Shown: positions 1-64,000 of the stretch, one piece after another
Position numbering within the stretch: position 1 is the stretch's first letter
Layout: every line of letters begins with the position of its first letter
NCBI RefSeq assembly: GCF_024713945.1
Contig: NW_027461519.1
Location: 186,001 to 250,000, forward strand
Length of the DNA: 64,000 nt
Origin: Dermatophagoides farinae
Lineage: Eukaryota; Arthropoda; Arachnida; Sarcoptiformes; Pyroglyphidae
Direction: 5' to 3'
The notes under the pieces: model-generated
Seen by the model: the letters and a program-made list of their open reading frames with translations, nothing else
Told to the model about the DNA's origin: nothing
Database searches by the model: none
Made by a program: the position numbers and the translations under genes

Positions 1-1719
1 GAAGAAGCTACCTTTGATCGGCAATTGAAAGAAGAATATCTCGACTTGGATGAAAAGATACAATTGTTAAATGCGAGTATCAATGTAAATCAAGACAAAT
101 TGCTTTCTTGGCTAATAAGTACAATACTTTACAGACATGACATCATAATTTATCAGGACCAAGTGATTTCCAAACACCTTTACAAGACGCAAGATAACAA
201 CTACATTTTAACGTTTAGCTTCAACGTTAGTTCCAATCTAGATAGCATCACTGTAAATAATTTGAGCCAAGCGTTATTATTTGACGACAAAAAGAGAGAC
301 GAGCTGTATTTATTGATAATAGATTTACTTCAAGACGAAAGCAAAGCTTCCCAATCTGGCATTGGACACAACACAGAACTTGAACTGCGAAAACTTAGCA
401 CAATGCAAATCGATAACGTAGACGCCGTGATATCAAAGCAAATAGAGAGCACAATGAAAATTTCGCCGTATGCCGATAGAATTCAGTATTTACAAACCGT
501 GAATCTAAACCGGAGCCATAATGAAGTGCTAGACTGCTCGTTAGATCAGCTTCAAGAACTTCTCGGGGAGAAATATTTGATAGACAAAGAAAACTATAAA
601 AACTTTTACACCAACCAGAAATTCTTTGCTCACAATGAAAAGATTCCAATAAAATGTAATTCAAACGCGGTCCCGATAGACGAATTTAAACCTCGATCGT
701 CTCTGAACAAAAACTCAGCCAAATCATTAAAAACAAGTAGACAAAATTACATGGTATGCGAGCATGGAACGTGGATTAAGCCACTCGGCATAACATGTGA
801 AATGACTTGTGACATATCTCAACTGAACATTGTGGACTTGACTGAGCGCAACTTAGTGCTCGTCAACATGCTCTCAGATGAATTAAAATCAGCTATCTCA
901 CTATTTTCAATGAAGAACTACATCAAAAAGGTGTTGTTGAGCTCTGACATTTCGATGCTGAGCGAATTTAAGCATGTCAGGTCTAGAGAAGCGATTCCTT
1001 TCCGCTGTAAGCCAGACACCCAGTCAGATTCACGGCTTTCAACCGGTGATTTTGGTTTTGTAGTGTGTTCAGACGGTTCATGGCTAATCACATCGGTCAA
1101 ATGTTCCAAAAGCTGCCCCGCACTGCCCACCTACATTAGCGAAGCGCCTGAAGCGTATTCAATTGCCAAGCAATCAAACAGATTTGGAAACACCATCGAA
1201 GTATCTTGTGCCGAAAATTACAACTCGATTCCGCCGCAGTTCGAAAACAAAAAGTATAAAGTGATGTGCTCACTCGACGGGATATGGACCAAGTTGCCAT
1301 TTAAATGTGGAAAAGGGTACACTGTCGACCCAATGAACGGGCAGAAGCTTGTTGTGAAACTGTTCAAAATAATAATCAACAGAACCACCATCATAATCAT
1401 CTCGGCGTTCGTGCTTATTTCCATTATTTTAATATGTATCGTTGTATACGTATGGAAAAAGAGAATAAACAAAGCTGCTGACATTCATTATATGGACCGT
1501 AGAGCTCTAACCGAAAATTACATTACCGAACTTGAGAACTTGGACCCGAACGTTCAGTTCTTAACAGAGAACATCATGCCAAACAAGGGCTTGTCACCTT
1601 TATGCGAAGAAAATCTGAACCAACGAGAATCAATTCAAAACAACCAAGCCAATAGTGAAATTAGCGCTATCAAGAGAATTAAAACGCTCGTGCCCAATTT
1701 AGACCACAAAAAAATTTAA
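1..1719 (+). CDS. Type I membrane protein with sushi (CCP) modules, 5' partial
   Basis: The frame is open from base 1 to the TAA at 1717, so the N-terminus and any signal peptide lie outside the window. No in-frame ATG near the edge looks like a real start. In the visible 572 residues, three Cys-rich units of sushi/CCP character appear around nt 650-830, 990-1110 and 1195-1310. Each has the typical V-C-x(2-4)-G-x-W...C ending (for example VCSDGSW and VMCSLDGIW). A hydrophobic segment at about residues 457-480, followed by KKR, gives a single membrane anchor with a cytoplasmic tail of about 85 residues. CCP modules usually bind proteins or glycans outside the cell, so a surface or secretory-pathway protein is likely. 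The ligand is unknown. Confidence 0.75.
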   Translation, partial: EEATFDRQLKEEYLDLDEKIQLLNASINVNQDKLLSWLISTILYRHDIIIYQDQVISKHLYKTQDNNYILTFSFNVSSNLDSITVNNLSQALLFDDKKRDELYLLIIDLLQDESKASQSGIGHNTELELRKLSTMQIDNVDAVISKQIESTMKISPYADRIQYLQTVNLNRSHNEVLDCSLDQLQELLGEKYLIDKENYKNFYTNQKFFAHNEKIPIKCNSNAVPIDEFKPRSSLNKNSAKSLKTSRQNYMVCEHGTWIKPLGITCEMTCDISQLNIVDLTERNLVLVNMLSDELKSAISLFSMKNYIKKVLLSSDISMLSEFKHVRSREAIPFRCKPDTQSDSRLSTGDFGFVVCSDGSWLITSVKCSKSCPALPTYISEAPEAYSIAKQSNRFGNTIEVSCAENYNSIPPQFENKKYKVMCSLDGIWTKLPFKCGKGYTVDPMNGQKLVVKLFKIIINRTTIIIISAFVLISIILICIVVYVWKKRINKAADIHYMDRRALTENYITELENLDPNVQFLTENIMPNKGLSPLCEENLNQRESIQNNQANSEISAIKRIKTLVPNLDHKKI

Positions 1720-1819
1720 CTCCAAAATATTTCGGGCGGGCTGGAAAATTAAGTAATAATATTTTTTGTAAAACAAAAAAATATGTATTTTTATATATTA
1801 AAATTAACAAACTAATAGA

Positions 1820-2182
1820 ATGACCTTAAACAAAAGTCATCGACAATGGAAAGAACCTAAATCTCGTAAATTTAGTAGTTTATCGAAAATCAAACCCGTT
1901 CAGTCTTTCGAGGAACGCCAAAAAGAAAAACTTGAGCTGAAAGCGTTAAAGGCAGAAGCAGTTGAAATTCTCAATCGTGAAAAGGAAATTCGCGCTGAAA
2001 AAGCTCGAAAAACGCGTGAAAAGCAAGAACGAAAGAAAGAAAACGCCCTGAGCACAGCGCTCAAGCATCAGGGTGTTCAACTAATAAAAGACCCGAAGAA
2101 ACTAAAGAAATTAAATAAAAAGATTCACAACAGAATCATGCATTTGTCTCCTGAAGCCATAAATCATTTTTACAATAAATAA
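1820..2182 (+). CDS. CGR1: CGR1/CCDC86-like rRNA-processing protein
   Basis: A 120-residue, highly basic, helical protein. It has a KSHRQWKEPKSRKFSS-type N-terminus, a charged central helix rich in E, K and R, and the C-terminal motif VQLIKDPKKLKKLNKK seen in the Cgr1/CCDC86 family. Family members are nucleolar and act in processing of large-subunit pre-rRNA. The first ATG after the upstream stop is used. It converges on CCT7, whose stop lies 84 bp away. The short, low-complexity sequence limits certainty, but the length and C-terminal motif fit. Confidence 0.7.
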   Translation: MTLNKSHRQWKEPKSRKFSSLSKIKPVQSFEERQKEKLELKALKAEAVEILNREKEIRAEKARKTREKQERKKENALSTALKHQGVQLIKDPKKLKKLNKKIHNRIMHLSPEAINHFYNK

Positions 2183-2265
2183 TTAAATAACCAACTAGCT
2201 ATGCTTTATCAACATCGTATTATAAATAAATAAACATATCGGCTATGGAGTTTTTCGTAGCCGGT

Positions 2266-3906
2266 TTAGTTTTTGGGGTCTGGGTTTGACTTGGGATTTT
2301 TGATCATGTAATCCATATTAAGAATGGTGGAGGCCGCGTCTTTCGCCGCTTTGTAAGCAGTAGACTTGAGTAACAGCGGCTCCCAGACAAACGTTTGGAT
2401 TGCCTGCAGAACGCAATCGCTGTTTGTGCCACGACAATTCACCCCATAGTTGGCGTTTTTCACCGGATCAGCCTCATGGAGCGCACGCAGTTGGAGGACA
2501 GCAGAGGTGGGGTCAAGGTTAGAATTTTTGGCGAGTGTTCGCGGAATCACCTCAAAGGCTTTTGCAATTTGTTCAATGATAAGTTGAATTTTATTGGTAT
2601 AGTTGAGGGCTTCTTTTCGCAAAGCCGTAGCTACACTCATTTCAATCGCGCCGGCGCCCGGAACAATCTGCTTTGTTTGAAACAAGCGGGCACTGATCAT
2701 GATAGAGTCATGCAGGCTGCGTTCCGCCTCGTCAACAAATTGTTGGTTTCCACCACGAATGATGATTGTAGAAATAACCGCCTCGCGGCAATTGTTAAAG
2801 ACATTAAAACGTTCTTTTCCGATTTGTACTTCTTCGAATTTTCCACAGTATCCTATTGACGAGGTGTTTATTTTTGACACCGTCATGAGTGGAATAGCGC
2901 CTGAAGCTTTGGCGATGCGTTCAAAATCTGATTTTTCAACACGACCAGCACAAAAGACACCTCGGTCTGCGAGATATTGTGTGGCTATGTCACCAATCGA
3001 CTGCGAGCTGATAACTACATTAACTCCGCTGTCGCATATAGTTTGCAAACGATTAATTAAGATTTTCCACTCTGCGTCGATTACTTTTTGATACATGTTG
3101 ACATCGTCGATTCGTATCATGGAATTTTCTCTCTCTGCTTTAAGTTCAAGCTCCATATTAAGCGCAAGAATCTTGCAACCATTGTCAAACTGCTTGGGCG
3201 CACGTTCAAACCCAGCATACGAGAAACATTTTGGAAACGCGACTCCAGAAATAAACATGGTATCCGTAATGCTGCCTCCAACAACTTTTTTGATATCAAT
3301 TAAATTTATATCTACAACATTGTTGTTTCCTTCTAACATATTTTTAACAGCTTTGTAAGCAATTTCACTGAAAAAATACTTGTTTTCACACAATATTTTA
3401 CTGTTCAAACTGACTTCAGCAGCTTTTCGAATCATCATCATACGCTCAGTTTCAGACAAATTCTCAAGGGAAGTGCTAACCTTGTGAAGTTGTTCAAGCG
3501 CTTTTTTCATAGAAATGTTCAAAGCTTCTAAAACATATCTTGGACGAATTTCGTCTTCGATAAACGGCGCTAGCACCTTCATGATTTCTGTGGCTATAAG
3601 AACCACACTCGTCGTTCCATCTCCTACATTTTTGTCTTGCGACTTTGATATGTCGACTAGTAGTTTTACAGCGGGATGAACGATGTCAAGCAGCTCCATT
3701 ATAGTAGCTCCATCGTTTGTAATGTGGGTTTTATCGTTGACTTTTATCAACTTGTCTGCCCCCATGGGACCCAAGGTTGAGCTAACAATTTCCCCGACTT
3801 CACAGCAACTTTTAATGTTCGACAGAATCAAGTGTTTACCGCTAGATTGCTCAGTTCCCGCCTTAAGCAAAATGATTGGCTGATGTAATAACTGGCTTCG
3901 ATCCAT
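2266..3906 (-). CDS. CCT7: T-complex chaperonin subunit eta
   Basis: A 546-residue group II chaperonin subunit of the cytosolic CCT/TRiC ring, which folds actin, tubulin and other clients using ATP. Visible motifs are TLGPMGADKLI (about 44-54), NDGAT (64-68), the ATP-binding GDGTTS (95-100) and the apical-domain signature LNMELELKAERENS, which is typical of the eta subunit rather than other CCT subunits. The C-terminus lacks the glycine-rich tail found in animals. It is full length with a clear ATG start. It lies in tandem with RPL32 on the same strand, 320 bp apart. Confidence 0.95.
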   Translation of the reverse strand: MDRSQLLHQPIILLKAGTEQSSGKHLILSNIKSCCEVGEIVSSTLGPMGADKLIKVNDKTHITNDGATIMELLDIVHPAVKLLVDISKSQDKNVGDGTTSVVLIATEIMKVLAPFIEDEIRPRYVLEALNISMKKALEQLHKVSTSLENLSETERMMMIRKAAEVSLNSKILCENKYFFSEIAYKAVKNMLEGNNNVVDINLIDIKKVVGGSITDTMFISGVAFPKCFSYAGFERAPKQFDNGCKILALNMELELKAERENSMIRIDDVNMYQKVIDAEWKILINRLQTICDSGVNVVISSQSIGDIATQYLADRGVFCAGRVEKSDFERIAKASGAIPLMTVSKINTSSIGYCGKFEEVQIGKERFNVFNNCREAVISTIIIRGGNQQFVDEAERSLHDSIMISARLFQTKQIVPGAGAIEMSVATALRKEALNYTNKIQLIIEQIAKAFEVIPRTLAKNSNLDPTSAVLQLRALHEADPVKNANYGVNCRGTNSDCVLQAIQTFVWEPLLLKSTAYKAAKDAASTILNMDYMIKNPKSNPDPKN

Positions 3907-4226
3907 CTATATGTTTCTTTCTATTCGAAATATAAGCGTACAATGCGCTTTAGAACTAAATAAATTAAATCTGCTATTTATTGATTTTCCTTTATTTTAT
4001 AAAAAGGCAGATTATCAAAAATTCAAAAAAATACAAATATTAGTAGCAGCCGGCAAACTCCGTGTTGTTTTGTACAAACGACAGCACTGTTTCTCATGTC
4101 GTTCCACTACCTCCACTTTTAAAAAAATTTGGTTTAATACGAACAATAAATATCTGTTATTTACAAGTAAGCGTGAAAAATTTATAAAGAATGAAACGAC
4201 TATGAACGAGTATTAAAGCGGTAAAT
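3907..4226. other. Intergenic spacer, CCT7 promoter side and RPL32 3' side
   Basis: About 320 bp between two minus-strand genes. It is AT-rich except for a GC-richer islet at about 4045-4120 that contains a perfect 6-bp inverted repeat (ACGACA and TGTCGT separated by 13 nt). It probably holds the CCT7 promoter and the RPL32 3' end. A 101-codon + strand frame spans it but shows no recognisable domain, so it is not called a gene. Confidence 0.4.
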
Positions 4227-4825
4227 CTATTTAGCTTCGGCTTTGTGCAATCTAGCGTCTTTATTGATAACTTTAATAGAAAGTTTTTCTGCCTTTTCCA
4301 CAATCTTTATTCTGTTTTTAGCAGAAACGCCGTGCGCAATTTCTGCACAATGAGTCTGGTTTTGCATCATCAAGGGATCAAGATCCGAAACCTAAAAAAA
4401 TATAATAAGTTATAAAAAACCGCTGGGTAACAAAACAGTGGAAGTCATCAGAAAATAAACATTTTGTTCACGGTGTGATCATACTCGAAAGATGGTAAAA
4501 TTGTTTAAATCATCATAGACTGCACGGTTAAGTTATAAATGTTTCATAAAACATTTCCGCAGCCAAAAGTTTTTAAATTACTTACAGAGCGAACAACAAA
4601 CTTTCTAAGGCCGCATGGTAAAACGTCGCGAGATTCCTTGGCATTTCTGTAACCGATTCTAGGCATACGAGGAGTACTCTTGTAGCGTCTTCGGACTCTG
4701 TTATCGATACCTCTGGGTTTTCTCCATGACTCGCCTACTCGGTGAAATCTGTCAGACTGGAAACGCTTGAATCGCTTAGTTCTCTTTTTCTGCGTCAACA
4801 CAGGTGTTTTTGCAACCTTAACCAT
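4227..4825 (-). CDS. RPL32: Ribosomal protein L32 (eL32), two exons
   Basis: Exon 1 is 4825..4586 (80 codons, phase 0) and exon 2 is 4391..4227, giving a 134-residue protein, close to the 135 residues of the human protein. Exon 1 has the family core [27 protein letters not shown] and PRIGY. Exon 2 supplies the expected C-terminal half, [13 protein letters not shown] and INKDARL. Splice signals are GTAAGT and TTTTTTTAG. Reading straight through exon 1 would miss the whole C-terminal half. The protein is a structural component of the 60S ribosomal subunit. The 194-nt intron is much longer than the other introns here and hosts a snoRNA candidate. Confidence 0.96.
4392..4585 (-). other. RPL32 intron, 194 nt
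   Basis: Bounded by GTAAGT at the 5' side and a pyrimidine-rich TTTTTTTAG at the 3' side. Its removal restores the L32 reading frame exactly. It is more than six times longer than the three 29-nt introns in this window, and a box C/D snoRNA candidate explains much of the extra length. Confidence 0.93.
4441..4523 (-). ncRNA. Box C/D snoRNA candidate in the RPL32 intron
   Basis: On the minus strand the intron carries a perfect C box ATGATGA (4516..4510) and a D box CTGA (4451..4448). They are flanked by a 4-bp terminal stem, AGTC (4521..4518) with GACT (4446..4443). An internal C'-like box ATGATCA (4482..4476) differs from consensus by one base, with a degenerate D' box just before it. The stretch upstream of D' (4499..4486) is complementary, over 11 Watson-Crick pairs plus one G-U and two more pairs, to the highly conserved eukaryotic LSU rRNA segment CGAAAGATGGTGAA as I remember it. 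Together this fits a 2'-O-methylation guide released from the spliced intron. The exact modified base and the target of the second guide are not determined. Confidence 0.78.
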
Positions 4826-4950
4826 TTTCTAATTCTAATTATAAATACAGTGTTGAAGTCTGTATACAACACAAGCTTTAATAGATAAAAAATAATAGAC
4901 ACAACATTCAATAATTTTTGAAATTAAAATTTGATTTTATTTATCCCTCT

Positions 4951-6393
4951 TTAAAGAAAGGACGCTATAACGTTTTGGTTCCGTAAAGAGTAGCGAACCC
5001 ATTTTTGCAACAGGTCGTTATTATTTTCTAATTTTGCGTATTTAATTGTAATTTTGCTTAAATTCATCATATTAAAATTAAATCTGATGTGAATCGGGCC
5101 AATAAGCTTTTTAATAAATTTTTCGTCTTTGCGATGTATGGCTTCGTAGACACTTTTTGAACACGTTTCGTAATCCACTTGACAAGAAATTTTAAGCCCA
5201 ACCAATGGCTGTGTACATACAGGAGGCAGGTAAAAGTCTGAATGAGTCCACGTAATGCTTGAATTCGTCTGACAAACTGTGGGTTTTGCACTTTTTTTAG
5301 CATTTCCAGGCTGATCCAGCGATAAAACTTTACAATCCACGCTTGACGCCCATGTGATGGAATGCAGCGTCAAGTCGGCGTTGCCTACAATTGGACGAAA
5401 TCCAGAATGCACAAAGTAAATCGTGATATTGACCTTATCATTTTCCAAATCGACCAAACCCTGTACGCCGAAGTCAGGTTTGGTGTTTTGAGAAAAATAG
5501 TTGCCAATACAAGCTTCACCTTGCTGCACTTTTTGAATCAAAGAATTTTCATCTTGAAATTCTGACGAGTCGCAATTTTCATTAAACAAAAATGAGTCAA
5601 CCACGTGCAAATCGCTTAATTTCTCGTTATTATTGAGGTTATGTATCGACTTGACAAAGAGTAATTCGTTAAATGCGATTACCAAACGCTGGTCGTTAGG
5701 ATAATAGCTTTTTAAAATTATTTCTCCTGACAAGCTTGCCTTACGATACAATCCTGTTTCCAAGTCGATAAACCCTGTCAACTTGTCGTTAATGTCGAAA
5801 AATAAACTTGCTTCTGACGATTGGCCAAGTGGTAAAATGCTGTTCTTCGCTGACAATGTGTTCACAGCGTCAGGCCTTTTGATTTCGTTTTTAAATTTAT
5901 TGATTGTGTCTGTAATAACTGCAGGAGTGTAATCATTGATAAAATTTTTTATGAGAACATCTGTGTATTTAGTGCTATTGCATGATATGTTTTTAACGAT
6001 GCGAAAAAGTTCTTTATTTTCAAAATTAGTTGGAAATCCGTCTACAAATAATTCCTCGATAATTTCGACTACCAAGCTGATTTGATTGATTAATGTAATT
6101 TCATTTAAAACGCCACAAAAGTTCTTTAAATTTTGAATTAGAGTAAATAAAACATTAAAAACGACCACCATGGGAATCTTTATTTTCCCAGTCTGCAGCA
6201 CGAAAAATATGCCATTATATTTCACCAAGTAGTAGTAATAGTGGTTGAATTCTATAATGTTTCCTATTTCATTTGTGTTTTTAATTAGGGATAAAACAAA
6301 CTCTGAGCTTATTTGCTCAGACTCTAAAATAAAATCTCTTCTGACCAGCTCTGCGCCTAACGAGTCTAAAATCAAAAGTAGGTTGAATAACAT
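4951..6393 (-). CDS. Adaptor complex medium (mu) subunit, probably AP-3 mu
   Basis: A 480-residue protein with an N-terminal longin-like half (about 1-140) and a C-terminal mu-homology half (about 200-480). The N-terminal segment ending VEIIEELFVDGFPTNFENKEL resembles the AP-3 mu pattern EMLDNGFPLATESN. The final strand (RYSLRNQN) aligns with the end of AP-3 mu. Mu subunits recognise tyrosine-based sorting signals during vesicle formation; AP-3 serves endosome-to-lysosome-like traffic. The sequence is divergent, so another mu subunit or delta-COP is possible. Start at the first ATG. Confidence 0.65.
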   Translation of the reverse strand: MLFNLLLILDSLGAELVRRDFILESEQISSEFVLSLIKNTNEIGNIIEFNHYYYYLVKYNGIFFVLQTGKIKIPMVVVFNVLFTLIQNLKNFCGVLNEITLINQISLVVEIIEELFVDGFPTNFENKELFRIVKNISCNSTKYTDVLIKNFINDYTPAVITDTINKFKNEIKRPDAVNTLSAKNSILPLGQSSEASLFFDINDKLTGFIDLETGLYRKASLSGEIILKSYYPNDQRLVIAFNELLFVKSIHNLNNNEKLSDLHVVDSFLFNENCDSSEFQDENSLIQKVQQGEACIGNYFSQNTKPDFGVQGLVDLENDKVNITIYFVHSGFRPIVGNADLTLHSITWASSVDCKVLSLDQPGNAKKSAKPTVCQTNSSITWTHSDFYLPPVCTQPLVGLKISCQVDYETCSKSVYEAIHRKDEKFIKKLIGPIHIRFNFNMMNLSKITIKYAKLENNNDLLQKWVRYSLRNQNVIASFL

Positions 6394-6542
6394 TTTAATA
6401 AAACTTAATGATAATTATGATCAAAAATAATATTTTCGACCGGTAAATACAATCAAAAAACTTCGTAGCAAATTTAGCCAACAATATAAGATGCAATTTA
6501 ATTTCTTTTTGTAAATTTAAATTTAGAGATTTAAGGATGCTT

Positions 6543-7255
6543 TTAAGCGCCAAATCGTTTCAAAATTAGTTTTATAAAAGAGCTGAAACTAGCATCGTCA
6601 CTAATAGGAGAATAAAACACCGGATTTATTTTGATTGTTCTTAGCGAAATAATACTGAAGAGGAAAGACAACATATTCACAATGCAATACACAGACGTAG
6701 CTATATGATATTCATGTATATTGCAATTTGCAGTAAATAACAAGTTTAACAAAATAACTTGACAGACAAAAAAATTATATAAGTCAATTAATTTAGCTGC
6801 GTTTGGCAATATACAAACAAGCATACCGAGAAAAGTCAATGTTCGTTGCCAGTTGTCTTTTTTGTTAGCGTATTCGAGTACGTATGCTGTAGCCAAAGAG
6901 CTAACAAGATAGCATACTAGTTTTAAATACGAAATAATCATGATATATTTGCTGAGTGACAGGACGTTACATGTGTTACCACTAGTTAAAGATGTGTTTT
7001 TGGAAGTAATAAAAAACTGGTTCAAACTCACTGCAGCTATGAGAGATAGTATACCATGCCAAACATAATACCCGCCATAAGTTCTGTTAAGTTATTTGTC
7101 AGTTAAACGTACCTGATTTTGAAAAAGTTTCTGGCGAAATTAAAAAACGCACGACGTTTTAATTCGCTAAGTAAACTTGGATCTACCTCATTAGTGTTTG
7201 TTGGAACAGGAGTAGAAAAAGATTTATCGTTTTCTAGATTAGTTGTCGGTTGCAT
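6543..7255 (-). CDS. Multi-pass membrane protein with a 29-nt intron
   Basis: Exon 1 is 7255..7113 and exon 2 is 7083..6543, joined across a 29-nt intron, giving 227 residues. Exon 1 encodes a polar N-terminus ending RRAFFNFARNFFKIR. Splicing continues it with TYGGYYVWHGILSL, which carries the first hydrophobic segment. About five hydrophobic segments follow, and the protein ends in a short charged tail. Without the intron the frame would begin after the first membrane segment. I do not recognise a family. Phase, length and composition all support the join. Confidence 0.7.
7084..7112 (-). other. 29-nt intron
   Basis: Begins GTACGT and ends TTAACAG on the minus strand. It contains a plausible branch region (ATAAC) about ten bases from the 3' end. 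Removal joins two frames into one continuous membrane protein. It has the same length as the introns at 27357-27385 and 57456-57484. Confidence 0.75.
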
Positions 7256-7330
7256 CGTTACCTATAATCGCTAACGCTAGGATCAAATTAGTTTAGCATA
7301 CTGCTAGTTCATCTAATTTCGAAAATTATT

Positions 7331-7936
7331 CTAAATTTCATTTTTTTTAAAAAGCGAATTAAAGTCAGAGTTATCATCGAGACCAAAGAATTGCATTCTT
7401 TTCGCACTTTTACTTAGTTTCTTTTTTTTTATATTTTTGCTAATACCTGTTTTAGTATTCTCGGATATTGTATTATCAATTTTATCTTTTTGTTTTATAG
7501 TAGAACTACCAGTACATACTTTTACTCCCACAAGTTTTGGATAGATTTGATCAGGTTTTTTTACTTGGACGTCAGGTTTTGGTTTGTTTTTTTGACTAAA
7601 ATAGTTTGCCAGAGTTTCTCTTAACTCTGTGACCGAATTATTGACTTCTTTATTGTTAAAGTTAGATATATTAGCAGAACTAAACTTGTAATCTAACTCT
7701 TTTTGTTTATCGGAATCTATTTGTGGATAATTTTTCGTGTTTTTTTTTTCTATTTTATTAATACACTCATTTGTTTTATGCTCAGTTGACTCACAAAACT
7801 CACACTTTTTTTTTAAACAAAAAGATACCTTAACGCTCGAAGTCTCACTACGACTGACTTCAGGAATGGAATCTTTTATTCCGTTAGATTCAGTATACCA
7901 TGGATTTAGCTCAAAGTTTATTCCATCATTATTCAT
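7331..7936 (-). CDS. Zinc-knuckle protein of unknown function
   Basis: A 201-residue polar protein from the ATG at 7936. One CCHC zinc knuckle is visible (C-x2-C-x4-H-x4-C, CEFCESTEHKTNEC, about residues 45-58). The rest is low-complexity, rich in Lys, Asn and Ser, and ends with KRMQFFGLDDNSDFNSLF. Such knuckles often bind RNA or single-stranded nucleic acid. Nothing else identifies a family. It stands divergent from nothing close by: upstream is a 635-bp gene-free stretch. Confidence 0.6.
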   Translation of the reverse strand: MNNDGINFELNPWYTESNGIKDSIPEVSRSETSSVKVSFCLKKKCEFCESTEHKTNECINKIEKKNTKNYPQIDSDKQKELDYKFSSANISNFNNKEVNNSVTELRETLANYFSQKNKPKPDVQVKKPDQIYPKLVGVKVCTGSSTIKQKDKIDNTISENTKTGISKNIKKKKLSKSAKRMQFFGLDDNSDFNSLFKKNEI

Positions 7937-8571
7937 GTTAAGCAATTGATATAAACAATTGATTATTTTTGTTTATGCTGAAAAACTCAATTAGAAATAC
8001 GTTATGAAACGAATGAGAAAAAAAGTAGAAAAAATTATTCAACATTATTAAAGAACAGGCGTTCCAAACAACTAAATTAAATTGATTTTATTTAGCAATT
8101 TTATAAAAATATAGACCGAACGTACATCTAAAATAAATATTGTTGATCGATCTCAAATTAATAATGCTTTGTTTTATGAAATATAACAGAAGGCACAATA
8201 AAACAAGTTAATTAAATGATAACAAAATATTGAAAGTACAACGCTATAGTTAAAGTAAAGAATAATCTATGGAAAAGTTTTAGTGCGAAGAAAAAAGTAA
8301 ATAATTAAAATTTGAAGTTTATTAATTAAAATAGTGGATAACCATAGAACTGTTTTAATAAAGGAAAAGAGAGGATTAATTTGAAACAGTTTTAATCAAA
8401 CAAATTTTGACAAAGCAGATTATATTCTTTACTATAACTAAGCATAAAGCATTATATAAAATTATAACTAGATATCATAACTAATGGGAAAGGCCAAAAT
8501 ATCATACGGATAGGATGATAAATTCCTTTAAATTTATTACTAAATAAGTCGAACTATAGGGATAATCAAAG
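7937..8571. other. Gene-free AT-rich spacer
   Basis: About 635 bp, the longest spacer in the window, lying between two minus-strand genes. It would hold the 3' end of the 8572-10146 gene and the promoter of the zinc-knuckle gene. I saw no coding frame of note, no tRNA and no paired C/D boxes in it. Confidence 0.5.
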
Positions 8572-10146
8572 TTAAAAAGAGTAAGACCAATTGTTAATTG
8601 ATAATGGGTTGTAATCATTGCCGGTTAAATTGAAGTTTAAGGGCATTTCTGAATCGCCTGAAAAGTAATCATGGCCCCAGTACATGTTATCAGTAGTAGT
8701 AGTAGAGTGATCTGGAGAGTAAACATTATTAGTAGTATAATTTTCAACGTCTGCTACAGGGGATGGTAGCGTTTCATCTATTTTTTGGTTTAAAGAAGAG
8801 TTTCCAGATTGATCATTTAACAGAGCGTAAACGCCGTTTACAGCAGGAAGCTTATTAACTTGTGATGAAGAGTTTTTATAATTTTTCTGCACTTGAGTAC
8901 CAGAATAGTTATTTTTAACTCGGCTAGATCTTAGGTGGCCGCGTCGTTTTTTGAGAGATTCGTTTTTTTCTTCTTGGTTTCTGCAAGCATGAACAACTTT
9001 ATCCCATAAGTTACAAATAAAAGCCATTCTAGATAATTGATGTACTGTGGCATTTCGAAGCTCCGCATAACGGAATCCATGACGTTCCAATACTTCATCC
9101 ATCAAAACTGGATACTTTTCATGCATTCTGCGAAGTTGAGTACGAAGAGCTTCTCGGCCTTCTTTTCCTAAGATGATACGTCTGTTTTCCTCATAAATAA
9201 TCGAACTAATACGGCCATTACGATCGCGTTCTGTTACCATATATTCACGTCTTACGTACTTTCTCATTTGAGACTGTTCAGCTTTAAACTTAACAAAGGC
9301 ATCGTGCCAGTAACAAAATTCATTAGTTGTTCTTTCAATATGCACGCGAAGTGCGACGTTCCAAAGATTCCATTTGTAAGCTAATTCCAGAAGAACAGGG
9401 ACACTGGCTCCTTGTAGTTGTTTGCCTTTACAGCCACGCAAATTGAGACATGCTCTCAATAATTCTCTGCCTCCTTCTCCTAATTGGAAGCTTGCCAATG
9501 GGGAGTACTTTATTAGCAAGGAGCTGTAACGTTTATTATTTAGAAATTCACTGATATCATTTAGCCTTTCGACGGTTGCAGCGTCGAGCTCAGGCCTAGT
9601 GATAAACTTCGGATTTTTTGGCTCCATATTTGGCATGTTGAGGTACTCACCCATATTGACTCGTTGATCAATATCCATTTTAGTAGATGGTCCGTCGCTG
9701 TTATAAGTTTCCGACATAGTTGAGGGAATGTTGGCAGCTAAAGAATTCAAGCTGGGAACCTCAGGAGAAATGTTGAAGCTATCGAACATCATACAGTCTC
9801 CATTTGTAGACAGTTGCGGAGTCACACATTGAGAGTTTATAATGGAATTCGGATAATAGCTTGATTGCTCCCACAAAACATCTTTCATAACGTTGTACTT
9901 TGGCGGAATAGACGAGCTGTCCTGACTCTCTGAGCAAATATCGCTTCTGTCCTCGATGTCCGCGTTGTGAAAATACATTCCATAAGAATACGCCGGCGAG
10001 TACGGTTCTAGTGCCGACAGATTCATATTTTGATTGTTTCTCACGGTTTCAGCGTATATACTGTCTTGAATTTCTTCTTGAAATTCAGAATAATCTATTT
10101 TGTTTGTCATTTCAGTTTCTTTTTTGTGGTACTTAGACACATTCAT
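8572..10146 (-). CDS. Unknown protein with a duplicated helical domain
   Basis: A 524-residue protein. The acidic, Ser-, Asn- and Tyr-rich N-terminus (about 1-185) and the Ser-, Asn- and Thr-rich C-terminus look disordered. Between them, about residues 200-400, two related units can be seen. Each starts LGxxGRExLR and ends with L-x2-(L/M)A-x4-LW (LLELAYKWNLWNVALRV and LSRMAFICNLWDKVVHA). The linker is strongly basic (RKYVRREYMVTERDR), as is the segment after the second unit (KKRRGHLRSSR). This arrangement suggests a regulatory or nucleic-acid-binding protein, but that is inference. I do not recognise the family. Confidence 0.75.
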   Translation of the reverse strand: MNVSKYHKKETEMTNKIDYSEFQEEIQDSIYAETVRNNQNMNLSALEPYSPAYSYGMYFHNADIEDRSDICSESQDSSSIPPKYNVMKDVLWEQSSYYPNSIINSQCVTPQLSTNGDCMMFDSFNISPEVPSLNSLAANIPSTMSETYNSDGPSTKMDIDQRVNMGEYLNMPNMEPKNPKFITRPELDAATVERLNDISEFLNNKRYSSLLIKYSPLASFQLGEGGRELLRACLNLRGCKGKQLQGASVPVLLELAYKWNLWNVALRVHIERTTNEFCYWHDAFVKFKAEQSQMRKYVRREYMVTERDRNGRISSIIYEENRRIILGKEGREALRTQLRRMHEKYPVLMDEVLERHGFRYAELRNATVHQLSRMAFICNLWDKVVHACRNQEEKNESLKKRRGHLRSSRVKNNYSGTQVQKNYKNSSSQVNKLPAVNGVYALLNDQSGNSSLNQKIDETLPSPVADVENYTTNNVYSPDHSTTTTDNMYWGHDYFSGDSEMPLNFNLTGNDYNPLSINNWSYSF

Positions 10147-10442
10147 GAGTTTTGTAATGAAAATTATATGTATTTAAACACAAATTTTCAGCACTACCAC
10201 GTTATAGCTGGAGTATTTATATAATATTCAAAAGAAAACTAAAAATAATCAAATTAATAAAAATTATCTTTTGTAAAAAATCTTTAAAATATTATTTTTT
10301 AATTTTACATAATAATTTTAATAATGTCAAAAAGACACAAAAGAATTTAATATATACTTCCGTAAATTCTAAATGCAATATGTTCGGAAAATTTATAAGG
10401 CTCATTTTTTTCTAAGCTCGTTTGTTTAATATTCATGCATAT

Positions 10443-12179
10443 ATGGACGACTCAGCTTTTGGTAATGTATTGGTGGTCGGTGCAGGAGGCTTAGGTTGTG
10501 AAATTTTAAAAAATATATCCACTTTTTCACTTAAACGCATAGGTATCATAGATATTGACACAATTGATATCACTAACTTAAATCGACAGTTTTTTTATAA
10601 CGCTGATCACATAGGAAGTCACAAATCGAAAGTAGCGGCGCATGTTTTAACAAATTTTTTACAGAACAGGGTGAAAATCAACTTTTACGTCTCGACGATC
10701 CAAGATTTTTCTGAAGAGGCGTTTAAATCCTTCGATATCATAGTTTCTGCGTTAGACAACGTAAAAGCACGATCTTATTTGTCGAAACTTTGCATTAAAT
10801 ACGACAAACCACTAGTCGAAGGAGGCAGCACAGGGTATAATGGCCAATCTTATTTGATTTGGAACTTGTGTGATACAGAGTGTTCTGACTGTAGAAAAAA
10901 ACCTACGCGCGACAACTTCCCGGTCTGCACTATCAGAGGTCTTCCTACGCTACCTGCCCACTGTATCGCTTGGGCGCTGATGCTTTTTGACTCTATATTT
11001 CACGGCACCTCAAATTCTGAACTTATTTACAAGAGTATCTCACAATGGAAGCTAACTGACTTGCCAAGAGCTTTTAATGCATTTATCGAAGAAATTTACA
11101 CCACACAAGTTCTGAACGTAAGCACCACCCAATCAAAAAATTTAGTTTTAAGGACTATTCAATTAGAGAACAAAGATTTTACAGACGTCTGGCAACAAAT
11201 TCTATCGAATAAAGTTACCGAATATAGTACTTCGATTTACGAAGTAGACGCAAAAAAAATTTTTACAGTTCACGATTATATAAAAGATTTGTTTATTTCG
11301 ATAAAGCTACTTAGTAAGAACTTTGACAAAGATCAAACTTTGGCACTAGCGTTTGACAAAGACAACGAAGATTCGGTCCACTTTATTTGTGCAGCTGCAA
11401 ATTTACGTGCGCACTGTTTCCATGTCCCATTTGAATCGTTGTGGAACATTAAGGGAATTGCAGGACGAATCGAGCCTTCATTGATTACAACAAATGCAAT
11501 AGTAGCAGGTTTCCAGTCTAAATTAGTGAGAAAGGTGCTAACTATACTGCAGAAAGAAACTGAAATAAATGCTTCAGTCTTGGAGAAATACTCAGTCGGC
11601 TATGTATGGGTAACGTTAGATAATGATAGTAAGAATATTGTAATACGCGATAAATTAGAAAGAAAAAATCCAAAATGTTCGTCGTGTTCTATTAAATACA
11701 ACAAGTTGTACGTAAAAAACTTCGATAGCATCAAAATAAAGGACATAGTTGAATATTTCAAAGCAGAATTGGATAAAACAGTTGAAATGATCATGTTCAG
11801 AGATGATATTATTTATGACAACTTCGACAGTGAGCCCAATCGGGATAGTACGTTTGAAGCGCTAGATATTTCCGATCTCTCGCACTTGTGCATCATAGCA
11901 AACGGGGATTCAATAGATTTAATTATAATTAAGAATGAAAACCTTGACAAGATTTTTAATTTAGAAATTAAACAGATAGATAACACATTGGCTCAAACAG
12001 AAAGTAATGCTGAAGTAATAGACATCAGCGATAACGTTAAACCAACTTCAGAAGACGTTTCCCATGCCACAGACGATGAGGGTGATATCGAATTTCTTAT
12101 GGAAGAAAATTCTACAAAAAAACGACGGCATAGCCCTGTTGATTTTATTGCTGCTACTCATGACAAAAAAAGAAAATAA
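10443..12179 (+). CDS. UBA2: SUMO-activating enzyme subunit 2
   Basis: 578 residues from the ATG at 10443. The N-terminal adenylation domain has VLVVGAGGLGCEIL (about 10-23) and the ATP/Mg region NLNRQFF. The catalytic cysteine lies in FPVCTIRGLP (Cys162). A CxxC pair (ECSDC) and a second pair (CSSC) would bind the structural zinc. The C-terminus is acidic and ends in a basic cluster (KKRRH...KKRK) suited to nuclear import, as in UBA2. It works with AOS1/SAE1 to activate SUMO. TTG-initiated extension upstream is unlikely because the ATG sits right at the expected Rossmann start. Confidence 0.92.
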   Translation: MDDSAFGNVLVVGAGGLGCEILKNISTFSLKRIGIIDIDTIDITNLNRQFFYNADHIGSHKSKVAAHVLTNFLQNRVKINFYVSTIQDFSEEAFKSFDIIVSALDNVKARSYLSKLCIKYDKPLVEGGSTGYNGQSYLIWNLCDTECSDCRKKPTRDNFPVCTIRGLPTLPAHCIAWALMLFDSIFHGTSNSELIYKSISQWKLTDLPRAFNAFIEEIYTTQVLNVSTTQSKNLVLRTIQLENKDFTDVWQQILSNKVTEYSTSIYEVDAKKIFTVHDYIKDLFISIKLLSKNFDKDQTLALAFDKDNEDSVHFICAAANLRAHCFHVPFESLWNIKGIAGRIEPSLITTNAIVAGFQSKLVRKVLTILQKETEINASVLEKYSVGYVWVTLDNDSKNIVIRDKLERKNPKCSSCSIKYNKLYVKNFDSIKIKDIVEYFKAELDKTVEMIMFRDDIIYDNFDSEPNRDSTFEALDISDLSHLCIIANGDSIDLIIIKNENLDKIFNLEIKQIDNTLAQTESNAEVIDISDNVKPTSEDVSHATDDEGDIEFLMEENSTKKRRHSPVDFIAATHDKKRK

Positions 12180-12195
12180 TCGAAGTACAATGAAG

Positions 12196-12585
12196 TTATC
12201 TCATGTTCAAAAAGTTGCTTCTGATCGAATCTAGTTTTATTTCATTCCGATCAGTCGCTTGTATTAATTTACAACACCCAAGAAACTGGTTCATCACGTA
12301 CAGTGAAGAGGTTGCGTACAGCATTCTATCTCTCACGGTGCTTTTTTCTGGAGCCCACAGTATCAGCACTAATTTTGATGTTTCTGGCAGCTCTACTGCT
12401 GCAAAACAACATTTATTATCTTGAAATTTTTCAACAAATAAGTTGTAAGGCAATTTTCCTGACTCTATTAACGAAAGTCTCTGGGTTTGTACGATGTTGA
12501 AAAAAATAAAGTTCAAGTCCCTTTTTCTAAACTTCATGTCATTCCACGTATCTAGGCATTCTTTATCAATAGTAATGAGAGTCAT
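12196..12585 (-). CDS. Actin-depolymerising factor / cofilin
   Basis: 129 residues from the ATG at 12585. A single ADF-homology domain is visible: DKECLDTWNDMKFRKRDLNF at the N-terminal strand, then KLVLILWAPEKSTVRDRMLYATS, which is the diagnostic long-helix region (W-x-P-[ED]-x3-[VI]-[KR]-x-[RK]-M-x-Y-x-[ST]-[ST]). It severs and depolymerises actin filaments. The compact size resembles protist ADFs. It converges with UBA2; the two stops are 16 bp apart. Confidence 0.93.
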   Translation of the reverse strand: MTLITIDKECLDTWNDMKFRKRDLNFIFFNIVQTQRLSLIESGKLPYNLFVEKFQDNKCCFAAVELPETSKLVLILWAPEKSTVRDRMLYATSSLYVMNQFLGCCKLIQATDRNEIKLDSIRSNFLNMR

Positions 12586-12799
12586 AATCAATTTATTTAT
12601 TAAGTGAAAATTCACACAAGATCTATCTAGTCTGATTAAACAAATGAAATAATTTACAGTTTTCTTATTTTATCGCAATTTTATAATTTTTTATTTATCA
12701 AACACCTTGTATTATTCCGATTAAAAGATACCAAAAAAAATCTAAAAATAGCGATATTTATTCAAAGTTTGTGTTGAAAAACTTATCGTCAAAAAATAA

Positions 12800-13288
12800 A
12801 TGTCAACCAAGATTTGGTTTTCAAAGAAAAATGAAATCAATCCAGTTCAACATCAAAACCCGTTAATAAATATTAAAAAACTTACTGTAAAAAATAAACT
12901 TCCAACACAACCACTTCCTAAAGATGTTTTAGAAAAAATTAACGCACTATGGAACGACTATATAACTAACTTAAGCAAACATGAAAAACTATTTAGCAGC
13001 ATTGGAAATTTGTTGTACTGTGCTGAATTGATAGGAGCTCGTATACAAATAATTCGTTCAACGAATTTAATGCAGAATAAAATCGAAGGAATCATTTTGA
13101 ATGAAACAAAAGAAATGCTGCTTGTTCAAACCGAAAGAAAAGTTGTAAAACTTATTAAAAAAACGATTGGGTTTTTATTATTAATGAAAAACAAAAAAGT
13201 GTTTTATATCAACGGCCCGTTGTTGATTAGAAATCGAGACAAAAAAATAAATTATAAGCCGACAATAGGTGAAAAATTAAGGCCATAA
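12800..13288 (+). CDS. POP4: RNase P/MRP protein subunit Rpp29/Pop4
   Basis: 162 residues. The C-terminal half has the Rpp29/Pop4 Sm-like core: LIGARIQIIRSTN, then IEGIILNETKEMLLVQT and a basic strand KVVKLIKKT. The N-terminal half is a basic helix region. The protein belongs to RNase P, which trims the 5' ends of tRNA precursors, and to RNase MRP. The start is the first ATG. The C-terminus ends soon after the core, as is usual for the family. Confidence 0.82.
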   Translation: MSTKIWFSKKNEINPVQHQNPLINIKKLTVKNKLPTQPLPKDVLEKINALWNDYITNLSKHEKLFSSIGNLLYCAELIGARIQIIRSTNLMQNKIEGIILNETKEMLLVQTERKVVKLIKKTIGFLLLMKNKKVFYINGPLLIRNRDKKINYKPTIGEKLRP

Positions 13289-13383
13289 TTAATTTATTTT
13301 AAAGAGATTTTTAGAACGCGTTTATAACGTTTAAAGCGCTATTTGAGATTTAAAATAAATTCCAATAAATTGTCCTAGCGAAT

Positions 13384-15864
13384 ATGACAAAAACAATGCA
13401 TTTCGCCGATTGTTCTCCCGATCAATTGGGCTTAGAAGATATAGAAACTGTTAAAATTGATTATGATTTAGGAAAATTGTTTCGTGGCGAGTTTTTTATT
13501 AATTCATTGTATCCAACTGATGGTTTTCTACGTATGAACAATATTTATTGGATACAAGATGATTACAAAGCCACAGGAAAACGAATTTTTTATTCTTGTG
13601 ATATAGCTATTAAAGGATATACTGATATGCATTCTGCTCTGCATGGAGACCAAGTTCTGGTTCGCTTGAAAAGCAGAAAAAATTGGTTGCCTTGTTCAGA
13701 ACAGAACGAAAAATGTGAGTGTAAAGTATCAGAATACTGTCCAACTCGTCAGCCTGTTGGAGTAATAGTTTATATAATAAAGCGAATTACGAAGCCAATA
13801 ATAGCTTCGATTGCTTCAACAAATAATAAAATAGCCATAATTACTCCAACACACAATGTGTATCCTGTGGCTTCGTTAGATGAACGATTCGAGCTTCCAA
13901 CATCAGCAGTTGAAGGGAAACTATACAAAATTGAATATACTACATTTTTTAAAGAAAAATTTAAAGCTAAAGTTTCAGAAGAGTTAGGCTTAATTACTGA
14001 TCTTAAGACTATTGAAAATTCATTATTATCTGAGTTCGAATTAACTGATACGATTATTCCATTTTCGAATGAAGCACTGCAATATACTAAAAATCGAATA
14101 AAAGATGTTAAAACCGAAATTGAAACGAATAAACTCGGAGGAAATCGAAAAATTTTAAATAATAAGATAATTATGTCGATTGACCCAGCTACAGCTCGCG
14201 ATCGAGACGATGCGGTTCATGTAACTGTACTAAAAAAAAAAAATAAGATACTAAGTTTTAGTCAAGTACAAGAAACTGTAATTGACTGGATTAAAGACTA
14301 CTATCGCGACGATAAATTATCTGTGGAATCATTATTGGACAGATTTGGCGACGATTGCTCATTCGAAGTTGGGGTACATATAGCCGATGTTTCTTACATG
14401 GTTCTTCCAGATTCTCCGTTAGAAGAATACGTTCGAAAACGCCCGACAACAATTTATTTTCCTCACAAAACTATACATATGCTTCCTTCAATCTTATCCG
14501 AAGATCTCTTATCTTTAGATGAAAAAGGAGATAAGATTGCAGTTTCGTTTGTCATGACTTTGCAAGCAAATATGGAAGTGAAATCTGTAAAATACTTCCG
14601 ATCTTTAATAAAAGTGCAACACGCACTTACTTATTACGAGGTTGAAGACATTTTTACTTTGCTTTTAAATAATAGGAAAAACTGTTCAGTTTCAAGCAAT
14701 AAAAATCTTACTACTTCAAGAAAAAGTACTTTAGATGACAAAGAAGCAAAACGATTACTGTCGAGCAATCTCAATATTAATCTTTTACTTTTACTGGCTT
14801 TGTCTGAGAGGCTATATCGTCTTAGAAAACCAAATGATATTGGTATATGCAACACATTGTCTATAAATTTTGTCTGTTCTAAGGATGATTCAAAACAAAT
14901 AGAAGTAGAGTTATACTCTCAACTAAGATCTATGAAACTTGTACAAGAGTTGATGCTTCTAGCCAATAAATGTGTTGCTACAGAACTGGTAAATAAGTTC
15001 GGATTAACCGCCGTCCTAAGATCTCAAAATCATGTTATTGATTTAGATAGATACAAAAAGAAACTATCGTCTTTTACAGCCAACAACTTCGCACTAGAAA
15101 CACAACTTCAAAATATAACTTTTGATAAAATGGCTCAATTCCATGCTTTTTTATTAGAAAAACTAAATCCTGAAGTTTACGCTTATTTTTCGAATACATT
15201 AAAGCAATTTCAAAATCCGGCAATTTATGCTTTATACAACAAATTAAAAGATGATCCAACTATTTTACACGATGAATATTCACATGCTTCGCTAGGTTTT
15301 CATCGTTATACTCATTTCACATCGCCTATTCGTCGATATCCTGATATACTGGTTCATCGACAACTTTTATCAATTAACAATGATTCAAAAGAATGGAGTT
15401 TGTGCGCTAAAGATATTGATAATGCTTTAATTAATTACGTCTCAAATATTTTTAGACAAACGAGAAACATGTCGTACAAGATAAACAAAGTTTTCTTATA
15501 TCTATCTATTCAAAACGCAAAAAATATATTTAAATCAAAAGCTTATGTATATAATATAGGAGAATATCGAGCTGATGTATTTTTCCCCCAATTAGACATG
15601 GAATTAAGGATGGATTACTATTATAACAGTCGAAAACATCATATTTACAAAGCGATTGGCATGGAGTATATGATGAAACACGGTTTGGAATTACCACTTT
15701 CTTTCAAATACAATGCAGACGCAAAGCAAGTTGTGTTCACGTTCCGTAACGATTCCACAGTCACCGTGAAAAAAGGAAATATAATTGAACTCATTATAGT
15801 CAGCAGTACTCAAAAACTTTTCGAGTTGGTACCTGTGCTCGACTCGATAAATAAAAGTGTGTAA
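13384..15864 (+). CDS. RNase II/R family exoribonuclease, DIS3L2-like
   Basis: 826 residues. It has N-terminal cold-shock-like domains (LHGDQVLVRL) and a full RNB catalytic domain with the metal-binding motif DPATARDRDDAV, then VGVHIADVSYMV and the C-terminal signature HFTSPIRRYPDILVHRQLL. All catalytic Asp residues of the DPxxAxDxDD motif are present, so 3'-to-5' RNA decay activity is expected. No PIN domain precedes it, which favours DIS3L2 over exosome DIS3/Rrp44. Whether another gene supplies Rrp44 cannot be seen here. Confidence 0.88.
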   Translation: MTKTMHFADCSPDQLGLEDIETVKIDYDLGKLFRGEFFINSLYPTDGFLRMNNIYWIQDDYKATGKRIFYSCDIAIKGYTDMHSALHGDQVLVRLKSRKNWLPCSEQNEKCECKVSEYCPTRQPVGVIVYIIKRITKPIIASIASTNNKIAIITPTHNVYPVASLDERFELPTSAVEGKLYKIEYTTFFKEKFKAKVSEELGLITDLKTIENSLLSEFELTDTIIPFSNEALQYTKNRIKDVKTEIETNKLGGNRKILNNKIIMSIDPATARDRDDAVHVTVLKKKNKILSFSQVQETVIDWIKDYYRDDKLSVESLLDRFGDDCSFEVGVHIADVSYMVLPDSPLEEYVRKRPTTIYFPHKTIHMLPSILSEDLLSLDEKGDKIAVSFVMTLQANMEVKSVKYFRSLIKVQHALTYYEVEDIFTLLLNNRKNCSVSSNKNLTTSRKSTLDDKEAKRLLSSNLNINLLLLLALSERLYRLRKPNDIGICNTLSINFVCSKDDSKQIEVELYSQLRSMKLVQELMLLANKCVATELVNKFGLTAVLRSQNHVIDLDRYKKKLSSFTANNFALETQLQNITFDKMAQFHAFLLEKLNPEVYAYFSNTLKQFQNPAIYALYNKLKDDPTILHDEYSHASLGFHRYTHFTSPIRRYPDILVHRQLLSINNDSKEWSLCAKDIDNALINYVSNIFRQTRNMSYKINKVFLYLSIQNAKNIFKSKAYVYNIGEYRADVFFPQLDMELRMDYYYNSRKHHIYKAIGMEYMMKHGLELPLSFKYNADAKQVVFTFRNDSTVTVKKGNIIELIIVSSTQKLFELVPVLDSINKSV

Positions 15865-16040
15865 ACTAGAAAATCACTCTGATAATAAAGAAAAATACAG
15901 CACACGTAAGAGTTACATATATTATTCTAACTAACTAGCATTTATTTTTATCAACGTTTAAATTAATTTAACAAAAATACTTGCAGTCATAATATATTAT
16001 TCCCATTCACTAGCAAATAAACTAATAGATTTATCAAGAA

Positions 16041-16745
16041 ATGGTTAGAGCTTATACTCTGAATGATCTCGAAAGTCAAAATAATTACCGATCGAATGGC
16101 TCTTATAACACGTATTATAATTCAGGAAGCCGACCAAGTGTTTTGGCCATGATGTTCCCAGGATTCAAAATACAAAGTTTCACTTTTATCATGAGTTGCA
16201 CGTTGGTAGTTATTCAGCTGATTGATATAATTTTATCTAATAACTATTATTGGAACCGCTTTATCTACAGCGTAAAATATGATTCGGGATTATTAGTGCA
16301 GGAAGGAAAAGTATGGTGTTTAATCACTTGTATTTTTTTTCACGCTAACTTTCTCCATTTACTATTTAATGTATTAGGATTATTCAACCTTGGTTTCATC
16401 ACAGAAGCTGTCTACGGTTCTTTACCAACTTTGTGCATATATATGATCACAGGAATACTAGCTAATCTTTTTAGTACTGCTATATCTCCTCTAATTTTGT
16501 CTGTAGGGGCAAGTGGCGCAATATTAGGATTTATTGGAGTTAGAGGCGCGCAAATTGCTTTATTTTGGGATCATTTAGTCAATCGAGAGATCGTTATATG
16601 GAGTTATATTATTAACGTATCTTTCATGCTTCTCTTTAATTTAGTTTCACCCGGCGTCAATACTTTAGTTCATCTGTTCGGGTTAGTAATAGGATTTTTG
16701 CTGGGCTTATCTTATCCCAAGTCGAGCTTCACTTTACCTCCGTAA
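16041..16745 (+). CDS. Rhomboid intramembrane serine protease
   Basis: 234 residues with about six or seven membrane segments. The family motifs are in order: HANFLHLLFN (101-110, loop/TM2 with the Asn region), the catalytic serine in GASGA (Ser159) and the catalytic histidine in HLFGL (His211). Cytosolic N-terminus is polar and Tyr/Ser-rich. Rhomboids cut single-pass membrane proteins within or near the membrane; in apicomplexans they shed surface adhesins, though the role here is not shown. Full length and apparently active. Confidence 0.93.
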   Translation: MVRAYTLNDLESQNNYRSNGSYNTYYNSGSRPSVLAMMFPGFKIQSFTFIMSCTLVVIQLIDIILSNNYYWNRFIYSVKYDSGLLVQEGKVWCLITCIFFHANFLHLLFNVLGLFNLGFITEAVYGSLPTLCIYMITGILANLFSTAISPLILSVGASGAILGFIGVRGAQIALFWDHLVNREIVIWSYIINVSFMLLFNLVSPGVNTLVHLFGLVIGFLLGLSYPKSSFTLPP

Positions 16746-16825
16746 GTTTTTACCTCTCATTATTTTTTAGTTGGACTAAACAAGCTCAGATTGTTTCTAT
16801 CTCTATATTAGTGATTTTAACAATA

Positions 16826-17464
16826 TTAGCCATTGTCAGATTTAGCGTTTTTCCTATTAGGAAGGTTTTCTATGCAATTTGAAAAAGGTAAATCTGGTGT
16901 CATTGAGTACGGTTGATAGTCACATATACAGGTACCGATTAAACCAATTTTTTTTTCATTTCCAATGCAGAAATTTACTAATGTATCAATCCGTTTTTCT
17001 GGTTGCTTAGCGCTTGTGACGTTATCTATGTAATGTATGATGTTAGATATGACATTCTCATCTTGGTCAACGATGCTGATTTCGTAATTCTCTTTAAACT
17101 TTAATAGTAAAATGTAGTCCTTCCTTTTTTTTGGTGTAGGTTTGGAACACAAAACTGGAAACTCAAAGATGCTGCCGAGAATGGCATCTAAATTATTTTT
17201 TATAATTAGAAAGTTTTTAATCGTGTCTTCGGATCTCTCATATTGTTCATAGCCTATCAAGTCATTGAATTTGTACTCTATTATGCTAGAGCAGAAATAA
17301 TCAAAACTAAAAGTTCGATTGTCACAGTTAATCGTAAATATGCATGGATTTTCTTTCAAATTCGATAAAATTACGTTACATCCAAATTGTTTGATAACGT
17401 TAGTCGAATATTGATCTTGTTCAGCCGCTGCTGAATTGACGCAGCAGCTCGGAAAGAAAAACAT
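16826..17464 (-). CDS. Unknown 212-residue protein
   Basis: The N-terminus MFFFPSCCVNSAAAEQ is short and hydrophobic and might be a weak signal or membrane-association sequence. The body contains alternating hydrophobic and charged stretches, about nine cysteines and a KKRKDY basic patch, without a motif that I recognise. It converges with the rhomboid gene; the stops are 80 bp apart. Codon use and an uninterrupted frame support a real gene. No function is proposed. Confidence 0.6.
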   Translation of the reverse strand: MFFFPSCCVNSAAAEQDQYSTNVIKQFGCNVILSNLKENPCIFTINCDNRTFSFDYFCSSIIEYKFNDLIGYEQYERSEDTIKNFLIIKNNLDAILGSIFEFPVLCSKPTPKKRKDYILLLKFKENYEISIVDQDENVISNIIHYIDNVTSAKQPEKRIDTLVNFCIGNEKKIGLIGTCICDYQPYSMTPDLPFSNCIENLPNRKNAKSDNG

Positions 17465-17667
17465 TTTTGCACCTTGCTTTTTTCATTTCAAAATGAAAAG
17501 TCAGTTATTTTCACACAGAGTTGAACACTTGCAACACAATAATTAAAGCGCAACGTTTGTTCATTCTATTTTTTTATTCCAAATGAGTTGGCTGATATAA
17601 CCTTTTTTATACATAAAATCACACACAAGTACTTAGAAAGAATGCGTTGGCAAGCTTGATATCATAA

Positions 17668-19563
17668 ATGTATTCCAAAATACTTTTTTTCTTGTATATA
17701 TCATTAATTCACAAGTACAAATCACTAGCGGTTGATAAAATCTTAACGTTTCCTTTTGTAGGAAACTTGACAAAACTAAACAGCTCAATATGTACAAATC
17801 CGTTTTCAAACACAATTTTATTACTTCTAAATAATTTAGTGAACAAAGAAAACGAACAATATTTAGAAGAAATTGTCAGTTTATTGGAAGATCATTCGAA
17901 AAAAAATAAAAATAACCGGCTTAATCATAGTCCAGACATTATAAATTCTTCTTTAACAATTTTTAAGAGTTCAAAAAACTTGTTCAAAATTATGTTTTAT
18001 CTACTTTCTTCGTTCGATTACAGTGCGATTTGTGCCATTGCAGACCATGAAAACAAATATAAGAAAACACCGTATGTTTCTTCGTTACTACAAAATCTTG
18101 TATTCATCGCATTAGCTTGTAACCAAAATGCTGCAGCTACAGTAGTTGATAGCTGCCACAATTCTATAAGATTTCCCGAAGACAGACTTTGCTACTTTGG
18201 AAAAAATAGTTATTTTAAATATTCTCCTGTTAAATACGACGAAATTCAGTTTGACCTGGCAAATTTTGTCGACAATATTCCTTTAAATTTGCTTGATATT
18301 ATTGTAGATCAAACCGGGGTTGACGGTAATGATTCATTTCTGGAGTTCAAAGAATCAGATGGTCTTAAAATGATTGCATACCACGTTATTAATACAGAAT
18401 TTCCATTATATTTAGCGCTGTGGAAAGGACTAGTGGAATTATACGATTTTAATTGCAGCCAGCTAACATCTAAAATTTTTAGTAACTTTATACAGAAATA
18501 CAGTTACTATTTAGAATATCCTGACGAATCAAAAACTATATTCGCGAAATTATATATAGCTGATTCTTGCCAATACATATTACTAATCCGGGGAACTACG
18601 AATAAGTATGAGTGGTATCTAAATTTTTTGCATTGGGCTGTTTATAATGATTCTATTGACATAGATTTTCATTATGGAGTTTCTATTTTGTCTAATTTGT
18701 TGTTTGAATCGTTAATAATAGATTTAGAAAATCTCAATATTGATTCTTGTAAAAAACCCATCATCACTATTTCAGGACACAGTCTAGGTGGCGCAATAAC
18801 GAGCCAACTTAGTGTTTTACTAGAAAGTTATAAAAAAAATTTACAAATTTTTGCTGTCACATTTGCAAGTCCAAAAGTTCAATCACGTTATCCTAAAGAT
18901 ATAATCTATAGACATTTGATTCATACGAGAGATTCAATATATTCTCTCCCTTGTAATTTCAGAAATTCTGTTAGTGGATGGCCACGCAATACCATAGATT
19001 TTATATTACCTGTCGGAAGTGGCAGTTATGCTTTTCCAATTCCAAGAAACGAAATCAGTTTTAATGTTTCAAACGATGACGATGTAATGTTAGACAATTT
19101 AATTTCATCGATCACAATTGTTGATCATGATCAGCCTTTCATAAATCAGAACGACAAATCAATTTTAAGAGCAAATATGTCAAAAAATCAAAAATTTGTC
19201 CTTAACCAAGCGCTAATCACTATGAGTCACAAATTTATTTCATACACAAAATCTGCACTAAGACATTCTCAACCATTTTCAAAAAGCGCGCAAACAAAAC
19301 TAGAAGAAGTTAACTTTTCTATGAATAAGAACCAGCTAGACGTCCATAAAACAAAGAAATTTATTACTAAATATTCTTTTAACGCACAAAACAAGTTTGA
19401 TAAAAATACGGAGTACTATAATTATGAATATAAGAATAAAAACAAGTCATTGTTTGAATTCATTGTCTCTGGTAACGTCACTTATTATCATAAAGACATT
19501 TATCATTCTATTTTATCTCTAACTTGTAGAGCCAATCCTGTAAGTAATTTTGTTTGGATATAG
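17668..19563 (+). CDS. Secreted class 3 lipase
   Basis: 631 residues. The N-terminus (MYSKILFFLYISLI) looks like a signal peptide. The alpha/beta-hydrolase core sits in the second half: LLIRGTTNKYEWYLN, the nucleophile elbow ISGHSLGGA with Ser372, FASPKVQSR, then Asp422 in HTRDSIYSLP and His521 in MSHKFISY as the likely triad. The long N-terminal part (about 1-270) is unassigned. Family members hydrolyse triacylglycerols or other lipid esters. It could act outside the cell or in a secretory compartment. Confidence 0.88.
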   Translation: MYSKILFFLYISLIHKYKSLAVDKILTFPFVGNLTKLNSSICTNPFSNTILLLLNNLVNKENEQYLEEIVSLLEDHSKKNKNNRLNHSPDIINSSLTIFKSSKNLFKIMFYLLSSFDYSAICAIADHENKYKKTPYVSSLLQNLVFIALACNQNAAATVVDSCHNSIRFPEDRLCYFGKNSYFKYSPVKYDEIQFDLANFVDNIPLNLLDIIVDQTGVDGNDSFLEFKESDGLKMIAYHVINTEFPLYLALWKGLVELYDFNCSQLTSKIFSNFIQKYSYYLEYPDESKTIFAKLYIADSCQYILLIRGTTNKYEWYLNFLHWAVYNDSIDIDFHYGVSILSNLLFESLIIDLENLNIDSCKKPIITISGHSLGGAITSQLSVLLESYKKNLQIFAVTFASPKVQSRYPKDIIYRHLIHTRDSIYSLPCNFRNSVSGWPRNTIDFILPVGSGSYAFPIPRNEISFNVSNDDDVMLDNLISSITIVDHDQPFINQNDKSILRANMSKNQKFVLNQALITMSHKFISYTKSALRHSQPFSKSAQTKLEEVNFSMNKNQLDVHKTKKFITKYSFNAQNKFDKNTEYYNYEYKNKNKSLFEFIVSGNVTYYHKDIYHSILSLTCRANPVSNFVWI

Positions 19564-19652
19564 GAGTCAAAACTACATATTCAAAGGAGCAAGATTTTTA
19601 AAAAAATTATTTAGAAACCCTAAATTTAGATTACGTTTTATGGCTTTAATCA

Positions 19653-21161
19653 ATGGCTCATTCATTAATTTGTTTGGCCAACCAAGTTTATTCCAATATT
19701 TATGGTGTGAAAGACAGTAAATTCGAAACATACGAAAATACTCAATGCAAACTTATACTCAGAATTGTTACGCTATTGACTTTTGTTTTAAGCCAATGTA
19801 TTTTAAATTTTTCTTTTAAGTTCAGTAATTATCTTACCAACTTGTTGGTGACTTACTCAAACCCCGACCGAACTTTTTTGGATCTCACAAATTTTACTCT
19901 TTCAACTACTAATTTAATGACATCTTTTGGTTTCGGTTTATTTTTTGGTCCATTAGCCGCCAAGCTTACAAGCCACAAGCTTTTGAGTGGAATTTCGCTT
20001 TGTTTTATATTACTACTATATTTAATATATTTTATACTAATCGTTTCCTTAAGATGCTCGGTAGATAATAGTCGCAAACAATTCTGGATCAGATTCGCAA
20101 ACAACTATAATATTTTCCCAATATATTTATTAAATACTGCAGCAACAGCTTTGTTTACCGCCAACTTTGTTTATTTAAACTTGATCACCGGAAGAAAAAA
20201 AAAAATTCTGGCTCGTACATACTTATATTTATATGTCTTATTATGTGTTACAAGAATATATCAACTTGTAAATTTCTACTATTCAAACAAAGGTATCCTC
20301 AAACATGTATATTACAACGAAATCGTTCTAATATTAATAATATTACTTGCTTGCGTAATATTAGCTTTATTTTCTATTTTTGACTTTAAAAACAAAGTGA
20401 ATCTAGATGTGAGATATTCAAATACCTTCACTAAAATACTACATCACGAACTTACTGACGAAACAGTCATTGAAAAATGCGATCTCGATTGGTATGAAGG
20501 CGCTAATATAGATTATTCTTTAACTAACTCCAGTTATACGTCAGCGCTTTTCGCTATTATCGTATGTACTTCTAATTTAGTTAATTTTTATCGTTATACG
20601 CCCGAAAAAATTAAGGACTTGTTTATAAGAAACAGTTATTCCGATAATAGCTTGATTTATTATTCATTTGTAGAAGCAATTTTACTCACAGGAATTTATT
20701 TGTGGCAGCTATATTCGCCAACTTCTAATTTGCACGCTTTTGTAAAAATTAATGCATTATTGATATGCGCAGCGTTTTTTTGCAACTTACTGATACTTCT
20801 TGCAAATAATACAAATTCTCTGCGTCTTATCGGCTGGTTTTTAATTTTGCAACCGATTCTGAGTATTTGCCTGATCGTGCCCGCATTTGTAACTTATTGT
20901 ATAGCTTCTCCTCCGATGATATACAAGATTGAAAATTGTGCTTTGTTTTATTCCTTTGCGTTTTTGTTCAACCAGGTTTTGACATACTACAATCATATAA
21001 TTGGATGGGATCGAGTCGTTCTACTTGCGATAAATTTGGCTGCGACGTTGTTACTATTCAAAAAACTAGATTATAAAAATGGAAAAACATTTGAAACTGG
21101 GTTTTTTAGTAATTCACGTAGCATAATTAATGGTAAATCGCGCTTTATGTCATCTCTATAA
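19653..21161 (+). CDS. Polytopic membrane protein, transporter-like
   Basis: 502 residues with about ten to twelve hydrophobic segments, a short polar N-terminus and a central cytoplasmic loop of about 70 residues (around HHELTDETVIEKCDLDWYEG). The two-bundle layout is like a major facilitator or nucleoside-type carrier, but no diagnostic motif is clear. It follows the lipase on the same strand by 89 bp. An overlapping short upstream frame starts at 19640. Confidence 0.65.
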   Translation: MAHSLICLANQVYSNIYGVKDSKFETYENTQCKLILRIVTLLTFVLSQCILNFSFKFSNYLTNLLVTYSNPDRTFLDLTNFTLSTTNLMTSFGFGLFFGPLAAKLTSHKLLSGISLCFILLLYLIYFILIVSLRCSVDNSRKQFWIRFANNYNIFPIYLLNTAATALFTANFVYLNLITGRKKKILARTYLYLYVLLCVTRIYQLVNFYYSNKGILKHVYYNEIVLILIILLACVILALFSIFDFKNKVNLDVRYSNTFTKILHHELTDETVIEKCDLDWYEGANIDYSLTNSSYTSALFAIIVCTSNLVNFYRYTPEKIKDLFIRNSYSDNSLIYYSFVEAILLTGIYLWQLYSPTSNLHAFVKINALLICAAFFCNLLILLANNTNSLRLIGWFLILQPILSICLIVPAFVTYCIASPPMIYKIENCALFYSFAFLFNQVLTYYNHIIGWDRVVLLAINLAATLLLFKKLDYKNGKTFETGFFSNSRSIINGKSRFMSSL

Positions 21162-21259
21162 AAAATATTACACAAAGCCTAAAGTAATATTTTGTACTTT
21201 TTTGCAATTATTAAAGTATATTTCTTATAGTTGACAAAAAGTAAACTTTTATCACCTTT

Positions 21260-21928
21260 ATGGAATCAGAAAATGACTTATCGAAAGTCGATAAACCATC
21301 TGAACCAGAATTACAATTGTCAATGCCTTATCTCGGCATGTGGCATTTTAATCAGTGTGACACAAAACGCTGTTCGGGGAAAAAATTAAAAAAGCACAAA
21401 AAAATAGAAGAACGGAAAGCTAACTCTGATTTTAATGGCATTGTGCTTTGGACAGATACGTCAAACGTATTGTGTCCACTTGACGCTGACATTGTCAAGT
21501 TACACGGCATATGTGTGGTAGATTGCAGTTGGAACAAGGTTGAAGAACTCAATTTAACTAAACGCTTGAAAAAAGCTAAAGTCAGGAAGTTACCTTTCTT
21601 AGTTGCTGCTAATCCCTGTCACTTTGGACGTCCTTTTGAACTAAATTGTGCTGAAGCAATAGCAGCAAGTTTGTTCATTACTAACTACATAGATCAAAGC
21701 GTCCATATCATGAAGTCTTTTTCCTGGGGCCACGCTTTTTTCAAAATCAATAAATTGTTTCTTGATCTTTATGTCAAAAAACCGTATAACTCTCGCCAAA
21801 TATCGAAGTTAAGTATTAGATGTGAGGATTTTTTCATGAATAAAAAAGACAAGTATAATAAATTAATGATACAAGAAGAAATTAGACAATATAATTCTGA
21901 AAACGATAGTTCAGAAGATATAACGTGA
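21260..21928 (+). CDS. TSR3: 18S rRNA aminocarboxypropyltransferase
   Basis: 222 residues. The diagnostic N-terminal motif is FNQCDTKRCSGKKLKK. It is followed by DIVKLHGICVVDCSWNKVEE, then LPFLVAANPCHFGRPFELNCAEAIAA, the SAM-binding core of Tsr3. The enzyme adds the aminocarboxypropyl group to the hypermodified pseudouridine near the 18S P site in a late cytoplasmic step of 40S maturation. A short acidic tail ends the protein. Start at the first ATG. Confidence 0.94.
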   Translation: MESENDLSKVDKPSEPELQLSMPYLGMWHFNQCDTKRCSGKKLKKHKKIEERKANSDFNGIVLWTDTSNVLCPLDADIVKLHGICVVDCSWNKVEELNLTKRLKKAKVRKLPFLVAANPCHFGRPFELNCAEAIAASLFITNYIDQSVHIMKSFSWGHAFFKINKLFLDLYVKKPYNSRQISKLSIRCEDFFMNKKDKYNKLMIQEEIRQYNSENDSSEDIT

Positions 21929-22024
21929 CGTAAAAAACTGAAACAATAGTAAAAGAATTTTTGATATTACGTCTTAAGCTCATTGCAATTACTTAATACT
22001 CATTTTATATTGTTTTCAGTTTAG

Positions 22025-23287
22025 TTAAACTGTTAATAAGCTTAATTTCTTAAATAAATAATTAGTTTGAAAATCATTTTCAAATTGTTTCAAACTGTTT
22101 ACAATGTCTATGCTAAAACAGTATTCTTTGTTTGAAAAAAGACTAAATCTATCAAGAATTTTATACGAATTTGACAAACATTTTTTTAATGCAATAACAA
22201 ATTTAAGTTTAGATTGAAAGTTTGATTTTTGAGAATATAAATTGTGTATCAATTGATAATGTAGAACGAAATCGAGCATTTCTCGTTCGTCTGTCTCCAT
22301 AATTATCCCTAGTTTTGTGTAACAAGACATTATGAGGGTGATGTAGTCAAACTCACTTATAAATGTTCCAAATTGATAGAAAAGATAAAATCTTATAAGG
22401 TGAGCAACATATATTTTTTCAAAATTATTTTCTGAATAAAACCCCACTATCGGAATTGTTTTTTTTTTTTCATTTTTTTTAAATTTTATTTTGTTTAATA
22501 ATTTATTAAATTTAAACAAAGAGAAAAAGAAGTAAAATATTTTTTTTATTTTAGTGCAAATAAATTTTAATATCAAAATATAAGGAATTAATATTTGTTT
22601 TATCACTTGTAAAGAATTATTATTTGTTTTTTTTATTGTTTCTTTATTCACAAATAATTCGATAGTATCCTTTTTAATTTTGTTATTTTTTATCTGTAAA
22701 GATTCTTCTATAGAAGTATATTTAAAATTATTGCAAAACACAGCAACACACTGATAAATATAAGATGACTTTTTTGTAAATGATAAAGCATAATAAACAT
22801 GAGGAAAGTAACCTAAATTAGTGAACTCGAAACACTCCAATAAATCTTTTAAGTCAATAAAAATTTTTGGAAAAGAAGTCGAAAATATATTTAATGGATG
22901 CTTTTCCGAATTAAAAGATAAACTAGACAGATCTATAAATCGTGAAAAATTGGTATTGTATTCTTGCTGTAATTGACAATTGAGTTTTTCGTCATAAACA
23001 TTTAAATCGATATTATGGAAAATTATTTTATAGATCCAAACATAAATAGCTAAAAGTGTAAGTTTAGATTTATAGGTGGCTTTTTCAGCTGTGAACAATT
23101 TCCAAGCTGTTTTTTTAATTAAATTTTCCAAGTTATAAATATTTTCTGAGTAGTTTGATCCGAAAAAAATACCACAGTAGGTATTAAGATTTATCATTTT
23201 TGTTTGGCATTTCCGTTCGAGGTAATGACTATAATCATTTAGAACGTCGTGCGATTCTAAAGGGTTCAATAACCCACTAATATCCAT
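22025..23287 (-). CDS. Unknown 420-residue protein
   Basis: A very AT-rich gene giving a Lys-, Asn-, Phe- and Ile-rich protein. Two hydrophobic stretches in the centre (around ILIPYILILKFICTKIKKIFYFFFSLF) could be a membrane hairpin or an amphipathic segment. No signal peptide or recognised motif is visible. It is divergent from TRM5, with 96 bp between the starts. The composition is more extreme than in neighbouring housekeeping genes, which suggests a fast-evolving protein. Confidence 0.6.
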   Translation of the reverse strand: MDISGLLNPLESHDVLNDYSHYLERKCQTKMINLNTYCGIFFGSNYSENIYNLENLIKKTAWKLFTAEKATYKSKLTLLAIYVWIYKIIFHNIDLNVYDEKLNCQLQQEYNTNFSRFIDLSSLSFNSEKHPLNIFSTSFPKIFIDLKDLLECFEFTNLGYFPHVYYALSFTKKSSYIYQCVAVFCNNFKYTSIEESLQIKNNKIKKDTIELFVNKETIKKTNNNSLQVIKQILIPYILILKFICTKIKKIFYFFFSLFKFNKLLNKIKFKKNEKKKTIPIVGFYSENNFEKIYVAHLIRFYLFYQFGTFISEFDYITLIMSCYTKLGIIMETDEREMLDFVLHYQLIHNLYSQKSNFQSKLKFVIALKKCLSNSYKILDRFSLFSNKEYCFSIDIVNSLKQFENDFQTNYLFKKLSLLTV

Positions 23288-23383
23288 AAACTGATTTTTT
23301 TATCTTTTGTTGTAGATTAAGTTCAGGATTAAAGTATTAATAATTAAAAAATAAAGGCAATTACAAAATTTTTTTCTAGGGAA

Positions 23384-24601
23384 ATGCATTCTGAAGTTAG
23401 AAATTTAGCTGAATTAAGAAGCTTCACATTTTATTGTTATTATTTACTTCTAAAGAAAAATGAAATTCAAGTGTTTAATAAAAAATGCAAAAACCTCATA
23501 CGTTCTAAAGTAGAAGTTAAGTGCATTTTGGATTCTCTAAACGAAAAGGTAAAAATCAAAAATTTCGAAAAAAAATTTGATTTCGACAAAATAGTCTTAT
23601 TAACCAACGTTAAATATGAAATAGATGACTACAATTTATCAAATGACCCATCGTTCGATTTGAAAGACGCTATTCGGATGTTAAACCAACATTTATCAAA
23701 TGTAATAGAAAAGCAAAACGTGGAAACTCAAGTAGCTGAGATTACACTAAATGCTAATGATTTGAAATATGAAAAACTACTCTCAAAAATTTTACCATCA
23801 AACATTACAGCGCCTTTCGCCTTCGAAACTATTGGTCATATTATACATTTGAATTTCAAAGATGAAATTCTGCCTTACAAATATTTGATTGCGGAGTATT
23901 TGTTGAAAAAGCACAAAAACATTCGAACCGTTGTTAATAAAGTAAATAAAATTACTTCAATGTTTCGAGAATGTCCGTTTGAACTGTTAGCCGGCGAACC
24001 TGTGTATGAGACAACGCTGAAGGAAAAAGGCTTTACTTTTTTTATCGATTACAAAAACGTTTATTGGAACAGTCGTTTATCAGGAGAACGCGAAAGATTG
24101 GTTATTTGCATCCCAAAAAATTCGTTTGTAATAGATGTCATGGCTGGTGTTGGGGGTTTTGGTGTATATCTCGCGAAGCTAAACAACTGTCGAGTCATTT
24201 CAAACGACTTAAATCCAGTTGGGTTTGAATGCATTAAAAAAAATATTAAACTCAACAAAATTGCAGATTTAATCGTTTCTAGCAACGAGGACGGACGAGA
24301 ATTGATCAAAAAAAGCGAATTTGAGAGAAGAAAATATTGTGAGGATCAAGTTGTGTATTACATCATGAATTTACCGAAAACAGCAATGGAATTTTTAGAT
24401 TCATTTACTGGCGCAGAAAAAAGTATTGTTTTTGTGTATTGCTTTTTGGAAAAATCGAGCTCAAATGACATAGAAACAATAAACCAGTTGGTTCAAAAAC
24501 ATTTAAAAGATGTTAAGCATAGCGTGGTAAATGTTCATCAAGTGCGAAATGTCTCACCAAAAAAATTCATGTTTTGCGTTGAAATTCATATAGGATTTTG
24601 A
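23384..24601 (+). CDS. TRM5: tRNA (guanine37-N1)-methyltransferase
   Basis: 405 residues. The N-terminal half matches the Trm5 D1/D2 region, ending with the strand around YKNVYWNSRLSGERERL. The SAM-binding motif VIDVMAGVGGFGVYLAK and the active-site motif NLPKTAMEFL define the catalytic domain. It makes m1G37, and in tRNA-Phe this is also the first step towards wybutosine. TYW3 lies elsewhere in the window. The TGA stop shows that TGA is a stop codon here. NFS1 starts 77 bp downstream on the same strand. Confidence 0.94.
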   Translation: MHSEVRNLAELRSFTFYCYYLLLKKNEIQVFNKKCKNLIRSKVEVKCILDSLNEKVKIKNFEKKFDFDKIVLLTNVKYEIDDYNLSNDPSFDLKDAIRMLNQHLSNVIEKQNVETQVAEITLNANDLKYEKLLSKILPSNITAPFAFETIGHIIHLNFKDEILPYKYLIAEYLLKKHKNIRTVVNKVNKITSMFRECPFELLAGEPVYETTLKEKGFTFFIDYKNVYWNSRLSGERERLVICIPKNSFVIDVMAGVGGFGVYLAKLNNCRVISNDLNPVGFECIKKNIKLNKIADLIVSSNEDGRELIKKSEFERRKYCEDQVVYYIMNLPKTAMEFLDSFTGAEKSIVFVYCFLEKSSSNDIETINQLVQKHLKDVKHSVVNVHQVRNVSPKKFMFCVEIHIGF

Positions 24602-24678
24602 CAAGATAAAATATAGTACCCCTAATATTAGAATAGCTAAAAAAATAAAAAAATTTTGAATTTTTAGTCTGTTCTTTT

Positions 24679-26012
<1,334 letters not shown>

Positions 26013-26016
<4 letters not shown>

Positions 26017-27034
26017 GTTTTTGTCATTTCAATGCATGGTAAATCAGGAACTGAATTCAAACAATTTGGATAGTTATAAAATAATGGTTCAAAATAATCA
26101 ATCTCCGACCATTGTTCAATTAAATCTTTTCGGCTATAAGAATTCACTATTTTAAATCCGAGCTTAGAAATATTTGTTTCAATGCCATCCATATAAGTTA
26201 TTAATTCTGAATTCATAGATTTTGATATTGATTTAATATAATTCCAATAACTCGATTTAGTTTTTGGTGTTTCCAGATAATCAAAAAAAATATGTAATCT
26301 GAAAATTGTTCGTGTAGCAGCGCTAAAGTGTTATAGACTACTTCTATTTTTAAATAATAAGAAACTCCTACAAAAATAGCTATGGTTTTCAGTGCGGAAT
26401 CGGTCACTGATTCTAAGCAATCTGTTAAATTATCTTTTTCGAGATCACAAGCTAAATAAAATATTCTTTTTTCTGAAGCTAAATCTGACTGATCAAAAAA
26501 CTCTTCAAAAAGTAGTGTGAAATTTTTCGTCCGATTGTTCGTAATTATCGTATTGTTCCTTTACGATTTCTTTGACTCTTTTAACTTTCTCTTTTTGAAG
26601 GTCAGGCAGGTCTATTTCTATAAATTTACACTGTTTTATGGTAAAAATTCCTGTATGCTGAAGTATCGTAACCTGCTCCGATCAAGATAACTTGTTTGCA
26701 ACCTTTTTTATATGGTCATCAATAAACTTTTGCGAATAGAACGCACGACAATAGTAAGATAAGTATATCATTCTTAATACAGGCGGTAAAATTCTCAGTC
26801 GATTTACTTCAACTGTTTTCACCCATTCCATTTGTGATTTTGAAAGAAAGTTTTTGGCCCAGGTGTATTCTCTAGGATCGAATTGGTACGGTTTTTGGAG
26901 CCATTGTATAATATGCTCGATACATTAACATTGCAGAAGCATTAGTATCTGATTTATCTGCTAATCCGAACATACGTGCTAAGTAACTAGTCCCCGATGT
27001 TTAATGTACTAGCCAATCGATATATATTAATCAT
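26013..27034 (-). CDS. LCM-family SAM methyltransferase, frame broken at about six sites
   Basis: Piecing frames together from the ATG at 27034 gives about 339 residues. N-terminal segment: [24 protein letters not shown]; then [14 protein letters not shown]; the SAM-binding motif [33 protein letters not shown]; and a C-terminal part ending CIEMTKT. This is the leucine carboxyl methyltransferase fold, closer to the small-molecule O-methyltransferase branch common in bacteria than to PP2A methyltransferase LCMT1. Frameshifts lie near 26990, 26885, 26704-26709, 26630, 26507-26511 and 26283-26290. Substrate unknown. Confidence 0.7.
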
Positions 27035-27346
27035 GGAAAACGAAAGCCAGTTATAGGTATAGTCAAATATCCAATTTGTTAGTTTGATGTATCTTTGTAA
27101 AAAATAAGAGTCTTGTTTTTTCATTAGTTATTTTTAATTAGACCTACCTCAAAACTTCTCTGCCGAAAAATTTAATAAAAAATCACACACATAAAAGTGT
27201 TTTAAGAGCTTATTGATTCAATATCTTTATAATATATAAAAAAAATATTTGTTATATTGATTTTGAAATTAGGTTTAGCAATCGCTGTGTGATTGCTATT
27301 TTTCATTGATTTGTTTAGATTCACAACTTTACAATATAATTTCTTT
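27035..27346. other. Divergent spacer between methyltransferase and Rab-like gene
   Basis: 312 bp of AT-rich sequence serving both starts. The only structure I noticed is a 7-bp hairpin, AGCAATC and GATTGCT, at 27277-27297, about 50 bp before the Rab start. No coding frame of interest. Confidence 0.45.
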
Positions 27347-27885
27347 ATGATAAAGGGTATGTTCAGATGTTAATAAGTTTAATAGTTGTATTGGTCGGTG
27401 ACTCGGGCGTAGGTAAAACTACGTTAGTTTCTACTTTTGTCAAGGGGAAACCCGACCTTGAAATCACTTCAACGGTTTGCATTGAAATGCGTGTACATGA
27501 GGTCGAATTGATAAATTCTTCCTTTGTCAAATTAGAAATTTGGGATTCTGCTGGGTGTGAGAAATACAGGTCTGTAGCTAAAAATCACTATAAAAACGCG
27601 CTGGGAGCCTTAATCATTTATAATATAACACAAAGAGAATCATTTACGAATGTCGACAACTGGCTAAAATTAATTAGAGAGAATTGCCCAGAAGACACGG
27701 TTATTTACCTGATTGGAAACAAGTTAGATCTAGTGGAAAAAGACAATCGAGAAAGAGAAGTGAAGTTCGATGAAGGATTAAATTATGCAAAAAAAAAAAA
27801 TCTTCTATTTTACGAAGTCAGTGCTTACTCTGCTCACGATTTTAATAAAATTTTTACATTATTGCGTCTGATATATGGAAAATGA
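27347..27885 (+). CDS. Rab-like small GTPase with atypical switch II and no prenyl cysteine
   Basis: Exon 1 is 27347..27356 (10 nt) and exon 2 is 27386..27885, across a 29-nt intron, giving 169 residues that start MIKVVLVGDSGVGKT. G1 is GDSGVGKT (8-15), G3 is WDSAGCEKYRS, G4 is NKLDL and G5 is SAYSA. The usual DTAGQE reads DSAGCE, so the catalytic Gln is replaced by Cys61; the switch I TxGxE becomes TVCIE. The protein ends LRLIYGK without the C-terminal Cys needed for prenylation. It might act as a slow or non-hydrolysing, soluble Rab-like protein; this is inference. It lies inside the frameshift-rich block but is itself intact. Confidence 0.85.
27357..27385 (+). other. 29-nt intron in Rab-like gene
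   Basis: Starts GTATGT and ends TTAATAG, with a TTAATAA branch-like stretch. Splicing after the tenth coding base turns an odd N-terminus into the canonical KVVLVGDSGVGKT strand and P loop of Rab proteins, so it is the best supported of the three 29-nt introns. Confidence 0.88.
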
Positions 27886-28018
27886 AAAATAAATGTTCCA
27901 TAAACGACGTTTATGAATAAGAAAACGATTTAGCTTTTTCCCGGTTTTTTTGAAATGAATGAACTACTTTTTTTTAAATTTACCGATAGCTCCCCGCACT
28001 AGACCTTTCTTTTTGACT

Positions 28019-31000
28019 TTAGTAGATTTTGTAGCGCTTAGTAAGTTTTTTGACGTCAAAAGCAGGAGCTTGAGTTGTTAAACAAGTTGAATTTAAATTT
28101 TGATTGCCAGCTCCAATTATTAAGTTTTTGGAACTTCGTTTGTTAGTTTCTAATCCGTTTAAATCTTCGGTGTTTTCTGAAAATTCCGATTTCTCATCTA
28201 TATTGTTTAAGAATTGACTAATTTCCTTTATTAAATCATCAATCTTAGAAGTGGAAGTTACTAGGTAGTTTACGGTATTCTTATAAGCAAATAAATCTTC
28301 TAAAAGCTTAACTTTATCGCCTAACTTAAAAGTTTTTTTTGTATAAATTAGGTCAACAATAATAGATATCCAAAGCAAGCCTAGCTCATAAAAGAAATTT
28401 TGCATGAACTGATCTTGGTACGGTTTTGGAAACTGTTTCAAAAACTTAAAAACGCTGTCAGGTAGTGTATTAAGTAAATCATGTAATGTGCATCCGTTAG
28501 TAATATCTGGATAATACAGTGAAGTGATAAAATAATTAATTAACTCTGTGTAAATTATATTTTGACAACTCATGATGATGAAAGTAGAAATAATGTCTTC
28601 TAATTCTTTAACCGTGTTTTTTTTTAAAATCTTCTAAGAAACTTTCTATGTAAGTCATAGCATCTGATTTTTTTTCAAAATCTAAGTTTGCCGTGTTGAT
28701 TAATTTATATATGTAGCTTAGTGTGTCTAAATCGTTAGAGTCAAGTATGGATTGTTCAAAAATAGATTTTTTTAATATAACAAACAAATTGAACAACAGA
28801 CTCTTTAACATAATATAAATTATGCATCCGTGTTATTAAAGTGTTAATCTCTGAAAATTTTGTAGATTGAATCGCAATGATATATTGGGAGAAGGTAGAC
28901 CTTAATCTATGGTATGTTTTCTTTTTAAAAACTTTAAGATTGTCTTCGAAAGAGTTTATCGCTATGTTAGTTGAAGTGGGAGAAAACAAAAATTGTGATT
29001 CTGTGTTTGAATAGCTGTCAAGACTGTATGGCGAAGTTATGTTTTCGTACTCAGCTGCACTTTCCGAGTTTGGACTCATGTATTTACTAGGAAAAGTTGG
29101 TTTTGCAAGCACTGAACTTTTACTATTCGTAGTTGAAAACATATTCAAGTAAAAGTTGAACTTATTCTTGCGTTTGGTGGGCTGAGACGGTTTATAACTT
29201 TCACTGATGTGCTTCAATAGGGTTGTTCCTTGTAAATTTCGACTCACAAATGAAGTATAAGATACAATGTCACTAATTGACTGGCAAGCAATGGAACTTG
29301 TAAGATAGTTAACATAAGTTTTCAATGATTTTGAGAGGTATTCTGTTAATAAATTTATAGTGCTCATAAGATCTAACTTGAGCGATAATATAGTGTCCAT
29401 CATTGAGTATAAAAGAGAAACAAAATCATAGCAGTATTGACTTTGCATCATTTGGGCTGGTTTAATAGGAACCCAGTTTTTCGTTGCATACAAATTGTAT
29501 TATGGTTGATTTAAAATAGTCCAGTTTCTTCAATATATTTTCAATTAGAATTCCTGAAATATTTTGAATTTGTTCCCGTAATTGGTCGTATTCTGTTGAA
29601 CAATGTAGTTCTTTTGGCAGTCGCCGCGTGAAAAAATCAATCTTGTTCAAAGTAGATATTATCTTTATGGTCATAGGAGGTATCAAGTTGTCTGGGGGCC
29701 AAAGAAACTTGTTTTAAGCGCTCTGAAAATATAAATGATAAATTTCAAACAAGCATATGTCGTTATTGCTATATGCTGGCCGTTTGGTAGCAGTTTTTCC
29801 CAAATGCTAGAAGTTGATTGTATTTCAGTAAAATACTCTTTTGGCACTAATGCTAGCGAGTCAGCATAATCAGTCATAATGTCTGTCCATAATTTTCTTG
29901 ATTCCTCGTACAGTGGATCACTCATAAAAGATTCGACGTGTTTATTTGAATTATACGAATCATATTCCATTGGAAAAAGCGTGAATAAATCTTTATAATA
30001 CTCACTATAATAATAATTCGAGTTTAAGTTAAAAAGATGTTTCAGTCTCTCTCGTTTTGCTGTATCGTTAAAAAACGCTTTAAACAGTTTTTCTAGTACA
30101 AATGAAAATGATTGAAAAATGCAATGCCTTAAAAAATTCGAATGAGAATCAGGCCCATTGAAGCGCACAACCAAATTTGATTCTGTAGTCGGAACTTTTG
30201 TAGAATATACTGAAAAATCAGTAGAACAAGAGTTACAGTCTACAAATTTTAAACAAGCTTTTTGAATTTCTATGCTCGTTGCGAGACATCCTATTGCTAT
30301 TCTTTCTCTGTAATTTCGCAAATGTAGTGATAGTTCATCAATAACAGGACTAACTAATTGTTTGCTTAAAAGCTTGCTAGAGATTAGTAGTTCTATAGGT
30401 GTAGCTATAAATATGTTGTTGAATATCTCATTTCTTCCATACTCAATCATAATCTGTTCAATTTCATTACTTGTTTTATTGTCTATAAAATGGTTGTCAA
30501 GTAAAAACGCTGTTGTAGGGTACTTATTTCTCAAAAAAGCGAACTGCAATTCATGGTTTTCAAAATAGTTGACTTGCTCAGAAATGTCCAACAAGATTTT
30601 CTTGTAATCGGTATTAAACGCTGTTAGCATGCTGTTCAGCGTGTTTGCTGAAAGAATAAATTTCTCAGGTTTTTGGTTTGAAACAATTGCGTCAAAAGAA
30701 TCATGATAATGAGACCTCCAAATCCAGTGCAGCAATGAAGCCTTGATAAATTCTAAAGTCGGATTCGTTAAGCTTTGAAACGTATCCGTTGTATGTCTCA
30801 TAAACAACGGAATAGATTGAAAAATAAACGACAACTGTTTCGTGTTGTCCAAGCTTAGTTTTGAACTATTTCTTGGATCAGTTAAAGTGTATACTAAGTT
30901 GTGACAAAATAAAATAAACACTTCATAAGGTAAACTGTAATAAAAGTCATCATAATATTGAACTGCATCTTCATTGCTGCCGTGAGGTGTATCGTCAATG

Positions 31001-32894
31001 ACTGAAACGTCCATTATTTTTTCTTTATATTCTCCATCATCGAAAAGTGAAGATTCAGGATTTTTAATTTTGTTTTCTAGCAATAACGGCTCAATTTGCT
31101 TAGAAGCCACGTAATAATTAAATGCTTCGTGAAGTAAAATTTTATCCCAGTCTCTATTACAACAGTGAGTACATACTCGTGATAAGGTTGTGTAAATAGT
31201 GGAAATCGTATCAAAGTTTCCTTCTTGGTTATAAACGTTGTAATATGATTGAAGATATCGAATAATTTGAATTTGTTTTATGAGTAAAAGAATTGTCAGC
31301 GTGTCAATCTGGGAAACGTCAATTACTGTCACATTCTTAACGTAAAGTGTTAAATCGTTGATAATAGAAAGAAAATGCAAGTATGCATTTATTAATCCTT
31401 TAATATAAATATTCTTGTCTTGAATATCTGTACTGAAACGTTGTTTCAGTGTATTAAACCAATGAGTTTCATTTTTATTCCAATGCAGTAACTCATTGGA
31501 TAGCCAGTTTAGATCAAGATGTGCAAGTCTTGTCAAATGAGACAACGCCCATATTTTAAGTAAATGCAAAGATCTCAAAACAAATAATATTTCGGTAGGA
31601 TGCTTAATAACACAAAAATATAAACATAAAACTCGATACCGAATATCGACATACGAGTAGTCGCTGGCGACTTGTTCAACGTTCAAGAGAGCTTGCAGCG
31701 TCTTTGCTTCTCTAGAAGTGATTCTGCAAGAAATTCTGTAGCGAGAAAGTCCGTCGTGAAAATCTCTTAGGTATTGTGAATGCGCGTCATTTACGGAAGT
31801 GGTTAATTTGTCTTTTTTGATTTTTTCTTGAGCTCCTAACAATAAATATTCGTACGTTAAAAAAAACCACATCTTGGAATTCATATAGTCAGACCCCCAA
31901 TCCAAAGCATACTTGACCGAGCTCATATTATAGTCCCCTTCGGGCGTGTAGTGCGGAAACCGGGACAGGTAGAGAGAAAAACAGTGTTCGTCAGCGGAAT
32001 TGTATATGTACCTAAACCGGTCCCATTGTTGACCGCGAAGCATGTTACAAACGCATAATTGCGTAATATTTTTCAAATAAGCGTCTCGAATCCAAGTCTG
32101 GTGTCGTGGTCGGAACTTTTTAAAGTTTTGGTAATGAACTTCTAAAGAAGGAATGTAGCTCATTAGAATTTTTTTATATTTGCCGTAGGTTCGGGTATTC
32201 GAACGCGCATAGCGAATACCCATTATCAAAAATCCAGACCAGTTCCGATGGTTTTTTGAGGGATGCAAGACTTGTAAACGGGTATTGTAGCTAGACTCGC
32301 ATCAGCATTAGAGCTGCTGGACGGTTGACATGCAGCGCTTCGAAGCCAGTTCTTATCTGCGTTTTTTAAAAAAATCTGGGCTATTTTATCGTTCGGATCA
32401 ACCAAACTGCCGATGGGACTTTGGCTTGACATAAAGTCTGATTTTTTGTACCCCTCGTATTTTTGGTAAAATACATATAATGACTGAGCCTGCAATTTGA
32501 GCAGCATAACAGAATATTTAATCATATAGTATATAGCTCGTTGGTTAGATTCAGCTTGCACTTCGTAAAGTTTAGCTGTTTTATTTTCCGATAGAGTTTG
32601 GGAGTCATTTACGATTTTTTTCATTAAGTTTAAATTACTCATAAGTGGTTTTACAACTTTACATTCCAACGCATCAGCAAACTGCTTGTTGTAAGACTGC
32701 AAATCAGAAAGATACTTTTTTTTATTGGTGATAAAGTCTTTGAAAACAGAGTTTGTGTTATCATCTAGGAACGGAAAAGACAATTTTTCATTTATAGTTT
32801 GAAGGCTGCTTGTAAACGTTTTAAAGGCATTAACCAACTCGTCATAACCACTTATTAATGTCAATAGCGCTTGTTCGCTCATAACCTGGTCCAT
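28019..32894 (-). CDS. Giant unknown protein (about 1,624 residues) split by five one-base frameshifts
   Basis: Six consecutive minus-strand frames join into one. Breaks lie at runs of 6 T (32252-32257), 5 G (29694-29698), 5 T (29477-29481), 7 T (28767-28773) and 9 T (28617-28625). Adding one base at the first two and removing one at the other three gives exactly 1,625 codons. The N-terminus (about 1-190) is a long helical, coiled-coil-like region that could be BAR-like. The centre is all-helical and rich in aromatic residues and Leu, with paired histidine/cysteine patches. The Ser-rich linker near nt 28900-29200 precedes a further helical part. A vesicle-tethering or scaffold role is possible, but no family is recognised. 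Confidence 0.65.
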
Positions 32895-33093
32895 GTCGAA
32901 TTATGCTTAATTATTATAAAATATAGGATATAAGTCACAGGATTATTATCTTTTGAACATGATTTATTTAATTATAGCTCAGAAGAAAAATGTACGAATA
33001 GAATAATATGTTTGGAAAGAAAATTATCGAAGGTTATTTATTTTTTCTCGAATATTTTCGTTGCGTTAAAATTTTTTTAAAACGACTAAGGCA

Positions 33094-33855
33094 ATGGACA
33101 GTGAACTCTCTTTCTTACCAGGTAAAAACATTATAATTCCTTCAGTTCCCACTCCACATAACAACGCTAAGCAAGGAGAAATAGCTGAAGTTGTTATTTT
33201 GTGTGGCGACCCTCTTAGAGCGAAATTTATTGCTGAAAACTATATGACAAACGTCGAAGAAGTAAATAATGTTCGAAACATGCTTGCCTTTACCGGTTAC
33301 TACAAAGAAAAGAGACTCACTGTTATGGGAAGTGGAATGGGTGTAGCCTCTTTCTCCATTTACGCTTACGAGTTGTACACCGCTTATAATGTCAAGAGAA
33401 TCATTCGAGCAGGCACTTGTGGAGGTTTCTTTGAAGAAATGAACACAGGTTCGATTGTCTTGGCCCAAAGCGCTTGCTACGAGCCCGGTTTTATTGAGCA
33501 GTACAGGCTTCCAGGTGTGTATTCGACTTGTGCCAGCTTTTCGTTACTTAAAATAGCAGCCGAATATGCTGAGGATAAAGAATTTGAATTTAGAATAGGT
33601 AACGTTCTTACATCTAACTCTTTTTACAACGACGGTAACGACGCTCTAGCATGGCGTAAGCTCAACGTGCTTTGTGTAGAAATGGAAACTGCCGCTTTGT
33701 ATACATTGGCTGCGCGTCTTGGAAAAGAAGCTCTAAGTATTTTAGCCATTTCTGATAACATTGTTGCTCCTGGAAAAATTTTAACTTCTGAACAGCGTCA
33801 AAAATACTTATCAGGCTTGTTTACTCTTGCTCTTTATGTTGCAACTAGCGACTAA
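33094..33855 (+). CDS. Purine nucleoside phosphorylase, bacterial DeoD type
   Basis: 253 residues. The PNP/UDP fold is clear: TPHNNAKQGEIAEVVILCGDPLRAKFIAE, then VNNVRNMLAFTGYYK, GSGMGVASFSIY, IIRAGTCGGF and VEMETAALYTLAA. The catalytic Asp is present in AISDN, and the downstream Arg of SEQRQKYL corresponds to the second catalytic residue of E. coli DeoD. The enzyme phosphorolyses purine nucleosides to base and ribose-1-phosphate, serving purine salvage. It is more like bacterial hexameric DeoD than animal trimeric PNP. The His of the bacterial SDH motif is Asn here, and an N-terminal extension of about 20 residues is present. Confidence 0.9.
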   Translation: MDSELSFLPGKNIIIPSVPTPHNNAKQGEIAEVVILCGDPLRAKFIAENYMTNVEEVNNVRNMLAFTGYYKEKRLTVMGSGMGVASFSIYAYELYTAYNVKRIIRAGTCGGFFEEMNTGSIVLAQSACYEPGFIEQYRLPGVYSTCASFSLLKIAAEYAEDKEFEFRIGNVLTSNSFYNDGNDALAWRKLNVLCVEMETAALYTLAARLGKEALSILAISDNIVAPGKILTSEQRQKYLSGLFTLALYVATSD

Positions 33856-34030
33856 TCCTTCTTTGGGTAAATCACAGGTTTATTTTACACTTTTAGTAGA
33901 TAATTTATACACAAAAATCGATTGAACCTGTTTTCTTAGAATAGGGCTTTCGAACATTATCCAGGTTGTACACAACTCTTGAAATGATTCATTAAATATA
34001 TTATATCTGAAATAGAATTATCAGGTAAAC

Positions 34031-37000
34031 TTACATTGATTTTGGTATTCTTATTAATAATGGTAGAATTGATGTTTCAAACAGCTCGCTCAGTCCATTG
34101 AATTCTCGTTTGAGTTCTTCTTGCGACAATTTATCTTGCGTCACTAATTGTGTTATAATTTCAAAATACCGGTCTGTTATGAACCATAACAAATCAAACA
34201 TTACGTAGGCAAATATATAAAAAGGATGTTCATTCAACTTCCCCAAAGTGTTGATAATAAAGGATGGGTTTTTTGACTTGGTATAACTCGCAGTTGTTGA
34301 AGGAAGATCCGCGCTAAACAACTTCAAAAGGCTTTTCACACTTATCAAACAAGAAATATGAAACGCATGCCGATTCAATTTGTATAGACTAGGCAGATAA
34401 TTAAGTTCACGCATCAAACCTGCTTTTTTGAGTCGAACACGTTCCTCTAAGTTTTTGTTAAATTCATGTGCAGTATTCATGATCCGTATGCTTACTATTT
34501 GTAGTTTTGTTAACTGCTGAATCGTTAAAGATTCAAAATGTTCTTCAATACACGTAGATATTGTATTAAGCAATAATAGCTGTAGCGTACTGCTCCAATA
34601 TATAAAACTAACTTCAAATTCTGAATTTTTTTCAAATAATTCTTTAGGCTTTGTCATACTGAGTTGCCAAAGAACGATTATTAGCTCAATTATAACATTC
34701 CACTGTTCAATCAATATTTTCGATCCGTATTCTTTGATTAAATAATTGAACAGTATGCAACCCAATTTAGCTATTTCGACTTGAGTATGGAAATAACAAA
34801 CAACAGCCACGTAGATCACAGGCAATATGTAGTATAGTGAAATTTTTTGATGAGCTACAAGGTTGAAATAAATTTGTGCGAACGATTTATACCATAAATA
34901 CAAGACTTCTTTAAACTCTTTGTAAAGTACAACCGGAGAAGTCGAATATACTGGGTTAGCTGTTTTCTGATTCAGATAATTTTTTATACAGGATGTAGCA
35001 GCCACAGTGTTTTTGCGTTGAGTAAGGTGGAACTTCTTAATGCGCTCTAGCACAATATTTTGAGGAGTCATGAACGAGTCTAGAATCCTATCAAATAACT
35101 CTTTGTCACTATTGTTTAAGTCGAAAACGGCTTCAATGCAGTTAATCAAACCAAACGAAAAAAGTAAGAATGAATCAAACACCCATTTGTAATCGGTCTC
35201 TTTCAACGAGTTGTTCATATTTACCAAATGGATGATGTAAAGTTCTATTAGTTTTTTTTTCATCTCCAACGAAACTTCAACACAAAATAAAGCTGGCATG
35301 ATATAGTATAAGTAAATAGTGGACAATTCATATACAGTTTGATTGGAAGAAAATTTTTTCTTAATTTTATTTGTAATTGAAATAAGATTTAGAGCTTTCT
35401 CTAAAACTAAAACTAGTTCTTGTGAAGAAAGAGATAAATTTCCTTTAACATTTTCAAAGTTTATTTCACTATTGGTGATCAAAAATGCTTTGAGTTCAAT
35501 CAATTCGGCTAAAGTTTTGTCGTTGTTCGCGTCTAAATAATTTATACTAGACCAAATCTTGTTCGAAGTTAATATAGAACTGTGCAGTATAAGTTCATGG
35601 ACAATGGAAAACAGTAATTTTATGTCTATGTGCACATAGTCAGTAAGTTTATGAAAGATGTAGGTAATGCTAAAGAATTCCTTGATTATTTCCATGCTGG
35701 TAACGTGCGTAAAGTTAACAGGATGTTTTATTAAATCTTTGTTTTTGTGTAATAAAACTTGATGGATAAACCAAAGTAATAATGATCCGGTTTCTTCTTC
35801 GAGAGATTGCATCGATTGTGTTACTTCAATAACAAAGTCGATTATTTTGTTTTGATATCCTTCACTCGTATTAATGTAAACAGTGAAAAAACATTGCCAA
35901 AGCCGTAGCCCTTCTAAGTTGTTCTCTATGTGAAACCTTATGAGAGAAGAAAGCAGATCGATTATATGCGAGACTATGACTGGAATGCTTTTACACAGAA
36001 TGAACGAAGAATAAAAAAAATCGCAAATAATTTCTGTGATTTCCGCATAGATTAAATTGTTCGAGTTTACGCTCATCCAGTGGCATAAAACAGTTAGGGG
36101 ATATTCTAAAATCGCCAAATAAAATTCTTGGCAAAACATGACGCCTGAGTGCTGTTTAACTTCATCAACCTTTTCACGTGAAAATAAAACAGTTTGTTTA
36201 ACGTCATGCTTTTCATCTTTGCAATTAGTAACGTGCTGTAAATCTGTTGTTTCAAAGTTTTTTTGCTTGAAATTAATGTTTAAAAACAGTATGTCTTGCA
36301 AATCTGTATGCAGAAATGAAATGTTGGTAGGACATTCATTGAAATGAAGTTGCAAGTAAGAAAGTTTACATAATGCCTTAAGAGCAGCTGAAAAAGTGTC
36401 GATATGAGTTAATTCTTTGACAAATCGTAAAATATCTAAATCAAGTTTGTCGAAGTTAGTCTTGGAATAGTTGCTATTAAACAAATTAGAGTACATTTTA
36501 TGGATTGACTGCCCATCGTAAACGATTTTGTTTTTGTCTGGTTGTTTGTGCGTATTATTAATATTGATTTGGTAGCTAGATAGAACTGAATCTGAATGTA
36601 ATTCTTTGAACTCTGCTGTTTGCAAAAAATTAGGGCTTTCAAATGCAAGTTTGAAATCGTAATCGATGTATTCGTTCGGGTATGTTATCTCTTGTCCGCA
36701 CGTAGAACAATAAGAAAGCAAATCGTTATTCTCGTCAAACTCAATGTTGTTACGTATGATGGGCAAAAGACTCTGGTAATAAGCACTCGACAATATTAAC
36801 TGAATTATGTGTTTGCAACGATGAATTCGTTTTAGCTTGTTTAAGTTTGACACAATAATGAATAAATAATCAAACTGCTGCAGAAATGCTCCATAATTGT
36901 AACAAAAATCAAACAACAGTTTTGTAGCCGTTATAGGTTCTGGAAGTAATACTTGAGAAGCTCTGAAAATAAGAAATCCAGACAATATGCATAAAATGAA

Positions 37001-40000
37001 ATAAACTCGATTTATTAGTGTTATCCTATCACGATGCGTGTTTAAATTCACGGAGCAGTAAATAACTGTAATTAAACCGACAAATAGATTCTTATCTGAA
37101 AGTTTAACATTGTCCAAAGAATGAGAGGTAAAAAAGTCGGATTTTTCGTTCTGTGATTTATCGGTGCTCAGCGTTTTTTTCTCGAATTTTTTGTCTGTAT
37201 CGCTTTTTTGTGGTGTCGAAACAGATCCCAAAATTATTTCCGTACTATCGTCTCCGCAGTTGTTATTAGATAAATACTGACTCGATGCAGTCAACAAATA
37301 TCGTATTGAATATAAATTAACGTTATTTAGACGACTTAGGTCGCCTCTGCAATAACAATAGATAAATAGTACATCTAGTATTGGCATCGCAAGCGTACTA
37401 TTGAAAAACTTAAGTGTGTCGATCTGCTTAAAAAAAGTTTCATCTGTCTGAAAATTAACTCTGATTTTATTTTTCTTTAAATCAAACGCTTCGTTTTTAA
37501 CTATTTGGTTAAAGTAGTCAGTAGAGTAACTACAAATCCATTCTGAACGAGTCACACTGTCGTAGAGCTCTTCCAAATACTTATTATTCATACAATTTGT
37601 TATTTCACAAGACTTAACGTTCGTGACAAAATTTTCTCTTGTCATTTTTTTAACAACATCGGCGCTATGTGCGTCAGTATGAAGCATTATGATACTGAAA
37701 CAAATAAGATAAACAATGTCATTGAGCTTTGCAGATTTTATATTTTGAAACGCTGGGTTTTGTCTGCTATACTCACTCGCAAATATTTCAATAACACGGT
37801 CGATTTGTTGAGTTTCGTCTGGCAAGCTAACAGATTGCAAAAAAGACTCAAGAGCCATTTGCAGTGGAATATTTTTAAAATTGTAAAATTCCAAATAACA
37901 AGCCAACGTTTTTTGTGAAAGATCGGAGTTTTTTCCAAACCATTTTCCTAGTGCCTTTTGCTGAAACGTGTATGTAAACAAAAATCGCGCTAAACTTCTG
38001 GGATCCGGATTTACTAAGTTATTAGAAGTCACAATCTGCACTATTGAATCGATATCTTCTTGATTTTCATAAATTGTTTCCAATATCATGTTTTTAAATT
38101 CAATACGCTTCGCCAAAGTGTTAAGTTTTGCTTGCAAAAAACGTGGCAGCCACGATAGTCCCTGGACATTTTGACTATTGACGTATTTGTTCAAACTGTC
38201 AAGAAATGTTTGCTTTTGATTTTTCAAGTTGTATTTTAACAAAACTGAAAATAACTTTACTATCTCTAATTCTAAAAGTCTTCGTTCTTTGTTTTTAATA
38301 AATTTCGCATTTCTGTTTTGAGCCTTGTCTTTATTAGTATTAATCGGTCTGCAAAAATTTACTGTCTTCGAGTATTCTAATTTATTTAGCGAGATGTAAC
38401 CGCTTTTAACGATTTCAATTAAATAATTGATAAAAGTTTGAACGCAGTTAGGCGCGTTCAATGATAAATCTGAGTTATAATATATGAGTTCGAACATATT
38501 ATCGGAGCTGAAAAGAACGCTTGTTAAGCATTGAAAAAGCTTAGTAACTATATTAACATCTGTGACGTTGTTGAACAACAGTAAGGGGAAAACGTCTGAT
38601 ATAAAATTAATTCGCACCGTTAAAATGTTTTCTATATCTTGCCAAGACAAAAAAAAACTATTTAAACAGTCTAAAAAAGCAAGAATATGCTTACTGGTTT
38701 TGTCTTTAGTTATTTTTAAGCTTGCCTGCCTCACGAAATACAATATTTTCGTTTTGAATTCGCTTAGATTTGACTTAAAACGCAAGGGCGACGCTTCGTC
38801 TGTAGAAAACTGTTTTGTCAGTGTCGTTAGGACTTGATATCGTATTTCCAAAGGGATAGTCGAGTCCGGATTTACTGGACTGATAAAGTCGTACATTAGT
38901 TCGATATATGAGTTATACTCGTTCAAATGAAAATTAACGTTCTTGTAAGAAAGGTCTCGTTTTTTTATGCTGTTAGAGTTGTTTTCAGGCCCTTTAAAAG
39001 ACGTTTCAAAATCTTGATTTGTATTTTTCTGTTGCAAAACAGGGTTTTCAAATGCAAGCAAAATTTCGGAGTTGCTTTCCAAACATTCCTGATCGCTGAA
39101 AATTGAGTATATCGATGAGCAAGAATGGAGATTATCGATATCTAGCGAATGACTGGATTCGATGGGAGATAACGTGGAAATTATGTTGCGGGTTTCATTA
39201 TCTAACGAGGTCTGTGGCGTTGCAATTCCTGCCATTAGATATTCACACGGTTCATGCAGTTTCACATGAAACTGGACGTCCTTTGGGGCGTTTTTATTTT
39301 CAATATAGGGATTAATGGGCAGATATAGTTCCGCGTTGCACTGCTTTTTTTTGAACGGTGAGTTATTTTCTGACTTGTACGGTCGAACAAACACAACATC
39401 TTTAGGCTCCTTGTATGTATTTAAACTATTGCACTCTTGCGACTTACCGGAGTCTTGCACAAGCTTGGGTGTCTCTAAGTATTGCGTTGTACAAGTATTT
39501 TCTATTGGAATCGTTAGCGATTTATGGACAAGTTCAGTTTGTATTTTATGCTCATTCAGTTTTTTTTTAAGCAGTTTTCTTTTAACACGGCGAATAATTC
39601 CAATGGTTTTTTTTTTGGTTTTCTCAATCGTGTCACTTGCTTCATCGAATTTTCGTTGAAACTCAGCTTGTTCGTAAAACTCTTCTCGTTTATATAAAAT
39701 TGAGTTTATTATGGTGTTTAAAAATTCAACACAGCGTTCAAAAAGTACTTGATTGTTTTGCTCGATCAAGTAAACGAAATTAACGTATTCCATTACTTGC
39801 GTAATGTTACTGAGTAACCATTCTGTAGAGCTAAAAGACAATAATTTTAATACAAGCAGCACAAATTCTATGTTTTTCTTTTTCAACGTAATCAGCTTTT
39901 CAATTGCTCGCAAGTCGATATACTGTTCGATTTCCACAATTTCAATGTAGGATTGTAACGCTAAAATAGAGAGTTTTTGAATGTTAAAATCGATCAGTTG

Positions 40001-40117
40001 GTCGAGAATAGACCAAATTTCTTTTGGTGAAGTAGTCTGTTTGAGTTCATTTCGGAACTTTCTGAATTTGCGTCCGTTCAAAAGCTGAATCAACAAATCA
40101 TATTTTTGATAGTACAT
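34031..40117 (-). CDS. Large Sec7-domain Arf guanine nucleotide exchange factor
   Basis: 2,028 residues in one unbroken frame. A Sec7 domain lies at about residues 690-890: PDPRSLARFLFTYTFQQK, then the active Glu finger in LPDETQQIDRVIEIF (about 768), and IIMLHTDAHSADVVKKMT. The Glu is kept, so exchange activity on Arf is expected. Size and helical repeats on both sides match the BIG/Sec7 or GBF class, which act at Golgi membranes. A Lys-rich, low-complexity segment near residues 160-400 is likely to be a loop. The C-terminal 900 residues are helical HDS-like repeats. BIG versus GBF cannot be settled by eye. Confidence 0.9.
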   Translation of the reverse strand: MYYQKYDLLIQLLNGRKFRKFRNELKQTTSPKEIWSILDQLIDFNIQKLSILALQSYIEIVEIEQYIDLRAIEKLITLKKKNIEFVLLVLKLLSFSSTEWLLSNITQVMEYVNFVYLIEQNNQVLFERCVEFLNTIINSILYKREEFYEQAEFQRKFDEASDTIEKTKKKTIGIIRRVKRKLLKKKLNEHKIQTELVHKSLTIPIENTCTTQYLETPKLVQDSGKSQECNSLNTYKEPKDVVFVRPYKSENNSPFKKKQCNAELYLPINPYIENKNAPKDVQFHVKLHEPCEYLMAGIATPQTSLDNETRNIISTLSPIESSHSLDIDNLHSCSSIYSIFSDQECLESNSEILLAFENPVLQQKNTNQDFETSFKGPENNSNSIKKRDLSYKNVNFHLNEYNSYIELMYDFISPVNPDSTIPLEIRYQVLTTLTKQFSTDEASPLRFKSNLSEFKTKILYFVRQASLKITKDKTSKHILAFLDCLNSFFLSWQDIENILTVRINFISDVFPLLLFNNVTDVNIVTKLFQCLTSVLFSSDNMFELIYYNSDLSLNAPNCVQTFINYLIEIVKSGYISLNKLEYSKTVNFCRPINTNKDKAQNRNAKFIKNKERRLLELEIVKLFSVLLKYNLKNQKQTFLDSLNKYVNSQNVQGLSWLPRFLQAKLNTLAKRIEFKNMILETIYENQEDIDSIVQIVTSNNLVNPDPRSLARFLFTYTFQQKALGKWFGKNSDLSQKTLACYLEFYNFKNIPLQMALESFLQSVSLPDETQQIDRVIEIFASEYSRQNPAFQNIKSAKLNDIVYLICFSIIMLHTDAHSADVVKKMTRENFVTNVKSCEITNCMNNKYLEELYDSVTRSEWICSYSTDYFNQIVKNEAFDLKKNKIRVNFQTDETFFKQIDTLKFFNSTLAMPILDVLFIYCYCRGDLSRLNNVNLYSIRYLLTASSQYLSNNNCGDDSTEIILGSVSTPQKSDTDKKFEKKTLSTDKSQNEKSDFFTSHSLDNVKLSDKNLFVGLITVIYCSVNLNTHRDRITLINRVYFILCILSGFLIFRASQVLLPEPITATKLLFDFCYNYGAFLQQFDYLFIIVSNLNKLKRIHRCKHIIQLILSSAYYQSLLPIIRNNIEFDENNDLLSYCSTCGQEITYPNEYIDYDFKLAFESPNFLQTAEFKELHSDSVLSSYQININNTHKQPDKNKIVYDGQSIHKMYSNLFNSNYSKTNFDKLDLDILRFVKELTHIDTFSAALKALCKLSYLQLHFNECPTNISFLHTDLQDILFLNINFKQKNFETTDLQHVTNCKDEKHDVKQTVLFSREKVDEVKQHSGVMFCQEFYLAILEYPLTVLCHWMSVNSNNLIYAEITEIICDFFYSSFILCKSIPVIVSHIIDLLSSLIRFHIENNLEGLRLWQCFFTVYINTSEGYQNKIIDFVIEVTQSMQSLEEETGSLLLWFIHQVLLHKNKDLIKHPVNFTHVTSMEIIKEFFSITYIFHKLTDYVHIDIKLLFSIVHELILHSSILTSNKIWSSINYLDANNDKTLAELIELKAFLITNSEINFENVKGNLSLSSQELVLVLEKALNLISITNKIKKKFSSNQTVYELSTIYLYYIMPALFCVEVSLEMKKKLIELYIIHLVNMNNSLKETDYKWVFDSFLLFSFGLINCIEAVFDLNNSDKELFDRILDSFMTPQNIVLERIKKFHLTQRKNTVAATSCIKNYLNQKTANPVYSTSPVVLYKEFKEVLYLWYKSFAQIYFNLVAHQKISLYYILPVIYVAVVCYFHTQVEIAKLGCILFNYLIKEYGSKILIEQWNVIIELIIVLWQLSMTKPKELFEKNSEFEVSFIYWSSTLQLLLLNTISTCIEEHFESLTIQQLTKLQIVSIRIMNTAHEFNKNLEERVRLKKAGLMRELNYLPSLYKLNRHAFHISCLISVKSLLKLFSADLPSTTASYTKSKNPSFIINTLGKLNEHPFYIFAYVMFDLLWFITDRYFEIITQLVTQDKLSQEELKREFNGLSELFETSILPLLIRIPKSM

Positions 40118-40393
40118 ACATTATCAAGAAACAAATTACCGTTTATTCAGTTGGTTTATGAAGCCAGAAAGTTTTTAACACAGACATTGATCACGTTCGG
40201 ATATTTTTTTATTTTTAGGGCGATTATTGGATCGAATACAAGAATTTAATGGTATTTATTTATTTATTTTTTTTTTGCAAGCACGAAAAAACTATTGGAA
40301 CGCTATTCGAGAAATTTTCTAGTTGCAGACCAGATAGCGTTAGAATGCATTTTACATTAGTTGTGTAGTTTATTACATTAATAAATATTAAGA

Positions 40394-41398
40394 ATGTCAC
40401 AAAGCAAAGCAGATAAGGGGGCTAAGAAAGCCAAGGAGAAAGAGAAGCTTAAGATAATCGAGGACAAGACTTTTGGGTTAAAAAACAAAAACAAATCGAA
40501 AGCTGTTCAAAACTACATTTCTTCATTGAAGGCTCAAGTCTTAGGGACTAAAATCAAGACAAAGGATGAAATCAAAGCCGAGACAACTGAGCAGATGGAA
40601 AAGCGCAAAGAAGAAAAGCAAAAGAAACTTGCTAGCTCGCTGGAAAAAGCACAGAAAGCTATGCAAGCTTTGAACGCTCAAATGGCTAAAGCAAAGGAAG
40701 CCAAAGCTGCTTCTAGTAAAATAGATATTTATAGCGATCCAAGGGACCTTAAGAATCAAACAATGGATTCTTGGACACAGGAAATGCTGGAAGACGTTAT
40801 CAAAAAACGACACGGAGAAAAAGACAATCGCAGCACCACGGTCGTATGCAAGTATTTCCTCGAGGCGCTCGAGAAAAGGCAATATGGTTGGTTCTGGGTA
40901 TGTCCTAACGGCGAGAAGTGCATGTATAGACACGCGCTGCCTCCTGGTTATGTGTTGAAGTCCATAGCCAAAAAGACAGACGAGGAGCCCGAGCCGTTGA
41001 CTTTAGAAGAAGTGATCGAAAATAAACGTTCCATGCTGAAGTCGAACGGAACGCCTGTGACTTTGGAACGCTTTTTGGAGTGGAAGGAAAAGCGTAAGAT
41101 TCAAGCGGCAGAGGAAAAAACTGCACAACCGAGCCAGTTAAAAAACAAACAAATGTCGGGTAGAGCCTTGTTTGAATACAACTCTGACCTTTTCCGCGAT
41201 GACGAAGCAACGAATCGAGAGGATGAAGAGCTTTCCCGGTTGTTACAAGAGGCTAAGAAAGCTCAACAGGAGCTCGAGGAACTGGCTCGTGATGAGGCTG
41301 ACCAACGCGCCAAATCTACCCAAGAAGAGTTCGAAAAAACGATTAAAGTTATATATAATGAAGAGTTACAAACAGTAGACGAAAGTCTCTTGGATTGA
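40394..41398 (+). CDS. ZC3H15/DFRP1 homologue lacking the first CCCH finger
   Basis: 334 residues. The N-terminal region KTFGLKNKNKSKAVQNYI is the family hallmark. The second zinc finger is present: VCKYFLEALEKRQYGWFWVCPNGEKCMYRHALPPGY. The first CCCH finger expected just before it is absent; that region reads as a Lys/Ala-rich helix and a short linker. The C-terminus is acidic and coiled. The family binds and stabilises the DRG1 GTPase in translation. Codon use is GC-richer than nearby genes, suggesting high expression. It ends with TGA. Confidence 0.9.
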   Translation: MSQSKADKGAKKAKEKEKLKIIEDKTFGLKNKNKSKAVQNYISSLKAQVLGTKIKTKDEIKAETTEQMEKRKEEKQKKLASSLEKAQKAMQALNAQMAKAKEAKAASSKIDIYSDPRDLKNQTMDSWTQEMLEDVIKKRHGEKDNRSTTVVCKYFLEALEKRQYGWFWVCPNGEKCMYRHALPPGYVLKSIAKKTDEEPEPLTLEEVIENKRSMLKSNGTPVTLERFLEWKEKRKIQAAEEKTAQPSQLKNKQMSGRALFEYNSDLFRDDEATNREDEELSRLLQEAKKAQQELEELARDEADQRAKSTQEEFEKTIKVIYNEELQTVDESLLD

Positions 41399-41464
41399 AC
41401 GAAAATTTTATTTAAAGCATGTTCTTTTAATAAATAAGTATAATGTTTTGGACGCTTTCCGCGT

Positions 41465-41956
41465 CTAAAACGGTTGGTTGCGGAAACGAGGTTTGCCTCT
41501 GCCTCGAAAACCGAATACAAATGGTCCTCGGCCCCGGGCTGAGTTGAAACCAAATATATTAGCGCGTTTTAACATTACTTTTATTTCTCTGTCTCTAAAT
41601 ATGCTGCCGTGTAGCTCAGTAGCCTTTTGAGCACTTTCAGGTTCAATGAATTCTATGTAAGCGTAACCTTTGGGTTTTCCAGTTATCCTGTCGGACATAA
41701 TTGTTATCCGTCGAATTTTACCGCAACTCGCGAAATGCTTTTCGAGTTCCACCGGCGTGGATCCGTAATCTACGTTACCCACGTAAATACTTCGTTTAAT
41801 TAGTTGCATCTCGGAAGTTTCGTGACTAGAATCGTTTTTCAGGCCATTCTTCTCGGATTCGTCTTGCGATTTGACTGCTACTTCCGCGTCACTCGTGGGG
41901 TTTTCATTTTTTTTGTCATCTGCTATTGAATTATCACATACTTCCCCGGATAACAT
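41465..41956 (-). CDS. Nuclear poly(A)-binding protein (PABPN1/PABP2 type)
   Basis: 163 residues. One RRM spans about residues 54-130, with RNP2 SIYVGNVDY and RNP1 KGYAYIEF, then ELHGSIFRDREIKVMLKR. The C-terminus is an RG- and GF-rich tail (SARGRGPFVFGFRGRGKPRFRNQPF), as in PABPN1/Pab2. Family members bind poly(A) tails in the nucleus and stimulate polyadenylation. The N-terminus is acidic and Ser-rich. It converges with the ZC3H15 homologue 66 bp away. Confidence 0.88.
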   Translation of the reverse strand: MLSGEVCDNSIADDKKNENPTSDAEVAVKSQDESEKNGLKNDSSHETSEMQLIKRSIYVGNVDYGSTPVELEKHFASCGKIRRITIMSDRITGKPKGYAYIEFIEPESAQKATELHGSIFRDREIKVMLKRANIFGFNSARGRGPFVFGFRGRGKPRFRNQPF

Positions 41957-42054
41957 ATCTATAATGCTTTGGAATGCTTAAACTCACTCTTAAAAGGAAT
42001 ATAATAATTTTATAATAATTTCCATTTCATAAAAACTGATAAACTCTGTAATTT

Positions 42055-42855
42055 TTATGAAGATTTTTCAAGATTTTTAGCACTTAAATTTATTAACGCT
42101 TTTAGTAACAGTTGGATTCGCATTTCATTTTTTGTCAAAAGCTTTTTCGCCAAGTTTAACCAGCAATCGAGCTGTTTTTGTTCTGCAATGATTCCATCTT
42201 CGTATGTTTCTATTGGAATGGATAACCGGTCGCTGCCGTTTATAGTGACTAAGTACCCTTTGTTCTTATTGTAGCCGAATATGCCACAGTTTTTTATTCC
42301 GGCTTCTCTACACGATTTTACTAAGCGCATCGCTGCTGAGAAAGAAACACATTGAACTTGTAATAGCAGAGGCTCAAACATTAAAGATGTTTGACATTGA
42401 ATCTTCTCAGACATTTCATCGATTTTCGAACTGATATTCTGTTGTTTGCATACATTTGTTGCAAAATGAGTCGAGTTATTCGCAATTCGGTCTAGCAACT
42501 CACACGTGCTGATGACCTCTTCGGCGTCATGTGCATAAAACACCGTGTAGCCTGAATGCTTTATTTTTTGATTGTAACTGAAATCTTCAGTTTTGACTTG
42601 TCTAAAAACGTGAATTCGGCCGCTACAAGTGCTAGTTGTATAATAATCTTGGTGTGAATTAAGAGTTAAACAGACTACGCTTAATTTTGCATCAACACTT
42701 TCTTTTAAACTTCTATCGATTTTATTGGAATTATTTCCGACTGTCGAGCTGACTAAACCGTTTAAAACCTCGTTTGAATAAATAGAAGCCAGTATTTCTC
42801 GTTTTCGTTTTTGAAATAGTTTTATGTTGATACCGTCATCAGTGTTGCGGTACAT
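42055..42855 (-). CDS. TYW3: tRNA wybutosine-synthesising protein 3
   Basis: 266 residues from the ATG at 42855. The N-terminal region has FQKRKREILAS and a KESVDAKLSVVCLTLNSH segment followed by YYTTSTCSGRIHVF, the TYW3 hallmark. The SAM-binding part includes MFEPLLLQVQCVSFSAAMRLVKSCREAGIKNCGIFGY. The enzyme performs the N4-methylation step of wybutosine synthesis at position 37 of tRNA-Phe. With TRM5 this shows that wybutosine synthesis is at least partly retained. Confidence 0.92.
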   Translation of the reverse strand: MYRNTDDGINIKLFQKRKREILASIYSNEVLNGLVSSTVGNNSNKIDRSLKESVDAKLSVVCLTLNSHQDYYTTSTCSGRIHVFRQVKTEDFSYNQKIKHSGYTVFYAHDAEEVISTCELLDRIANNSTHFATNVCKQQNISSKIDEMSEKIQCQTSLMFEPLLLQVQCVSFSAAMRLVKSCREAGIKNCGIFGYNKNKGYLVTINGSDRLSIPIETYEDGIIAEQKQLDCWLNLAKKLLTKNEMRIQLLLKALINLSAKNLEKSS

Positions 42856-42935
42856 GATTAACCTCAAATAAATATATTTTTTTTAAACGTAGAAATATTT
42901 TGTGCAGTCAAAATTTTTCAATGACTTGTTGTTGA

Positions 42936-43397
42936 TTAATTATTTCGATTTTGTAAAACAAACTTGAAATCATCATATCCGATGTATCCGTCATTGTCCA
43001 AGTCTGCAATTTCCAACAGCTTAACTAGTTGATCATTGCTTATATCAATGCCTACAAAGTCGCTGAGCGCTATCAATTCTTTAGCTCCGATTTTACCTGT
43101 TTCAGATTTGTCAAATAAGTTCCATAAGTAATTGGTTTCATCTTCAGAAAGTTCTTTTTTTTGCAAAATTTTTGTTCCTGACTGAATTAAGTCAGTAAAT
43201 TCGCTATATGTTAAAAAAGTTTTATTAAAATCTTTAATTTTATCTAATATTGGGAAATAATTCACACTGGCTGCTTCAAAATCTTCATTTATTCTTTCAT
43301 TTAGCAACGTAACAATGTCACTTTTATGGATCAGCTTCGTTTTTTGAACGTCAAGGCAATCAAACAATTTATTTATGATCTGAATTGGAATAACCAT
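42936..43397 (-). CDS. EF-hand calcium-binding protein (calmodulin/centrin-like)
   Basis: 153 residues, the size of calmodulin. The fourth EF loop DLDNDGYIGYDD is near canonical, with Asp at positions 1, 3 and 5 and Asp replacing Glu at 12. The third loop, DKSETGKIGAKE, is plausible, while the first two are degenerate (LDVQKTKLI, IKDFNKTFL). It could be a light chain, centrin or calmodulin-like protein; family assignment is uncertain. It is divergent from the small gene at 43576. Confidence 0.82.
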   Translation of the reverse strand: MVIPIQIINKLFDCLDVQKTKLIHKSDIVTLLNERINEDFEAASVNYFPILDKIKDFNKTFLTYSEFTDLIQSGTKILQKKELSEDETNYLWNLFDKSETGKIGAKELIALSDFVGIDISNDQLVKLLEIADLDNDGYIGYDDFKFVLQNRNN

Positions 43398-43575
43398 GAA
43401 ATAAATTAAAAAATATTTATTTATTACGCCCGCGAGTGCCGGAAATTTTATTTTTTTTTAAAAAACTAGACTTTTTGTGAATTAGAACAATTAGCGACTG
43501 TGCTCGTTGGGATCTATTATACAGTATACCAACATAAGACTACTACATCGCTAGCAAACAACCTAAAGCGCTTTG

Positions 43576-43809
43576 ATGAGTCATGTTGTCTCGTCGAATG
43601 ATGAATTGATGCTTCGGTATCGCAAGATGAGTTATATGATGAGACGACTGACTGAGCGTTACAATTATTTTTTTAAATTTGTATTCAAATATGTGGCGGA
43701 ACCCATTACTATATTTTGTGTATCTTTATATAGTCAGTTATTACCGCTAAATCGACAGATTGATTTTCTGGCCCACGCTTTTGTTTTTTTTTCTAATGCT
43801 AAAAGTTGA
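43576..43809 (+). CDS. Possible small protein with one hydrophobic segment
   Basis: A 77-codon frame from the ATG at 43576 that fills the space between a divergent and a convergent neighbour; its stop lies 14 bp from the stop of the opposite gene. The product has a basic N-terminus with several Met and Arg, then a hydrophobic region around AEPITIFCVSLYSQL. Such layout is like small membrane or mitochondrial import subunits, but no family can be claimed. The frame uses more G and C in third positions than random spacer would. Confidence 0.4.
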   Translation: MSHVVSSNDELMLRYRKMSYMMRRLTERYNYFFKFVFKYVAEPITIFCVSLYSQLLPLNRQIDFLAHAFVFFSNAKS

Positions 43810-43823
43810 AAGTCAATCGATAT

Positions 43824-45311
43824 TTATTTTAAATTAGATTTATGAATGATCTTAAATTGTTGTTTATTTATAAAATTATTTTTGGAAATCTGATTTATGT
43901 AGTTTATAGCGACGGAATTGGGTATTCCTGCGTTGACTAAATCGTCTGCTGTGATAGTTTCTTTTTTTTCAGTGTCTAGGTAGTCGAAAAGCTTGTCGAG
44001 TAAATCTTCACAAAGTAAAAAGTTAAATAGCTGTGGGTTTGCGATTAATCGTTCAACGAGAACAGGCAGATTATAAAGTTGAGGGTGGGTTTTGGCGTCT
44101 TGTCGGAACTTTTCAAATATATTAAAAAATTCCGTATAGCAAGGATTGCGCTCGTGAGCACTCGTTGTTTGAGCAATTATGTCATCGGAGCAGTTTTCAA
44201 AAAAACGTACAAGCATCATGACGAGTACTTCGTAGGCCAAATTATTGCGTTTCAACTGATTGGAGTTTTTTATTTCCTGAATCAAATTGTGGTCAACGCA
44301 GTATTCTAAACTAACGAACACAAAGTATTTTTCGAGCGTCGAAGTGAAGAGAAAATACTGAAATGAAATGAAAAGCAGCAGTCCAATTTTGAACATGTTG
44401 CTTTTGTGGAAACTAAAAGCCAGTACGTTATTCAAAACAAGAGCGTTGGAAACAAACTGAATGATCTTGTTGTTGTAGTTGATGTTGTAGAAAGGCAATT
44501 GGTACACTTGGGGATTGACTTCACCCGTTCGTGTATGTATAATGGGTCTGATTCTGTCTAGTACTAGTCTTGGATACGTAGCGTCTTCCGAGGTCTCGTT
44601 GTTATGCGTGGTCAGAGGACTCTCTGACTCAGCTTCAGGATTTCCGCTTTTAGTGGGACGCAAAATTTGAACACAGTACAGGATGACTATGTAATAAACG
44701 GCTATAACCAGCATAGTTATACCAGTTGATGCGATTGGAAAAACAGTGCCCAGTAAAATGAGCAAAACAAAACCAAAGCTGAGTTGGCCGTTGTACACTT
44801 CGCTGAGGTGTTTAATCATTTTTTTCTCCATGTATTCGTCATAAGATATTTCGTAGCTGTCTCCGAACCGTTGTTTCAAATCTAAGGCGAGTTTCCAACG
44901 TTGGTTGTTCATGACGTAAAAAAAAGTCATGATCGAGTGTTGCAGGTAGCAAATCATTATGTAGTAAGTCCATTTAAGTAAGTTGTCGCTGATTTCCATC
45001 AACGGGTTTTCTACGAATTTGTCTGATTCGTGGTTTCGTTGCAACATTGCTCGTTTGGTCTCGATAACCAAGGTGGGTGTGAAGACGCGATCGTTAATCC
45101 GCATAACTAGCCCAGACGAAACCAGCAAAAATACGACTAAACTGAAAAACCCGACAGTGGCCAGAACCCTGGTGACTACGGCAAAAAACTCCTTGTACTT
45201 ATTGAATCTGTGCTTTGTTCTGTGGTGGATTATCTCATAGCAAGCAGTTAGAAAAAAAACTAGCAGCAAAAAACCCCAAATAAGAAGGGGTTTCACATAA
45301 ATGTCGTTCAT
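43824..45311 (-). CDS. Multi-pass membrane protein with a C-terminal EF-hand-like part
   Basis: 495 residues from the ATG at 45311. Hydrophobic segments lie near the N-terminus (two), in the middle (about four) and around residue 300. The last 80 residues contain a calcium-loop-like pattern, LFDYLDTEKKETITADDL, followed by a degenerate second unit. The luminal or cytosolic loops are charged. No family recognised. It is the first of a run of minus-strand genes that extends to 57.6 kb. Confidence 0.65.
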   Translation of the reverse strand: MNDIYVKPLLIWGFLLLVFFLTACYEIIHHRTKHRFNKYKEFFAVVTRVLATVGFFSLVVFLLVSSGLVMRINDRVFTPTLVIETKRAMLQRNHESDKFVENPLMEISDNLLKWTYYIMICYLQHSIMTFFYVMNNQRWKLALDLKQRFGDSYEISYDEYMEKKMIKHLSEVYNGQLSFGFVLLILLGTVFPIASTGITMLVIAVYYIVILYCVQILRPTKSGNPEAESESPLTTHNNETSEDATYPRLVLDRIRPIIHTRTGEVNPQVYQLPFYNINYNNKIIQFVSNALVLNNVLAFSFHKSNMFKIGLLLFISFQYFLFTSTLEKYFVFVSLEYCVDHNLIQEIKNSNQLKRNNLAYEVLVMMLVRFFENCSDDIIAQTTSAHERNPCYTEFFNIFEKFRQDAKTHPQLYNLPVLVERLIANPQLFNFLLCEDLLDKLFDYLDTEKKETITADDLVNAGIPNSVAINYINQISKNNFINKQQFKIIHKSNLK

Positions 45312-45535
45312 CAAGTGGTCACCAAGTGCAGTGTATTATTTCAAAAGAGTCAGAAAAAGAGCTTGAGCATCTGATCATGCGAAATTTGCTTATTAATCAC
45401 AAATAAATAATATAAATGAAATTAAATACTCAAATAATTTGGTTGCGAAATAGGACTACAACGGTCAAATAGCCACAATATAAAAAAGCACGCCTAGCAA
45501 TAAAACAACTATTTTCTGTAAATCTGTAATGACTT

Positions 45536-46198
45536 TTAGTTGGTCTTCTCTTTTCTCGTAACACGGCCAAGAAGTAATCGAACACATAAATCCAGCAGAC
45601 ATCCAATCAAAAAGCAGATGAAATAGGGGTTCACTACATCGTTTACGATGCTGTCACTGGGAATAAAACGTCTGCAGAATGGTATGAAAAAGTTTTCGTA
45701 AATGTTGTATAGAGTAGACTGGACGGTGTTGAGATGGCTGATTTTGCTGATAGCACTGTAAACCCAGTCGCCGTTTCTTATAGCCAACAGTAATCCAAGG
45801 ATGGCGCCACAAATGGAAAAGTAGTGGCGTGAAAAATTTTGGAAAACAGGCGAAGAAATTGTGCTGATTGTGGAAGAAAGTCCAGCAATGAGTTGCAATT
45901 GCTTAAAATCGCGTCTCGATAAAAAAAGTACGAGAAATACGATTCCAAAAGTTCTTATCCAGGCTTTGCTAAGCCCTTGAGTTCGAATCAAGCGATATTT
46001 TCTCGAAATAAAGGACAGTAGGACAACAGCTATAGAGCAGCTCAGCAATAGCTGGATGTTCGAAATGTCTGTACTGTGCTCAACTTGAAGCGGTAAAATT
46101 TTGTGTTTGACAAATAAAATTATTCCATTGGAGAAAAGTAGTACGAGTAAACATCCAATTACTGGAAGGATGTAAGGATTTAGGCTGGAGTTTATCAT
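45536..46198 (-). CDS. Multi-pass membrane protein
   Basis: 220 residues from the ATG at 46198. About five hydrophobic segments are seen, starting with PYILPVIGCLLVLLFSNGII and ending with PYFICFLIGCLLDLCVRLLL, followed by a basic tail, GRVTRKEKTN. An extension upstream to a TTG is possible in frame but unlikely. No family recognised. It lies 221 bp upstream of the previous membrane protein gene. Confidence 0.62.
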   Translation of the reverse strand: MINSSLNPYILPVIGCLLVLLFSNGIILFVKHKILPLQVEHSTDISNIQLLLSCSIAVVLLSFISRKYRLIRTQGLSKAWIRTFGIVFLVLFLSRRDFKQLQLIAGLSSTISTISSPVFQNFSRHYFSICGAILGLLLAIRNGDWVYSAISKISHLNTVQSTLYNIYENFFIPFCRRFIPSDSIVNDVVNPYFICFLIGCLLDLCVRLLLGRVTRKEKTN

Positions 46199-46427
46199 TT
46201 TGAACGTGAAAATAATATTTAATGAATTAGCAATTTCGCGTACGAACGCGAAAATCAAAAATATTTATAAGATGTATGAAAAATTAAACAGTAGCATAAG
46301 ATGTTATATTTTAGGCTTGGTTAGTCTCTGTCTACTGGTCCGTATTGAAAAATAAAATGGTAAAAATGTAAATGAAAATGGGATTAATGCGAATATCTTG
46401 TTGTCTCGTTTGATTTTATTATATTTG

Positions 46428-47636
46428 TTAATAACCAGTGTAGTAATGCACGTTTGATCGATCTGAATAGTGTTGTTGAGTTTTGTTTGCTTTGTACGAA
46501 CCTCCAGAGCGGTGGTATTTCGGCTCTAGGTAATGTCTACCGTTGGGATCGAAAATTAGATCATCGTAAAAATGACTGTTAGGGGCATAGCCAGAATTCT
46601 TTCCGAATTTTACTGACGGTCCAACTTCGGTCTGAACGTCGTCAGACGGTGGATAGTAAGGGGGGCGGCCAAACGCAATATTTTCCGGCGTTAAACCGCC
46701 TTTGTAATACTCTCTAACGTATGGTTTCTCTACTATCTGTTTTCGTTTTATGGTTGGGTAGTAGATAAATTTGTGCGTTTCGCTGGTTCCGGGGTATTGC
46801 TGATTTTTCTTGACCTTTATTTCTTCGACTCGAATCAGTTTGTTTTGGTCGTTATCTATTCTGCCCGCCACGTCGAGTGGGATTGAGGCAATTTTTCCAT
46901 GTTTGGTTTTGTACTGAAAGCTTGGGCCGGATTGTATGTCAGCCTGAACGTCGGTTGTAGATTTTTGCTTACCAATTCTGACAACAGAATCCACCGGAAT
47001 TCCGTTTTTCAATAGAATTCTACTTATTATTTTTTTATCCCAGTCCGATAGCTTGGTCATGTCGATGACGACGTCGTTGCCAGCTTGTCCGACCATGGAT
47101 GGGAAACGAGGTGGCCCGTATACAACGACAGGCAAATTGTGTGGATTATCAGCCGCATAGATCGGCATGTTTGGAGTGGGGCCGGGTTGCGAAGGATAAT
47201 TAACGCCGCCTTGGTAAACGGGGTGGGCTTTATTCAATTGTTTCTGACTAAAGAGGCTTCCTGAGCTGTCGAAAAACGACCTAAAAAATTGTGAAAGCTT
47301 TTGAAAGAACGTCAATCCGTCGTTGTGAGAACCTATACCAAAGACATCCACCAAAAAGTCCTCAGGGTTCAGGATCTGTAGAGCGTTTTTGGAAATATCG
47401 TTTATTGCAGGACCGTTATTAAGTTCAGCACGGGCTGCGGTATCAGCAACCAAGTTCGTCAGGTTTGAATCTGCTGAGCTTAAAAAATTTGATACGCTGA
47501 GATTGGAATTAATTGCTGCGTTTTCAATACTTTCTGCGTAATTTTTACTACCTTCGGAAGCGATGTCGCTGCTCTCAGTTTTACATACTAATAAGACGAG
47601 CTGGAGAATTATTAACTTGTAGCTAATCCTAGACAT
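46428..47636 (-). CDS. Secreted protein with Tyr-, Pro- and Gly-rich C-terminus
   Basis: 402 residues from the ATG at 47636. A signal peptide is evident (MSRISYKLIILQLVLLVCKTESS). The N-terminal third is Ser/Asn-rich, and a segment near DWDKKIISRILLKNGI looks folded. The C-terminal third is basic and rich in Tyr, Pro and Gly (RPPYYPPSDD, HYYTGY), of the type found in extracellular matrix, cyst or oocyst wall proteins. That role is inference. There is no membrane anchor and no cysteine-rich module. Confidence 0.65.
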   Translation of the reverse strand: MSRISYKLIILQLVLLVCKTESSDIASEGSKNYAESIENAAINSNLSVSNFLSSADSNLTNLVADTAARAELNNGPAINDISKNALQILNPEDFLVDVFGIGSHNDGLTFFQKLSQFFRSFFDSSGSLFSQKQLNKAHPVYQGGVNYPSQPGPTPNMPIYAADNPHNLPVVVYGPPRFPSMVGQAGNDVVIDMTKLSDWDKKIISRILLKNGIPVDSVVRIGKQKSTTDVQADIQSGPSFQYKTKHGKIASIPLDVAGRIDNDQNKLIRVEEIKVKKNQQYPGTSETHKFIYYPTIKRKQIVEKPYVREYYKGGLTPENIAFGRPPYYPPSDDVQTEVGPSVKFGKNSGYAPNSHFYDDLIFDPNGRHYLEPKYHRSGGSYKANKTQQHYSDRSNVHYYTGY

Positions 47637-47953
47637 CAATAAATCGTGCTTGCAAATCTAGTACCTCGCGTAGTTTATTTTTTAAAAGGGACTTTTGTTA
47701 AGTTGGAAATTCATTTTGTCCCAGAATAAAGTAAAACTCTAGTCAACAAAACTCTGTGAGAGTGTTTATACATACTATTGCTTTTATATCTGTTGTGATC
47801 AACAGTTGGTCTCGATGCTTTGTAATTTTGAAAAAAAAATGAATATCACTGGTGCTCATAAACAAGGTATAACATTATCGGTTATGAGATAAAAATGCTA
47901 TGAAAAATAAAAATAGCTATTAATTACAAATCAAGATTATAAACGCAAAATGT
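47637..47953. other. Intergenic spacer
   Basis: 317 bp between two minus-strand secreted-protein genes, containing the promoter of the downstream gene. AT-rich, no coding frame or RNA gene noticed. Confidence 0.45.
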
Positions 47954-49219
47954 TCATTTGTAGTGGTAGTTTATGGTTGGTTCAGCTAAAGCAAAGTTTG
48001 ATCCGTTGAATTTGAAACGGTCTGTCTCAGTATGGATAGACTCGTTGATATGAACGAAAGGAGAGTTGGGGTTGTTGACCCGTTTGTATTCTATGTCTGT
48101 GAAATTTTCGATTCCTGCTGTAATAGTTGGAACTATTCTGTTTTGAACTTTAGCCATGCAGTTCATTGGTCGCGCGGCGCAGTAGTCGTCTAATGTGATG
48201 TTGAACACGTAATCGTCTCTTGAAACACGAACTTCTGGAACAGGTACAGGACTAACGACCGGAACAGGTGGTAAAAGAGCTTGCGCTGGTCTAAGTTCAG
48301 TGACCATCGATGGAACAGGGAGTGGAACGTCGACACGTTGTTGGACTATGTCGCCGTAGATGTAGCCAGCTTTCCTGTATATATCTTCGTTAGGTCTGGG
48401 AGTCTCAATAAACGGCGTTCCTACGAACGGTCTTGCAATAGGAGCTTCGTAAACAGAAGGAATTGGCTGAATGAAATCGGGACGGACACGATATTTTCGA
48501 ACTTTCACCTCAGGTGAATACTCTTCAACCGTAACTTTTTTTGGTTTGGGTACCTTGACAGTTCGGTATCTAGTTTTGACCGCAACAGGCCTCACTTTGC
48601 GGTGATGTACGCGTGGAGTGCGTATTAGTGGTTCCGCGCCGATGAAAGGACTATTCACAACTACATCGGGAGTGTATTGAACATTGGTTTTGATCTTCTT
48701 GATCTTTGTCGATGTTTTTACAGGATGAACATGATGTATGTAGTCGTCAGTATAGTGTTTGTTAACGGTCTTAAAAAGTATGGGTTTAACTGGAAAGATT
48801 TCTGGTTTCTCAGCAATTGGAACAGGCACAAGCTCGGGTACTGGTTCTTCCACAATATGAGGCACATAGCGAACTTTGTCTTCCGTTACAATTGACGAAA
48901 CCTTTTCAACAACTGGAACTAACGTGGTTTTTATTGGAGGATTGGGAATAAAAACGGTTGGTTGCCATCCCACGACTGGTTTAGTCACGTAAACGCCGGG
49001 TTTTCTGTAACTACTTAACTGAACTGAATTATTAGAAGAATTGTTCTCGGCGCTAATGTTTTGTCTGTCCTGTTCACGAATGAGTTCTGTTGAGTTGTTG
49101 TCTGTGTTGATCGAGTTAAAAGTTTCCGATAAGATCTCGTTCACAAAAGGCTTTGAGGGTTCTGCAGTGGCAGTGTTCAAGCAACAAATTATAGTGTAGT
49201 AAAATAAACTGTATCTCAT
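47954..49219 (-). CDS. Secreted Val/Pro-rich repetitive protein
   Basis: 421 residues with a signal peptide (MRYSLFYYTIICCLNTATAEP). The body is dominated by charged Val-Pro stretches such as VEEPVPELVPVPIAEKPEIFPVKP, by KKVTVEEYSPEVKVRKYRV, and by repeated PFIGAEPLIRTPR / PFVGTPFIETPR units. This is reminiscent of the EKxxEVPV-type alveolin repeats of alveolate pellicles, but the signal peptide is unlike alveolins, which are cytosolic. A structural extracellular coat or wall protein is possible. Its start is only 51 bp from the stop of the next upstream gene. Confidence 0.65.
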   Translation of the reverse strand: MRYSLFYYTIICCLNTATAEPSKPFVNEILSETFNSINTDNNSTELIREQDRQNISAENNSSNNSVQLSSYRKPGVYVTKPVVGWQPTVFIPNPPIKTTLVPVVEKVSSIVTEDKVRYVPHIVEEPVPELVPVPIAEKPEIFPVKPILFKTVNKHYTDDYIHHVHPVKTSTKIKKIKTNVQYTPDVVVNSPFIGAEPLIRTPRVHHRKVRPVAVKTRYRTVKVPKPKKVTVEEYSPEVKVRKYRVRPDFIQPIPSVYEAPIARPFVGTPFIETPRPNEDIYRKAGYIYGDIVQQRVDVPLPVPSMVTELRPAQALLPPVPVVSPVPVPEVRVSRDDYVFNITLDDYCAARPMNCMAKVQNRIVPTITAGIENFTDIEYKRVNNPNSPFVHINESIHTETDRFKFNGSNFALAEPTINYHYK

Positions 49220-49270
49220 GAGGCTATATTGCTACTGATAAATTCCTAGTTGTCTCTGGAAGAAAAGTTT

Positions 49271-49861
49271 TCAGCGTTTTTCGCTGTCATTCCCAATTTC
49301 AGAATCGTTTTGTACGGTAAACTCCAAACCGTCTGGAAGGGAAATGTTATACATTCGAGTTCTTTTGGGCAACAAACTTTTCTTGTTTATGTTTTCCTGG
49401 CGCTTGAGTTTTTTCATCAGCTTTTTAGGGTATTTTTCAGTAGGATTTATATTGATGGAAACTCTTCTCAGAGCATCGTAATTTCCTTTTTCTGGATCGA
49501 ATTCTTCTTCTCTAGAATTTGCTTTTTCATTTCTGAGAGCTTCTTCTATTATTTTTTTTGATAGGTTTTCTAATAATTCGTCGTATTTTTCTACCGGTTC
49601 CGGTTCAATTAATAAATCAAGCGCATATGTAGGATCCGGCTTTGTTATATACAAAGGGTTTGCGTTATCACAGAACAAATCCAAACATTGCTTGGGCGCG
49701 TAATTTATGTTTGTTGAATAGGCGTTATTGCTGAGATGTAATTGTTCAAATAGAAAACTTACGCTACCATGATCTCTTGAGTTGCGGTAACTACGTTTCG
49801 GGCTATTCTGTCTGCTATAAACGGAGGCACTTTCTGAGAAAAACAAGCCTTTGAAAGCCAT
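49271..49861 (-). CDS. Unknown basic protein
   Basis: 196 residues, charged, without a signal peptide or membrane segment. The middle has an acidic helix (EPEPVEKYDELLENLSKKIIEEAL) and the C-terminal half a basic one (KYPKKLMKKLKRQ). No family recognised. The gene is closely packed between two secreted-protein genes (51 and 131 bp). Confidence 0.55.
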   Translation of the reverse strand: MAFKGLFFSESASVYSRQNSPKRSYRNSRDHGSVSFLFEQLHLSNNAYSTNINYAPKQCLDLFCDNANPLYITKPDPTYALDLLIEPEPVEKYDELLENLSKKIIEEALRNEKANSREEEFDPEKGNYDALRRVSININPTEKYPKKLMKKLKRQENINKKSLLPKRTRMYNISLPDGLEFTVQNDSEIGNDSEKR

Positions 49862-49992
49862 AAAACAAAGCCTAACACAAATTTGTTGGTTTGGACTAGC
49901 ATAGATGTTTATTTGTTATAAAAATTATACTGCAATACACATTAGATCTTGGGACATGACCAAATATCTTATTTGAAAAAATACAGTTATGT

Positions 49993-51963
49993 TTAAATAG
50001 ATACAGTGTGATTTCTTGGCTTGTTGAAAAGTGACTGAAACGAGTCCGAAAACAATGTCGGAGACAACCCAAATAACATTGGAATGGGGATTTTTTCCAA
50101 ATTGATCATGCTTTCCCAGTTGTACACAAACTGACCTATTGAAAGCCCTAGAGCGAGTTGTCTCCTGTTGGCGTGTTTACCCATCCAGCCAGCGTTTATA
50201 CCAAAATTTTTAGTACTAAAGCGGCCCATGAATTCAGGATTTCCGTCTTCGCCAAATCCGAACCCGGCAGTAACTCTGGCGTTTTTTCCGTCGCCAACCC
50301 CAATTATGTGTTCCATGGCTTTTGACTTGTTGTCCGGCATGTCAGAATGGAAGTAAACGTCCCAATTCTTGCTGTTAATGCCGGGAAGCCGAGTCGAGAT
50401 GTCGACAATGCGATTGTCGACGTCGAGCTTTCCTGCCGCGAAACGGTTGCCAATACCCACACCGGCCGAATATCGGTTGGACATGATATCTGAACCGACG
50501 TTGACAAACTTATCCTTCCAGTTAATGAAAGCTTCAGTAGCTGGCTTGGCTGAGTCTTTAAGAATGTGCTGATCAAAATCGTGCCTGACACCAATTTCTC
50601 TGTCCTTGTAACGAACCTTCATACCGTAGTTTCTGTCTAAAGCGTTAGAAAGAGTTCCAATCGTGACGTTGGGTGTTTCGATGCTGAGCCCCGTTGCGTC
50701 CTGGTCGTTTTCTCGGTAAACGCGCAATCCATAGCCTTTGACATTGATAGCTTCGTCAATGAAATCTTCTCTTAGATTGACTGTGGAGCTCACGCTGAAT
50801 TTGTTAGGCCGAGCAACGTTGAAGCCTACCTCACGGTCTGCAATGTCCACGTTTCCTCCAGCGCTAAACTTTCCTTTTTTACCTAAATGAACGCCAGTCA
50901 TTCCAGAGTTTAAGTCTTTCATAATTGTTGCATAATGGTCACGCAACGCAATGTCTGACTTTACTGAACTTATTACTGAAGGCCCAAACTTATATTTGGA
51001 ATTGATGTTATCGTCACTAGCCAGGTGTGTTTGAATGTTTATTGTGTCAAGCTTTTTGTTGCTGTTCATGTTTAATGACGTCTTGATAGCGTTAACTAAA
51101 TCCGGCTGTTTCAAATGCTGAATCCTGTCAAACAGCTGACTAGGCAGTTCTTCTAACCTCCGTTCTTTTTGAAAACCTGTTTCCCGCATTAGTTTGTCAC
51201 TTCTTTGAAAAATATTACTTCGACGAATAGGAAAATGATTCTCATCTGATCCTGGTATTCCGTCAGCGTAGTTATTCTTGTAAAACGGCAAAATAATAGA
51301 TTCAACAAAACTGTATTCTGGACCACTTGAATTTGAAACAATAAACAGATAGATTTCAGTACCATTTTTTAAAAACAATACCGTAGCTTTATTCTGGTCC
51401 TGGTTGCTTTGTAAATAATTTATTCCTATTAAAGAATTGTCCAACCACTTCTCATTTAGATAAAAGTCATCAAAGTGAGTCTCTGAATATTGATAAGAAG
51501 CTGAAACTTCGAAACACTGTTTTTGTGCTGATAGTTCATTTAATCGAGAGAGATCATTTTGAGGCAAATCAGTCACCAATATATAATCAGGAATTGAGTA
51601 CGAATCTAACGGTGGTAACCACTTCTTTCCAAAAAAAAACAATCTTTGACACTTTGAGCGCTTGCAAATTGATCTAACTAGTTGCAAGTCAACTTGATCA
51701 TTGCTATTGAAATAAATTAGATAAGCAGATTTAATGTCACCTAACAAATTAGATATGAATGGTTTTGTTGATTCAACCGTGTCAAAAAAATGTTTTTTAT
51801 CTGTAGCGTTATTTGAGTTGTTTTGCCTTGAATTAGTAGGAAGAAATAATATCCGATCGCTATGGATAACAAAACTAGAAGTATCTGATATACATGGTTG
51901 GAAGACCTTGAAGGAAGAAACAAATATACTCGAAGCAATAAAAAAAAATGACTTGAAATACAT
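49993..51963 (-). CDS. Secreted protein with beta-rich C-terminal repeats
   Basis: 656 residues with an N-terminal hydrophobic signal (MYFKSFFFIASSIFVSSF). From about residue 350 to 630 short alternating segments recur around the pattern DREVGFNVARPNKF, DREIGVRHDF and DNRIVDISTRLPG, with many Gly and alternate hydrophobic residues. This is typical of antiparallel beta-sheet, beta-prism or beta-barrel-like structure. The N-terminal half has Cys residues and may be a separate domain. I cannot match it to a family. Gene composition is relatively GC-rich in the repeat part. Confidence 0.65.
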   Translation of the reverse strand: MYFKSFFFIASSIFVSSFKVFQPCISDTSSFVIHSDRILFLPTNSRQNNSNNATDKKHFFDTVESTKPFISNLLGDIKSAYLIYFNSNDQVDLQLVRSICKRSKCQRLFFFGKKWLPPLDSYSIPDYILVTDLPQNDLSRLNELSAQKQCFEVSASYQYSETHFDDFYLNEKWLDNSLIGINYLQSNQDQNKATVLFLKNGTEIYLFIVSNSSGPEYSFVESIILPFYKNNYADGIPGSDENHFPIRRSNIFQRSDKLMRETGFQKERRLEELPSQLFDRIQHLKQPDLVNAIKTSLNMNSNKKLDTINIQTHLASDDNINSKYKFGPSVISSVKSDIALRDHYATIMKDLNSGMTGVHLGKKGKFSAGGNVDIADREVGFNVARPNKFSVSSTVNLREDFIDEAINVKGYGLRVYRENDQDATGLSIETPNVTIGTLSNALDRNYGMKVRYKDREIGVRHDFDQHILKDSAKPATEAFINWKDKFVNVGSDIMSNRYSAGVGIGNRFAAGKLDVDNRIVDISTRLPGINSKNWDVYFHSDMPDNKSKAMEHIIGVGDGKNARVTAGFGFGEDGNPEFMGRFSTKNFGINAGWMGKHANRRQLALGLSIGQFVYNWESMINLEKIPIPMLFGLSPTLFSDSFQSLFNKPRNHTVSI

Positions 51964-52088
51964 TTATGTGTTAGATTATGTTTTTCTTTCAAGTTTATGG
52001 TATTTCTTAAGTGCAATAAATTTCCCAAAAAACATGAAAAGATATTAGAACACAGATTAAGTGAGCTAGTGTTGAGAAAAACATTCAG

Positions 52089-53405
52089 CTATGGATGTTT
52101 TCTAATTGTTAAACACTGGTTATTAGCGTAAATCTGATTGATTCTCTTAGTTTCAATTTCAATATCCTTGCAAAAACTAATATCTGCCAACATATTCTTT
52201 ATCGTTTCAGGAGACATAAAAGCCGAATCGCGTTTTGATGAAAGAAGTTGTTTCATAAATTCTTCTATTTCACAAGTCTTATGAATGTTGTCATTATGCA
52301 GACTTCTTGGAAGTTCAAAGTTAGTAAGACTGAATTCCATATCAACTTTTAACTGAGCGTCTGGATCATTGTTACTCTTAAAAGTCCACCATTTTCGAAC
52401 TTGTTCACATATGTCTATATGAGTCAACGTGTGCGTAAATTGAGCTGAAGTCGCAGTATGTTCAAGACAAATGACCAACACGGGGATTTGTGCATTTGTA
52501 CTTGTTAAAGGCAAATAATTCAAAAATTGGAATTCACCAACTTTAATAGCGCATTTAACTATTTCACCATTGAAAGAAGAGTTTTCAAAATAACTCGTCA
52601 TTGTATAATCTTTAACGTTGTAGTTGCTAGTTTGAGTGGCTTCAGAATTTTTTATGCTAAAAACTTTATAGTAAATACGTGGAAAATCTACATATTGACC
52701 TATCATTTTTTGTAATGTCTTATATTGAATTACAAACGGATCGCTCAACGTATTTGCTTTAACTTTGTTTGGATTAGGCAGATATATTGGAGCGTGATCT
52801 CCTTTTAGCCAGTTCAGCCCGTGGTACTCGATGTGATCTACTTGACAAACCGGAAGAGGTAATTGGTACATAGCTTCGTCGACCGAAATTTCTTGTAGCA
52901 TGCCTTTGAGTATAATTTCTAAAACCATACATAACCTTGTATCAGTAAATTTACATGAATTCAAAACCACAATTATAAGCTGTAACAATGACTTGTAGTT
53001 AGCGTCTTTACTAAAGTTTCCAATATTGACATCGGACTTGATAAATGGCACATGCATCGTATAATCGGTAATGCAAATAAATGCCTCAACTATTGTTTCA
53101 ATCTGTACATTTAGCTTTTCCAAAAAAATTTTAATCTCTCCGTCTCTTGAACGGCATACATCATGCAAATATTTGCTGATTCGCTTAATTAAGCTGACAT
53201 GTGCTTCTAAAGCTTCTTTAACGTGATCTATCATCAAAGATGTCGCACGTATCTGTTTGACGAGAAAACTGTTTTCCTGCTTTATTTCATTCAATAAGCT
53301 TCGGTAAAAAATTATTTTGTCCTCCCATTTATTTTTTACTTCAAGTTCCTTCTCTAACAACAAATTAAGCTTTAGTTTCTCTGGTAATAACTGGGATTTT
53401 ATCAT
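52089..53405 (-). CDS. Unknown protein with N-terminal coiled coil
   Basis: 438 residues from the ATG at 53405. The first 110 residues form a heptad-like helix (LLLEKELEVKNKWEDKII). The C-terminal two thirds contain mixed alpha/beta sequence with several Cys and His (LPLPVCQVDHIEYHGLNW, LVICLEHTA). No signal peptide, membrane segment or known motif. A cytoskeletal or structural role is possible but not supported. Confidence 0.6.
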   Translation of the reverse strand: MIKSQLLPEKLKLNLLLEKELEVKNKWEDKIIFYRSLLNEIKQENSFLVKQIRATSLMIDHVKEALEAHVSLIKRISKYLHDVCRSRDGEIKIFLEKLNVQIETIVEAFICITDYTMHVPFIKSDVNIGNFSKDANYKSLLQLIIVVLNSCKFTDTRLCMVLEIILKGMLQEISVDEAMYQLPLPVCQVDHIEYHGLNWLKGDHAPIYLPNPNKVKANTLSDPFVIQYKTLQKMIGQYVDFPRIYYKVFSIKNSEATQTSNYNVKDYTMTSYFENSSFNGEIVKCAIKVGEFQFLNYLPLTSTNAQIPVLVICLEHTATSAQFTHTLTHIDICEQVRKWWTFKSNNDPDAQLKVDMEFSLTNFELPRSLHNDNIHKTCEIEEFMKQLLSSKRDSAFMSPETIKNMLADISFCKDIEIETKRINQIYANNQCLTIRKHP

Positions 53406-53838
53406 AAAACGCAATTGCACCTTGCATAATCATAAAGCGTGACCTATTAATTTTTAGAATAATAGTTATTTGCATTGAATTTCATGTATAAGCGTTAAAC
53501 TACCTAGTCATGTATTATGCGAATTATCATTGAATTTGGCCCATGAACCAACTTTTTCTATTGTTTTTCTCATATCTGTTGCGTTAGCTAATGTTTTTAT
53601 ATTAGCTCAAGAGTTCTATACTATATGCAAAGGATAATATTCTAAGTTAAACTTTCATTTTTCCTCACTAGACGAAGTATTAATGATTTAAGCCATTTGC
53701 GTAAATAACAAGATAATCGTTCTATCTAAGACACAAAATATAATATAAAGATGTAACTTTCAATTGATAATAATTGTTCAGTTTTATATAATCTGATTTT
53801 TCATATTGGCTGAAAGTTAATTGAGGTTGTTTCAAAAA
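53406..53838. other. Intergenic spacer
   Basis: 433 bp of AT-rich sequence between two minus-strand genes. I looked for snRNA-like and C/D box snoRNA signals and found none; no coding frame of note. Confidence 0.45.
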
Positions 53839-56800
53839 TTATACATTTTCAAATAAGACTAATTTATCCAGTTTTTTTACTGGGCCGTTAAGTTTAGAAA
53901 CTAATTTTTTGGGTGTTAGACTGACCTTAGCTGCCTTTTTAACATCCAACACTTTGGCATTGTCTAGTGCTCTAGTAAATTTTGATTGAGAAACCTCTCT
54001 GATGCCTTTTTTAATAATTTTAGGACTAAACAGCGGTTTAGTTTGCCCGTTTGTTGTTAACTTTAGCTTAGGGAGTATTTTCCGTTTAGAAATGGTATTG
54101 AGATTTTTTTTTACAATAGGTGATTTCATAGATCTAGTCACTAGATCGTCTTTAGCAACAAGCTTTTTTCCGAGAGTCTTGCTAATTAATAAAGATTTTG
54201 CATTAGAATCAGAGCTGTGCGTTTTTTTAATATTTTCAAGTTTTGAACTACTTAATTTTGTTTTTGCGCCACTCTCGTTGCTACTTTCGACTATAGTTTC
54301 AGAAGTTTTTTTAACGTTTATTGCGTTCTCGGTCGTGTTATTTTCTTCCCCGATAAGTGGTGCTTTGACTGTTGTGGTAAAACCTTTTTTTATTTCTACT
54401 AATTTATTACCACTTCTTGTATCAAGCTTTTTAGTTTCTAATGTTTCAGTTCTCTTTGTCTTTTCAGCAACTGATTCTATTTGAGAATTTAACTGTGGTG
54501 ATTTAGAACTAGACAAAGATTTATTTAGAATTTTAGTTTGTTTAAATGTAACTGCATCACTATCATGAGTTGACTTAGAAGTTTTTTTCGATTCTGCTGG
54601 AACGGGTGTTTTAAGAGTCATTGAAGCTAGTTTTTTTTTAGCTTTAGTATTTTCATTTGGCTGTTTTGTTTTTAATGCTTTGGAAACTGGTGTTTTAAAG
54701 TTAACTTTATTTTCTGGCGAAACATTTGAAGATAAAGTATTAGCTACTTTTTTGCTTAATAAAGTTTTTTTTATGAAAGCTTGAGTTGATTTTTTAGTTT
54801 GACCTAATGTTGCATTCATTGTAGACACAGAACCTGGCTCTTGACTAGAATTTATTAATTTATCAGAGCTAAGTTCTTTTATTCCGCTTGTTTTTGTTAA
54901 TAATTTTTTTTTAGTCAGTTGATCTTTAGATGTAGTAGCTGATATAACGTCTTCTGATCTAGGTGAAGTAATATTTAAAGTATCAGTAATAAAAACATCT
55001 TGTTTCTTGTTATTAGCATCGGATGTTTTAAAGACCATATCATTAGTTTGATTATGCATTAATAAAGATTTTTTCGATATTAATGGAGCTGATAGCACCG
55101 ACGACGAAGTTTTAACACTATTTTCTTTATTAAGTGAGTTAACTGGAAACTGATCTACAGTGTTTGGGATTTCAATTACTGATTTGCTTATACTACCTGA
55201 GCTCTGAGGTTTTTTATTTAACAACTTAGTTGATACTTGCGTTATACTATCTGTTTTCGTAGTTTCTATAAGAATTTTATCATTCATTTCAGTTGCCAGA
55301 GTTTTTGATTCTGTATTGGTTTCTACTTTTGTTTCATTATTTTCTGGTTTTTCAAACGATACAGAACTGTTTGGAATTGATTCATTCCTAGCTTGACTCG
55401 ATCGTTTATCTACATCAACATTTGCTTTATCAGAATTGAGATCATTTTTACTAGCGTCACCCGGTGAAATACTTTTATTATTTTCTGGTATTTTATTTGG
55501 TATAGTCCTTTTTGTAGTATCATTTTGAGTATCAGATTTAATTATATCAGGTTGTGTTGATTTTAATGAAATAGATTTTTTAAGTGTTACGTGTTCTTTA
55601 AGTGATTGGTCTACTCTATCATCATTTTCATTGGGCTTACTTTTGAGATTATTTATCGATGATTTCACTGTCTTCAATGATTTGCTTTGTTTCAATTTAC
55701 TCATTGGGATATTAAACTCACTAGTTGCTTTATTTTTCAAGGATAACATTTTAATTAGATTCTTTGCTCCAAACACTTTATGTGAATCTCTATCTTCTAA
55801 AAGTTCTCGTTTTTTGGCCTCAATTAATTTTGTTTTATTAATAGCTTTAAGTCGTTCAATGCGAGCTACGCTCTCAGCTAGAATTTTTTTATTTTCCGTT
55901 TTGGGTTTAAAATCAGCTGAACTTTTTTTAACATCAAATGTAGTGAACTTTTTAGTTAAATCCTTACTAATTGCTGCTTCAATAGCTTCTTTTTTCATAG
56001 CAAAACTAGTTTTTCGTAACGGATCGGGCTTAGATGTTTTAGTTGCAAGGTTAAATTCGGTTGCTTTATCTTGGATATCTACCTCTTTAACACCGCTGCC
56101 ATTAATCATTTTGCTAGTAACTGGAACTGCGGTTACTTCATGATTATCTAATTGAACACCAAAATTTTGCATAGGCACTGATGCGTTAATAGGTTCTAAA
56201 TCAGATACCTCGATATTTCGCTTACCTGGTTGATTAAGGTTCATTAGTAAATTTAGGTTAGCTGGATTCAAATAAGAATTATAACCAATATTAGAAACAT
56301 CATTCATCATGTTATTGGGAGCAATAAACTGTTGTTCAGGGAGTGGTTGTTTAAAAGGTTTTCCAAACAAGTCGACATTTTCTTTTACTCTATAAGCTAA
56401 CAGAGCCGAGTTTCTTGGAATTGGAAACAAGTTTAATAAAATAGTTCCGACGATATTGTTATTAGAAACTAAATTGTAGCTGTTGTACTGCAATAAAGTT
56501 GCAGGGTCAACTAGAGAAATTTTTGCGGTTAACGGCGGACTTAGTAAATTATTTGCATCGTATACAGTCACTATAATAGAAGAGTTATATCCATTCTTCG
56601 ATATATCAAAATTGTCTAGATCAATAGTTTGACGAATTATGGCATTTCCTTCGTTACTGAATAACCAATCTTTCGCTATACGATTATTGTTTTTGATAAT
56701 TTGTTCCTCATCTTCATAATCATAACGACATGTACAAATTGCTATTCTACTCGCTGGTATTGATTCTGGGTTTGTAATATTTATTTGCCCAAATTCAATA

Positions 56801-57596
56801 GACATTCCGGTTAATCTAATATTAACATCACCTTTATGAGTATTGTTTGTTAAACAAGCCATTGCTTGTTTAGCAATTAAATTTGCTTTTATAAACGCAG
56901 CGTTCTCTTCGTTTGTTTGAAATAAATTTCTGATAAACAAAGGAATATCGTTACTGACGGCCCATGGATAAACACCACGTTCAACAAGTTCATTAAAAGA
57001 AGGCGGTGGGGGCAATGAAATGTCTGTCGGTAAAGGCTTAATACCGGCAGCTACTTCAAGAATAACACCAAACAAACCATCTATTCTAGGATCTAAACTA
57101 CGGCAAGGATACAAATAGTCAAGTAATAGTCTCACTTTTTCTTCTCCAGTTTTTGGAGGTGAAAAAGCAAGATTACCACAAATACCAGCTAACGATTGAG
57201 TTAACGTATCTAGCTGAAAATATAATAATTGAACTCTTTCGAAGACTTCTTTGATTTGTTTTGGATGATGAAGGGTTGCTTCTATTCTTTTTTCTAAAAT
57301 AGATAAATCTGAGTTTGCTTGTTGAAGTTCATGTTGAACTTTTTGGTACTCATTTAATAAATGATAATTTTGCGTTTGCAAATTTTCTCGTCTTTTTTTT
57401 TCTCTCGAAAATAGCAAAAAATAGAACTTAGCTTTCTTTTCGAGTTCGCTGTTAGCTATAACTTAGCATTTGTTCACAACGTACCATTTTCAAAAATTGC
57501 TACATTAGTTTTTTCAGCGTAATTTGTTCGTATTTTAGGTACATTATTAAGTTTATGAGCTGTTCTGGCGAAACTTGAAGCTTTTCGTCCGATCAT
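53839..57596 (-). CDS. Coiled-coil protein with long Lys/Ser-rich tail, 29-nt intron
   Basis: Exon 1 is 57596..57485 and exon 2 is 57455..53839, across a 29-nt intron, giving 1,242 residues. The splice replaces an ATG-less start by MIGRKASSFARTAHKLNN. Residues about 50-110 are a coiled coil, followed by a conserved-looking, Pro-rich folded part (LDPRIDGLFGVILEVAAGIKPL) and, near residues 235-380, a beta-rich region that could be C2-like. The remaining 800 residues are low-complexity, rich in Lys, Ser, Thr and Asn, with recurring KKLL/SKSL patches. It may be a cytoskeletal or microtubule-associated protein; no family recognised. Confidence 0.68.
57456..57484 (-). other. 29-nt intron
   Basis: Starts GTACGT and ends GTTATAG on the minus strand, with a GCTAAG branch-like stretch about ten bases before the end. 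It removes an in-frame TGA and joins an ATG-initiated exon to the long frame. Confidence 0.8.
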
Positions 57597-57766
57597 ACTC
57601 ATAACATTAATTATAACGAGCTAGTTAAGATTAATCTGCTCATGTGTGCATACGCACCAATTTAAATTCATATATTATTTTAAGCATAATGATATTTGCA
57701 TTATTTATTAATTAGATATCTGTATCAAATGTTAAGATCAATACATATCAACAAACTTGCAGATTA

Positions 57767-58264
57767 ATGATATTCAAAAAATTAATTTTATTGAATTATA
57801 TTGCTTTATTTAACAACGTGGCGCTAGATTCGACGATCACATGTGAAGTTGACGTTTGGAAAAATAGAACTTTAGCAGAATCCGGTAGCAGTATCAATAC
57901 TATCGTTGCATTCAAGTATAAAAAATTTGAAAATTATTTAATAAGTTTAATTGTTAAAAAATTGCATAAAATTGCAAATAAAATAACTAGCTTCCCGTGC
58001 AACTCTTTTGTTTGGAAGAATGAAATATATAAATTTTTTTTAGAGCATATTTTTAAAAAATTTGAAAATCGGTTTTATGAACTTAAAGAAGTGAATCCAA
58101 TCGAAATAAACAAAGCCCTTTACGAATTATCATTAGCTATAAACGAATATTCTAAATTACTTATCAATACGAAGTGCGAACTATTAAGCAAAAGTATTCG
58201 TGTAGAATTATTAGAATTTATAAAATTAATTGAACTGTTAAACAACCTAGAATCGGTTGAATGA
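57767..58264 (+). CDS. Small secreted helical protein
   Basis: 165 residues. The first 20 (MIFKKLILLNYIALFNNVAL) form a likely signal peptide. The mature part is helical and rich in Lys, Asn, Leu and Phe, with a few cysteines. No family recognised. The TGA stop lies only 15 nt before the NOT4 start on the same strand, so the NOT4 promoter or leader probably overlaps this gene. Confidence 0.6.
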   Translation: MIFKKLILLNYIALFNNVALDSTITCEVDVWKNRTLAESGSSINTIVAFKYKKFENYLISLIVKKLHKIANKITSFPCNSFVWKNEIYKFFLEHIFKKFENRFYELKEVNPIEINKALYELSLAINEYSKLLINTKCELLSKSIRVELLEFIKLIELLNNLESVE

Positions 58265-58279
58265 TTAAAAGTAGAAGAA

Positions 58280-59902
58280 ATGCAAGCAGATAAACAAAGC
58301 CATTTACTCTCTCCTATTTATACAACACAACAAGAATATCTATGTCCGATTTGTGCGGAGGAAATGGACGAAAGTGATTACTCTTTTTTTCCGTGCAAAT
58401 GTGAATACCAATTGTGCTTATGGTGTTTGAAAAAAATAAGAGATTCAAACAACAAGTGTCCTTTATGCAGAGCTCCGTATGACCCTCAAAACTTCGTTAT
58501 TGTGCCTTCGAGAAAGATAATTCGAGTTTTGAAGAAGAAATCAAATAACTATGGAAAGCAATCAAAGGCTGCCGAAGAAGATCAGTCGCGGAACGCATTT
58601 AACACTCCAAAATCGCCAATCATAGAGAACGCGATGGGTAATCCCACTAGTACGATCACCTCCACCCCAGGAGCTCGTCGCTTATTTATTTTTCGGTTTT
58701 GGCATTTATTATCTAAATGGTACAATGCTAAAGAGCTAGCGTCGTACAACTTTTTTGGCAAGTACGGGATGTTGACTTACGTCACCTGTTTGACCCATAA
58801 AGATCTTGACACGGCGTTTTTAATTTACCTAGACGAAGTCTCCATTCAGCTGCTTGAAAAAGACTTTGAAAAATTCTTGCGTCAAAACCCCCAGCCTCAA
58901 TACAGCTTGATTCAATATCATTCTGGTAGTGCTCGTCTCTGTGTAAATACGCTTCGCAACATGGTTTGCCGGAACGAGCGTTGTACTTATTTTCATTCTT
59001 CCTTTGTCGCTAACGAGTCAAACTTCTGGAAGTGTACTCAAAAGAGAGAACGAACAAAATATTTAAGCAAGATAATAAACGATGACTCGATGCCCAGTTG
59101 TTTTTTGCAATCGTTTGAATCTATAGCTAAATTAATTAAATTATATTACAATGAAAATATTGACGAAGAGTTCAATAGAAGTTGCAGCAACAACGAGTCT
59201 GTGCAATCTTCTAAAAATACTGCGAATAATTCCAGCTATTATTCTGACATTGTGTCGTCCGACAAAAACGTAAACAGCGTGTCAACGCCTTTGATCAAAA
59301 AAAATCTGAACCCCGCCAAGGTCATCAGGACCCCGCAAAACACACATAAAGTAATTGAAGCTTTTTCGCATAAATTCAACGACATTCTCAACGATTCTTC
59401 AAATATCACGCTTGAACAATCCTTAGTATCGTGTATGAACATTTTAAAACAGCATGGACCGCACGATACCAAGTCACATAGTGTGTTGGCTAACAAAGAT
59501 CTCGACTCTGATATTGACAAAACTTTGTCACAGGAAAACTTCACTAAAAATACTGACCAACCTAGGGAAGAAAACTTGCGAAACACTTTTGATCCAACTC
59601 TAAATATAAGCAACAATTTTAATAGCAAACATATTAATCAAGACTCGTTATCAAAAAACATTGAGATGAAAGTTATTCCGGTACGCACACATATTAATTT
59701 GTCCGATTCGCCGTGCGACTATTTCGGCTGGTTCAAATCTGAAAATAATCTTGATGATTCTCGCGACAAAAATGAGTCTGCCGCTTTTTCAGAAAAAAAT
59801 TTTCTAAATATTATAAAGAACAGTATAACGCAGCATGGCTCATTTGATAACGCGACTTTAGCGCAAATCTCTCGCGAGGAGTATAAAAAATTAACGCATT
59901 AA
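58280..59902 (+). CDS. NOT4: CCR4-NOT E3 ubiquitin ligase NOT4
   Basis: 540 residues. The NOT4-specific C4C4 RING lies at about 18-62 (CPICAEEMDES...FPCKCEYQLCLWCL...CPLCRAPY). An RRM follows at about 118-225, with a single CCCH finger near CRNERCTYFHSS. The C-terminal 300 residues are disordered and Ser/Asn-rich. NOT4 couples the CCR4-NOT deadenylase to ubiquitination during stalled or abnormal translation. The start is the first ATG after the upstream gene stop. UBA1, the enzyme that charges ubiquitin, lies on the other strand 160 bp away. Confidence 0.93.
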   Translation: MQADKQSHLLSPIYTTQQEYLCPICAEEMDESDYSFFPCKCEYQLCLWCLKKIRDSNNKCPLCRAPYDPQNFVIVPSRKIIRVLKKKSNNYGKQSKAAEEDQSRNAFNTPKSPIIENAMGNPTSTITSTPGARRLFIFRFWHLLSKWYNAKELASYNFFGKYGMLTYVTCLTHKDLDTAFLIYLDEVSIQLLEKDFEKFLRQNPQPQYSLIQYHSGSARLCVNTLRNMVCRNERCTYFHSSFVANESNFWKCTQKRERTKYLSKIINDDSMPSCFLQSFESIAKLIKLYYNENIDEEFNRSCSNNESVQSSKNTANNSSYYSDIVSSDKNVNSVSTPLIKKNLNPAKVIRTPQNTHKVIEAFSHKFNDILNDSSNITLEQSLVSCMNILKQHGPHDTKSHSVLANKDLDSDIDKTLSQENFTKNTDQPREENLRNTFDPTLNISNNFNSKHINQDSLSKNIEMKVIPVRTHINLSDSPCDYFGWFKSENNLDDSRDKNESAAFSEKNFLNIIKNSITQHGSFDNATLAQISREEYKKLTH

Positions 59903-60062
59903 AGTAGTTACAGCCTTGCAAATAAACTGAAGACCGAATGCTTCTGCATTGAAAAACTTTTTATTATTATATAAACTTTATTTTTATAAGTGACTAAGCT
60001 CACGTTAGAACCTTATTTGTAACAACTTGCGAACATTATTATGGATATCGTTTCAAAATGTA

Positions 60063-63000
60063 TTAAAACGAGCAACAAATCGGCGCGAAATAAACATCTG
60101 TGTCGTTTTCGTCCGTGCCGATCACGTCCAGACGCGCATAGTTTTGACTCAGAGTCGATCTTATGACAGCTTCAGACTTCGCCAGTTGCACCAAAGTTTC
60201 ATAAATAGGAGTATCCAGTCGTTGTTGACTTGAAGACTCGCAAGCCATGTACAAACACATGTTTCCTAACATTACGGCGCTGGTTTTAGTACTGTAACAA
60301 GCGAAGATTTCGTCTAGAAATTGTTTCATCGTCGTATTCTTAGTTAGCTTAATGTCTATGCGGTCCCAAATTGTGTGTTTCTCAGGAATGTATTTGACCG
60401 GGCCATACGTAAGTGGGTCAAAGTCTGTATTTTCATTCCTGCCGACTTCTTCCGGTTCAGAAATGATGATGCTTGTGTCGATCAAAGACCCAAACATGTT
60501 TTGGAAAAGTTCTAACTTGCGTTCTTTGGGGTCTGTTGTCAAAACCTTGACAAGTTCAATCATCACGAAACCAGCTACTAATGAGGTCGTCGTAATAACA
60601 GCCTGAACTATTTTTCCAGCAATAAATTTGACTTCGTGAAAAGACACGGTCTCAATATTATACGCTGTAGCTCTTAAGTTGCTCGCCGCAGAAATGAACT
60701 TGATGTGGCAGTTCGAATCATCGTCTTTTTCAAACTCAATGGGTTTTATAGCGTTCAAACGACTGTAATCAGCACCATTTAAAGATTTGAATTGCTTGTA
60801 CAACTGTGCTACTTGTTCGTTTTCAAGCACCGAGTCTATTCTGGTTTCCTTTTTCTTTTTGCTGATGTCTTGATTGATTTCTATGGTGACATTTGATGGC
60901 ACAAAATCGTCTTCGCTAAGCGTTTGAAGACAGGATTTTAGCTTCGTAGCACAATAGCAATCAGTCATTCCGATAATGTCAAGTAACAATTTGACAGTAG
61001 CATAGATGAAATTAAAATGTAGTTCGTTGTTTATGTCGAAAGCAACAGGAGAAGGCCTTCGCTTATTTGCAGACCAGAAAGGTTCCCCGTCCTCTAATTT
61101 GTAATCGCTTGGGAAATTGTGCAGGAGTTGTTTTATGTTGTGGTTGAAAAACATAGTAAAAAACTTATGTGCAGTTTCACAGGCTAGCTGAAGTGTTTCA
61201 TCTGTACTCGTCTTTGTTGCTGACATGAAGAAAATAAGTAATCTTATGTGCAGTAATGCCTCTTGCGCAGAAAGTTTTTCTATAAGTTGCTGGCACTCAG
61301 ATTCAGACTTCACTTTCTTTATGCCGAGCACGAAGGAATTGAGTAGTGAATGAAACAGCTCGCGACTCCACTCAATAGTATGGTCAATTTGTGTCGGGAA
61401 GTGTCGTATTGTACAAAGAGGGATACTTTCTTCGTCTGGATCGGTCGACTGCGCATAAGATTTTGTCAAGTGTGGGATGATGGCTTGGACACTGCCTTTC
61501 AGTCCCAATGTTCCACTGTCAAGCAGTGGAACATCGTTCCAAACACATCGCGAATCAATGTAATTTCGTGATTTGATGTTATCGAGCGCGTTCAAAATGC
61601 AGGAATTTGATTTCCAAAACTCGTTAGAAAAAATATTTTCAGTCGACTCGTCAACCTTGTGACACAAAGCTTCAATATTTAAATCAGGATTCATTTCCAA
61701 AGCGGCAGAGCAAGCAACTTGGCTCTTACTTTTGCCAATATGTTCTCGATGAAAAAGAAACTGACGGTTTAAGTTGCTGATTTCGATTGAGTCCATATCT
61801 GTCGCCACAATTTTTCCTCCTTGTGTCGAACACCCTAGCAAAGCCAGTAGTTTTATCAGCTCGCAACCGATGGCACCTGTTCCCACCAAAAACACTGATT
61901 TGGTCTGCAATTCTTTAAGTTTTGCTTCACCAAGAATTTTAAATAAACTTTCATATCTAGACTCTGAAATACTCTGAGTATCAACCTTCGAATCGGGAAC
62001 AACTTCACTGCAGTCGAAGAAAAACCACTGATTTAACGGAATGTACTTCCCTAAATACTTGATTGCTTCTTGCGAAGCGATGGCTCCAATTATGGTTGCA
62101 ACCGGGAGAAATTCACAGTTGACATGCTTGGCAAGCTGCTCAAATAACTTTTTATTTTTTAAAGAATCGAGTATGTTTTTCCAACGGTCACTTTGATTTC
62201 TCAATTGACTTGAAACTTTCTCAATGTTGGCCATTATCTCATTGGTGTAATCTTTTTTTCTGTCTAGTGCGTCGATGTTGGGTAACTGCAACAGTGCTTT
62301 CCAAAAAACAAACAAAAGTTCAGAAGAGTTTTCACGAGCCATGTTAACAGAGCCAATGTAGCTTTGCCCAGATTTGTAAAGCCTTTCAGCAAGGCTTTCG
62401 AATGGTTCAAAGCTTAGTTCGTCTTCTATAGGCAAGGTAGCAATATTTCCCGAAAATTGATATATTCCACTTTCACACTGCAAATCAATGTAAACACAGT
62501 CCTTTTTAACATCTTTAACTTGGAACACCCCATTTTTTAATTTTTCATATAAGACAGAGTTTTCAACGCCGGATAACGAACTAAATTTTATTTTGTTATT
62601 CACTTCAATTTCTAATCTAGAGTTAGCTTGAATGCAAATTATAGATTCAGACTCATTTACGATAAGGCGCTCAATAACATATGATTTAGACTTCTCGCCA
62701 AGTTTGTCGTATACTATATGTTTGTCTCCAAAGTCGACAAAAATACTGCCGAATAATCCGTAACTAAACGTAGAAATAAATCCTTTTTTAAATTTACGGC
62801 ATAGTTTGTTTAAATAGATGTTTGTTTCGTTCAATTGGTTGCACGTGATGACCACATCAAAGTTATCAATGTTAGCTTCAGTCAGATCGTCAGTAAAACT
62901 TTTTACAGAAACGAACGAACAAAGGTTTTGCAACGCAGGTAATACTGCATTACTAATCGGAACTTTACCAACATGTTCTTTTTTGCAATAAAAGTTAACA

Positions 63001-63230
63001 CTTAGATCTGCCCATTCTACAATCTTATTTTCTTTGATTGTAACAGAACTAGGACCTGTCAGAGTGATGTTTTTTGCTATTTCTATTCCCACCCCGTTTA
63101 TTCCTAAAATGAACACACGCATTTTTGTAAGTTTGAGCATCGTTGTGTAGCCAAACGTGCCAATTTGTCTACTGTACAAGTTAAGAAATTCATCCGATCT
63201 CGGAATATCGGTTTTAGCATCCAAAGACAT
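60063..63230 (-). CDS. UBA1: Ubiquitin-activating enzyme E1
   Basis: 1,055 residues, the usual E1 length. The inactive adenylation half begins MSLDAKTDIPRSDEFLNLYSRQIG and includes VFILGINGVGIEIAKN. The active adenylation half has SVFLVGTGAIGCELIKLLALLG with NLNRQFLFH and the ATP-binding Arg region. The catalytic cysteine lies in IPLCTIRHFPTQIDHTIEW (about 600). A ubiquitin-fold domain ends the protein. It activates ubiquitin with ATP and passes it to E2 enzymes. Full length, unbroken. Confidence 0.96.
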   Translation of the reverse strand: MSLDAKTDIPRSDEFLNLYSRQIGTFGYTTMLKLTKMRVFILGINGVGIEIAKNITLTGPSSVTIKENKIVEWADLSVNFYCKKEHVGKVPISNAVLPALQNLCSFVSVKSFTDDLTEANIDNFDVVITCNQLNETNIYLNKLCRKFKKGFISTFSYGLFGSIFVDFGDKHIVYDKLGEKSKSYVIERLIVNESESIICIQANSRLEIEVNNKIKFSSLSGVENSVLYEKLKNGVFQVKDVKKDCVYIDLQCESGIYQFSGNIATLPIEDELSFEPFESLAERLYKSGQSYIGSVNMARENSSELLFVFWKALLQLPNIDALDRKKDYTNEIMANIEKVSSQLRNQSDRWKNILDSLKNKKLFEQLAKHVNCEFLPVATIIGAIASQEAIKYLGKYIPLNQWFFFDCSEVVPDSKVDTQSISESRYESLFKILGEAKLKELQTKSVFLVGTGAIGCELIKLLALLGCSTQGGKIVATDMDSIEISNLNRQFLFHREHIGKSKSQVACSAALEMNPDLNIEALCHKVDESTENIFSNEFWKSNSCILNALDNIKSRNYIDSRCVWNDVPLLDSGTLGLKGSVQAIIPHLTKSYAQSTDPDEESIPLCTIRHFPTQIDHTIEWSRELFHSLLNSFVLGIKKVKSESECQQLIEKLSAQEALLHIRLLIFFMSATKTSTDETLQLACETAHKFFTMFFNHNIKQLLHNFPSDYKLEDGEPFWSANKRRPSPVAFDINNELHFNFIYATVKLLLDIIGMTDCYCATKLKSCLQTLSEDDFVPSNVTIEINQDISKKKKETRIDSVLENEQVAQLYKQFKSLNGADYSRLNAIKPIEFEKDDDSNCHIKFISAASNLRATAYNIETVSFHEVKFIAGKIVQAVITTTSLVAGFVMIELVKVLTTDPKERKLELFQNMFGSLIDTSIIISEPEEVGRNENTDFDPLTYGPVKYIPEKHTIWDRIDIKLTKNTTMKQFLDEIFACYSTKTSAVMLGNMCLYMACESSSQQRLDTPIYETLVQLAKSEAVIRSTLSQNYARLDVIGTDENDTDVYFAPICCSF

Positions 63231-63363
63231 AGTTATTTAGCTATTATAAAAGATTGTTATTCTATGATGGCTATGGTAACTATTCTTTCAAACGATATTT
63301 TCAGTAAATAAATTATTATTTCTTGAAGTACAATAAGAGGGAATGGCAAATGTCAGCGTTTTT

Positions 63364-63435
63364 GCGGACGTGGCATAATGGTAGCGCATTACCCTCCTAA
63401 GGTAGAGGTTCCGGGTTCGAGTCCCGGCGTCCGTT
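63364..63435 (+). tRNA. tRNA-Arg (CCT)
   Basis: A 72-nt cloverleaf: acceptor stem GCGGACG with CGTCCGT (one G-U pair), anticodon stem TTACC/GGTAG around loop CTCCTAA with anticodon CCT, and T arm CCGGG-TTCGAGT-CCCGG. One A-C mismatch sits in the D stem. No intron. A T run at about 63439-63447 serves as the RNA polymerase III terminator. It reads AGG codons. Confidence 0.9.
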
Positions 63436-63466
63436 AACTTTTTTTTTGTGTGTGATAAATTAAAAA

Positions 63467-63538
63467 TGAGCCCAGAGCGACTCGAACACTCAACCTTCTG
63501 ATCTGGAGTCAGACGCGCTACCGTTGCGCCATAGGCCC
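63467..63538 (-). tRNA. tRNA-Trp (CCA)
   Basis: A 72-nt cloverleaf on the minus strand: acceptor GGGCCTA with TGGGCTC (two G-U pairs), D stem GCGC/GCGC, anticodon stem TCTGA/TCAGA around CTCCAGA with anticodon CCA, T arm GAGTG-TTCGAGT-CGCTC, discriminator A. No intron. A short T run follows at 63466-63462. It converges with tRNA-Arg, 31 nt apart. Confidence 0.92.
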
Positions 63539-63671
63539 TTAATAACAAAGGTAGTGTATTGAAAAACACTGGCAAATTTTTGTATTAAGAATGTTTTATT
63601 TTGCAAAATAAAATTTTGGCCTTTATGACAAAAAAATAAAATAAGCAATAATGCAACTATATTAATGAGAT

Positions 63672-64000
63672 ATGTCTTGCAGCCTCGACATATTAGAAAA
63701 TATTATCATTAAATGTGAAAAGACAGAAGACACAGAGGAGCATTTGTCCGAATCTGAAGATTCACAATACACACGTCAAGAGACATCTGAAACTACAAAT
63801 AGCTTGGACAATGAAGAAAAAATAGACTTACTCGAAAACCCGAAAATCGCGCGGAAAATTAATATAGATTTAGCTAGTACAGAATCGTTTCGAGTTCCTG
63901 TAAAGCGTTTCATCACGCCTAAGGAATATGAAACAGCGCTAAAAAAACAAAATGCAGGTAATTTATCTTGGCTGAACCAAATTAGAAAAGAGGCCGCAGA
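63672..64000 (+). CDS. Unknown protein, 3' partial
   Basis: The ATG at 63672 opens a frame that runs off the window (109 codons visible). The product is acidic and Ser/Thr/Glu-rich (EESEDSQYTRQETSETT-like composition), then becomes basic around VKRFITPKEYETALKKQ. No domain is recognised from this part. The final 60 bases could include a short intron, since GTAATT and ATTAG flank 28 nt there, but the frame is open through it. Confidence 0.6.
   Translation, partial: MSCSLDILENIIIKCEKTEDTEEHLSESEDSQYTRQETSETTNSLDNEEKIDLLENPKIARKINIDLASTESFRVPVKRFITPKEYETALKKQNAGNLSWLNQIRKEAA

What the first reader, a model, noticed from the sequence alone, without database searches (positions are those of the whole stretch)
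7084..57484. Three independent introns of exactly 29 nt
Introns at 7084-7112, 27357-27385 and 57456-57484 all have the same length, start GTACGT or GTATGT, end TAG or CAG, and keep a TAA-containing stretch about 6 to 12 bases from the 3' end. All lie near the 5' end of their gene. A narrow length mode this short implies a spliceosome tuned to tiny introns, as in some ciliates, piroplasms and nucleomorphs, while a 194-nt intron is also spliced. Gene finders with a minimum intron size would miss them and lose correct N-termini.
Basis: partly seen in the sequence, partly recalled or inferred. Interest (0 to 1): 0.78.

Follow-up and report, generated by a model that had tools for sequence, protein, structure and literature searches.

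The report
Tiny introns from a hidden apicomplexan
The three 29-base introns look real and belong to a class of very short introns (about 26 to 36 bases), and they lie not in the house dust mite whose genome assembly holds them but in the compact genome of an apicomplexan-like microbe that appears to have been assembled with it.

Summary
One has homology support: splicing completes the N-terminus of a Rab11-like GTPase. A gene finder with a flat length prior, run on 216 kb, put 15 of 21 introns at 26-36 nt against 3 of 65 for six decoy signals. With the two window introns it did not choose, 21 short introns run from 26 to 36 nt; eight are 29 nt, so 29 is the mode, not a fixed length. GTAAGT is the commonest donor, and the TAA stretch is at chance level. 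The 194-nt intron splits RPL32 and holds a C/D-box snoRNA candidate, which may explain its length. The window is contig 16 of an assembly whose contig statistics match the published Dermatophagoides farinae genome. Contigs 11-21 (3.59 Mb) look non-mite: own PRP8, uS4, eight CCT-family and eleven proteasome places, and all AP2, CPW_WPC and alveolin hits listed. Best reading: an unreported apicomplexan, possibly a gregarine. Gregarines offer a precedent (Porospora, mode 28 bp). The introns are a new member of a known kind; the hidden genome is the bigger find. No RNA evidence was available.

The parts
7084..7112 (-). 29-nt intron GTACGT..CAG; exons 7113-7255 and 6543-7083; joined 227-aa protein of unknown family
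   Evidence: joined protein matches no Pfam family at E up to 1. The gene finder chose a 116-nt alternative (7037-7152) that scores almost the same (13.0 against 12.9 nats): the weakest of the three
27357..27385 (+). 29-nt intron GTATGT..TAG after 10 nt of coding sequence in a Rab11-like GTPase (exons 27347-27356 and 27386-27885)
   Evidence: Pfam Ras 150.0 to 152.4 bits, profile start from 2 to 1; best PDB chain 3bfk Rab11, alignment from residue 2 through the junction. Not chosen by the gene finder, the first exon being only 10 nt
57456..57484 (-). 29-nt intron GTACGT..TAG in a gene of 1,244 codons (exons 57485-57602 and 53839-57455)
   Evidence: listed by the gene finder with GTRNGT/YAG at penalties 7, 3.5 and 2; with any GT..AG it chose a 23-nt version ending AAG in the same frame
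49731..49762 (-). predicted 32-nt intron GTAAGT..CAG (exons 49763-49902 and 49271-49730)
   Evidence: coding statistics only, no homology; the unspliced frame from 49861 is also open
4392..4585 (-). 194-nt intron GTAAGT..TAG in RPL32/eL32 (exons 4586-4825 and 4227-4391)
   Evidence: spliced 134-aa product matches PF01655 over profile 1-108 of 108, E 4.5e-45
4443..4521 (-). C/D-box snoRNA candidate inside the 194-nt intron: C box ATGATGA 4510-4516, D box CTGA 4448-4451, guide-like ACCATCTTTCG 4486-4496
   Evidence: best Rfam matches SNORD96 (25.2 bits, gathering 43) and snoMe28S-Am982 (25.5, gathering 49): below the curated scores; no match at the gathering scores
2266..3906 (-). CCT eta, one of eight CCT-family places on contigs 11-21

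Best explanation
The introns are ordinary GT-AG spliceosomal introns of a size-constrained class (26-36 nt, mode 29) in the compact nuclear genome of an apicomplexan or close myzozoan relative that lives in or with the dust mite Dermatophagoides farinae and was co-assembled with it. Shown here: the sequences, frame-restoring splicing, the length class against decoys, homology for two 29-nt junctions (Rab11-like here, a metallophosphatase on contig 17), an own copy of PRP8, and marker genes confined to contigs 11-21. Inferred: an own spliceosome recognises the whole intron as one short unit, using a GTRNGT-like donor, a T-rich stretch and YAG, perhaps with a branch adenosine near -11; genome compaction shortened introns to near the minimum; the RPL32 intron escaped because it carries a C/D snoRNA.
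For: Length class. Homology across junctions: Rab; Metallophos 29-214 over a 29-nt junction at residue 103, the one of nine spliced proteins scanned whose domain crosses a junction; RPL32 for the 194-nt intron. The mite chromosomes run through the same finder, trained on themselves, give 23 introns of 44-289 nt, none at 26-36 (one decoy gave 25, so single mite introns there are not reliable, but 10 of the 23 lie at 55-71 nt and none of the decoy's do). Second organism: gene-dense contigs, PRP8 on C14 beside one on C7, uS4 on C20, CCT-family, proteasome. Apicomplexan: CPW_WPC 9 of 9 listed hits on C15, C18, C21, AP2 4 of 4 on C11, C14, C16, C19, alveolin 1 of 1 on C14, CCCTAAA at 2 of 18 readable ends of contigs 11-21, uS4 and Rab11 best matched by chains that I recall as Plasmodium or Toxoplasma (the second uS4 chain, 9ygm, is unknown to me). 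Assembly identity.
Against: No RNA-seq. Eleven of its 30 introns at penalty 2 lie outside the short class and are unconfirmed. With any GT..AG pair the contrast shrinks to 5 of 20 against 4 of 39. Eight of nine spliced proteins scanned show no domain across the junction. eL32 is best matched by chains other than those I recall as Plasmodium and Toxoplasma, cofilin is uninformative, and PNP is a DeoD type unlike the chains recalled as Plasmodium. The alveolin model also rings in Caulobacter and AP2 in Deinobacterium among the 14 prokaryote controls. No tree was built. No rRNA of the second organism was found: a 28S motif occurs only on C1, C4 and C5, and the SSU search did not complete usably. 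Contig 12 carries no marker tested.
Confidence: 0.85

Rival explanations
1. The introns are mite introns: contigs 11-21 are unplaced mite chromosome pieces, so the dust mite itself splices 29-nt introns.
For: The contigs are part of the same assembly, which matches the published mite assembly; C11 begins with TTAGG-like repeats.
Against: Second sets of core genes, gene density, intron lengths and marker families all differ between C1-C10 and C11-C21.
Confidence: 0.03
2. The second organism is an alveolate but not an apicomplexan proper (for example a chrompodellid, perkinsid or other parasite of arthropods).
For: From recall, alveolin, AP2 and TTTAGGG telomeres are shared across myzozoans; only one-gene similarity was tested, with mixed results.
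Against: CPW_WPC in 9 places, a family that I recall as apicomplexan and chromerid; best uS4 and Rab11 matches to chains recalled as apicomplexan.
Confidence: 0.15
3. Some of the short introns are not introns but indel errors or alternative starts in a low-quality contig set.
For: NFS1 in this window is split over three frames. A CCT gene on C20 and proteasome genes on C13 and C21 are interrupted too, though short introns could do that as well. The first-listed intron has an equal-scoring alternative.
Against: The length peak depends on both GTRNGT and YAG; decoys on the same DNA, with the same errors, do not give it. A 29-nt unit with both splice signals is not a one-base error.
Confidence: 0.07

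Closest known systems
Short introns of the gregarine Porospora cf. gigantea (PMC9250747, passages read)
   Same: Apicomplexan; gene-dense genome (84% coding); class of 25-30 bp introns, mode 28, making up 71-72% of introns
   Different: There an adenine is strongly conserved 6 bp before the acceptor; here A occurs in 1 of 21 at -6 and in 14 of 21 at -11. GC 54% there, 34% in this window. About 9 Mb there, 3.59 Mb held here
Babesia microti small introns, 20 bp (mentioned in PMC9250747)
   Same: Apicomplexan with a small genome and tiny introns
   Different: Shorter; no alignment made here
Ultra-short introns of ciliates (Paramecium and Nyctotherus, around 25 bp; start of the abstract of PMC5014332 in the listing)
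   Same: Narrow ultra-short length class in an alveolate
   Different: Ciliates, a different lineage by recall; frames here are open under the standard stop codons
SNORD96 / snoMe28S-Am982 C/D-box snoRNAs (Rfam)
   Same: C and D boxes and the guide ACCAUCUUUCG
   Different: Scores below the gathering cut-offs; target site in the organism's own 28S not seen

Membership tests
Ultra-short spliceosomal intron class | Narrow length peak far below the usual minimum | tested here: met
   19 of 30 predicted introns at 26-36 nt against 6 of 94 for decoys; none of 23 in mite chromosome pieces
Ultra-short spliceosomal intron class | GT-AG borders and frame-restoring removal | tested here: met
   GT-AG was required by the search; frames restored; homology across the junction for Rab and 1 of 9 spliced proteins scanned, a metallophosphatase
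Ultra-short spliceosomal intron class | Spliced RNA reads | not testable with these tools
   No RNA data held
Ultra-short spliceosomal intron class | Own spliceosome | tested here: met
   PRP8 PROCN domain on C14 in a 2341-aa open frame, 529.7 bits, beside one on C7; only PRP8 was tested
Porospora-type small introns | Adenine fixed at -6 | tested here: not met
   A in 1 of 21 at -6
Apicomplexa | Alveolin (IMC) proteins | tested here: met
   1 of 1 hit, on C14 (again in the spliced protein). The model also rings in one prokaryote control
Apicomplexa | AP2-domain proteins | tested here: met
   4 of 4 hits on C11, C14, C16, C19; one of them under the curated cut-off; rings in one prokaryote control
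Apicomplexa | CPW_WPC domain | tested here: met
   9 of 9 listed hits on C15, C18, C21; none listed on C1-C10; rings in none of the 14 prokaryote controls
Apicomplexa | Position in an rRNA or multi-gene tree | not tested
   SSU search not answered usably; no reference alignment held
Gregarines | Tree position or gamont morphology | not testable with these tools
   Only context: an 18S sequence from a Caparinia mite was identified as a gregarine (PMC6321676, passage read)
C/D-box snoRNA, SNORD96-like | C box, D box and guide | tested here: met
   ATGATGA and CTGA starting 65 nt apart, ACCATCTTTCG between them
C/D-box snoRNA, SNORD96-like | Score over Rfam gathering cut-off | tested here: not met
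   25.2 bits against 43

The most novel reading that the evidence does not exclude
Contigs 11-21 are most of the nuclear genome of an undescribed apicomplexan of house dust mites. At roughly 4 to 4.5 Mb it would be the smallest apicomplexan nuclear genome known (two papers read in passages name Babesia microti as the smallest), with its introns compressed to about 29 nt except where one must house a snoRNA.
Probability: 0.4. Interest if true: 0.75.

Novelty: new member of a known kind. Interest (0 to 1): 0.52.

Why it matters
If right, 5.8% of a public chromosome-level house dust mite assembly is another eukaryote, which affects mite gene counts and the search for mite allergens, since mite cultures may hold this organism too. 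It adds a further apicomplexan lineage with a 26-36 nt intron class, so minimal intron recognition can be compared between Porospora (adenine fixed at -6) and this organism (candidate near -11). The intron with a snoRNA candidate inside offers a simple natural case of why one intron resists shrinking.

Tried and rejected
SSU rRNA search of the assembly: asked nine times, never answered usably, so no rRNA placement. Microsporidian or other fungal identity: considered from genome size, dropped once CPW_WPC, AP2 and alveolin hits were seen. Trichomonad identity: considered from gene density and dropped without a test. A fixed 29-nt length: rejected. A TAA branch motif: rejected. NFS1 at 24649-26016 as the bearer of the 194-nt intron: rejected, its pieces are coding in three frames, while RPL32 holds a clean 194-nt intron. 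Longer introns from the finder (57-272 nt, 11 of 30 at penalty 2): treated as mostly false, since decoys give such lengths too. 28S motif for the snoRNA target in the second organism: no hit on C11-C21. eL32, cofilin and PNP as placement markers: not informative or mixed. Enrichment of lengths 3n+2 over 3n+1 (14 against 3): noted, not pursued, because it follows partly from the 29 peak.
Full report
Removing each joins open frames. The strongest case is 27357-27385: after ATG ATA AAG G the intron is removed and the frame runs on as MIKVVLVGDSGVGKT, the start of a Rab GTPase. Pfam Ras rises from 150.0 to 152.4 bits and its start moves from profile position 2 to 1, and the best PDB chain, 3bfk (Rab11), aligns from residue 2 across the junction. 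The intron at 57456-57484 gives a start codon to a long open frame whose first ATG otherwise lies about 200 codons in. The intron at 7084-7112 is the least certain: the gene finder preferred a 116-nt alternative that scores almost the same.

To ask whether 29 nt is a class, I wrote a small gene finder with a flat length prior (15-300 nt), trained on long open frames, and ran it on 216 kb from contigs of the window's kind. With GTRNGT donors and YAG acceptors, 15 of 21 introns lie at 26-36 nt (penalty 3.5) or 19 of 30 (penalty 2). Six decoy signal pairs on the same DNA give 3 of 65 and 6 of 94. The bin was chosen after seeing the lengths. With any GT..AG pair the contrast is weak, 5 of 20 against 4 of 39 for two decoys. 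Ten 10-kb pieces of contigs 1-10, with a model trained on themselves (33 kb only), give 23 introns of 44-289 nt and none at 26-36; one decoy there gives 25, so single mite introns are not reliable, but 10 of the 23 lie at 55-71 nt and none of the decoy's do. Nine spliced proteins were scanned with Pfam: one, a metallophosphatase in L016 (contig 17), has its domain across a 29-nt junction; in the others no domain crosses one.

The 19 short introns at penalty 2, plus the two window introns the finder did not choose, make 21: 26, 27, 28, eight of 29, two each of 30, 31 and 32, three of 35, and 36 nt. Donors are GTAAGT 13, GTACGT 4, GTATGT 3, GTGAGT 1, where the finder had demanded GTRNGT. T makes up 52% of positions -11 to -4 and 38% of the rest between donor and there. 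TAA near the 3' end is at chance level (8 of 21 against 9.7), while A at -11 is found in 14 of 21 (7.3 expected, P 0.002 before correction for 15 positions). This is a candidate branch point, no more. Eighteen of 21 lie in the first 35% of the gene span (positions typed, some genes cut at locus ends).

The 194-nt intron is at 4392-4585 on the minus strand. Its removal gives a full-length ribosomal protein L32 (PF01655, profile 1-108 of 108). Inside it lie ATGATGA and CTGA boxes starting 65 nt apart and ACCATCTTTCG, and Rfam's best matches are C/D snoRNAs SNORD96 and snoMe28S-Am982, below their curated cut-offs. The simplest explanation is that this intron stayed long because it houses a snoRNA. 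The fold of the whole intron is only modestly better than shuffles (z -1.84).

Whose introns are they? The window is contig 16 of a 62.4-Mb assembly. Contigs 4, 6 and 10 have exactly the scaffold N50, contig N50 and N90 given for GCA_024713945.1, the chromosome-level genome of Dermatophagoides farinae, and the number of contigs agrees; the total differs by about 7 kb and the largest chromosome by about 3 kb (abstract and passages of PMC11074847 read). That paper reports ten pseudochromosomes and a BLAST filter against microbial RefSeq, and its main text holds none of the words apicomplexa, gregarin or protozoa. Contig 22 (14,266 bp) begins with what looks to me like mite cox1 (label recalled).

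Contigs 11-21 total 3,593,788 bases. The eight sampled 10-kb pieces are 71-88% covered by long open frames (the window 85%), against 5-80% for ten pieces of contigs 1-10. They carry their own PRP8, uS4, eight CCT-family places (one could be Hsp60) and 11 proteasome places of the 14 that a eukaryote is expected to have, beside 10 CCT-family and 14 proteasome places on the mite chromosomes; the tool calls such counts lower bounds. CPW_WPC (9 of 9), AP2 (4 of 4, one under its cut-off) and alveolin (1 of 1) hits lie only there; the AP2 and alveolin models each also ring in one of 14 prokaryote controls. Two of 18 readable contig ends begin with CCCTAAA repeats. uS4 is best matched by 3j7a, 9ygm, 5xxu and 3jbn at 254-255 bits, then by others from 243; I recall 3j7a and 3jbn as Plasmodium and 5xxu as Toxoplasma, and do not know 9ygm. 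Rab11 is best matched by 3bfk, recalled as Plasmodium, at 133.8 bits, then 122.6. Against this, eL32 is best matched by 8esq at 145 bits (recalled as fission yeast), with 3j79 at 132 and 5xxb at 129 (recalled as Plasmodium and Toxoplasma), PNP is of DeoD type and cofilin says nothing. Ten of the eleven contigs carry some marker; contig 12 has none among those tested.

What is known: Porospora has an intron class at 25-30 bp with mode 28, making up 71-72% of introns, and B. microti has 20-bp introns (PMC9250747, passages). So an apicomplexan with introns of this size is not new. The branch-point hint differs from Porospora (-11 instead of -6). An 18S sequence from another mite, Caparinia, was identified as a gregarine (PMC6321676, passage). 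I found no report of this organism in D. farinae in searches, of open-licence papers only; of these, 57 and 84 showed 15 of 34 and 12 of 40 papers, and I read passages, not whole papers. If the 18-19 of 22 core genes reflect completeness, the genome is about 4.2-4.4 Mb, but the authors' filter may have removed other contigs.

Noticed in passing
G000 contigs 11-21 (3.59 Mb), window = C16:186001-250000: About 5.8% of the assembly that matches the deposited D. farinae genome appears to be a second, apicomplexan-like eukaryote.
   Followed up: yes
window 24649-26016 (+): An NFS1-type cysteine desulfurase is split over three reading frames; either consensus errors or a decaying copy. CCT on C20 and proteasome genes on C13 and C21 are interrupted as well, where short introns are another possibility.
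   Followed up: partly
window 4443-4521 (-): C/D-box snoRNA candidate in the RPL32 intron.
   Followed up: partly
window 33070-33855 (+): Purine nucleoside phosphorylase of DeoD type, best matched by 3tl6 and then by DeoD-type chains, unlike the chains I recall as Plasmodium; possibly acquired from bacteria.
   Followed up: no
window 403-1719 (+): Frame that may run in from the window edge, with a borderline Sushi domain (20.6 bits, cut-off 20.7) and, by eye, a membrane segment; a possible surface protein.
   Followed up: no
L043: Two neighbouring genes on opposite strands, facing away from each other, each with one short intron near its start; one is over the Pfam alveolin cut-off, the other only looks alveolin-like by eye (no Pfam match).
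   Followed up: partly
L023 (C11 start): C11 begins with irregular TTAGG-like repeats although proteasome and AP2 hits of the second organism lie within its first 19 kb; perhaps a misjoin or a noisy telomere.
   Followed up: no
21 short introns: Lengths 3n+2 outnumber 3n+1 by 14 to 3.
   Followed up: no
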